A stretch of 64,000 bases of DNA from Panopea generosa. Taxonomy: Eukaryota; Mollusca; Bivalvia; Adapedonta; Hiatellidae. A model generated the notes under the pieces. That model was given only the letters and a program-made list of their open reading frames with translations. It had not been told where the DNA came from and did not search any database. Position 1 is the stretch's first letter; the number at the start of each line of letters is the position of its first letter. The position numbers and the translations under genes are program-made. Below, piece by piece: positions 1 through 64,000 of the stretch. The stretch is from positions 496,001 through 560,000 of the forward strand of contig CM055900.1 in the NCBI GenBank assembly GCA_029582155.1, given 5' to 3'.

Positions 1-560
1 TCAGATTTGTTCTCAGATCTTACTCCACCAACAAAACTGGATATGCCATATACAACCTGTCATGTCTCAGATTCATTCTCAGGTCTTACTCCACCAACAA
101 AACTGGATATGCCATATCCAACCTGTCATGTCTCAGAATCATTCTTAGATCTTACTCCACCAACAAAACTGGATATGCCATATACATCCTGTCATGTCTC
201 AGATTCATATTAGGTCTAACTCCACCAACAAAACTTGATATGCCATATACAACCTGTCATTTCTCAGATTCATTCTTAGATCTTACTCCACCAACAAAAC
301 TGGATATGCCATATACAACCTGTCATGTCTCAGATTCATTTTAGGTCTAACTCCACCAACAAAACTGGATATGCCATATACAACCTGTCATGTCTCAGAT
401 TCGTTCTCAGGTCTAACTTCACCAACAAAACTGGATATGCCATATACAACCTGTCATGTCTCAGATTTGTTCTTAGGTATAACTTCACCAACAAAACTTG
501 ATATGCCATATCCAAGCTATCATGCCTCGAAAATGTTGTAAAACCCGATTAAAAAGAAAA
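1..560 (+). repeat. 66-bp satellite derived from a SINE 3' module
   Basis: About eight copies of a 65-66 bp unit containing ACTCCACCAACAAAACTGG and GATATGCCATATACAACCTG. The same module occurs once in each SINE A copy of this window (for example 5820-5870 on +, and inverted near 5395-5440). The array ends in a diverged SINE A tail (gttgtaaaacccgattaaaaa). The simplest reading is a SINE A insertion whose 3' module was tandemly amplified. The left edge is cut by the window, so total length is unknown. Confidence 0.85.
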
Positions 561-890
561 GATAACTAAAAAGATGTATTGTTGTTTCTCTAAAGAGCTT
601 AAAAAGTTATTATGCAAGACTTTCATCACAAAGTAGTCATTAAAGGTCATGTGTAACTGGATTTTAATATTCGTTTTTCTTATTCAAGGCAAAATGTTAC
701 AATTATATAAGATTTAAAGTGCTTTATCCGTTTTCTTTGTTGTGATTTAGTTGTAGCAGTTTTTAATTGGTAACCACTTGATAGTATTGATGATATATGA
801 TTTTGTTGGATTTTTCTGTGGTTATAATGATGAATGATCTTTTAAAACAAACAGAATATTTATTATGTCTCAAGAAACTAATGATTATAT
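561..890. other. AT-rich single-copy sequence
   Basis: No repeat, conserved motif or plausible coding frame seen between the SINE-derived satellite and the next SINE. Confidence 0.5.
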
Positions 891-1124
891 GAATGGGGTT
901 TAACGCCATTTTTAACCCATTTCAGGTTATATATGACATATTCAGTTATACTGGTGGAGGACTCAGACTGAGTAGAACCACCGTCTTTCCACAAGTAACT
1001 GAAACTTTCTCACATAAAGTTTTTGGAGGGAATGGGGAGTGGGGATTAGAACCTACAACCTTAGCGGTGAGAGGTAAGTGATCTTGAGACAGCATCTTAG
1101 ACCACTCGGCCAAGGAGGACCCCC
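891..1124 (-). mobile_element. SINE family A, near full length
   Basis: Read on the minus strand it starts with a tRNA-like head (gtcctccttggccgagtggtctaag, in pieces: A box TGGCCGAGTGG, B box GGTTCTAATCC). A body with TTTATGTGAGAAAGTTTCAG and CTACTCAGTCTGAG follows. It ends with CCACCAGTATAACTG, the GATATGCCATA-like module and GGCGTTAAACCCC. The head resembles a Leu/Ser-type tRNA. I call this SINE A because the same order recurs in at least five other copies here. It could belong to a V-SINE-like molluscan family; that needs a library search. Confidence 0.8.
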
Positions 1125-1176
1125 ATCATGATGTTTGAAAGAGGTTTTTCTGTATTCAATTAGAAATATGTTTGTT

Positions 1177-1376
1177 TGAATGCTTAGCCGTAACGGGCTA
1201 ACAGACAATCATTTAACCTAACCTTTTTTACCTGGGATCCTGGAAGTTAACCATTTAACCAGTACTTGAGCACACCATCTCTCCACAAGTAACTGATAAC
1301 TGGAATCAACGGTGAGAGACGAATGACAAAGAGACATGATATGTTGAATGTGTCAACTGAGCTAACCAGGTCTGGT
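1177..1376 (-). mobile_element. SINE family C, decayed
   Basis: Minus-strand copy with the family C signatures: the tRNA-like GTTAGCTCAGTTGACAC head, TCTCACCGTTGATTCCAG, CTCAAGTACTGGTTAA and CCAGGATCCCAGG. The middle of the tRNA-like part is shortened compared with copies at 11918 and 13682. Confidence 0.65.
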
Positions 1377-1650
1377 TTAGTTAGAGATAAATTGAAGACA
1401 ACAGAATTAGTTACCTGATTTTGAAAAAAATGTTTATTTATTCTATATGTAGTATTATATATTTCAATTAGGATTTGACAAGAGAAAAATTCTAATACAC
1501 AAGCCTGCCTGATTAAATTTGCATCCAAATGACAAGGTTAAAAAGGAAGGGTATAAATTGTACATGACAGCATTAGTTTAGGTTTTGAAGAGTTCAAATA
1601 TTTTTCCCCTTTAATTTTCTTGATAGATAAAAGTTTCTTTCTACACACAG
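1377..1650. other. AT-rich sequence ending in a polypyrimidine tract
   Basis: No gene. The last 50 bases are pyrimidine-rich and lead into the acceptor-like CTACACACAG at 1641-1650. Confidence 0.4.
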
Positions 1651-1804
1651 ATTTACCAGTTGTAATCCAACAAGATTGCAATGGAATGAAGAGTCCAGAT
1701 GACAAATTAAGGCATAATGAAATTGATAATTCCTTAGAGAGGGACCTGGGATGGAAATGAAAGATGCTCTAAGATTCAAGAGACTCAGTGTATCCCAGAT
1801 TCAG
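1651..1804 (+). other. Candidate 5'UTR exon
   Basis: A 154-nt segment bounded by a good acceptor (tttctttctacacacag, AG at 1649-1650) and a good donor (CAG|GTATGT, GT at 1805). No frame stays open across it, so if real it is untranslated. It holds a short uORF: ATG at 1751, 18 codons (MEMKDALRFKRLSVSQIQ), open to the donor. If joined to the acceptor at 6979/6980, the next codon is TAA and the uORF closes at the junction. It lies 5.2 kb upstream of the first coding exon on the same strand. Splice signals of this quality also occur by chance, so this is tentative. Confidence 0.3.
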
Positions 1805-2245
1805 GTATGTTTATATATTTTTATTTTTAATGAATGATCAATTCAACCCAGTATTCACTGTTTTTACATTTTTTATATATATATATTGTCCATTGGTTAG
1901 ATGAAATACCCGACCTGGCTTCTTGTTCACCAACATTTTACTTTAAAACTTAACTTAAAAACTAAGTTTTGATTGTTTGTTTATCCATTATATCAATATC
2001 AATGAAACCAAATGCAGTTTTACTGGAACCAGTCTAAAGTCATGATTTTAAGTATTCAATTATATATTTGTGAAACAGGAGCCAGGTAAAATGGCAGATG
2101 TATTGAAGGAATTCATTTTATTGTTGATTATTTATTCATGGGATATGAACTTACATGTGTCACATGCAATTTCAGTAAGTGCACCCAGGAGGGGTTTATA
2201 TAAATTGTGTTTGTTACATGCAGGTTACTTTCTTGTGAATATTTA
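1805..2245. other. AT-rich non-coding sequence
   Basis: Single-copy looking, with a short TA run at 1876-1887. No gene seen. Confidence 0.5.
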
Positions 2246-2553
2246 ATGTTGTTGTTGATGTATGGTGTTTAGCGTCGCTTTCAAAAAATTTTCAGTCATA
2301 TCGCGACGGTGTCTACTTGAGACAGTATTCTAAGCGCTGTCACACTGGAGTATCATGTCGCAGACACATGGTATGATACCCCACCCAATCACATTATACT
2401 TTACATTTACATTAGACCAGACCTAGAACTCTCCTCTAAATGCTGAGCATCAAGCGAGGAAGCTTCTAGTACCATTTTTAAAGTCTTTGGTATGACCCGG
2501 CCAGGGATTGAACCCACGACCTTCCGCATGTGAGGTAGATGCTCTACCACTAG
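2246..2553 (-). mobile_element. SINE family B, near full length
   Basis: Minus-strand copy. The tRNA-like head has GGTAGAGCATC and B box GGGTTCAATCCC. The body has CATACCAAAGACTTTAAAAA, GCTTCCTCGCTTGATGC, GGGGTATCATACCATG and CACCGTCGCGATATGACTG. The tail reads as AACACCATACATCAACAAC. Six copies of this order occur in the window. The head looks like an Ala-type tRNA in the best copy, at 59449. The part after 'cccacccaatcacattata' carries a small internal rearrangement. Confidence 0.85.
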
Positions 2554-2711
2554 ATATATGTTATTTTTTCATTTAAAATATTGATATATTGCCTAAATAG
2601 ACAGAAAAAAATATTTTGATGTTTTTTTCAATAATGTCACATTATAGAAGATATACAATATACATACTAAGAATGAATGGTTGAATGAGAGAGCAACTGA
2701 AATAATAATTA

Positions 2712-3424
2712 CGCAGGGCATTTCAAAAGTAATGCAACTGATTATCGTGCGGTCTCGCCTTGCACAGGATTTTCGTGAAAATTGTACCGATGTAGCAAGA
2801 CATCCATTTCCTACACATACATACCAAGTTTACAGGTGTACACGCAGTATTATCGCTAATACAGTGATAAAAGCAACATATAGTCATTGACACTATAGTA
2901 AAATGGTTGGCAAGAGAAGTGTAAAGGCAGCTGAAATTCGAGGTTATGTAAAGACTCGATGCCAGCTTGGCGTATCAGCGAAGGAGATTTTTGACGAATT
3001 GTGTGTTCTTCATGGACAGAATGAAGTGTCGTAAATCACCGTCACGAGGTGGATTAAGAAGTTTTAAAGCGGTTGTGACTCCATTAATGATGCACCAAAA
3101 TCGGGACGTCCTTGTAGAGCTACTTCTAACATTATGGTTAACAAAGTATGTGATGTGGTTAAGTCTGACGCCAGACTAACTGTTCATCAGATAGCTAGTA
3201 TAGTTGGTATTTCAGCCGAAAGCTGGGGTCCACTGTTTATCAGTGTATGCTGGGTATACCTGAAAATGAGTATGAAGATGCCTTTAAGAACTGGATTAAA
3301 CGTTTGAAACTTTGTGTACGTAACAAGGGGGATTACTTTGAGGGTATGACGTGTAAATAATTTAATATCTATCAAACGCGCGCTTTATATTACCCCAGTT
3401 GCATTACTTTTGAAATGCCCCTCG
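2712..3424 (+). mobile_element. Internally deleted mariner-like transposon
   Basis: Bounded by inverted repeats of about 28 bp (core GGCATTTCAAAAGTAATG) and a TA target duplication at 2710-2711 and 3425-3426. The element is 713 bp; autonomous mariners are about 1.3 kb. The left half codes for a mariner-type helix-turn-helix N-terminus; the right half codes for a C-terminus ending DYFEGM, typical of mariner transposases. The catalytic D,D34D region is missing, so this copy cannot make an active enzyme. It could have been mobilised in trans. Confidence 0.9.
2903..3360 (+). pseudogene. Mariner transposase remnant
   Basis: From ATG 2903 the frame reads MVGKRSVKAAEIRGYVK and continues through a CQLGVSAKEIFDEL helix, the DNA-binding HTH region of Mos1-type transposases. 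In-frame TAA codons at 3032-3034 and 3065-3067 interrupt it. The same frame then resumes recognisable sequence (GRPCRATSN, then DARLTVHQIASIVGIS) up to about 3212. The last part, from 3256, is in another frame: ENEYEDAFKNWIKRLKLC, then GDYFEGM, stop at 3358-3360. Between them the catalytic core is gone. The damage is therefore two nonsense changes plus a large deletion that shifts frame. Confidence 0.85.
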
Positions 3425-3458
3425 TATATATTACTTCATAATTGCTTGCTTTTTGTAC

Positions 3459-3496
3459 GGTGTGAAGGAGGGTGGTCCTCCACGACCTCCTTACAC
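3459..3496. other. Compact hairpin next to the mariner
   Basis: The sequence can fold on itself: ggtgtgaaggagg pairs with cctccttacacc (one bulge), and gtgg with ccac around a TCCT loop. It starts 35 bp right of the mariner end. No function can be assigned. Confidence 0.45.
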
Positions 3497-3499
3497 CTA

Positions 3500-4278
3500 T
3501 GACGGGGAGAATAAACGGACCATCAAAATGGTGGTTCAAAAAAAAGAAAAAAAAAAGACCATACACTGGTACAACATTAGCACCACATAGAAGACAATGA
3601 CTTGATTGTGCATTTTATTGATAGTACTTCAGTGGTCCTGAAGCAGTAATGAGTTACAATTCAAACAAATTCTGAGGTCAATGAAATGAAAATTTGATTG
3701 TTTTCAAATTGAAATCTAATTAGGTGAAAATACCACAAAAACAATTAGCCATGCATTTCTCTTTAATATCAGTATATTAAATTCTAATGGTCAGAGATTA
3801 AAGATTATACATATTAAATCAATTATAATGCACCACTTTGTAATCATATTAACATAATAAGCTTAAGTAAAAAAGGGATCCGTAGATTAAATATTGCAAT
3901 TTAAAATGTAAAATATTGATAATAAATGGACATAATTGTGCAACTAGACAGATATATATACTGGTGAGTAAAAAGACATGTATTGCATGCATTGACACTG
4001 AAATATAGTAAGTTAATTGACATTCCTTTGATGCAAATCAATTAAATTATACGTTCAATGGAAAATGGTTGTAAGTCTGTTTCAATTAAATGTAGATATA
4101 ATAGTGTTGTGTTGTCAGAATTACAATAAATAATTGAAGAGGCTATATACAATTTTCAATTTTTTCAGTAAAGTTATAGATGTAATTGTTGGCTTTATGT
4201 TTTAGTTCCATGCACAAGTGTATGCTATACGCATGAAGTAATGTAGTACTAAGAACGTTATAATAGGTTTATTACACG
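3500..4278. other. AT-rich single-copy sequence
   Basis: Nothing recognised apart from an A-rich stretch at 3536-3560 and a TA run near 3952. Confidence 0.5.
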
Positions 4279-4591
4279 AGACCGCATCGTGGTCTAGTGG
4301 TAAAACGTCCGCCTCGCATGCAGAAGGTCGTGGGTTCAATCCCCGGCCGGGTCATACCAAAGACTTTAAAAATGGTACTAGAAGATTCTTCGCTTGACGC
4401 TCAGCATTTAGAGGAGAGTTCTAGGTCTGGTCGGCCCGGTGTCAGTATAATGTGACTGGGTGGGGTATCATACCATGTGTCTGCGGCATGATACTCTAGT
4501 GTGACAGCGCTTAGAATACTTTCTCAAGTAGACACCGTCACGATATGACTGAAAAAATAGCGATGCTAAAAACCATACAACAACAACTACA
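4279..4591 (+). mobile_element. SINE family B, full length
   Basis: Plus-strand copy. The head contains GTGGTCTAGTGGTAAAACG (A box) and GTGGGTTCAATCCCCGG (B box). The family B body follows (GACTTTAAAAATGGTACTAG, CTTGACGCTCAGCATTTAG, TAGACACCGTCACGATATG). The tail is CCATACAACAACAACTAC. No clear target duplication was found. Confidence 0.88.
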
Positions 4592-5358
4592 ACTCTTCAC
4601 TAAAATTAATATTCAAAAAGATTGCCAAATAAGTGATTTTGGAGGCTGCATGGTCCAGGATTTTAGTTTTGGTGATGTACTCATACATATTGTCAGAGCT
4701 CATGGGGTTTAACATCAAAATATTACTGGTTTTATTTGGCATCCAGATTTACTGACATAGGAAGATCACAGAATGAATCCAAATACAATAGAGTCATCAA
4801 CCTCATGCAAGTTAATACCAAAATCTCCTTTATAATTTAAACCTTTGAAGTCCAAGGCTTAAAATTTAGGGCTGCATGAGCGTGCATAGAGGTAGGAGAA
4901 CTCAAGACAACACCCTTTGCCTTGGTGCAATATTGATTATCATATGTTGGGAAATGTGCACTTTTTAAGGTTAACATGGTATCGAATCAATGCATCATTT
5001 AAAACTTTCTCTTTAATTTAAAAATGGAAAACATGGCGTTTTATTGGGAATAAATGGGACAACCATCCGTAAGTGGCAGAGAGTGAAAGGAAAAAGCTGT
5101 GGGAATGATGCACTATTGTTACTAATGGTTTTGTCCGATTTAAATAGATCAATACTAACATGGATATCTGTGTTTCAGTTAATCGATCATATTTAGCTAA
5201 ATCCATTTATGAGGAACCCCTGCTTGGAATGTGAAAGAGAAGTTTTTTTTACTTATTAAGTATTTACCCATAATGGTATCTATTGATATATGTATGCTTT
5301 TGTGGGGACCACTGAGTGCATTCATATTAATAAGTGTTGGGAATTGTCTCTGATATTA
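4592..5358. other. Non-coding sequence
   Basis: No repeat family recognised and no convincing exon. A 62-codon frame on the minus strand here has no supporting features. Confidence 0.45.
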
Positions 5359-5603
5359 TTTTTTTTAATGGGTTTAATGCCATTTTCAACACATTTCAGG
5401 TTATATATGGCATATCCAGTTTTATTGGTGGAGGTAGACCTCAGTCTGTGTCAGACTGAGTAGAACCACCTTCCTTCCACAAGTTACTGAAAATTTTCTC
5501 ACATAAAGTTTTTGGAGTGAGCGGGAGTTGAACCTACAATCTTACCAGTGAAAGGTAAGTGATCTTGAGATGGCGCCTTAGACCACTCAGCCACGGAGGA
5601 CCC
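5359..5603 (-). mobile_element. SINE family A, full length
   Basis: On the minus strand: GGGTCCTCCGTGGCTGAG head, B box GGTTCAACTCC, TTTATGTGAGAAAATTTTC, CTACTCAGTCTGACACAG, CACCAATAAAACTGGATATG, ATTAAACCCATTAAAAAAAA. It is one of the best preserved copies and the reference used for the others. It carries a short duplication around CAGTCTG. Confidence 0.9.
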
Positions 5604-5666
5604 TTCTTGGATATACTCAACCTTTTATAGGAGAATGGCTGGTCACATAGGATTTGTGTAATTATA

Positions 5667-5918
5667 GGGTCCTATGTGGCCGAGTGGTCTAAGGTGCTGT
5701 CTCATGATCACTTATCTCTCACCGCTAAGGTTGTAAATTCGAGCCCAGTTTGCTCCAAAACCTTTATGTGATCAAGTTCACCAGTTATTAATGGAAAGAA
5801 AGGGGTTCTATTCAGATTCATTCTGAAGTCTTACTCCTTCAATGAAACTAGATATGCCATTATATAACCTAAAATGTGTTTAAAATGGTGTTAAACCTCA
5901 TTAAAAAAATATAAAAAA
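5667..5918 (+). mobile_element. SINE family A, full length
   Basis: Plus-strand copy with head GGGTCCTATGTGGCCGAG, B box-like AAATTCGAGCCC and the family A body. It ends ATGGTGTTAAACCTCATT and an A-rich tail. It lies 63 bp from the copy at 5359-5603 in the opposite orientation, head to head, so a transcript across both could fold back on itself. Confidence 0.88.
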
Positions 5919-5940
5919 GTTTCTGTAACAGCAGGAGATA

Positions 5941-6035
5941 AATATGTAGCCTGTGTGTAGTTCGAGACTTGAACTCCGGAATTTCTTCTCTCTGACAGTG
6001 TGAATGTCTGACCGACTGAGCTAGCCAGACTGCTG
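5941..6035 (-). mobile_element. tRNA-like SINE head fragment
   Basis: Minus-strand tRNA-like sequence: TGGCTAGCTCAGTCGGTCAG (A-box region) and B-box-like AGTTCAAGTCTCG. A related fragment lies at 6205-6290. Both adjoin 'gactgctgac'. Confidence 0.5.
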
Positions 6036-6204
6036 ACTTAATGAATATTACTACAGTGAAAATAAATACTGTGAAATATTCCCCCACAAATTAGAATTTG
6101 TCCCTGAATATCAATAGAGACCTGAGAATCAGGTGAATGTTTCTTGTAATATAACGTAAGTCATAGTCCCCTGTTGGGTGTCAATGTAACAGGACAAGAA
6201 AAAT

Positions 6205-6290
6205 ATGTAGCCAGTCTGGGACTCGAACCCAAAACCTTTCATTTACAGGGTGAATGCTCTATTTACTGAGCTACAGAAGTCAGACTGCTG
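6205..6290 (-). mobile_element. tRNA-like SINE head fragment
   Basis: Minus-strand tRNA-like sequence: TAGCTCAGTAAATAGAGC and B box GGGTTCGAGTCCCAGAC. It shares the flanking GTCAGACTGCTGAC context with the fragment at 5941-6035, suggesting two copies of one element. It is too degenerate to be a working tRNA gene. Confidence 0.5.
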
Positions 6291-6392
6291 ACAATTATGC
6301 TCATTATGTACCTTAGACAATTATAGAAGATGAATTTCATTTTATTCTGGTATGTCCTTTCTATACCGATGTGTAAATGTTTATGCTGTATG

Positions 6393-6715
6393 GACCGTGG
6401 CATGGTCTAGTGGTAGAGCGTCCGCCTCTTATGCGGAAGGTCGTGGGTTCAATCCCCGGCAGGGTCATACCAAAGACTTTAAAAATGGTACTAGAAGCTT
6501 CCTTGCTTGACGCTCAGCATTTAGAGGAGAGTTCAAGGTCTGGTCGGCCTGGTGTTAGTATAATGTGACTGGGTGGGGTATCATACCATGTGTCTGCGGC
6601 ATGATACTCCAGTGTGACAGCACTTAGTATACTGTCTCAAGTTGCCACCGTCGCAATATGACTGAAAAATTGTTGAAAGTGACACTAAACACCTTACAAC
6701 AACAACAACAACAAC
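6393..6715 (+). mobile_element. SINE family B, full length
   Basis: Plus-strand copy with head GTGGCATGGTCTAGTGGTAG, B box GGGTTCAATCCCCGG and the complete body. The end is AAAGTGACACTAAACACC followed by six CAA repeats. The longer CAA tail suggests a younger insertion than its neighbours. An apparent ORF from 6377 is only SINE sequence. Confidence 0.88.
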
Positions 6716-6979
6716 ATTATATTGTATGTTTTGCATGCATTGATTTTTTGTTTATTTGTATGATGATGAGCCATATATTCTTAAATCAAAATAAAATATA
6801 TGTTCTGTTCTGTTATGTTCCATTCTGTTTTGTTCTATTTCTCTCTTTACAGGTATTATACACACTGTGACATCTATTGTATATTTTTATTGGGGTTTTA
6901 AAGGCCTATTTGAACACATGATAGGTCATGCATAGATTCAGTCACAATATCTAATGAAAGCAATGCTTTTTTTTTTCAG
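6716..6979. other. AT-rich sequence with a strong polypyrimidine tract
   Basis: Ends in T-run plus CAG at 6967-6979, an acceptor-like site directly before the first coding exon. Confidence 0.45.
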
Positions 6980-7239
6980 TAATTACTGACTTGGAGTAAT
7001 GAGTTACTATATAAGATGGCTGTGAATAATTCTCAAAAAAATAATCCTAAGAAGAAGTTTGCTCGATCCAGATCAGTGGGAAATTTGAATCCTGGGATAT
7101 TCAGAAACCGTTCCCTGTCTTCAGATCAGTTGAAGGTTGGTTCCCCAAGATCGTCTGAAGGTAGGAGACAGAGTACCCCAGATGTGAATGTGAAGAAGTC
7201 AACACCATACAACCAGTACAACAGCCTCAGTACCATTCT
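6980..7239 (+). CDS. Alternative first coding exon 1 (unknown gene)
   Basis: The coding part runs from ATG 7016 to 7239 (74 codons plus 2 nt), followed by donor GTAAGT at 7240. The ATG has A at -3 and G at +4. The only upstream in-frame codons include TAA at 6980-6982, right after an acceptor-like tttttttcag, so ATG 7016 is the natural start and 6980-7015 would be 5'UTR. The peptide is basic and Ser-rich with no folded domain: PKKK at residues 11-14, then three basophilic kinase-like motifs, RSRS (17-20), RNRS (30-33) and RRQS (50-53). The last fits the PKA consensus RRxS. Its end phase (2) matches the exons at 26388, 45109 and 57071. The parent gene is not recognised. Phospho-regulated N-termini would suit a signalling or channel-associated protein, but that is only inference. 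Confidence 0.62.
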
Positions 7240-8090
7240 GTAAGTAACTGATTGGCTGTTTTCATGTAACCCTTTTGCACAGGTGGATCAAGAAGTTTCA
7301 TTTGGGTGGGTGGGGTGTCACAAAAAAAAAGTGTGAGATTCAAGTAGGTATTTTTTAATAATTTTACCTAAAAATCAATGATTTCATTGCATATTTTGAT
7401 TGTTAGATGGGATTTGGATTCCCTACAAAAATGGGTCCTAAAAAATATTCCAAACAAAATTAACTAAGGGGAGGGGAATCTTTCATTAGAGGTTTTACAT
7501 AGTCATAACTTTTTTCTCTAGGTCAATCTTTAAACACAGAAGTATTAATTTAAAGCCGCAGTTGTTAATAAACATTCTACTTGCATTACATATATATTAT
7601 CAGTAGGTAAAAAGGTCTCGATTTATACTGACATTCAAGTTAACACATATCACAAGGAATTAACCTATTAACCTGATGATCTCGGGTTCAAAAATCAATC
7701 TCGATAGGAAAGAAAAGCAAGCAGGATGTTTATGTAAATATGCATTTTAAACATTTTAATTGATTTTTCTTAATAGATTATTATATACAGGTGCCATACT
7801 TTTGATAGCAATAAAACATATTACCATTAAATAGTTCCATTAGACATTGCTATTACGTGAAGGTGTCAGAACTTTTGTTATTACTGCATGCTACATTTAT
7901 ATAAAATAAATAATTATGTTGTGTTTATTGATTCAACCGTGGTTGTTGATAAACAGCTTGGTTGCCACAGGCTCAGTTGTCACAATCATGTCCTGGTGGT
8001 TTAATGTGGATTTTTTAAATCTCACAGGGGGCATTAAAATTCCAGGTCTATGTTTTAACCATTTTTACTGAAATAGGTATCTTTTTTTAG
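7240..8090 (+). other. Intron sequence after exon 1
   Basis: AT-rich, no gene seen. Starts with GTAAGTAACTG. Confidence 0.45.
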
Positions 8091-9250
8091 CTCATTCACT
8101 GAGCCAAAGGTCAAGGTCACTCTTCGTCCATTGTCCATACATAAACAATTGCTTCAGATGACATCTCCTCTTAAATTATTTTTCATCCAATTTTTAGCTC
8201 GTGGGGACGAAGTCCAAGGAGAGCTATTGTCATGACCCCGGCGGTGTCGTCATCGGCGTCATTGTTGTCGGCGTCGTCTGTAGACACCCAGGATAAACTT
8301 TTGCATTTAAGTTTAAGATATTTATGCAACCACTCATTGGATTTGAATGAAATTTCCCATGTGTGTTCACCACCATCAATGGCACACACACAGGCAAAGA
8401 ACGATAACTCTGGGTTGCATTTTGGCACAGTTATGGCCCTTTTTTCAACATAATTTTTCAGGTTAAAGATTTTTATTAGGTAAAATATCTATGCAGCTAC
8501 TCATTGGATATGAATGAAACTTCCCATGTGCGTTCACCATCATCAATGCAACACACAAAAACAAGAACCATAACTTGGTGTTGCATTTTGGCAAAGTTAA
8601 GGCCCTTTTGGACTTAATTTTTCATCTGTAGATACCCAGGTTAAACTTTTGCATTTAGTTGCGTTTAAGTTTTGGTGTTTGCCTCCAATTTCAATCTTTG
8701 CATGGGTGGTGAGTTTTATCCCATCAGCAAGCTTTGATGTCTTCTGACAACTTTTGTTATAAAACACCAATTTCCTAGAAATGTTTAATGGGTGACCCAC
8801 TACCAAAATTGTTTAAGCCATCAATATTCTTTTGCACCAGCGGGTAGGGCTTAGGTTTTCCCTATATGGCTATAGTAAAAACTTCAAAAGCCATTTCTTT
8901 TGAAACAGCTGACCAGTTTTCATAATAATTTTGCAGTAACTTTCCTTTTGTAGCTCTCTACCAAGATTGTTCAAGTTGTTGGAATTCGTAAAATAAATTG
9001 GCTTTAGCAAAAAATTTAAAAAAAATTCTTGTCAAAAACTTCTGGTCTGATTGCAAAATAATTTCACAAAATTGTTCCTTGGGTGATCCTCTACCAAGAT
9101 TATTCAAATCATCGCATTTAGTAAAAAAAAACATGGCTGCCAGTGGTGGAGCTAGTTTTCCACATATGGTGACTTTGTAACCTGAAGTGAGCATTATACC
9201 TCTCATGAACAGCTGACCTAGCTAGGCTGTAGGTTCAAACCAAGCTGGGC
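8091..9250 (+). repeat. Mollusc-type interspersed repeats with tandem subunits
   Basis: Two adjoining repeat types. The first (about 8195-8640) has the gagctattgtcatgaccc opening and two to three diverged copies of a unit of about 180 bp (ccaggataaacttttgcatt, catgtgtgttcaccaccat, gttgcattttggc). The second (about 8650-9200) has repeated ctctaccaagattgttcaa and ttccttgggtga motifs. I know this style from bivalve genomes. Class and mobility are unknown. Apparent ORFs on both strands are repeat by-products. Confidence 0.6.
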
Positions 9251-9329
9251 TAAATATTTTATATATAGGCTATACATAGTCACTGAACTAAAGTTGGAAT
9301 GAGACTGAATGTTATATATATTATATATG

Positions 9330-10378
9330 AAAGGTAACTATAATGTGGGAAAAAGTGACTATTATGTGAGAAAAAGTGACAATAATGTGTTGAAAAAGTA
9401 AAAAAAATGTGGGAAAAAGTGAAAATAATGTGGTGGGAAAAGTGACTATAATGTGGGAAAAAGTTGCTATAATGTGGTGGGAAAAGAGACTATAATGTGG
9501 AGAAAAAGTTACTTTAATGTGAGAAAAAGTGACTATAATGTGGTGGGAAAAGTGACAATAATGTGGAGAAAAAGTTACTTTAATGTGGAAAAAAGTGACA
9601 ATAATGTGTGTAAGAAAAAGTGACTTTAATGATTGAAAATGACTATCATGTAGGAAAAAGTGACTATTATGTGGGAAAAGAGTGACTGAAAGTGACTATC
9701 ATGTGGGAAAAAGTGAATATTATGTTGAAAAAAGTGACTATAATGTGGGAAAAAGTGGCAATAATGTTGGAAAAATGACAATAATGTGAGAAAGAAAAAG
9801 TGACTATAATCTGGAAAAAAGTGAAAATAATGTGTAAAAGAAAAAGTGACTATAATGTGGGGAAAAGTGGCAATAATGTGGGAAAAATGACAATAATGTG
9901 AGAAAGAAAAAGTGACTTTAATGTGGAAAAAACTGAAAATAATGTGCAAAAGAAAAAGTAACTATAATGTGGGGAAAAGTGTATAATGTGGGAAAGAAAA
10001 AGTGAGTATAATAATCAATGTAGGAAAAAGTGACTCTAACATTGGAAAGTGACTATCATGTGGGAAAAAGTGACTATTATGTGGGAAAAAGTGACTATAA
10101 TGGGGAAAAAGTGGAAATAATATGGGAAAAAATAACAGTAATGTGAGAAAGAAAAAGTGACTATAATATGGAAAAAAGTGAAAATAATGTGCAAAAGAAA
10201 AAGTGACTATAATGTGGGGAAAAGTGTATAATGTGGGAAAGAAAAAGTGAATAAAATGTGGAAATGAAAAAGTAACTTTAATGTGTGGGAAAGAAAAAGT
10301 GATTATAATGTTGGAAAGAAACAGTTAATATAATGTTGGAAAAAAAAGGAGAAAATTGGGAAAAAGTGATTATAATGT
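9330..10378 (+). repeat. Minisatellite, ~21-bp unit
   Basis: About 45-50 irregular copies of GTGACTATAATGTGGGAAAAA with variants (GTGACAATAATGTGG, AAAGAAAAAGTGACT). Strongly purine-rich on +. A 107-codon frame on the minus strand, rich in His/Phe/Ser, is a by-product. Confidence 0.93.
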
Positions 10379-10395
10379 GTTGTCATCATTCATAT

Positions 10396-22345: not shown

Positions 22346-22502
22346 CAGTCAAACCTGTCTTAAGCATTCAGTCAAAAGAAGGAGCTTTTAAGACAGGTTG
22401 TTGTTTAATGTAAGTTAATTTGCTCCGAATGAGTATAAATGGGAAATAACTAATGTGGCTGCATAAGGTTAGTGGCGGTGACCCCTAATGCAGGTTTGAC
22501 TG
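22346..22502. mobile_element. MITE, CAGTCAAACCTG family
   Basis: Perfect short terminal inverted repeats CAGTCAAACCTG / CAGGTTTGACTG. TA is present on the left (22344-22345); the right TA is mutated to TT. The interior has gcttttaagacaggttg and ggcggtgacccctaatg. It shares its ends with 61563-61744 and 13963-14150. Confidence 0.85.
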
Positions 22503-23019
22503 TTGCATACATTGTGAATGTGCATCTGAAAAGACCTAAAAAATTGAAAATGATGTTGTTATGATTTCAATTATCTCCCTTTATGAAATAAATACATATG
22601 ATTTCACTGTATCTTCATGATCCAACAGGTTTCTATGTCTATCCTTTATATAGTATGTGTGTAGTCATGAATCTTTAACTGGATCCTACTCACATAAAGC
22701 TAACAGTTCATGTATGTGAACTTTCTGTCCAGTTCCGATGTTTTGCATGTAAAGCCATAGTATATAAGTCACAGTTGACACCAAATCTATTGGTTTGGTA
22801 GATGCCTTGATATTGTGTCTATGGTTTGCATTGTAGATAGGTGTGTGTGTATTAATAAGCATTAAATATAGAATATTATAAATCAGTATTACACTCTCAC
22901 CAGTTGCTAAACATTATGGTCATATTGTTGAATTTGGTTCACATATAAAAGAGTAAGAATGCTTAGAGGAAAGTCTCAAATAGTGATATTAATTGATAGA
23001 ATCTGGATTGCTTTTTGGC
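22503..23019. other. Single-copy sequence
   Basis: Nothing recognised. Confidence 0.45.
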
Positions 23020-24876
23020 CTCAGTCAGTTGCAATCTAAAGTAAGCTACGCCGAAACTATAGTTTTCAGTCAATGGCAAATTAAAGTGAGCTATGACCTA
23101 ACTATGTGGGAAAAAAAAAATAAGCCATAACCAAACTAGGGCCTCAGTAAAAGACAAAGTAAGCCGTGACTAACCTGGGTCTCAGTCACTGGCAAATTAA
23201 AGTGAGCCATGACCAAACTAGGGCCTCAGTCAGTAGCTAACTAAAATAAGCCATGACCAAACTAGGGCCTTAGTCAGTGGTAAATTAAAATGAGCCATGA
23301 CCAAACTAGGGCCTCAGTCAGTAGCTAACTAAAGTAAGCCATGACCAAACTAGAGCCTCAGTCAGTGGCAAATTAAAGTGAGCCATGACCAAACTAGGGC
23401 CTCAGTCAATGGTAAATAAATAAAAGCCATGACCAAACAAGGGTCCCGTCAGTGGTAAATAAATATTAGCCATGACCAAACAAGGGCCTCAGTCTGTGGT
23501 AAATTAAAGTGAGCCATGACCAAACTAGGGCCTCATTCAGTGGCAAATTAAAGTAAGCCATGACCAAACAAGGGCTTCCGTCAGTAGTAAATAAATATTA
23601 GCCATGACCAAACTAGGGCCTCATTCAGTGGCAAATTAAAGTGAGCTATGACCAAACTAGGGCTTCAGTCAGTGGTAAATTAAAGTAAGCCATATGACCA
23701 AACAAGGGCCACCATCAGTGGTAAATAAATATTAGCCATGACCAAACTAGGGCCTCAGTTAGTGGTAAATTAAAGTGAGCCATGACCAAACTAGAGCCTC
23801 ATTCATTGGCAAATTAAAGTGAGCTATGACCAAACTAGGGCTTCAGTCAGTGGTAAATTTAAATGAGCCATGACCAAGCTAGGGCCTCAGTCAGTGGTAA
23901 ATTCAAGTGAGCCATGACCAAACAAGGGCCTCCGTCAGTGGTAAATTAAAGTAAGCCATGACCAAACAAGAGCCTCCGTCAGTGGTAAATAAATATAAGC
24001 CATGACAAAACTAGGGCCTCAGTTAGTGGTAAATTAAAGTAAGCCATGACCAAACAAGATCCTCTGTCAGTGGTAAATAAATATTAGCCATGACCAAACT
24101 AGGTCCTCAGTCAGTGGTAAATTAAAGTGAGCCATGACCTAACTAAGCCCTCAGTCACTGGTAAATTAGTGAGCCATTACCAAGCTAGTGCCTTAGTCAG
24201 TGGTAAATTAAAGTGAGCCATTGTCAAGCTAGGGCATGAGCCAGTGGCAAATTAAAGTGAGCCATGACCAAACTAGGGCCTCAGTCACTGGCAAATTAAA
24301 GTGAGCCATTACCAAGCTAGGTTCTGAGTCAGTAGCAAATTAAAGTGAGCCATAACCAAACTAGGGCCTTAGTTAGTGGCACATTAAAGTGAGCCATAAC
24401 CAAACAAGGGCCTCAGTCAGTAACACATTAAAGTAAGCCATTACCAAGCTAGGGTCTGAGTCAGTGGCAAATTAAAGTAAGCCATGACAAAACTAGGGCC
24501 TCAGTCAGTAATAAATAAAGTAAGCCATGACAAAACTAAGGTTCAGTCAGTGGTAAATTAAAATAAGCCTTGACCTAACCTGGGCCTCAATCAGTGGCAA
24601 ATTAAAGTAAGCCATGACAAAACTAGAGCCTTAGCCATAGTAAATTAAAGTAAGCCATGACAAAACTAGAGCCTCAGTCAGTGGCAAATTAAAGTAAGCC
24701 ATGACAAAACTAGGGCCTCAGTCAGTAATAAATTAAAGTAAGCCATGACAAAACTAGGGCCTCAGTCAGTAATAAATTAAAGTAAGCCATGACAAAGGTA
24801 GGGCCTCAGTCAGTGGCAAATTAAAGTAAGCCATGACAAAGGTAGGGCCTCAGTCAGTGGCAAATTAAAGTAATCT
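23020..24876 (+). repeat. Minisatellite, 45-bp unit
   Basis: About 41 copies of a unit with AGCCATGACCAAACTAGGGC, CTCAGTCAGTGG and CAAATTAAAGTGA. Variant classes alternate (GGTAAATAAATATTAGCC against GGCAAATTAAAGTGAGCC), suggesting local block duplications. The right third is more homogeneous (gacaaaactagggcctcagt). Confidence 0.95.
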
Positions 24877-24916
24877 TCTATAACACCGTGTCACAGTGAA
24901 TTTGTTAGTTGCAGGT

Positions 24917-24937
24917 GGGGGGGGGGGGGGGGGGGGG
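24917..24937 (+). repeat. Poly(G) run
   Basis: 21 consecutive G, 40 bp right of the 45-bp array. The length may be unreliable in the assembly. Confidence 0.95.
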
Positions 24938-26387
24938 TGGTGACAACATTGTAATACTTTATTCGAGGACACCGATGGTCAACCTGTCATTGTTTAAGAA
25001 GCCTTGGGGCTATGATTAAAACCATATTTTAAATGAAAAAATAAATTTAGAACTTGAGATTATATCACACCAATAGGTTATGATACTTCTACAGAAGATC
25101 TAACTGACAGATTAAAATGTGCATATCTAAATATATATAATTATTTTAAATTCTTTACAATCAAAATATAAAACCAAGCCAAGCTTTGAGAACTTTTTTG
25201 ACTGGCATATTTTGAATTTAAAAAAAAATGACCTACTATTATTGATATCTCAAGTTGCTTTTGTGCACCAATCTTTTTATGGATTTAAAAAGTGTTATTG
25301 ATAATATTACGTATGTAAATGACATTTTTTTTATGATATATTTATATATAAAGCCATACAAATGTGCACAAATATGTCTTTTTTAATGGATTGTAAGAGG
25401 TGTAATTGATAATATTATAGAATGATGATTCATTTTTCTACAGAATATAGATGAAGTTTTGAAAATAAGTTTTCAGATTGACAGATGAAATAATGAATAT
25501 AACTTAATGTAATTCTTTTTAGATATTGAAAATTTATGAATGTAAAGTTTTAAACATTAAGAAACATTAATGTTACTGTAAAATTCAATAGTTTCCAATT
25601 TTGATTAAAGTACAATATATAAGGATTTACAAGTAAAACTGCAACGAAGGATGAACAATTAATTTACAAGTAATTGGTATATTATAATATTTGCGAATAT
25701 CAGTAACATATCAATTATTAAAACATCTGTGAAAAATAAAACAATTAATATGTCGGAAATGTAACTCTGAAGAGATGCAATTATTTCAGTCGGGAATTGA
25801 TAAATTATTTTGAATCTCTGGCTATATTGGGGATTATTGCAGCCAAATACTATAATATAAAATCAATTATAGTGGTCGATTGACAGATAAGGGCAGCAGG
25901 AGACAGGTAGTTAAATACAAGATTTTATGACATATCAATAAAAAATATTCGCTTTACCCGTCAGCTTAATGATATAATTATTCTAATAATTATTTTATTG
26001 CCAAATGTTTGTGATATAATTTCTTCAGTATTTTATTCAGAAAATAAAAGGTTCACTAACGTTGCTTGCTGTATCACATTAATTTAGTGCGATTCTTTGT
26101 TAAATTTATTTCCAACAGCCGAGTTTTTAACTTTTTAATTTATTTATTTTCCATTATAAAAGATGTGCATTTTAAGTCATTCTTAACTGTCAGTTAGAAG
26201 ATTTGGATTTCTCCATGGGATGATATTTAATATGACAAGGATTGTTTGTTAACCGAATATTAAAAACTGAAATCAGACAGTTTTAGAATGTTTGTGTCGG
26301 TATATATTAGCTGATTTAGATTTACATTTACTAGTGCTGTTTTATATCTAAATTAACACTTGGAGGGACCATAAAACCTTGGATAAT
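24938..26387. other. Very AT-rich single-copy sequence upstream of exon 2
   Basis: No repeat family seen. If exon 2 is a true first exon, its promoter should lie in the right part of this stretch. I see no clear TATA or initiator element that would decide a start site. Confidence 0.4.
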
Positions 26388-26470
26388 ATGCACAAGGTAG
26401 CGAGTACAAGCTCCAATAAGGATAAACTTGCCAGCAGAACTGACAGCTCGTCTTCTCTTCTACTAGATCT
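26388..26470 (+). CDS. Alternative first coding exon 2 (unknown gene)
   Basis: ATG 26388 (A at -3, C at +4) opens a frame of 27 codons plus 2 nt, directly followed by GTAAGT at 26471. The peptide, MHKVASTSSNKDKLASRTDS followed by SSSLLLD, is Ser-rich with a short basic stretch and no signal peptide or domain. Phase 2 matches the exons at 6980, 45109 and 57071. The exon sits in unique sequence, and the AT-rich array begins about 7 bases after the donor. It is short, so chance cannot be excluded; support comes mainly from the phase agreement, the donor and the composition. Confidence 0.5.
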
Positions 26471-26477
26471 GTAAGTT

Positions 26478-29430
26478 ATTAATTTTATCATTAAATGATA
26501 TACTGCAATATGTGAAGAATTTACTGCAATTAAGCACTGCAACATGTAATATATATATATAAACTGTAAAATGTAGTACATATACTGTATTGAAGAACTG
26601 CAACATGTAATAAATATATACTGTTACAAGAAGTAAATATACTGTAATGAAGAACTGCAACTCGAGTATATATACTGCAACATGTAGTACATATAATGTA
26701 ATGAAGAACTGCAACATGTAATATATATAAACTGTAAAATGTAGTACATATAATGTAATGAAGAACTGCAACATGTAATATATATATACTGTAACAAGTA
26801 GTATACATGTATATACTGTAATGAAGAACTGCAACATGTAATATATATATATATACTGTAACATGTAGTATATATACTGTGATGAAGAACTGCAACTCGA
26901 GTATATATACTGCAACATGTAGTACATATAATGTAATGAAAAACTGCAACATGTAGTATATGAACTGTACCATGTAGTATATATACTGTGATGAAGAACT
27001 GCAACTCGAGTATATATACTGCAACATGTAGTACATATAATGTAATGAAAAACTGCAACATGTAGTATATGAACTGTACCATGTAGTATATATACTGTGA
27101 TGAAGAACTGCAACTCGAGTATATATACTGCAACATGTAGTACATATAATGTAATGAAGAACTGCAACATGTAGTACATATACTGCAATAAATAACTGCA
27201 ACATTTAATATATATATATACTGTAACATGTAGTACATATACTGTAATAAATAACTGCAACATGTAATATATATATCAACTGTAACATGTAGTATATATA
27301 CTGTGATGAAGAACTGCAACATGTAATATATATATACTGTAACATGTAGTTCATATACTGTAATAAATAACTGCAACATGTAATATATATACTGTGATGA
27401 AGAACTGCAACATGTAATATATTTATATACTGTAACATGTAATTTATATACTGTGATGAAGAACTGCAACATGTAATATATATATATATATATATATACT
27501 GTAACATGTAGTATATAAACTGTGATGAAGAACTGCAACTCGAGTATATATAATGCAACATGTAGTACATATAATGTAATGAAGAACTGCAACATGTAGT
27601 ATATGAACTGTAACATGTAGTACATATACTGCAATAAATAATCGCAACAAGTAATATATATACTGTAATGAAAAACTGCGACATATAGTATATATACTGT
27701 AATGAAGAACTGCAACATGGAGTATATAAAATGTTATGAAGAACTGCAACTCAAGTATATATACTGCAACATGTAGAACATATAATGTAATATATGCAAC
27801 TCAAGTATATATACTGCAACATGTAGTATATATACTGCAACATGTATGTGAAGAATTTACTGCAATGAAGTACTGCAACATGTAGTACATATACTGTAAT
27901 GAAGAACTGCAACATGTAATATATATAGTAACATGTAGTACATATACTGTAATGAAGAAGTGCAACATGTAATATATATATACTGGATTGAAGAACTGCA
28001 TCATGTAGTATATATACTGTAATGAAGTACTGCAACATGAAGTTTATTGACTGCAATATGTAACATATATACAGTAATGAAGAACTGCAACATGTATTAC
28101 ATACATTTATACTGTAATGAATAACTGCAACATGTAACATATATACTGTAATGAAGAACTGCAACATGTAACATATATACTGTAATGCAGAACTGAATTA
28201 TGTAGTATATATACTGTAATGAAGAACTACAACATGTAGTATATGTACTGGTACATGTAGTACATATACTGTAACACAGAACTGCAATATGCAGTATATA
28301 TAATGTATTGAAGAACTGCTACATGTAGTATATATACTGCAACATGTAGTACATATACTGTAATTAAGTACTACAACATGTAGTACATATACTGTAATGA
28401 AGAACTGCAACTTGTTATATATATATACTGCAACATGTAGTATTTATACTGCAACATGTATGTGAAGAATTTACTGCAATGAAGTACTGCAACATGTAGT
28501 ACAAACACTGTAATGAAGAACTGCAACATGTAATATATATACTGCAACATGTATGTGAAGAATTTACTGCAATGAAGTACTGCAACATGTAGTACATATA
28601 CTGTAATGAAGAACTGCAACATGTAACATATATACTGCAACATGTAGTATATATAATGCAACACGTTTGTGAAGGAGTTACTGCAATGAAGTAATACAAC
28701 ACATGTACTATATACTGCATTGAAGTATATACTACAATGAAGTAAATTCTGCATTGAAGTACTGAAACATGTAGTATATATACTGCAGTGAAGTACTGCA
28801 ACATGTAGTATATATATACTGCCATGGAGTACTGCAATATGTTGTATATATACTGCAGTGAAGTACTGTTATATGTAATATATAAACTGCAGTGAAGTAC
28901 TGCCACACATGTACTATATACTGCAGTGAAGTATATTCTACAATGAAGTATATTCTGCAATGAAGTACTGAAACATGTAGTTTATGTGCTACAATGAAGT
29001 AGGTACTGCAACACAGCATGTGTTATACATATTGCAATGGAGTAGGTACTGAAACACAACACATATAATACATAATGCAATGAAGGAGATACTGCAACAC
29101 AACATGTTTAATACATACTGCAATTAAGTAGAAACTGAAACACAATATGTGTAATTTATACTGCAATGAAGTTGAAACTGCAACACAACACATGTAATAC
29201 ATATTGCAATGAAATAGGAACTGAAACACAACACATGTAATGCATACTGTAATGAAGTAGGAACTGAAACACAACGCATGTAACACATACTGCAATGAAG
29301 TAGGAACTGAAACACAACACATGTAGTATATACTGTAATGAAGTAGAGCAACACAACATGATTAATACATACTGCAATGAAGTAGAGCAATATATACTGC
29401 AATGATTAGTAAATATGAATGCTGCAATGC
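26478..29430 (-). repeat. AT-rich minisatellite (ACTGCAACATGTAGTATATA type)
   Basis: Composite units of about 35-60 bp built from GTAATGAAGAACTGCAACAT, GTAGTATATATACTGCAACA and variants. The right third (28690-29420) is a diverged class with gtaggaactgaaacacaac. A 109-bp higher-order repeat, marked by CTCGAG at 26896, 27005 and 27114, occurs three times. The repeats lack stop codons on the minus strand, so frames of up to 364 codons (Tyr/Leu/Val/Ile-rich) appear there. They have no start context, domain or constraint and I do not call them genes. Confidence 0.93.
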
Positions 29431-30191
29431 AGTAGTATCAACTGAGCTTTTTAAAATATTTCTTTAGACAGTGAATATATTACAATGATTTATTTAGATA
29501 ATTATGATATTGCAGTGATTTCTTTAAACATAGATAAGAGATTGCGATGACAGTAAAAATGCAGATATCCTTATGCATGACATATATATATATAAATATG
29601 TATTGTGTAATATAATAATTATATAAGCAGAAATCATCATTGCTATGCTTTTACATTTTAATAAGGATATATATGTTCCACTGACAGCCTTTTTTCAATT
29701 TCAAATAAATGTATATTTGCATATATGGGTATAATATATATAATAATAAATTGAATGATTAAATATTTGTACCGACATCTGAATGAGATATTATAAACAC
29801 AAAGCAAGCAGGAGACCTTTTAAGAAAGTAAATGCCTGTCATATTACATTGACGTTAATTGTATGGAGAGTAATCTTTATATTTATTCAAAAGCTTTTCT
29901 GTATTTCTGTCAAAATGATGTTTCATTAAGCATACTGGTACTTTAATATGGTTGAATGTTTTGAATGTGTTGGTATAGACTGAAATACAAAATATTTTTT
30001 ATTTACTTTCCTTTGTTTTGTTTCTGTCTCAAGTGTATTGAATAATTAAATATGATAAATATATAAAGCATATCATTCGTTGAATACAAGTTCTTGTCAA
30101 CAGTAAGTGTAACACAAACATGGATTGATATTAAGGGGCTTGATAAAATGACTGTTAATTAAAAAATATGAAAACTGGTTACAAATGAAAG
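29431..30191. other. AT-rich spacer between two arrays
   Basis: Single-copy looking. Around 29545-29580 a fragment (cagtaaaaatgcagatatcc) matches the fold-back family at 19600 and 51060. Confidence 0.5.
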
Positions 30192-33100
30192 GGTTAACTC
30201 CATGTTCTGGATGCATGTCTAGTATGGTCTTCCTTTACTCAGTTGTTTCCATGTTCTGGATACATGCCAAGTGAAGTTTTCCATTACTCAGTTGTTTCTA
30301 TGTCCTGGACACATGCCTAGTGGAGTCTTCCATTACTCAGTTGTTTCCATGTTATGGACACATGCCTAGTGAAGTTTTCCATTACTCAGTTGTTTCCATG
30401 TCCTGGATACATGTCTAGTGGAATATTCCATTATTCAGTTGTTTCCATGTCCTGGATACATGACAAGCGAAGTTTTCCGTTATTCAGTTGTTTCCATGTC
30501 TTGGATACATACCTAGTGGAGTCTTCATTACTCAGTTATCTCCATGTTCTGGATGCATGCCTAGTGGGGTCGTCGATTACTCAGTTGTCTCCATGTTATG
30601 GATGCATGCCTAGTGGGGTCTTCCATTACTCAGTTATTTCCATGTTCTGGATGCATGCCTAGTGGAGTCTTCCATTACTCAGTTGTCTCTATGTTCTGGA
30701 TACATGTCTAGTGGAATCTTCCATTACTCAGTTGTTTCCATGTTCTGGATACATGCCTAGTGGAGTCTTCTATTATTCAGTTGTTTTCATGTCCTGGTTA
30801 CATGTCGAGTGGAGTATTCCATTACTCAGTTGTTTCCATGTCCTGGATACATGCCTAGTGGAGTCTTCCATTACTCAGTTGTTTCTATGTTCTGGATACC
30901 TGCCTAGTGGAGTCATCCATTACTCAGTTGTTTCAATGTCCTGAATACATACCTAGTGGAGTCTTCCATTACTCAGTTGTTTCCATGTCCTGGTTACATG
31001 TCGAGTGGAGTATTCCATTACTCAGTTGTTTCATGTCCTGGATACATGCCTAGTGGAGTCTTCCATTACTCAGTTGTTTCTATGTTCTGGATACATGCCT
31101 AGTGGAGTCATTCATTACTCAGTTGTTTCCATGTCCTGGATACATGCCTAGTGGAATATTCCATTGGTCAGTTGTTTCCATGTCCTGGATACATGTCTAG
31201 TGGAGTCTTCCATCACTCAGTTGTTTTCATGTCCTGGGTACATGTCTAGTGGAGTCTTCCATTACTCAGTTGTTTCCATGCTCTGGATACATGTCTAGTG
31301 GAGTCTTCCATTACTCAGTTGTTTTCATGTTCTGGATACATGCCTAGTGGAGTCTTCCATTGCTCAGTTGTTTTCATGTCCTGGTTACATGTCGAGTGGA
31401 GTATTCCATTACTCAGTTGTTTCCATGTCCTGGATACATGCCTAGTGGAGTCATCCATTACTCAGTTGTTTCCATGTCCTGGATACATGCCTAGTGGAGT
31501 CTTCCATTACTCAGTTGTTTCCATGTCCTGGATACATGTCTAGTGGAGTCTTCAATTACTCAGTTATCTCCATGTTCTTGATAAATGCCTAGTGGAGTCT
31601 TCCATTACTCTGTTGTTTCCATGTTCTGGATACATGTCTAGTGGAGTTTTCCATTACTCAGTTGTTTCCATGTTCTGGATACATGCCGAGTGGAGTCTTT
31701 CATTACTCAGTTGTTTCAATGCTCTGGTTACATGTCTAGTGGAGTCTTCAATTACTCAGTTGATTCCATGTTCTGGATACATGTCTAGTGAAGCTTTCCA
31801 TCACTCAGTTGTTTCCATGTTATGGATGCATGCCTAGTGAAAACTTCCATAACTCAGTTGTTTCAATGTTCTGGATACATGTCTAGTGAAGTTTTCCATT
31901 ACTCAGTTGTTTCCATGTCCTGGATACATGCCTTGTGAAGTCTTCCATAACTCAGCTGTTTCCATGTTCTGGATACCTGTCTAGTAGAGTTTTCCATTAC
32001 TCAGTTGTTTCCATGTTCTGGATACATGCCTAGTGGCGTCTTTCATTACTCAGTTGTTTCAATGTTCTGGATACATTCCTAGTGGAGTATTTCATTACTC
32101 AGTTGTTTCAATGTTCTGGTTACATGTCTAGTGGAGTCTTCAATTACTCAGTTGTTTCCATGTTCTGGATACATGCCTAGTGGAGTCTTTCATTACTCAG
32201 TTGTTTCAATGTTCTGGTTACATGCCAAGTGGAGTTTTCCATTATTCAGCTGTTTCCATGTTCTGGATACATGCCTAGTGGAGTCTTTCATTACTCAGTT
32301 GTTTCAATGTTCTTGTTACATGTCTAGTGGAGTCTTCAATTACTCAGTTGATTCCATGTTCTGGATACATGTCTAGTGAAGCTTTCCATTACTCAAATGT
32401 TTCCATGTTCTGGATACTTTTCTAGTGAAGTTTTCTATTACTCAGTTGTTTCCATGTCCTGGATACATGCCTAGTGAAAACTTCCATAACTCAGTTGTTT
32501 CAATGTTCTGGATACATGTCTAGTGAAGTTTTCTATTACTCAGTTGTTTCCATGTCCTGGATACATGTCTAGTGAAGTTTTCTATTACTCAGTTGTTTCC
32601 ATGTCCTGGATACATGTCTAGTGAAGTTTTCCATTTGTCTAGTGAAGTATTCCATTACTCAGTTGTTACCATGTCCTGGATTCATGTCTAGTGAAGTATT
32701 TCATTACTCAGTTGTTTCTATGTTCTGGATACATGTCTAGTGAAGTTTTCCATTTTTCAGTTGTTTCCATGTCCTGGATACATACCTAGTGGAGACTTCC
32801 ATTACTCAGTTGTTTCCATGTTCTGGATGTATGCCTAGTGGAGTCTTCCATTACTCAGTTGTTTCCATGTCCTGGATACATGTCTAGTGGAGTCTTCCAT
32901 CACTCAGTTGTTTCCATGTCCTGGGTACATGTCTAAGGGACTATTCCATTACTCAGTTGTTTCCATGTCCTGGATACATACCTAGTGGAGTCTCCCATTA
33001 CTCAGTTGTTTCCATGTTCTGGATACATGCCTTGTGAAGTCTTCCATAACTCAGTTGTTTCAATGTTCTGGATACATGTCTAGTGAAGTTTTTCATGACT

Positions 33101-36100
33101 CAGTTGTTTTCATGTCCTGGATACATGTCTAGTGAAGTTTTCAATTACTCAGTTGTTTCCATGTCCTGGATATATGCCTTGTGAAGTCTTCCATAACTCA
33201 GTTGTTTCAATGTTCTGGATACATGTCTAGTGGAGTATTCCATTACTCAGTTGTTTCCATGTTCTGGATACATGCCTAGTGGAGTCTTTCATTACTCAGT
33301 TGTTTCAATGTTCTGGTTACATGCCAAGTGGAGTTTTCCATTATTCAGCTGTTTCCATGTTCTGGATACATGCCTAGTGGAGTCTTTCATTACTCAGTTG
33401 TTTCAATGTTCTGGTTACATGTCTAGTGGAGTCTTCAATTACTCAGTTGATTCCATGTTCTGGATACATGTCTAGTGAAGCTTTCCATTACTCAAATGTT
33501 TCCATGTTCTGGATACTTTTCTAGTGAAGTTTTCTATTACTCAGTTGTTTCCATGTCCTGGATACATGCCTAGTGAAAACTTCCATAACTCAGTTGTTTC
33601 AATGTTCTGGATACATGTCTAGTGAAGTTTTCTATTACTCAGTTGTTTCCATGTCCTGGATACATGTCTAGTGAAGTTTTCTATTACTCAGTTGTTTCCA
33701 TGTCCTGGATACATGTCTAGTGAAGTTTTCCATTTGTCTAGTGAAGTATTCCATTACTCAGTTGTTACCATGTCCTGGATTCATGTCTAGTGAAGTATTT
33801 CATTACTCAGTTGTTTCTATGTTCTGGATACATGTCTAGTGAAGTTTTCCATTTTTCAGTTGTTTCCATGTCCTGGATACATACCTAGTGGAGACTTCCA
33901 TTACTCAGTTGTTTCCATGTTCTGGATGTATGCCTAGTGGAGTCTTCCATTACTCAGTTGTTTCCATGTCCTGGATACATGTCTAGTGGAGTCTTCCATC
34001 ACTCAGTTGTTTCCATGTCCTGGGTACATGTCTAAGGGACTATTCCATTACTCAGTTGTTTCCATGTCCTGGATACATACCTAGTGGAGTCTCCCATTAC
34101 TCAGTTGTTTCCATGTTCTGGATACATGTCTTGTGAAGTCTTCCATAACTCAGTTGTTTCAATGTTCTGGATACATGTCTAGTGAAGTTTTTCATGACTC
34201 AGTTGTTTTCATGTCCTGGATACATGTCTAGTGAAGTTTTCAATTACTCAGTTGTTTCCATGTCCTGGATATATGCCTTGTGAAGTCTTCCATAACTCAG
34301 TTGTTTCAATGTTCTGGATACATGTCTAGTGGAGTATTCCATTACTCAGTTGTTTCCATGTTCTGGATACATGCCTAGTGGAGTCTTTCATTACTCAGTT
34401 GTTTCAATGTTCTGGTTACATGCCAAGTGGAGTTTTCCATTATTCAGCTGTTTCCATGTTCTGGATACATGCCTAGTGGAGTCTTTCATTACTCAGTTGT
34501 TTCAATGTTCTGGTTACATGTCTAGTGGAGTCTTCAATTACTCAGTTGATTCCATGTTCTGGATACATGTCTAGTGAAGCTTTCCATTACTCAAATGTTT
34601 CCATGTTCTGGATACTTTTCTAGTGAAGTTTTCTATTACTCAGTTGTTTCCATGTCCTGGATACATGCCTAGTGAAAACTTCCATAACTCAGTTGTTTCA
34701 ATGTTCTGGATACATGTCTAGTGAAGTTTTCTATTACTCAGTTGTTTCCATGTCCTGGATACATGTCTAGTGAAGTTTTCTATTACTCAGTTGTTTCCAT
34801 GTCCTGGATACATGTCTAGTGAAGTTTTCCATTTGTCTAGTGAAGTATTCCATTACTCAGTTGTTACCATGTCCTGGATTCATGTCTAGTGAAGTATTTC
34901 ATTACTCAGTTGTTTCTATGTTCTGGATACATGTCTAGTGAAGTTTTCCATTTTTCAGTTGTTTCCATGTCCTGGATACATACCTAGTGGAGACTTCCAT
35001 TACTCAGTTGTTTCCATGTTCTGGATGTATGCCTAGTGGAGTCTTCCATTACTCAGTTGTTTCCATGTCCTGGATACATGTCTAGTGGAGTCTTCCATCA
35101 CTCAGTTGTTTCCATGTCCTGGGTACATGTCTAAGAGACTATCCCATTACTCAGTTGTTTCCATGTCCTGGATACATACCTAGTGGAGTCTCCCATTACT
35201 CAGTTGTTTCCATGTTCTGGATACATGCCTTGTGAAGTCTTCCATAACTCAGTTGTTTCAATGTTCTGGATACATGTCTAGTGAAGTTTTCCATGACTCA
35301 GTTGTTTTCATGTCCTGGATACATGTCTAGTGAAGTTTTCAATTACTCAGTTGTTTCAATGTCCTGGATACATGCCTTGTGAAGTCTTCCATAACTCAGT
35401 TGTTTCAATGTTCTGGATACATGTCTAGTGGAGTATTCCATTACTCAGTTGTTTCCATGTTCTGGATACATGCCTAGTGGAGTATTCCATTACTCAGTTG
35501 TTTCATGTTCTGGATGTATACCTAGTGGAGTCTTCCATTACTCAGTTGTTTCCATGTTCTGGATACATGCCTAGTGGAGTCTTCCATTACTCAGTTGTTT
35601 CCATGTCCTGGATACATTCCTAGTGGAGTCTTACATTACTCAGTTGTTTCCATATTCTGGATACATTCCTAGTGGAGTCTTCCATTACTCATTTGTTTCT
35701 ATGTTATGGATACATGTCTAGTGAAGTTTTCCATTACTCAGTTGTTTCCATGTTCTGGATACATGTCTAGTGGAGTTTCCCATTGCTCAGTTGTTTCCAT
35801 GTCCTGGACACATGCTTAGTGGAGTATTCCATTAATCAGTTGTTTCCCTGTCCTGGATACATACCTAGTGGAGTATTCCATTTAATAGGTGTTTCCATGT
35901 TCTGGATACATGTCTAGTGAAGTTTTCCATTACTTAGTTGTTTCAATGTTCTGGATACATGTCTAGCGGAGTTTTCCATTACTCAGTTGTTTCCATGTCC
36001 TTGATACATGCCTAGTGGAGTATTCCATTAATCAGTTGTTTCCATGTCCTGGATACATACCTAGTGGAGTCTTCCATTACTCAGTTGTTTCAATGTTCTG

Positions 36101-36965
36101 GATACATGTCTAGTGAAGTTGTCCATTACTCAGTTGTTTCCATGTCCTGAATACATGTCTAGTGGAATATTCCATTGGTCAGTTGTTTCCATGTTCTGGA
36201 TGCTTGCCTAGTGGAGTCTTCCATTACTCAGTTGTTTCCATGTTCTGGATACATGCCTAGTGGAGGTTTCCGTTACTCAGTTGTTTCCATGTTCTGGATA
36301 CATGCCTAGTGGAGTATTCATTTACTCAGTTGTTTCCATGTTCTGGATACATGTCTAGTTGAGTCTTCCATTACTCAGTTGTTTCCATGTTCTGGATACA
36401 TGCCTAGTGGAGTATTCCATTACTCAGTTGTTTCCATGTTCTGGATACATGTCTAGTGGAGTCTTCCATTACTCAATTGTTTCCATGTTCTGGATACATG
36501 TCTAGTGGAGTCTTCCATTACTTAGTTGTTTCCATGTCCTGGATACATGCCTAGTGGAGTCTTCCATTTCTCAGTTGTTTATATGTCCTGGAAACATACC
36601 TAGTGGAGTATTCCATTAATCAGTTGTTTCCAAGTTCTGGATACATACCTAGTGGAGTATTCCATTAATCAGTTGTTTCCATGTCCTGGATACATACCTA
36701 GTGGAGTCTTCCTATACTCAGTTTTCTCCATGTTCTAGCTGCATGCCTAGTGGAGTATTCCATTTTTCAGTTGTTTCCATGTTCTGGATACATGTCTAAT
36801 GGAGTATTCCATTACTCAGTTGTTTCCATGTTCTGGATACATGCCTAGTGGAGTCAGTTGTTACCATTTTCTGGATGCATACCTAGTGGAGTCTTCCATT
36901 TCACAGTTGTTTCTATGTTCTGGATGTATGTCAAGTGGAATTTTCCATTACTCAGTTGTTTCCTT
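30192..36965 (+). repeat. Minisatellite, 49-bp unit, 6.8 kb
   Basis: About 138 copies of a 49-bp unit containing CCATTACTCAGTTGTTTCC, ATGTTCTGGATACATG and CCTAGTGGAGTCTT. Because 49 is not a multiple of 3, the three frames rotate, and short ORFs with the same peptide (SITQLFPCSGYMPSGVFHYS type) recur. They are by-products. A 1099-bp higher-order repeat occupies the middle. Confidence 0.96.
32147..35445 (+). repeat. 1099-bp higher-order repeat, three near-identical copies
   Basis: The segment starting at 32147 recurs at 33246 and 34345, exactly 1099 bp apart, including irregular landmarks: the shortened unit 'ccatttgtctagtgaagtat', the 'ggatacttttctagtg' variant and 'ctaagggactattcc'. Only a few differences are seen between copies (gttcttgttac against gttctggttac; atgccttgtg against atgtcttgtg; aagggactattcc against aagagactatccc). 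This implies recent block duplication. Confidence 0.93.
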
Positions 36966-37523
36966 GGATGTATTAACTGACTGTTTAATAACTCAGAACA
37001 TTTTTAATTCATCTGGAATTTTCTGTGATATCGCATCATCATCTTCAGTTGACTGGCTGTCCGTCATCTGACCCAATCTGGTGTTATTTTGTTGTTGTTG
37101 TTGTTATTGTCATAGAGGGTTTAGGTGAAGACCAAGTGATCTATGGCATTGTCTTCTGACCACTTACCTGTCAATGCTATGGTTGTGGGTTGAAACCCAG
37201 CTTGGTTCAAAAACTTTATATGAGGAAGTTAACCAGTGATATATTGAATGAACATTGTTAATTAAGTATACACTAATTTATGTTAGCTTGGATACAAAGC
37301 AAGATCATAACTTATATTGGTCTCATGTCCATTTCCTGGGCAGAGTTTTATGTATTATTTTTAAGAGGCCTTAATGTTGAGTCTGGGATCGAACCTGTGA
37401 TTTCTTGATCCACTGCACTTAACCAATCTGCTTGAAAAATTGTTTTGTTTCTCAATTTTTGTTGAGGTCTTCCTGCTCCAGTTAAACTGTATACCATAAT
37501 TATATACTTTATCAAAAATATAA
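36966..37523 (+). mobile_element. SINE family A fragments in mixed sequence
   Basis: A partial head and body at 37117-37235 (aagaccaagtgatctatggc, B box GTGGGTTGAAACCC, AACTTTATATGAGGAAGTT). A minus-strand tRNA-like fragment (gtctgggatcgaacctgtga) lies near 37380, and a 3' module (gaggtcttcctgctccagtt) at 37461-37515. The rest is single-copy. A (GTT)n run lies at 37091-37106. Confidence 0.5.
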
Positions 37524-37764
37524 GGGGTCGTCTGTGGCTGAGTGGTCTATGGTGCCATTTCAAGATCACTTACCTCTCACCACAAAGGTTATAGACTCCC
37601 TCCATAAACTTTATGTGAGAAAGTTTGCCAGTAAGTTGCGGAAGGACAGTGATTCTACTCAGATTTATTTTGAGGTCCTCCTACACCAATAAAACTGAAT
37701 ATATGCCTTATATAACCTAAAATGATGTGTTGAAAATAGTGTTGAACCCCATTAAAAAAAAAAA
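37524..37764 (+). mobile_element. SINE family A, full length
   Basis: Head GGGGTCGTCTGTGGCTGAG, TTTATGTGAGAAAGTTTGCC, GATTCTACTCAGATTTATTT, CTACACCAATAAAACTG, end GTTGAACCCCATTAAAAAA with an 11-A tail. The B box is damaged (ggttatagactccc). Confidence 0.87.
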
Positions 37765-39546
37765 GTCAAGATGAAGCATGCTGGCATATCCAAATTAAAA
37801 GCACTTTGTTGGAATATTACAACCAAGAAGACAATCAGATTAAGTTCCCATAGACTTGTGCACAGACTGTGTATGTTGTTTGTGCTTTTATTGTGCTGGA
37901 ATTGTATTGATACAATCATTATCATTAAACCATTCTATTCTTCTCTCAGTCACCAGGTGATCTTGACTGCCTTTAATTTTAAATGGACACTCACTGTTAC
38001 TTATAAATAGTGGAAAATACTATTAAAACCATTGTTACTTTTGTACAATTTGATAGTGGAAATAAATTCCATTTGCCATAATGCGTTAATTGAAAATAAA
38101 CATAAGGAAAAGCTTTAGATGTATTATAAACACAGGTAAACAAAGTTAGAAATAGTGGCCTTCGAAACTGTAAATTTACGACCAATTTTTTTCTTTTTAT
38201 GATAAATAAATATCTCCGTCAATCACAATTAAGTAATCATATTTATCAATAGTTACTTTAGAATATTATCTCCTGCATTGCCTTTCATTAAGAGTACCCT
38301 CAGTTCCTGACCTTGGGTTACCTAAGAGGGAAAGTTTAACTTATATCAGTATTTAAGGTATCTATAGCTATTTATGTTTCATTTAAAACAGGTACGGGAT
38401 ATATTTTGTGACAATTTGTTCACGTTTTTGACATAATCAATAAGGCAAGATTTCTTTTCAAGGATTTTTGTTACAGTTTGTTTTTTACGAAAGTTTTAAA
38501 AAATATCTTCTTTGGTAGTTTTAACCCTTTACTTCATAGATATGCGTTTTCCTGCACCAATCATAGAAGGCCTTTGAAAACAGTGCAGGAAGAGTTCAGA
38601 TTGCTCGTTACAAGCAATCTGAATACTTCCTGCACTGTAATCATATAAATAAAAAAACATTATGAATATTTACTGAAAACCACAATTATGGAGAATATTG
38701 CCCTCTTTGAATTGCACAAATAAGAAATTAACAGTTTTTAGCTTGACATTTTAAAAAAAAGGGAAGCTATTGACAGTATATACCATACTTCCACTGGCGT
38801 CAGCATATTTTTTTTTTTTTTGGTTAAAGTTTTTAGGCATGTTGCTAATAATTCAGAAGCTATTAATAAAACTTCAAGTGAATGTTCACTTTTATAAAGG
38901 GGACTCAAGGGGCAAGGTTTTGTTGTGTCGGGGGTTTTTTCTTCTTTTTTTTTTAAATATGCAGTTTGGCTCAATATGATATGTTTACTTAAGATATATT
39001 AGTCTTGCTTCCAGTATGGATCTCCAGGAATTTCTGTATGTGTGTTTTAATATCTGATCAGAATTAAGTAATTATAGTAAACACACACTTCAGTGACGTG
39101 ATTGAACAGTTGATAGTATAAATGTAAACACCTTTCTCAATATTTAGAACAAACCTGGCGGGTATTAATTTAGTTGGAATATTTCATTTTATCAGTTGCA
39201 TGGACAAGATAAGCCCCTTGTAAACAACTGATGTAACAGTGTGACACGGGGCTCTTATCATTAACAAATGTGATTTTGATATAAATGTGTGTTGAATAAC
39301 AAAAATGTTGTATCAATATGTATGCACTTAATTAGAATATCAATGAAAAGGAAATTTTAAAAAGGTAGTTGATGGGGAGGGATTTAAATTGTTTAGTTTA
39401 AATTAGGCCAGAAGTGAATTTTTTTTTTTTTGCTCTCTCCCTATCCTAGTTTTCAAAATTGAATAGGTAGGTATGTACGAGAAAAAATGTCTCCAAAATC
39501 TGCTATAAGATATTTGACTGTTAGACAGAGAAAGAGCATTTTTTTA
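37765..39546. other. AT-rich single-copy sequence
   Basis: No exon or repeat family recognised apart from the hairpin at 38581-38637 and several poly(T)/poly(A) runs (38807-38821, 38941-38954, 39420-39431). Confidence 0.45.
38581..38637. other. 25-bp stem hairpin
   Basis: cagtgcaggaag-ag-ttcagattgct is followed by a 7-nt loop (cgttaca) and its reverse complement agcaatctgaa-ta-cttcctgcactg, with only a two-base internal mismatch. Neighbouring sequence is not inverted, so the structure is isolated. It could be a tiny fold-back element or a small structured RNA. It is shorter than usual animal pre-miRNA hairpins. Confidence 0.7.
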
Positions 39547-40258
39547 GTTGTCTGTAACAGCAGCAGTGCACCAGTCCAGCTACCTAGTGGTCTGTCTGTA
39601 ACAGCAACAGTGTACCAGTCCTGCTGCTGACTAGTGGTTTGTCTGTAACAGCAGCAGTGCACCAGTCAAGCCGCTGGCTAGTGGTCTGTCTGTAACAGCA
39701 GCAGTGCACCAGACCAGCTGGCTTTTGGTCTGTCTGTAGCAGCAATGGTGCACCAGTCCAGCTGCTGGCTAGTGGTCTGTCTGTAACAGCAGCAGTACAC
39801 CAGTCTAGCTGCTGGCTATTGGTCTGTCTGTAACAGCAGCAGTGCACCAGTCAAGCTGGCTAGCGGTCTGTCTGTAACAGCAGCAGTGCACCAGTCCAGC
39901 TTGCTTTTGATCTGTCTGTAACAGCAGCAGTGCACCAGTACAGCTGGTTATTGGTCTGTCTGTAACAGCAGCAATGCACCAGTGCAGCTGGCTATTGGTC
40001 TGTCTGTAACAGCAGCAGTACACTAGTCCAGCTGGCTAGTGGTCTGTCTGTTACAGCAGCAATGCACCAGTGCAGCTGGCTATTGGTCTGTCTGTAACAG
40101 CAGCAGTACACCAGTCCAGCTGGCTAGTGGTCTGTCTGTTACAGCAGCAGTGCACCAGTCCAGCTAGCTAGTGATGTGTCTGTAACAGCAGCAGTGCACA
40201 TTAGTACAACTGGCTAGTGGTCTGTCTGTAACAGCAGCAACGCACCAGACGAGCTGGT
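39547..40258 (+). repeat. Minisatellite, ~44-47 bp unit
   Basis: About 16 copies of AGTGGTCTGTCTGTAACAGC, AGCAGTGCACCAGTCCAGCT and GGCT or GCTGGCT. GC-richer than the surroundings. Minus-strand frames (MHCCCYRQT type) are by-products. Confidence 0.95.
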
Positions 40259-41323
40259 CAAAACAATTTCCTTGAAATTTGGACTTGAATAAGAAAAAAT
40301 ATTTAGAATAATAAAGACCAAGTCTGTAAAATCAATAGACACTTGTCAGTTTATGTTGTATACAATTTTTTGTAATGCTACTTAATATTTTGATGAAGAT
40401 ATTGGAAATACAAAAGTGGTGGGTAATACCTGTTGAATTATATGGGAGCAGTTTGAGTTAAATGATTTATGGATCGTGTTATCCATGTTGCTGTAACTGC
40501 TGCCTGTGTTTAATACACCTCAGACAAAAAGTATCACAATTATATGTTATTATATGAGAATCTTATGAGTATAAATAAGAACTTTGTTGGCTCCAATATG
40601 GATGGCTGAACACCACAATTAGCTCCAACCACGTATCTGATCCCGGCCAAATTCCTATTTTAATGTTCATACATGTACATGTATGGTATATTGAACAATA
40701 CTTCAAATAATATCATTGAAGTTCTACTGTATTATACATATATATGCAAAATTATACATATATATTATTATGTATATATCATTTATCTATTAAGTCTGCA
40801 CCAAAAGACCGGAATATAATTTACCTATTAATCTACATGAACATGATAAAAAGGATATGCATACAGGAAATATAAGCAAGAAATGTGAATGTTTCACTTC
40901 ACTGTTGTCAAGAATAAAACACATAAACTTCAACTAGAGACAGATAGTGACTTTAAACTACAGAATAATATTTTATCTAAATTACATGACGTAGCCAGGT
41001 TACGATTTATCACTCACTCAGTCATCGTTCAATCAATTTTCTAATCTTTTCCAACATTCGTTTCTGATGAAGACAAGACAAACAAAATTGACAAGGGATT
41101 TGTTAAAGATCTCCCAGATACAAAGTAAAATTTTAAGTTCAATGGTAAATAAATCCTTTTATACCACCTAGTGTGTCAATATTTGGTGTTCAGTTTATAT
41201 TCAAAAGAGATATGGAATGTTTAATTAAAGTTTAAAGATGTTATGTTTTTTTAAAAATATATAGGTCTGAAAGAACTTTTCTCTTCAATTTCATGGTATT
41301 TGTGTTTTATTTTTATGAAGATT
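40259..41323. other. AT-rich single-copy sequence
   Basis: Nothing recognised. TA runs near 40735-40780. Confidence 0.45.
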
Positions 41324-41400
41324 GTGATAATGATGATGATAGTGATGATGATAATGATGATGGTGAGGAGGAGGAGGAGAATGATGGTGATAATGAGAAT
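41324..41400 (+). repeat. (GAT)n / GAGGAG microsatellite
   Basis: Imperfect GATGATGATAATGATG followed by GAGGAGGAGGAG. The plus-strand frame through it encodes an Asp/Glu run, but both sides look like intron sequence. Confidence 0.9.
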
Positions 41401-41799
41401 GATGATAAAGAAGATTTTAAAACTTTGAAAAATCCTGATTTAACGTATCTTTTAAATGCCAGTGAAAGAATACTGAAAGTTTTAAGTAATTTTGTTAGCA
41501 TTCCAAATTTTGTTTTGAATTTAATATAATATATTCATAATACATGATTGGCTTATTTAAATATTTGATTAGTATTTTATAAACTTTGAAAAAATATAAA
41601 TATCAAAGATTGTTTCTGCATCATCTTCAAATATCACTACAAATATCAAAATTAGCCTGATGTAATTCAAACATTATATTTCTATTGACTTCTTAAGGAA
41701 ACTGTTCTATTAATAATTGCAAATGAATCAATTTCAAGGTTTGATTTATTTTTATAAAATGACCTATATCATAATGAGTTAGTGTTATATATATATATA

Positions 41800-42570
41800 T
41801 TGGCAATGTGGCAAACGTATGTCCGTTCATGTGTCCGAAGCTATTCCAGAACAAAACTCCAAAACTGTTCAAGGTAACTTCATGAAACTAAAATTTCTGT
41901 ATTCAGAGCACAACTCTAAAACTATTCAAGGAAATTTCACAAACTTTGCACAAATATCAATCTATTGGTGTTGTTGTGCCTTTTGCTATGAAGGAGGGTT
42001 CATTCTCAATAGTCTGTTACCATGGAAACAAACAGTCAAAATTACAAAATTTGCCATTTCCTCAGAGCTCCAAAACAGTTTAAGGTAGTTTTACAAAATT
42101 TTGTTCACATGTCAACCTCATTGTCTAGTAACCTCTTGATCCTCATGGTCTATTAGTGTATTTTGGTTTGAGGGAGTTTTTTACTTTCAATAAATTTTCT
42201 GTTACCATGGAAACAAATAGCCAAAATTACTAAATTCTAAAGTGTTTAAGAAACTTTCAAGAAAATTTGTATACATACAAACCAAGTGATCAAGTAGGGC
42301 TTTTTGCTATTAGGGAGTGTTCATTTTCAATATTTTTTCTGTAACCATGGAAACAAGTAGCCAAAATTGCTAAATTCTCCATTCTGGTATAACTTCAAAA
42401 CTGTTCAAGTTAACTAATGTTTGTACACAGGTCAACCTAGTGTTCTATTAGTGCCGTTTGCTATGAGGGAGTTTTCATTTTCAATATTTGTTTTGTTACC
42501 ATGGAAACAGTTAGCAAATATTACGAAATTCTCCCTTTCCGGAGTACAACTCCAAAACTTACTTAATGTT
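41800..42570 (+). repeat. Mollusc-type repeat with 'gttaccatggaaac' motif
   Basis: Four to five diverged units of about 140-185 bp. GTTACCATGGAAACA-like motifs lie at 42016, 42201, 42341 and 42495, alternating with caactccaaaactgttcaag and tttgctatgagggagtt. Probably an interspersed repeat with internal tandem structure. Confidence 0.7.
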
Positions 42571-42734
42571 TTAAATTATTTATTTTATATTGATTGACGA
42601 ACAAGTTATTACAACAAAGACAAATAATGTTTTCCTAAAATTGTATTTGATATATTATTATGCATAATATATAATGTAATATGTGTTTATATGGCAATAA
42701 AATATGTTTAAACTAAAACAACCTAGATAAATCA

Positions 42735-42885
42735 CACTTTAGGTCTTTCTGGGTAGAGCCAGTACTTAAATCATATGCAGATGAAGTGTCTTGCTCAAGG
42801 ACACCACACACATAACCATGGAAGATGAATTAACCCATGACCACTGGTCCTGGGCCGGTGCTCTATCACTGGGCCACATGTTCCA
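42735..42885 (-). mobile_element. tRNA-derived SINE, decayed (family D-like)
   Basis: On the minus strand: CCCAGTGATAGAGCACCGG head, CATGGTTATGTGTGTGGTG, CCTTGAGCAAGACACTTC. The order and motifs resemble SINE D at 50282. Confidence 0.55.
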
Positions 42886-45108
42886 TACACATCTTAGTGG
42901 TCTTTAGTTACTGCCTTTTGCTGTGAAGGACATTATTGCCAGAACATTTAAGTAAATTTTTATTATACCCCTTGCTGATATTGATGACTAGGTCTTCTTG
43001 TTTATGTATGGTTTATGTCTGGTTTATGTATGGTTTAAAACTATGAGCTAATGCCAGGTAGTTCTGTATGTAAAAACAATTGGCTAAGATATACGAAACA
43101 AAGAGTCAAACAAACAAACAATGTAGACAGTGGGGAAGAAGAAGAAGAAAACTATGTGTACAATGTACTTGTAAAATACATTATATTATAATCGCAGGAT
43201 TTTACAATTTATAATTCCTTTACATTTACATTATTATCTACTTGGTAAAGTAAAATAAATCACTGTTTATCTTTCTGATCATGTCAGATAGAGGAAATGG
43301 TTTTATGAGATTTTCATTATTGAATGAAAGGTGACCAGTGTACTTGTTATATTTACATTATATTTTGCCTGTTCAGATTTTATTGATTTTGAAACATGAA
43401 CGTGCCTAATGGCTTTAATGTAAATTTAAGCAAACGAAGAATTGCGATTATTTTCTTTTATTGACGATCGAATCAGTAGGACAAAATTGCTTCTGAGGAC
43501 ACAGCTATTAATAAATTGTGCTTTAAGACATTTAAAACACTATATAGGAATGGAAACAGACAATTGCTTGTATTTTTAAAAAAAAAAAAATAATGTGTAA
43601 AATTAATGAATGAATAAATTAATTTTTAGAGAAAATTTAATTAGTTTGTTAAAATTACATTGGGAGTTACTAATTAATATAATTAATAATGTTTAGAAAT
43701 GAGCTGTTCATGAGTACTTGAATGTGGATTATAGGATTAAAATATAATATTATAAGATAATTAGGTAATTTGTTAAAGAGCATCTTATGGTGAATAGAAA
43801 TCCTAATAATCATATCTGTAATTAAAAATGTGTTTTAATTGTACATGCATTTATACTTACTGTTATATGGTACAATTTCGTATTGCGTTGTTGGACAAAT
43901 TTCTTTTTAACTTTTTTTTTTTTTTTTACTTTTACACTCATATTGGATAATTGGGCATACCATTAAAATTGATTGCTATACTTTGTTAAGCTTCACTAAG
44001 CTTTAAACATTTTCTATGCTCTTTTTCTATTCATAAAACATTAATTTAAAATGATACAAAAAATGTGATCAGATTATGTTTTGTGCATTTGAAATGATTT
44101 TTTTTAAGTACAATAAGGGGGTCTAGTTGAAAAATTTGGGAGTAAATATTTGTTCATGTGGTTCAGGTATTTAAGTTCATTGGGTCCTTTTCTTTGTAGA
44201 AAGATTTCATTTTTGTACTAATAAATAACATAAAGTGTATATATATATATATAATAATAATTTATTGCAGACTTGCTAATATAACTATTTGCAGAGCACA
44301 TTTTGTTTTTTATTATTGAATTTACTTAAAAATATCAAATCAGCAGCTTCATAAATAAATTAAAATAAATTAATAAAGCTTCTTGACAAACCAATATCGT
44401 AGACCGCTTCATAAGGTCATGAGTTTGTACTCCAATTTATTTACGGTTACTCGGACTGCCTGTCAATATCAAGTGAAATGAGAAGTGTTAAGATCTACAA
44501 TAAGCTACTGGGAGTGTGAAATCTGTAATAAGTAGCAGAGGATTAAATTTTTTTTTCACTCTGTGAACTTGAAGGCATTTTGATACTTTCAGTATTTCAT
44601 TCAAAATGCAAACATGTATTATTTGCGCCAGCTAAGTATTGTGGAGAGTGACACGAAGTTAAAGTGATCAAAGAAATCGTAGAAACTTCCCATATTTGTT
44701 TAACATTCCCAATATTTCAAAGTGAACAACCATTATCGAGATGTTACGCTTTGTCGGATATATAACAAATTGACTCAGACACCATTTTGTAATATATATA
44801 AATTGTGTAAGAAAGAAAATGTACTTATACGTGATAATTATACTGGGCAATTATATAGCTACTGACATCTCTGTTTAGAATGGGAAATTATATAATGCGT
44901 ATTTGTTAACTTTTTGTGAACCAGGAGTAACGCCATATAAAGATAAATACAAAACAGTGTTTCCATGTTTGAAATTTGGATATTTTCACTGACTTGTTTC
45001 CTCAAGTAGATTTTCGCCCATTAGCGTATATTGGGCATAAGGATTAGGATTATTCGCACTAACGTAATATTAGTTTGCATAGAGTCGTTAGCTCCCTGAG
45101 ATACAAGG
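42886..45108. other. AT-rich single-copy sequence upstream of exon 3
   Basis: No repeat family recognised. A (GAA)n run lies at 43137-43150, poly(A) at 43579-43590, poly(T) at 43911-43927 and a TA run at 44239-44252. The promoter of exon 3, if real, should be near 45000. A short inverted repeat, gcccattagcgtatattgggc, lies at 45017-45037. Confidence 0.4.
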
Positions 45109-45230
45109 ATGGGTGATAAGCAAAAGCATGTGGATAAACATGTTGACCCCGGGGCACATGGGGACCCTGGGGCACATGATTCAGGTCCAGCTTCAGACAT
45201 AGAGGAGGAGCTATCAGAAGCAGAAATGTG
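45109..45230 (+). CDS. Alternative first coding exon 3 (unknown gene)
   Basis: ATG 45109 has a strong start context (A at -3, G at +4). The frame of 40 codons plus 2 nt ends at donor GTATGT (45231). The peptide is charged and low-complexity: a His/Lys/Asp part with a small repeat (HVDKHVDPGAHGDPGAH, residues 7-23) and an acidic end (DIEEELSEAEM, residues 30-40). Local GC is clearly higher than in the flanks, as expected of coding sequence. Phase 2 matches the other three exons. The acidic tail contrasts with the basic exon 1, so promoter choice would change the N-terminal charge. No domain is recognised. Confidence 0.62.
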
Positions 45231-45450
45231 GTATGTTGAAATTTATTGTCAAGGAATTTATGATAATCATATTTTTGGCTGTCTTGGGTATAGTATATAA
45301 TTATATAGTTTTGTTTAAAGTCGAATTGCCAAATTTTTATTATAAGTAACAGTGTCATTTAAGAATTACAGTATGTTAAGTAGCTGTTCATAGAATAACT
45401 GTTACTGACCAATTTACCACCAAGATAAACTTAGAAGTTTAATTAATAGA

Positions 45451-45635
45451 AACTTCTAGGATCTTGGAAGGTTAACCAGTACTCGAGTACACCCAACTCT
45501 ACAAGTAACTGATAACTTTCTCTTTTGAAACAGTGGTGAGAGACATGTAGAACAATGAGATACAATGCTGTATATCAGTCATTACGGAGACAGTGGCTGG
45601 ATGGGGATTCGATTGCATGACCCTTGGACTGATAT
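45451..45635 (-). mobile_element. SINE family C, 5' truncated
   Basis: Minus-strand copy: B-box-like GCAATCGAATCCCC, TCTCATTGTTCTACATG, TCTCACCACTGTTTC, GTACTCGAGTACTGGTTAAC and CTTCCAAGATCC. The A-box part is missing. Confidence 0.75.
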
Positions 45636-46077
45636 ATACAAAATAGAACAGAACATATATTTTATTACAGACTTAAGAACATACAACTCATCATCATCAT
45701 ATGCGGCCCTGGAATATCCTTTTTTTTCTCCTAATTTTACTGAAAATCTCCCACTGAGAAACATAAATAGTTTTTTTATATACACTATTATAAATAATAT
45801 CTCAGGGGTGAATTTTCTGGTTAAACTAAGGGCACCTGAGGCTGGTTAGGCTAACTGTCCTTGCTGTTCAACTTGTTATGTAGGAGATCTCATCAGGGTA
45901 CTTTTGCATACCACAGATACCATTCCAAAATCACATGAAAATTCCCCTCTCAGAAAGCTCTGGACCCATTCCCCCAAAGTGAAGAGACGGCCCTGAATAT
46001 AATTACTCTGAATGTAATCCTGCATATTTAATATTAATAACTATCAATACAATTGTTATACACTGCTCAGAAGCTAA
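45636..46077. other. Non-coding sequence
   Basis: No repeat recognised. Short ORFs on both strands are unsupported. Confidence 0.4.
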
Positions 46078-48612
46078 CATTTTCATCCTCAGACCATAAT
46101 AAACATAAGTTACTATATTTTCATCCTCAGGCCATAATAAACATTGGTCACTATATTTTCATCCTCAGGCCATTATAAAAATTGGTCACTATATTTTCAT
46201 CCTCAGACCATAATAAACATTATTAACAATACTTTCATCCTCAGGCCATAATATACATTAGTTACTGTATTGTTAAACCTCAGGCCATAATAAACATTAG
46301 TTACTGTATTTTCATCCTCAGGCAATAATAAACATTAGTAACTATATTTTCATCCTCAGGCCAAAATAAACATTAGTAACTATATTTTCATCCTGACAGA
46401 CCATAATAAACATTAGTTACTATATTTTCATCCTCAGGCCATAATAAACATTAGTTACTGTATTTTCATCCTCAGGCCATAATAAACATACGTTACTATA
46501 TTTTCATCTTCAGGCCAAAATAAACATAAGTTACTATATTTTCATCCTGACAGACCATAATAAACATTAGTTACAATATTTTCATCCTCAGGTCATAAAA
46601 AACATTAGTAACTATATTTTCATCCTCAGGCCATAATAAACATTAGTTACTATATTTTCATCCTGACAGACCATAATAAACATTAGTTACTATATTTTCA
46701 TCCTCAGGCCATAATAAACATTAGTTACTGTATTTTAATCCTCAGGCCATAATAAACATTAGTTTCTATATTTTCATCCTCAGGTCATAAAAAACATTAG
46801 TTACTGCATTTTCATCCTCAGGCCATAATAAACATTAGTTACTATATTTTCATCCTCAGGCCAAAATAAACATAAGTTACTATATTTTCATCCTCAGGCC
46901 AAAATAAACATAAGTTACTATATTTTCATCCTGACAGACCATAATAAACATTAGTTACGATATTTTCATCCTCAGGCCATAATAAACATTAGTTACTGTA
47001 TTTTCATCCTCAGGCCATAATAAACATAAGTTACTATATTTTCATCATCAGGCCATAATAAACATAAGTTACTATATTTTCATCCTCAGGCCATAATAAA
47101 CATTAGTTACTGTATTGTTATCCTCAGGCCATAATAAACATTAGTTACTATATTTTCATCCTCAGGCCATAATAAACATACGTTACTATATTTTCATCCT
47201 CAGGCCATAATAAACATAAGTTACTATATTTTCATCCTTAGGTCATAAAAAACATTAGTTACTATATTTTCATCCTCAGGCCATAATAAACATTAGTTAC
47301 TGTATTTTCATCCTCAGGCCATAATAAACATTAATTACTTTATTTTCATCCTCAGGCCATAATAAACACAAGTTACTATATTTTCATCCTCAGACAATAA
47401 TAAACATTAGTTACTTTATTTTTCATCCTCAGGCCATAATAAACATTAGTTATGTACTATATTTTCATCCTCAGGCCATAATAAACATTAGTTACTGTAT
47501 TTTCATCCTCAGGCCATAATAAACATAAGTTACTATATTTTCATCCTCAGGCCATAATAAACATTAGTTACTGTATTGTTATCCTCAGGCCATAATAAAC
47601 ATTAGTTAATATATTTTCATCCTCAGGCCATAATAAACATAAGTTACTATATTTTCATCCTTAGGTCATAAAAAACATTAGTTACTATATTTTCATCCTC
47701 AGGCCATAATAAACATTAGTTACTGTATTTTCATCCTCAGGCCATAATAAACATTAATTACTGTATTTTCATCTTCAGGCCATAACAAACATTAGTTACT
47801 GTATTTTCATCCTCAGACAATAATAAACATTAGTTACTTTATTTTCATACTCAGGCCATAATAAACACAAGTTACTATATTTTCATCCTCAGACAATAAT
47901 AAACATTAGTTACTATATTTTTCATCCTCAGGCCATAATAAACATTAGTTATGTACTATATTTTCATCCTCAGGCCATAATAAACATTAGTTACTATATT
48001 TTCATCCTCAGGCCAAAATAAACATTAGTTACTTTATTTTCATCCTCAGGCCATAATAAACATTAGTTACTATATTTTCATTTTCATCCTGACAGACCAT
48101 AATAAACATTAGTTACTATATTTTCATCCTCAGGCCAAAATAAACATTAGTAACTTTATTTTCATCCTCAGGCCATAATAAACATTAGTTACCATATTTT
48201 CATTTACATCCTGACAGACCATAATAAACATTAGTTACTATATTTTCATTTTCATCCTGACAGACCATAATAAACATTAGTTACTATATTTTCATTTTCA
48301 TCCTGACAGACCATAATAAATATTAGTTACTATATTTTCATCCTCAGGCCAAAATAAACATTAGTTACTTTATTTTCATCCTTAGGCCATAATAAACATT
48401 AGTTACTATATTTTCATCCTCAGGCCATAATAAACATTAGTTACTATATTTTCATCCTCAGGCCATCATAGACATAAGTTACTATATTTTCATCCTCAGG
48501 CCATAATAAAGATTAGTTACCATATTTTCATCCTGACAGACCATAATAAACATTAGTTCCATATTTTTTATCATCAGGCCACAATAAAAGCAAGTAACTA
48601 TATTTTCATCGA
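46078..48612 (+). repeat. Minisatellite, 38-bp unit, 2.5 kb
   Basis: About 66 copies of a 38-bp unit made of ATAATAAACATTAGTTACTA and TATTTTCATCCTCAGGCC. Variants 'catcctgacagaccata' (unit +2 bp) and 'ttttcattttcatcctg' cluster in the right part. Rare variants (tgtattgttatcctc at 47110 and 47573; ccttaggtcataaaaaac at 47235 and 47657) recur about 420-460 bp apart, marking a block duplication. Confidence 0.95.
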
Positions 48613-48654
48613 GATCAATATCAAAATGGGGGAGTGGGGGTGTGCAACTTTTAT

Positions 48655-49260
48655 TTTTAGTTCACCTGAGCCCACAGTTGAGGTTAGCATAATAGTGACC
48701 ACCCTGTCATCACCTGTCCATTATTAACTTTTGCTTCAAACAACTTCTTCTCTAAAACTGCTTTACAAATTTTCTCCAAATTTTGTATGAAGCATATATT
48801 TACATAAAGCTCTCTCAAATTTGTTCAAATCATGACCATGGGGTCAAGTTTGGGTCTGCCTAGTGGGCTTATCAGTTGTTGTACCTAAGGGCTGGAACTT
48901 TGATATTTTGTATGTAGTATCATTTCATCAGTTTCTCTCAGGTTTGTTCAAGCCATGATAACATGTGTCAAAATTGACTCCGCCCCAGGGACTTAACATA
49001 GGAAGTTTTCATTTAGATATTTTAAAATTTCAAAAGTCTTCTTGTCAAGAACCATTAATTACCAACCAAGCTTTTTTTTATTTAGTATAAATGATTCTAT
49101 GAGTAGGGGTTTCAAGTTTGTTCAAATAAAGGGGCTAGGGTCCATTGAGACCCAGTAAGGGAACTTTGATTTTTACATAGGAATACTTAAAATGCGAAAA
49201 CAGGAAATTATGTTTTCCTGAGTATTATTTCAAACATCATTAAGTCTGAGGCATTGTTAA
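48655..49260 (+). repeat. Mollusc-type interspersed repeat
   Basis: Opens ttttagttcacctgagccc and has subunits with caaatttgttcaaatcatga / caggtttgttcaagccatga / tttcaagtttgttcaaataa. Same style as the repeat at 17951. Confidence 0.55.
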
Positions 49261-49280
49261 ATTATGTTGTAGTAGAACTA

Positions 49281-49430
49281 CCCGGCCTGATTAGCTCAGT
49301 CAGTTGTGCATTTTACTATCAATACAGGGGTCGTGAGCTTGAATCCCCACCCTATCAGGTTCTCCGTAATGATGATATACAACATTGCATCTCATTATCA
49401 TTTGTCTCACCACTAATGAATCACTAAAAG
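49281..49430 (+). mobile_element. SINE family C, 3' truncated
   Basis: Head CCCGGCCTGATTAGCTCAG, CTATCAATACAGGGGTCG, B box GAGCTTGAATCCCC, GATGATATACAACATTGC, TCATTATCATTTGTCTCACC. The downstream body is lost. Confidence 0.78.
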
Positions 49431-50281
49431 TAAAGAGTAAAAATTTCATTACCGGTATGTTGTTTCAGTGTTCACAAAGAAATGTTTAATTATCTAGTTA
49501 ATACTTACATATTCTAATTAGTCAATTAACTAAAAAAAACACACTTTTGAAATCAACTTTTGAATGGAAGCAGAAATTAGCAGACTTAAACTTGGACACA
49601 TGCAATTGTCTTAAAATTATGGTTATATGGCACCTTTAATAGAAAATTGAAGGCTCGCTAACGCTCGAGCTCATCTTTGGGTATATACTAGTAATAATAC
49701 TACAGTGGTTATGGATAATCGAAACAAAAGTATGATTACATTCATTCCAAATCAATACAGTTATTAAATGTTTGGTACTTGGTAAATGGTAGATTTGACA
49801 AATTATTGTTAGAAGTATTGGAATTTTAATATTATAATTTGTACAAAAGTTCAATGTGTCATCTGCCACACGTTCACCATATTGATCAGTTTAAAGTACT
49901 TGTAAGTTTTCAGTGAACAAATATTTGGTAAATTATAGAATATTGTTTGCCATGTGTTTGTTTAAATGGCGTTTCCACTAATGAGACTTTCAAGACATCC
50001 ATACGCAATAAATGGGTTAGATGTTTGCAGGATATAATGACAACTGTAAAATAAATATTGATAGAGCAATTTAAGACCTCCGACTAGTTAAGAGTTTGAA
50101 TTAAATAGATTTTTTTTATCAACAATTCGAGTATGATGTCATTTGTGTATATCTTAGAGACAAACAGACAGACAGATAAAGAGACAGACAAACACACAGA
50201 TAGACAAACAGACAGACTAACAACAGACAGACACCTTAACAGAGACAGTTTTCAATCTCATCGACTTTCAATTATTTTCCT
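49431..50281. other. AT-rich sequence with a (GACA)n run
   Basis: Imperfect GACAGACAGATAAAGAGACA-type repeats at 50159-50245. Otherwise nothing recognised. Confidence 0.5.
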
Positions 50282-50475
50282 TTGTGTGATAGCGGTAGAG
50301 CATCAGATCCTGGATTTGAGGGTCGTGGGTTTGATCTTCTGCCACGGCTATGTGTGGTGTCCTTTATCAAGACACTTTATCTGCTTATGCTTAGTTCTGG
50401 TTCTACAGATTTCGAGATTGATTCATTTAAGTTGTATCAACTTGTTTCACAATTGAAGTAAAATAAATAAGTTTA
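50282..50475 (+). mobile_element. SINE family D
   Basis: tRNA-like head GTGTGATAGCGGTAGAGCA with B box GTCGTGGGTTTGATCTTC. Then ATGTGTGGTGTCCTTTATC, AAGACACTTTATCTGC, CAACTTGTTTCACAATTG and tail AAATAAATAAG. Relatives at 17056 and 42735. Confidence 0.78.
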
Positions 50476-50549
50476 AATTAATGTGTCTCTAAGCAATACC
50501 AGAAAGATAATATTTAGGATACTGGAATGAGAATAGTCTGATTTTACCA

Positions 50550-51190
50550 ATATGAGATTAAAAGAATCTTTATGGGTTTTGACAGAAAATTTTACCAAAA
50601 CTGAAAAAAAACATGAATAATTCTTTTTCTTGCATACACAAACACATAGAATGATTATTTTTATTTAATTCATCATTATCCTTTTTTCCTACAATCACTT
50701 TTATATATTATGTTTTATACCTCACTTCATAGATAGTTCCAACATCACAGCTCAAGAATTTTATCTTGGTCTACGGGTGAGACTATAAGAATCTTACATG
50801 GGTTTGAGGTTTTGATAGAAAATTTCGAGTTCCTGCGAAAACAGTTATCGGTATCCCGAGGGACGGAATTTTCTATCTGAACTGAAAAAGACATGAATGA
50901 TTTTTTTTTCTTGCATACCAAACATATTGAATAATTATTTTTACTTAATTATATGATTTACGTCATATATTTTATACGTTGCGTCATTAAGATGGTTCTA
51001 ACATCACAGCGTGAGAATTTAATCGCAGCCGTAGGGTGAGATAGAAATATCTTACCCTGGTAAAAATGCAGATATCCTTATCTGGTGTGCAAGAATATAA
51101 GAATCCATCATGAGTATCAGATACCATAAGGGATAGAAAAATCTCACACAATTGGTCAAAATTACATGCATTAACAAGGCTCTTTTTTTC
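50550..51190. repeat. Fold-back interspersed repeat (copy 2)
   Basis: Shares with 19285-19740 the motifs ATAAGAATCTTACATGGGTT, GATAGAAAATTTCGAG, GCGAAAACAGTTATC, GGACGGAATTTTCTATC, ATGAATGATTTTTTTTCTTG and AAAATGCAGATATCCTTATC. The core at 50814-50877 is a palindrome of gatagaaaatt / aattttctatc. A partial extra copy lies at 50555-50690. Confidence 0.6.
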
Positions 51191-51233
51191 TCACCCATTC
51201 ATCACAGCCAGATGATAGACGCTTAATTTTTTT

Positions 51234-51236
<3 letters not shown>

Positions 51237-51264
<28 letters not shown>
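51237..51264. repeat. (TA)n microsatellite
   Basis: Fourteen TA units or so. Confidence 0.95.
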
Positions 51265-53534
51265 ACAGATGCTCATTTTTACAAAACTAGACTACTTTTT
51301 TTATATGGGTCTTTAACTCCTAAAAGTATGTACCAAATATTACATGTTAACCTTCCTGCCTGTATATTGTTATAATAATAAAATATAATGTTTACCATGA
51401 CTCTATTCTTGTAGGTTAAAGCAAGACATTATAAACATATACATTGACATTATATTGTTCTGAGATAATGTCTATCATCTACAACAAAATCAAGCTGTAA
51501 AACATTTTCTTAGGCATGGAAATAAAAAAAAACATAATTATGAGTTGTGAAGGAAATGGATGATACAATTGGATCAAGTGCCAGATTTTCGTCAGGTCAT
51601 GTGAGAAAGGTGTTGTGTGTTTTTGTAAGATAAAGATTGACTTCTTGAAGAAAACTTTTATCTTCTATGAGCAGGAATAGGAGAAAAAAATATCTGACAC
51701 CAGTAAAGTAACTCATAATCATACACCACATGTGAGAAATTTCTCTCTCAGAAGAATTGAGATAAAATCTAAACACTCATAAAATGGACATGCTGGTATA
51801 AAGCTATTCCCAGAAGATTGTAAATCATATCATATATATATATATGATAACATACATATTTAGAAAAATATAACTTTAGCTGACTGCAATGGAAGAAAAA
51901 AAAAAAATCATGATTATTAGTTTGAGTTAGGCCAACAGCCTGACAGACTTTTGCAATGGTGCATGTCCTTTATCCATTATTTGTAGTCTGTCATCATCCA
52001 TTAGCAGCACTTTTTCTGAGATCATTTTCAGGCCAGTTATACATTATACTGAACTTCACATGGATGTAGTTCATGTGTTCCAGGGACTTGACACAATACC
52101 GGTATTCAATATAAAATTTAAGATGGCAACCATTACTAAAATCTTCTTCTCATTAACTGCCAAACATATTTTGAAAATATTTAATTAGAAAAGATCACCA
52201 AATATAGTTCTGTCAGAACTGTACAAATGGTGTTCCTGGGGCTAAAAATGACCCCACTGTTTCGGTTCATTTAGGGATGCATGTGATTATAATAGAGATA
52301 AATCAGCTTATTAATTTTAAGAACTGATTTTCGTAGGATCATTGTTCAACGAAGCATATTTAGATTTGTAAAAATGAATGGGTTCCATTGTCTTAAGGGT
52401 CAAAAATGTCCCAAAAAGTGTAAAAATTGTGAACTTTTAAAAATCTTTTTCTAATGAACAGCGGTCAGTCAAATTGATCACATCTTGTGTAAATCATCAT
52501 CGGAGTGTAGCTAAAGAACTGAACATTTCCAACTTAAAGCATTGTAATAATTCCTTTGCAGAGTAATTAAGTTTTTGTCTTGCAAGAATGGTGTAAGGGC
52601 TTTTTATGTATAACTGAACCTGTTTGATAATATTCTTATTGTTGTTGAGTTAATCGGATATGGGTTTAATATTATTCATTCAATTTTAGTGAGCACAGTC
52701 CAAGCACCCTTCCCCAACGTAAATATAATCTGCTCAGATCCATCTTACCCTCCTTTGTGAAGATAAATTGGAATGTTTAATAATTTAGTTTAAAACAAAT
52801 TATTAATTTGTATAGAAATAACCCATTGACTGACATTTAATTCTTTGGCTGCTACAGTTATTTCCCTTAACCATAAAACAAAATTCAAATAAAGGGAAAA
52901 AACAGTGTCATACACAAAGTCAAGAGTACACTCGGAGTTACCTTTCCTGTTTTATGGCTCAGTGCAGCAATAATCATTTGTGACGTAATATCATCTGTGC
53001 GTTGTACTGTATAATTACATTTTTATGCCAGGTCTAAATTGTCCTGGCTACCTAAAGACTGGAAGAAAAATGTAGTATTACCAGAATTTATTGTATACTT
53101 AGTGAATACATAATCATCCCCACTGTTTGATTGTATTTAATTCAAGTTTTAATGTCAGAAATACATTTTCACCTAGCAGATTTATTTGCAATATTGTAAC
53201 ATAACTAAAATAGTAGGATATGATTTTACTACTAATTTTAGACTTTTTATTTATGAATTAAAACCATACAAATATATACATACATGTATATGTGATGAGG
53301 CACGCAGTAAGTGACCTCAGACATACACATAAGAAAACCTCCTTCCCCATGATTATGTGATTAGTATCTCGTACATGTATGTACATAAAATTTTGTAGAT
53401 AAAGGAGAAACTTATGGGTTTTCATACATATATGTAGGTAATAAGTTATGAATCATACAAGTGTACATGGGTTACGGAGTTAAACTTCATATACATATAT
53501 TATATGGACAAAAAGACACTATAATGACTTATAA
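51265..53534. other. AT-rich sequence, partly mollusc-type repeat
   Basis: About 51925-52330 has the rhythm of the interspersed repeats (gacagacttttgcaatggtg, tccagggacttgacacaata, tcttctcattaactgcc) but no clear copy for comparison. The rest shows nothing. Confidence 0.4.
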
Positions 53535-54283
53535 ATGATAAATACCTCATACATATAACAGTTAAATGATTTATACTTCATGCATATGTCAGTTAAATGA
53601 TTTATACTTCATGCATATGTCAGTTAAAGGATTGATATCTCATTCATATGTCTGTTAAATTATTCATGCCTCATACATATGTTGGTCAAATTATTTATAT
53701 CTCATACAAATGTTGGTTAAATGATTCATGCCTCATACACATGTTGGTTAAATGACTTATACCTTATACAAACAAATGTTGGTTAAATGATTTATACCTC
53801 ATGCATATGTCAGTTAAATTATTCATGCCTCATACATATGTTGGTCAAATTATTTATATCTCATACAAATGTCGGTTAAATGATTCATGCCTCATACACA
53901 GGTTGGTTAAATGACTTATACCTCATACAAACATATGTTGGTTTAATGATTTATACCTCATACATATGTTGGTTAAATGATTTATACCTCATACATATGG
54001 TGGTTAAATGATTTATACCTCATACAAACATATGTTGGTTAAATGATTTATATCTCATATATATTTCAGTTAAATGGTTTATACATCATACATCCTTTGA
54101 TTAAATGATTTATACCTTATACATATGTCAATTAAAGGATAAATACCTCATACATATGTGGTTTAATGATTTATACCTCATACATATGTCAGTTAAATGA
54201 TTTATACCTCATACATATGTTGGTTAAATGATTTATACTCATACATATGTCAATTAAATGATTTATACCTCATACCTATGTTC
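53535..54283 (+). repeat. Minisatellite, ~31-bp unit, left block
   Basis: About 24 copies of TCATACATATGTTGGTTAAA + TGATTTATACC with many small variants. Confidence 0.93.
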
Positions 54284-54864
54284 TACTATGGCAATACTTA
54301 GAACAAACACATGGTTTTACAAATAGTACTTTTCATTCTAGATAGTAAGGTGCCAAGCGACAGACCAGAGTGCCCACTCCTAAGAGTTGTTGTTGTATGG
54401 TGTTTAGCGTCGCTTTCAACAATTTTTCAGTCATATCGTGACGGTGTCTACTTGAGACAGTATTCTAAGCGCTGTCACACTGGAGTATCATGCCGCAGAC
54501 ACATGGTATGATACCCCACCCAGTCACATTATACTGACACTGGGCCGACCAGGCCTATAACTCTCCTCTAAATGCTGAACGTCAAGCGAGGAAGCTACTC
54601 CTAAGAGACGCCCTCTCCGGGTCTCTGTCCGAATCTGCCCAGTCTGGCTAAAGTGTCCAGTTAATAAAGCCCCCGCATCACGAACAATAATAAACAATCA
54701 TAATTCATCGTGACTTTAATGGAACTGCTAGCTTGTAAACAAATCAATCAGGCTTGCAGGTTGGGGGTCATGGCTAAAGTGATGATGCACAGCCTGACTC
54801 ACATGGAACAGTTTGATCTGGACCAAATTCAATATACATTAGTAACATAATGACCGATATTAAC
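54284..54864 (+). other. Complex island inside the 31-bp array, with an open frame split by a SINE
   Basis: Richer in GC and free of the satellite unit. After pyrimidine-rich tacttttcattctag a frame reads KVPSDRPECPLLR up to the SINE at 54387. Skipping the SINE and one target duplicate, the frame continues ALSGSLSESAQSG to TAA at 54649-54651. AATAAA follows at 54663. That resembles a 3'-terminal coding exon, or it may be chance in an otherwise conserved-looking non-coding element (caatcataattcatcgtgac, ctgcaagcc-like tracts downstream). If the acceptor is ...atag|t at 54344, the entry phase fits the upstream phase-2 donors. Not recognised as any known protein end. Confidence 0.3.
54387..54596 (-). 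mobile_element. SINE family B, 5' truncated, with 11-bp target duplication
   Basis: Minus-strand insertion from AACAACAAC tail to CTTCCTCGCTTGACG; the tRNA head is missing. It is flanked by a perfect ACTCCTAAGAG at 54376-54386 and 54597-54607. The insertion disrupts the open frame described for 54284-54864. Confidence 0.93.
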
Positions 54865-55312
54865 ACACATATGTGGTTAAATGATTTATATCTCATACAT
54901 TTTTCAGTTAAATGATTAATACATCATACATATGTCAGTTAAATTATTGATACCTCATACATATATCAGTTAAATGATATCTGCCTCATACATATTTTGA
55001 TTAAATGATTTCTATCTCATATATATGTTGATTAAATGATTTCTATCTCATATATATGTTGATTAAATGATGTATATCTCATATATATGTCAGTTAAATG
55101 ATTAATACATCATACATATGTTGATTAAATGATTTCTGCCTCATATATATGTCAATTAAATGATTTTTGCCTCATACATATGTTGGTTAAATGAGTTTTG
55201 CCTCATACATATGTTGGTTAAATGAGTTTTGTCTCATACATATGTTGGTTAAATGATTTCTGCCCCATACATATGTTGGTATAATGATTTCTGTCTCATT
55301 TATATGTTGATA
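54865..55312 (+). repeat. Minisatellite, ~31-bp unit, right block
   Basis: About 14 copies, with a higher share of TGATTTCTGCCTCATA and GATTAAATGATTTCTATC variants than the left block. Confidence 0.92.
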
Positions 55313-57070
55313 TTTCACTGGAACCAACAAGTGTTCACTTTGGAATCAACAACTGTTCACTTGATGATATTTGATTTAATTGAACCAACAAGTGCTTGTT
55401 GTTGGAAGTAGTTTATGGGACTTATAGATAAAAATAAAAGTAATTTAAGAGCAGGTAGCTATGTTTCCGTTTACCCATAAGAGAAGTAGAATAGGAAGCA
55501 ATTACCAAACTCATTAATCTGTTTCAAGATTGAAATTTACAACAGAGATAATATTATTTGGACAACAAACTTGCATGTTTAGATAACAGTCTAACAGCCT
55601 AAACTAAAGAATCTTTTATAGATTTACTAACATTCAATGTTTTTGTATTTAAACATTCTCCTTTGAAAATGTTAAGGACATTTTATTGGGAAGATTTAAA
55701 TAATAGAGAATTTAAGTAGATATATCAACAATGACAAAGTTCAACGAGGATGTGTATAATGAATGATAATAGAGAGATTATTTATATTTCATATATATGG
55801 CAAAAGTGGGATTCTTTCCATTATCTCCTAGGACCGTAAGTGAATAATTTAACCGATTATTTATAAAAGGACTTCTCTAAATATTTAAGACGTTTCTTGA
55901 CTCTGAAGATTTAGTTGATGATTTCTGTCAAATTTAGTTGTGGACTGTTTTTTGATAAATTTGTGTTGGGAATGTTTCTGGGGTTTTTTTCCAACTAATT
56001 TATAACATGCAATTAACACAATCAATTATGATTGATGTTTGGATTATCATTGGACATTTGGGTTAATTTTTATAACGTTGGATTGGTATATTTTTTTTAA
56101 CTTCTACTTATGAACAGATTTCAGTTTAAAAGATATTTAAAAGTACAAGGTTTTTTAAAAAGTTTCATAAAGGTGAAAAAAAATCTGAAGATAAAATTGT
56201 ACCAATAGCTCTTAATTTGTTATATTTTTAAATATCTAAATTATTTTTTTTATTAACCTGTACTTATTTTTGTAAATAAATTCTATAAGACTAATATTGC
56301 TATGTCTAGTTTATTTTAGCATGTAAATACAGTCATACTTCACAATCATTTTCCATAAATCAAGCATAAACTTTCAAAATAGAATTACCATGATAAAGTA
56401 AATCACATCTTAAAATATCACATTTGAAGACAACTGTGACAAACATTTAATAAAATTGTGAAATCAGGATTGGATTATATAAAGTTCAAGCTACGTAAAA
56501 ATGCATAAAATGAACGAATAAAATAATTCCATTGAATTATGAAAATACATGACCTTTAATGCTTCCTTTATTACACTGAAATTGTAACGTTCAATTGTGA
56601 AAGGTAAATGGAGCTGCACATATAAAAGTGATACCTTTATTAAGATGGAGAATGGATGGATTTTATTTCCTAATTGACTGGAACATTGACTCCATCAGGA
56701 ACACCTGAGGCAACCTAATACTCCAACATTGGTCGGAATTCCGATGTTTTACTAATACTCTTATTGATTCTAATACACGGACAACAATGTATAAATGAGA
56801 TGGTGAAATTTGAGAAAAGAATTACTGCTATGATTAAGCTCAGATAGGAAAGTTTGAAATCAGAATCTGATTCATCTAGCAAAGTGTAACAAAGCCTTTA
56901 TACACTAGCTGTTATTTTAAGATTGAAATCCGTGAACAGGACTTTAAGATTATTGTATTCTATAGAGTAAAAAGTTCCATATTAACAGAGACCTTGTTTT
57001 TTTGAGGTAACAAAACCAGTATGCAGTATATATATATATACTATTAAAAAGTCGGATATTATTTTCAACA
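55313..57070. other. AT-rich single-copy sequence upstream of exon 4
   Basis: No repeat family recognised. A TA-rich stretch (tatatatatatata at 57029-57042) lies 30-40 bp upstream of ATG 57071. It could serve as a TATA-like element only if the 5'UTR is extremely short, so this is not a firm promoter call. Confidence 0.4.
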
Positions 57071-57159
57071 ATGGAAGGTGACAATACTTCAGCAAGTTCA
57101 TCAAAGACTGCTAAACAGCCGCTGAAGCATAGAATATTGTCGTTTTATACCCTAGCAAA
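57071..57159 (+). CDS. Alternative first coding exon 4 (unknown gene)
   Basis: ATG 57071 in a good context (aacaATGG: A at -3, G at +4) opens 29 codons plus 2 nt, ended by GTAAGT at 57160. The peptide is MEGDNTSASSSKTAKQPLKH then RILSFYTLA: a Ser-rich start and a basic-hydrophobic stretch. The pattern LKHRIL is loosely like the basic-hydrophobic N-terminal stretch of some Kv-channel-interacting proteins (LKQRFL), but six residues prove nothing. Phase 2 matches the three upstream exons. The candidate microexon at 58671 lies 1.5 kb downstream and would extend it as K-SSKSKP. Confidence 0.6.
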
Positions 57160-58670
57160 GTAAGTCACAGTTCACTGAATTCACCATTTCTTATAAAAAA
57201 TATAAAGTATTAGATGCAATAAAATAATTGATGACATTTTTTAGTCTTTAAGTCTGGATCCTATATTTTGCACAAAGTGTAGATGCTTTTTTTTTTTTTG
57301 TTTTTTTGCTTAAAGTCCTTTGGATCAGGCTTGTTTTTGTTCATTTTTAAGTAATATTTTGCTTAAAATATACTCATATGTCATATCTTTATCTCAAAAC
57401 CCGAATCCTGCATTTAATTGCTTAAAATTTTTCAAAACACTTTACAGAAAATTTTTCTGAATTCTTAAACATTGCTGAAATTGTGGTTCTAAAATTCACA
57501 AAATGTTGGATTTTTAGTCTCTTCTGCTCATAGGTTTACGGATCCTTAGGTATCTATATTTTGCTTAAAGTCTTCCCTTATTTACTAAAAATTTTGAAAA
57601 ATTTATTCAAGATTTTTAAAACCAAGAGAGCCAGATTGTCCTTATTTGAAAGCATTGTAACTGTTTATAGCTTTTGCTCCTATGCACCAGTCAATTAATT
57701 TTCTTCTGACCTCCCCAGGGATATAGTGAGGACTTCATCATTTCTCTCTGCAAAGCCTAGGTAAAGTCCCTGCCCTGCAGGAGGAATGCTGGTAAAAGTT
57801 CTGCTAAAAATCTTTTGATCCTGGGATCCTCTTATAGTTATATATATAACTATTTACTGTGTAAGTTTGGTCAAAATCCAATGAACAATGAAAGTATTAT
57901 CACCTACATAATAACAATTCAAGGCAGTTTTCTCAGACCATAGTTGTATGATCAGGCCAATCCAAGAAAAGATTAACACCCCTTTAATCCCAGCTATTTT
58001 GGACAAAAAGTAAAACTCTAGTACATGTACTTCCATAGCACTGCAGGGACATTGATGCATTTTGTTTAGTCCCACTGTCATTCATTATGTTTCAATCTGA
58101 ACCAGGATAACAACTGACTTTGTGATGCATTTTCTTCAAATGTATTATATATAATTATATATATCAAGGTGTCCCATTTGGGCCAATCTTGCATATTTAT
58201 TAAATAAAGAAAAGCCAAAACAACGAAACAATGGTGAAAAACGAAACTATGATAGTAAAAAATTGAAACCACAATTAATTTGTTGTTTCAATATGTATCT
58301 GATATATATTTTTGTACAAATAAAACCATTAAACATGCAATTATATACTATCATAGATTATGTAAATTACAGCAAAAATTCACAAACTTATCAAACAACC
58401 CTCGTATTATAAATAACACAGTTGAACATTTTAAAAGTTCATCCTTTTTATTTCATTTACTTTGTTGCATTACAGGTAATAGAACTTGTCAATTTGAAAG
58501 TATTTATCATTCAGAAAGTATTCATCTTTGAATTCAATTATTTCTTTGCATGGTATCAATCAATTAAAAAAGTGTCTAATATCAATACAAGTAGAAAAGT
58601 AGTGGATTTAGACAAAATGTAATATGGAGATCATTTATTTTAATTTTGTACATTTTTCAACTACATTCAG
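57160..58670 (+). other. Intron sequence after exon 4
   Basis: AT-rich, with a loosely repeated 'gcttaaagtcctttggatc' theme at 57240-57660. Short ORFs here are unsupported. Confidence 0.4.
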
Positions 58671-58691
58671 GTCGTCCAAATCCAAGCCCAG
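58671..58691 (+). CDS. Candidate 21-nt microexon (unknown gene)
   Basis: GTCGTCCAAATCCAAGCCCA plus one G, bounded by an acceptor (catttttcaactacattcag, AG at 58669-58670) and a donor GTGAGA at 58692. Entered in phase 2 its first G completes the split codon of any of the four first exons (L, L, W, K). It then reads SSKSKP and leaves AG, again phase 2. Its 21 nt keep the frame whether included or skipped. It is GC-richer than its surroundings. Microexons are easily mimicked by chance, so RNA evidence is needed. Confidence 0.4.
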
Positions 58692-59436
58692 GTGAGAATT
58701 AAGATCGAAATATTAAACTTAAAGATTGTGGTATTAAATAGGTCATTTGTCCATTTGAATCTCTATCACTAACTGGATATTGGTATAGAATTTGTGTATT
58801 TGTGGCATCAGGCAACTAAATTCACACCCTTATCATAAACTCATCCTGGGTTATGGAGGCATTTTTCCATATTTATTTTACTTTGATTGTGAATTGTAAT
58901 TATGCTAAGCATATGTGTCTGACCATGCAAGGACACCTGGCACATAGCCATACAGGAGGATCTAACCCACAACCCTCCGATTCTGGGTTTGATGCTCTGG
59001 TACTGAACTATGTGCTTGATGCTGTCCATATTTACCCCGACGGAGCCTATTATCCAATAATGGCTGCCATTGGTAAATATACGCATACACTATAATATAA
59101 CTATCTGGAATATTGCTTTTTATATTTGGATCACCTTTTTTATGTTCGGATCACTTCATATATGTGAGTAGTATAGCACCCTGTCACTAGCATCTCTATT
59201 TTACAGTTCACAACAGCAATCTCTAATCCAATATGGCTACCAGTACTAAAAATAGACCAAAACAACTTTAACATATATTGTTATGAAAATGTGATAATTG
59301 TATAAACACTAAACAACTCCACCCCTTCAACACTCATCCTCTTGGTATATTAGAGACCTTTTGTCAAAATATCCTCGCCCACCTCTCCAGTGACTATAAT
59401 CTACCTTGAAATAAGCCAATTAACATACAATATGAC
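58692..59436. other. Non-coding sequence with a tRNA-like fragment
   Basis: At about 58925-59020, minus strand, a degenerate tRNA-like head (AGTTCAGTACCAGAGCATC, B box GTGGGTTAGATCC). Apparent ORFs on both strands overlap it and are not genes. Confidence 0.45.
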
Positions 59437-59448
59437 TGCAGTTACTAA

Positions 59449-59745
59449 GCTGTATGGTGTTTAGCATCATTTGCAACAATTTTTCAGTCATATCGCGACG
59501 GTGTCTACTTGAGACAGTATTCTGAGCGCTGTCACACTGGAGTATCATGCCAGACACATGGTATGATACCCCACCTAGTCACATTATACCGACACCGGGC
59601 TGACCAGACCTAGAACTGTCCTCTAAATGCTGAGCGCCAAGCGAGGAAGCTTCTTGTACCATTTTTTTAGTATGACCCAGCCGGGGATCGAACCCACGAC
59701 CTTCCGCATGCAAGGCGGATGCTCTACCACTATACCACGCTGCGG
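59449..59745 (-). mobile_element. SINE family B, full length, with 12-bp target duplication
   Basis: The best-defined copy: 297 bp, flanked by perfect TGCAGTTACTAA at 59437-59448 and 59746-59757. On the minus strand it has CCGCAGCGTGGTATAGTGG, A box with GGTAGAGCATCC, anticodon-loop-like CTTGCAT (TGC, Ala-type), B box GGGTTCGATCCCC, then the family B body and a short tail (AACACCATACAGC). Both internal promoter boxes look intact. Confidence 0.95.
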
Positions 59746-59757
59746 TGCAGTTACTAA

Positions 59758-60419
59758 AGTTAAGTGTATAATAACTGGGATAATAACTATTAGATATGTG
59801 TATTGAGTTTAGAACATCAGGTAATTTTTCTGTTTAATTTAATAGATTATGTCATTAAATTTTGGTATTTGTATTTTCATCTATTTTATATAATGATTAT
59901 GATGAACGTACATGTCCAGATCAGATTTTATATTATGTGTTAAAAAATCATGAATGTAATTTTATATACACTGCATTGATTACACATCCATAAAACCATA
60001 AAAATATTTTCTGGATTTTTTACTGTTATTCAATGAGCTGCAAAAATGGACATGCAATAGCTTGCTATGAATTTTTGAAAATCTGTAGGTTATCCTGAAT
60101 TTCTTTCACCCAGCATAGGTATAAAATATATTTACAAATGCTGATTTGCCAAATTTTTATATTTAATTTATTTTCACAGTTTTTTCCAGTGTTTAATATT
60201 TGGGAAGAAATTTCTCACTTTTCATTTAAGCGATTTTTCAAATATTTTATTTTTCCTTTATTTGCATGTATTGATAAGCATATTAGATTATTGATTCACT
60301 CTCAGTGGTCAGCGGACAATTTCCTCCCTTCTTCATTGCTGAGTTACCAGCTAGTTTATTGCTGGTTTATTGAGTCTTTTCTTACTACAAACTTCTTAAA
60401 ATCACCTAACAATTACTAA
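59758..60419. other. AT-rich single-copy sequence
   Basis: Nothing recognised. Confidence 0.45.
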
Positions 60420-60606
60420 GGCACCATATCTGTCACTGCTGCAGAGGTCATGGGTTTGAAACCAGCTGAGATATTTTGCTAGTTTCTTTTGGAAGTTATT
60501 TGGTAGTTCTACTCAAATTTTTCTTGTGCCATCAATAAAATGAAAAAAAAAATGTAATATAATCTGTAATTTGTAGAAAAATGGTGTTATTAAACCCTAT
60601 TAAATA
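60420..60606 (+). mobile_element. SINE family A, degenerate
   Basis: GGCACCATATCTGTCACTGC, B box GGGTTTGAAACC, TAGTTCTACTCAAATTTTTC, GTGCCATCAATAAAATGAAA, AAAATGGTGTTATTAAACCC. The A box is lost. Confidence 0.65.
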
Positions 60607-60966
60607 ATATAAAAAATGCACACACAAAAACAACTAAGAATGACTCGTATAGTAAATGTTTCTGCTTAGTGATAGTTTTTTTATAACTGATTTTCTTAAA
60701 ATATTAAAAGTTTATAAGATTCCATGGAATTGATTTTGAAGATATTCATATTTGAATTTATTAAAAATATAATTTTTATACTGTTGATAGAATTATATGC
60801 TGGTTACATTTTTTAGCATTACAGAGCATACCCACAGAATTTCAAAGGGACACAATACATGGAGATATCTCTCAAACACTGGGTGTTGTAGTTGTGGGAA
60901 ATATTATACACTGTTAATAGTTTGTTTTTTTATCTTGCCTGATTTTTATTTGTCATTTAACTTTAA

Positions 60967-61456
60967 AGCAACACATCCACGTTTGAACTTAAAAAAGAAA
61001 ACATTTAATTGAGTTATGAGCACATTTCCCATACAAACATATGATCAATTAGCTGTATATGAGCATATAAACACAATCCGGAACAAAATGATGCCCAAAT
61101 TATAATGCGTCACTAACACTTTATAAAATAAGCGTGTAACTCACCCGAGTAAAAAAAATCGTCAAAATGACTTTCGAGGCAAGTAAAGTACACTACGCAC
61201 TAAAATGTGAAGTTTTTTAATACGACTCGCATAATACAATTCGAAGCCAAGTTGGAATCCTCGGCAATTTAAAAATAATTTATAAAGCGTTTGTCACGCT
61301 TTATAATTTGGACATCTTTTTTTATAATTCTAAAGCGTTCTGGATAGTGTTTGGTAGCACATATACAGCTCACTGACCATATATTTATGTATGGGAAATG
61401 TGCTCACAACTCAAATGAAAAACTTTTTAAAAAAGTTTAAACGTGGATGTGTTGCT
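60967..61456. mobile_element. Hairpin MITE with ~100-190 bp inverted arms, TTAA flanks
   Basis: Ends AGCAACACATCCACGTTT / AAACGTGGATGTGTTGCT, flanked by TTAA at 60963-60966 and 61457-61460. The arms continue with gagcacatttcccata / tatgggaaatgtgctc and, deeper, cccaaattataatgcgt / acgctttataatttggac, so most of the 490 bp can fold. No coding capacity. TTAA is typical of piggyBac targets, but TA cannot be excluded as the true duplication. Confidence 0.85.
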
Positions 61457-61562
61457 TTAAGGTTGTGCGAATGCTTCAGTTGATCAGTGTATAAGTGGAT
61501 TGTTATAGGCAACAAAAGCATATCTCCTTTACTGCTCACATCTTAGTAAAGCTGGTGTACTA

Positions 61563-61744
61563 CAGTCAAACCTGTCTTAAGCTGCCACTCAAGGGAAAAT
61601 CAAAAAATGACCCATTGGTTAAAGGCAGGTGGGTGCTTAAATACAGGTTGATTAAAACAATTATAAAAAATGGTAAATAGAAAATGTGTCTGTTTAAGGC
61701 AAGTGGTTGCTTAATAGAGGTGACTCCTAACACAGGTTTGAATG
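61563..61744. mobile_element. MITE, CAGTCAAACCTG family
   Basis: CAGTCAAACCTGTCTTAAGC at the left and ACACAGGTTTGAATG at the right, flanked by TA (61561-61562, 61745-61746). The interior has gtgggtgcttaaatacaggt and tggttgcttaatagaggtg. Confidence 0.85.
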
Positions 61745-61746
61745 TA

Positions 61747-62948
61747 TCAGTGTACCTGATTTAATCAATCATTTTAAAAAGCTGAGATTTCTTTATATGA
61801 TACATTAGGCATATTTAGACTGGGCCAAGTAGGTTAATTGTCACAGGTCAGGGAAGGTTTGATTTATATATTACCCAGAGGTGACTGGGGTCAAGGAAAG
61901 TAGTGTTTGCCTGTTACCTCACATTTTTCAATATTTAGTATATATTTATATACATAATTATAAAATAAGAAAAAACAGGAAATTATTGGTGTAGAATACA
62001 AAATATAAAAAACTTCAAGCTAAAATATGTAAAAACATTTTGAAATTATTGATTCAGCATGTCTCACCAATATCAATTATTGGTGTGGCAATGATATACC
62101 ATGCTGCGCCCGTGTCTTCACCCATCGGGATATACCACAATGGTTTTTCTTTGTCAACTTGGTTAAATGTTATTTCATGGGAAAAGTAAACAGTTTCTGG
62201 TATTGAGTACAGTTATTTTGCATACTGTGGCATTAAGTCTGGCTTTGACGACTTGCCACCATGACACTACGAGCTGTACTGATCTTTTTTTTATCGAATT
62301 AACTATTATTTAAGTTATATATATATTTATTGTGATTATTCTACCCATTCAAATTCTGTAATAATGTTTATAAATATCTAAACAAACAGCATGTTCATTC
62401 TTCATTTGAAAATAGGGAATGCATTTATCTATGGTAAAGCGAAGTTCGCAAACAGTTTTTATAATTCAACAAATCTGATAACTGCCAGTATAAGATAACC
62501 TGACTTAAAAAGTTTTCAAATTGTAAAAATTAAAGCGATCAAGATTGTCCTTGTGGTGATAAAAGTTGATCTTAAATCCCAGATCAGTCCGTCAGCCATG
62601 TTTGGTAGTTTTGCAATTATTTAGGTAAATACGTCAATATTTGCCCGGGATTAGTTACCAGATAAAAGACTGTGTGCATAACCTTTTAACAAATATTTGG
62701 CAGTCCAAAAGCACTACTGTTTTCCAATTAGGTGATAAGGAATGATTTGTTGAAGGGAAGTGTAATTGACATACATACAGACTATTAGCTTTAAACGGCA
62801 GATGGATTTATCAAAATGTGAATAAACAATTTTTATATAAGTGAAAACCAGTTGTACTGTTAAATTCATTCACTTGCTTTAAAGTTGAATACAAAGATTT
62901 CTATAAACAATTATATAATGTATTGGCAGATACAAGTTTTTCAGCCTA
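61747..62948. other. AT-rich single-copy sequence
   Basis: No repeat or exon recognised. Confidence 0.45.
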
Positions 62949-62950
62949 TA

Positions 62951-63422
62951 AAGGGATTATATTGGCATATTACCGTCAATTCCCTGTCCTAAATACACAC
63001 TTCCAGCATGAAAATACACTTATAACTTAGAGATATACGCATCTAAAGTGTCTAATTGCATAACCTCTTTATTACAAACATCAGGTTTCTGAAGCCACGT
63101 TTTTGTTTCTGTTTACATTTGCCGTTTTCAACGAACCACTTTCGGATTTCCGATCAATCATCGGATATCATCGTGAAGACTTGTACCTGATCTCGTTTTC
63201 AAGGCGTTGTTCGGGACATATACGGAGTTCAATGTAAACATTGTGCAATACTTTATTGCGGGACGTATTAAAGTTTTTGCCAATATTCAATTACTGTTAA
63301 TTTGATAACTTTCAAGTATATAAAGGTTATACGTCAATACATAAGCATTATTTTGTGCACACTGCTTACAGGAAAAGTCTGGATTAACAGCGTGTCTGTG
63401 TTACTTGCCAATATAATCCCTT
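62951..63422. mobile_element. MITE-like element with 17-bp inverted ends and TA flanks
   Basis: AAGGGATTATATTGGCA at the left and its perfect reverse complement TGCCAATATAATCCCTT at the right, flanked by TA (62949-62950, 63423-63424). The 472-bp interior is GC-richer than the flanks (ccactttcggatttccgatc, gatctcgttttcaaggcg) and has an inner inverted pair tgtttacatt / aatgtaaaca. No open frame of note. Confidence 0.82.
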
Positions 63423-63429
63423 TAAGGTA

Positions 63430-64000
63430 GATTATAGGAATCTCAGAAAGGGTCTTCCCCAAATTGAAGGTTCATCATTATATACCTTTTTTACAATTTT
63501 CATTGAAATTGCTTAGTAAGGGACCATAACTGTTAAAATATTTTGGAAATCTCAGTTTAGAGGGTTTTGGACTCCCAGTGTAGTCTCCCCTCTCATAATC
63601 TGATCAATATTGTTCAGAAACTAATACAATTATACCATTTATACAATGTTTCATTATGCTTTCTGAAAGGACTGTTTCTCTACAACCTCTTATTGGAATT
63701 TTATGAAACTTGTTAGGATACATAACTACCAAGTGGATAATGACATATTATATTTTGTGTTTTGGTTCGATGATTTTTCACAGAGTTATGGCCTTTTGAT
63801 TGCATTCATTATCAAATTGCTTAACCAAATTTTTTATAATATTCCCCCCCCCCCCCCCCCCCCCCCTGTTTCTCTACAACTGCTTGTGGAATTTTTTATT
63901 AAACTTGTTAGGATACATCACTACCAAGTGGAGATGTACATAGTGTCTTTGTGTTATGGTTGGATGTTTTTTAACAGAGTATTGACCCTTTGATTCCGTT
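63430..64000 (+). repeat. Mollusc-type repeat, ~195-bp tandem subunits
   Basis: CTGTTTCTCTACAAC recurs at 63672 and 63867 (195 bp), each followed by tgaaacttgttaggatacat-like sequence and cagagttatggcc / cagagtattgacc. A more diverged unit precedes it. A run of 24 C (63844-63867) lies at a unit boundary. The repeat continues past the window end. Confidence 0.75.

Follow-up and report, generated by a model that had tools for sequence, protein, structure and literature searches.

Do four open segments spread over 50 kb of Panopea generosa DNA serve as alternative first coding exons of one gene? They lie on the + strand of a stretch of 64,000 nucleotides (hereafter the window; all coordinates are counted from its first base), and a sequence-only reading had proposed that they belong to a single multi-promoter gene whose body lies past 64000. 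As shown in Table 1, the four ATG-to-donor segments, named here by the position of their ATG, are present as that reading described them, with lengths of 224, 83, 122 and 89 nt that each leave 2 nt, with donors GTAAGT, GTAAGT, GTATGT and GTAAGT, and with A at -3 in every case. The locus therefore offers, as candidates, several start exons on the same strand and in the same phase. The peptide of 7016 (MAVNNSQ...NSLSTI) is Ser/Lys-rich, and that of 45109 is acid-rich and has the top composition score among the units of the window. No domain was recognised in them, in agreement with the earlier reading; none of the four peptides matched Pfam and none of the three tried matched PDB. An in-frame stop is located upstream of each of the four ORFs, so each segment, if coding, would start translation. 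No second copy of any of the four was found within the 284 kb examined, and the two that were checked genome-wide, 7016 and 45109, are single-copy.

Table 1. Candidate exons on the window, with their boundaries and reading phase.
Feature	Positions	Strand	Description
Candidate start exon 1	7016..7239	+	74 codons + CT; donor TCT/GTAAGT, phase 2
Candidate start exon 2	26388..26470	+	27 codons + CT; donor TCT/GTAAGT, phase 2
Candidate start exon 3	45109..45230	+	40 codons + TG; donor GTG/GTATGT, phase 2
Candidate start exon 4	57071..57159	+	29 codons + AA; donor AAA/GTAAGT, phase 2
Possible 5' UTR part of exon 1	6853..7015	+	acceptors before 6853 and before 6980
Speculative shared exon in the window	57719..57760	+	42 nt; acceptor 8.6; phase 2 in and out; open (DIVRTSSFLSAKP)

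The description of all four segments as first exons held in part. They are protein-like and share one strand, but the 7016 exon is probably not the first to be transcribed because strong acceptors lie upstream of it. The acceptor before 6853, 163 nt upstream of the ATG, scores highest of the 3416 AGs in the window, and the acceptor before 6980 is at the 97.4th percentile among them. CpG observed/expected in the interval 250-750 bases upstream of the starts was 0.57, 1.06, 0.86 and 0.54, compared to a mean of 0.41, a rise with a probability of about 0.005 for four independent windows, computed post hoc for one of six offsets examined. Raised CpG upstream of the four starts would suit promoters. 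The CpG stretch upstream of 7016 contains repeat-like sequence.

The first + strand gene body recognised past 64000 is not PDE4 or KChIP, the two families that the earlier reading had named, but CENP-N. Eight exons at 69762-86664, with the stop at 86664, match CENP-N residues ~68-336 and include the middle and C-terminal domains. The last four exons matched PDB CENP-N chains with an E value of 5.9e-11 and Pfam PF05238 with 41.8 bits (cut-off 25); all eight, joined to the 7016 peptide and a spacer, gave an E value of 4.2e-21. A genome DNA search with one exon found no second copy of CENP-N free of the assembly gap; the gene is single-copy by that exon. The genome-wide Pfam profile search for CENP-N was silent, also in control genomes, and missed the true exons; it is therefore uninformative. 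The recognised exons open at about codon 57, without the first ~56 codons, and the start of the gene must therefore lie upstream, either in an assembly gap of 500 N at 68697-69196, which ends 565 bases before the first recognised exon, or in or near the window. The proposal of one multi-promoter gene is thus partly supported: a same-strand body that lacks its N-terminus lies past 64000, but in the CENP-N frame its eight recognised exons offer no phase-2 acceptor. The link from the window to this body spans the gap, and a junction of the four units to one gene body may be hidden by it.

The missing CENP-N exon (codons ~26-57) was not found by splice phase and similarity, either in 57160-69762 or in the whole window; the best + strand scores were 26, equal to the minus-strand control of 26. 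Among the + strand ATGs before the CENP-N body there is no clear candidate for its start. One at 2091 (MADVLKEFI...; score 21) was rejected, since scores of 21 or more are reached by 3 of 2434 ATGs on the + strand before the body, at least 7 of 4771 on the same strand after the first CENP-N exon and at least 8 of 6893 on the minus strand. An exon at 64364-64404 fits by phase only and was likewise set aside; the CENP-N score falls when it is joined to any of the four start exons (from 78.2 to 76.1 with 7016). Inclusion of the speculative exon at 57719-57760, scored without a shuffle control, changed the CENP-N score from 78.2 to 75.8 with 7016 and from 74.6 to 76.4 with 45109, and by +0.3 with 26388 or 57071. 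In the 20 kb upstream of the window no convincing exon was present among the best 12 per strand. The best exon-like stretch there, on the minus strand, resembles a dispersed repeat that also occurs at 8183-8488 of the window.

The peptides themselves were compared to CENP-N, using a human sequence or the spacing derived from it. The end of the 7016 peptide weakly resembles CENP-N residues 9-25, adding 3.7 bits, with 1 of 250 shuffles as good; in an ungapped test over all junctions the tail was equalled by 72 of 5000 shuffles. Peptides 26388, 45109 and 57071 contributed 0.1, -0.1 and 0.7 bits, nothing clear. In human CENP-N (PMC5777823) the residues E3, E7 and R11 make contacts to CENP-A, while M1 lies buried and P17 is strongly conserved. 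At the positions aligned to M1, E3, E7, R11 and P17, the end of the 7016 peptide carries R, S, V, K and Q instead, and a pyrin-domain start with these residues was not encountered in the window exons. Viral and prokaryote contigs yielded no relatives of the 7016 peptide, which is no surprise for an animal sequence.

Pfam was searched on both strands of the window without the tandem arrays, 29391-30198, 52701-53531 and 54283-54866, and on the minus strand also without 18635-23116 and 36964-39548. In the parts scanned, nothing on either strand matched at the curated cut-off. Below it were a relic resembling mariner and three matches of lesser strength, the families concerned being HTH_32, HTH_48, CENP-B_dimeris, zf-RING_16 and PRIMA1. 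Beyond the window the scan took in the piece L002 (+ frames, except at 4551-5399), the last CENP-N exons in joined form and four selected ORFs. Neither EF-hand nor UCR/PDEase was present in the scanned + strand frames of the window and L002; of the 200 kb that follows the window, Pfam covered the smaller part.

The shared phase had been given odds of 1/27, which is a weak argument. GTAAGT in phase 2 reads ..G/TAA, so that an ORF spotted by its stop at that point is in phase 2 by construction, a caveat that covers three of the four units. With intron phase ratios of 5:3:2 (PMC7259759), any common phase among four introns has a probability of 0.07, and four phase-2 introns of 0.0016. Phase 2 is not general: the + strand has 16 unfiltered units with 60 nt or more between ATG and GTAAGT or GTATGT, and they are spread over the phases as 3/7/6; the 11 with A at -3 are spread as 2/3/6.

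Could some or all of the segments be non-coding stretches, open from an ATG, that run by coincidence into a strong donor hexamer and attracted notice through their hydrophilic-looking peptides, with phase 2 arising from the in-frame TAA of GTAAGT? This is about as probable as the reading favored below. We used a filter for disordered-protein composition plus a donor hexamer, ignoring phase; its composition part was picked post hoc, after the peptides had been seen. On the unmasked window only the four units passed on the + strand and none on the minus strand. An order-4 Markov null yielded 0.02 filter-passing phase-2 units per strand (150 runs, maximum 1). The next 200 kb of real sequence is a harsher control: seven units passed there (3 on +, 4 on -; phases 1/5/1), mostly outside recognised genes, although at least one is part of a real gene, a forkhead exon. 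From this rate 0.72-1.0 units are expected per window strand, and the probability of four or more is no smaller than 0.006-0.02. Two donors, those at 7239 and 26470, carry T at -1 and reach just 0.7 bits, and higher-scoring donors are found within the 7016 ORF at 7160 (phase 1, 4.7) and 7135 (phase 0, 2.1). Against chance stand the 4 to 0 split between the strands, the phase (2 in 4/4 window units vs 1/7 in the next 200 kb; Fisher p 0.015), the composition score of 45109 (25.9 vs a null maximum of 8.9 over 150 runs) and the 74 open codons of 7016. The four units are modestly above background.

Two further explanations accept the segments as exons, and we regard each as unlikely. They might belong, as start exons, to a single gene that is not CENP-N and whose body lies past 86.7 kb or on a different contig (the earlier reader's version being PDE4-like); CENP-N would then sit inside an intron of it or be adjacent through a scaffolding error. 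The lack of an in-frame phase-2 acceptor in CENP-N, the gap, three of four peptides unlike CENP-N and the phase-2 joining of PDE4 start exons all favour this, but from 86664 to the forkhead gene at ~140 kb the 32 top-scoring exon-like stretches of the + strand were all unconvincing by eye. Alternatively, the segments might start separate, mutually unrelated small genes or non-coding transcripts, as suggested by their different lengths, compositions and donor strengths and by a strong upstream acceptor at 7016 alone among the four. Their uniform strand and phase argue otherwise, as does the failure of anything in the scanned + strand parts to reach a Pfam cut-off.

We tentatively favor the reading in which the four segments are start exons of a + strand unit with its body past 64000, CENP-N being the likeliest. 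The segments would be transcribed and would join a shared body, that of CENP-N. At least the 7016 exon would start CENP-N, perhaps preceded by UTR exons, and would splice across ~61 kb to an unseen exon hidden by the gap; that exon would have ~31 codons, accept phase 2 and leave phase 0. Segments 26388, 45109 and 57071 would be alternative starts that exchange the N-terminal tail. The fullest form, a CENP-N with four start exons over 50 kb that exchange the tail together with the opening helix of the pyrin domain that reads CENP-A, is very unlikely. If true, kinetochore proteins would differ in the end that reads the centromere, and one would have a Ser/Lys tail bearing three SP/TP sites. Multiple start exons are common in animal genes; exchangeable N-termini on a constitutive centromere protein would be unusual. 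In practical terms, the outcome is a located CENP-N gene with an unrecognised start, which the gap may hide, plus a few exons that merit checking.

Several known genes can be compared with this locus. PDE4 has a long 5' region and alternative start exons that join within a codon, in phase 2. A literature search found no paper on this; unlike PDE4, the scanned parts of this locus contain no PDE domain. The KChIP and DPP6/DPP10 genes (PMC3973911) combine several unlike N-terminal first exons with one common core, whereas neither a KChIP nor a DPP core is present here in the scanned parts. For CENP-N, a CCAN kinetochore protein (PF05238), the same-strand body past the window is the shared part, and the difference is that the pyrin-domain start is not recognised here. 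Should the window exons be the starts of this gene, they would replace or alter its first helix, a known CENP-A-binding element.

The four candidate start exons described in the sequence-only reading (7016-7239, 26388-26470, 45109-45230 and 57071-57159 on the + strand, named here by the position of the ATG) are present from ATG to donor exactly as it gave them, and the observation is confirmed; its interpretation, a putative single gene with several promoters, is partly supported. The window, C7:496001-560000 (+), is AT-rich and contains many tandem arrays. One of these, at 30199-36963, carries 137 copies of a 49-bp unit over 6.8 kb with a strong T-over-A skew, and several others exceed 700 bases. 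An in-frame stop lies 12 to 63 nt 5' of each segment; in that frame a segment could be an internal coding exon only with an acceptor between stop and ATG. Both acceptors scored near 7016 leave its upstream stop in: that before 6853 is the top-scoring acceptor among the window's 3416 AGs, and TAA is the first in-frame codon after that before 6980. Because of these two acceptors, 7016 is probably a second exon with the start codon in it. Within 600 nt, the highest-scoring acceptors for 26388, 45109 and 57071 stood at percentiles 95.5, 95.0 and 84.6, respectively.

None of the four segments recurred across 284 kb (the window, 20 kb upstream and 200 kb downstream), DNA in which a SINE-like control was found 13 times, and a search of the genome (1.474 Gb, 39 contigs) with 7016 and 45109 showed both to be single-copy. 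A dispersed repeat with an ORF reading GIRTRDP..., probably, at a guess, a tRNA-derived SINE, occupies 13850-13964 and 13 more places in the 284 kb. On the minus strand, 59674-59745 was called as tRNA-Ala by ARAGORN and 6216-6273 as a tRNA by Rfam.

The chance of a shared phase had been put at 1/27, which is the wrong figure: a phase-2 GTAAGT itself supplies an in-frame TAA, so phase 2 is automatic for an ORF recognised by that stop. Counting ATG-open units no shorter than 60 nt, the 47 GTAAGT or GTATGT hexamers on the + strand gave 16 (3/7/6 in phases 0/1/2, phase being the nucleotides left over from ATG to donor), 11 of them with A at -3 (2/3/6); the minus strand gave 13 (7/4/2), four with A at -3 (3/1/0). 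Six phase-2 units with A at -3 were seen versus 1.47 simulated (s.d. 1.09, maximum 4, 60 order-1 runs); the original four are joined here by 3021, overlapping a mariner-like relic, and by 55750, with a peptide of non-coding appearance. The relic, of a transposase, lies at 2957-3205 (+), with HTH_48 and HTH_32 matches below curated cut-offs. A filter for disordered-protein composition, picked after the peptides had been seen, passed four strong-hexamer units on the + strand, all phase 2, and none on the minus strand; an order-4 null gave 0.02 such phase-2 units per strand. Weaker-donor units that passed it (2903, 6352 and 6485 on the + strand, two on the minus) were of mixed phase. In the neighbouring 200 kb (159 kb unmasked) hexamer and filter together passed three units on the + strand (0/3/0) and four on the minus (1/2/1), giving P values of 0.006-0.02 for the number of filtered units and 0.015 for the phase contrast. 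Since this neighbouring real DNA also passes the filter, the excess of start units over background is modest.

CpG observed/expected was raised at all four starts (0.57, 1.06, 0.86 and 0.54 versus a mean of 0.41; 500-base window centred 500 bases upstream) and not at the remaining five offsets examined, in a post hoc comparison resting on 6-12 CpG per window. The CpG stretch at 7016 contains the repeat-like ORFs 6352 and 6485. Raised CpG weakly favours separate starts.

The 200 kb beyond 64000 was examined for exon-like open stretches on the + strand. The protein translated from such stretches matched CENP-N chains in the PDB (E 5.9e-11) and Pfam CENP-N (41.8 bits). Following phase and similarity upstream from there built up a chain of eight exons, all compatible in frame and phase; with a spacer and the 7016 peptide they matched at E 4.2e-21.

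Exon-like stretch near the fourth start and recognised CENP-N exons (window coordinates, continued past 64000; C7, contig CM055900.1; L, consecutive pieces of the downstream 200 kb)
Feature	Position	Strand	Remark
Exon-like stretch accepting phase 2	57719-57760	+	strong acceptor, 42 nt
CENP-N exon 1	69762-69810	+	~codon 57
CENP-N exon 2	72267-72326	+	
CENP-N exon 3	73260-73345	+	
CENP-N exon 4	73814-73990	+	
CENP-N exon 5	79085-79186	+	
CENP-N exon 6	80623-80698	+	
CENP-N exon 7	82172-82299	+	
CENP-N exon 8	86284 to stop at 86664	+	
Span of recognised CENP-N exons	C7:565762-582664 (69762-86664; L002-L004)	+	just past window

A CENP-N body does lie past 64000 on the + strand; none of its eight recognised exons has a phase-2 acceptor in the CENP-N frame. 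No exon for CENP-N codons 1-56 was recognised from 57160 to the first recognised CENP-N exon, before which lies an assembly gap of exactly 500 N (68697-69196). Joining would need an unseen exon, entered in phase 2 and left in phase 0, which the gap could contain. Past CENP-N, the next gene recognised on the + strand encodes a forkhead protein and lies near 140 kb. The shared body, if it exists, is therefore CENP-N, is hidden in the gap or lies farther off. The forkhead gene (C7:636101-637237, L009:6101-7237; PF00250, 125.5 bits) is presumably FOXF-like, judged by eye, and an HYR-domain exon of another + strand gene lies at C7:757766-758041 (L021:7766-8041; 59.8 bits).

The last residues of the 7016 peptide (..NSLSTI+L) are similar to residues 9-25 of human CENP-N (ungapped score 24, equalled in 72 of 5000 any-junction shuffles) and in context adds 3.7 bits to the CENP-N match, as 1 of 250 shuffles does; four peptides were tried, making the likeness weaker than these shuffle figures look. 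The 26388, 45109 and 57071 peptides added -0.1 to 0.7 bits. The exon-like stretch beginning at 57719 lowered the score with 7016 and added 1.8 bits, without a control, with 45109, a mixed outcome, and a further one that accepts phase 2 (64364-64404) lowered it with all four segments. Human CENP-N residues M1, E3, E7, R11 and P17 matter for CENP-A reading or are highly conserved (PMC5777823); there the 7016 tail differs, having R, S, V, K and Q. On this evidence, the four segments may be linked to CENP-N, with a likelihood that warrants a test and no more.

A literature search found no paper on CENPN with an alternative first exon. PDE4 start exons are joined in phase 2. No PDE4 or KChIP sequence turned up in the parts scanned. 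KChIP and DPP6/DPP10 genes, with alternative first exons and a common core, are laid out in the way that the sequence-only reading proposed for the four segments (PMC3973911).
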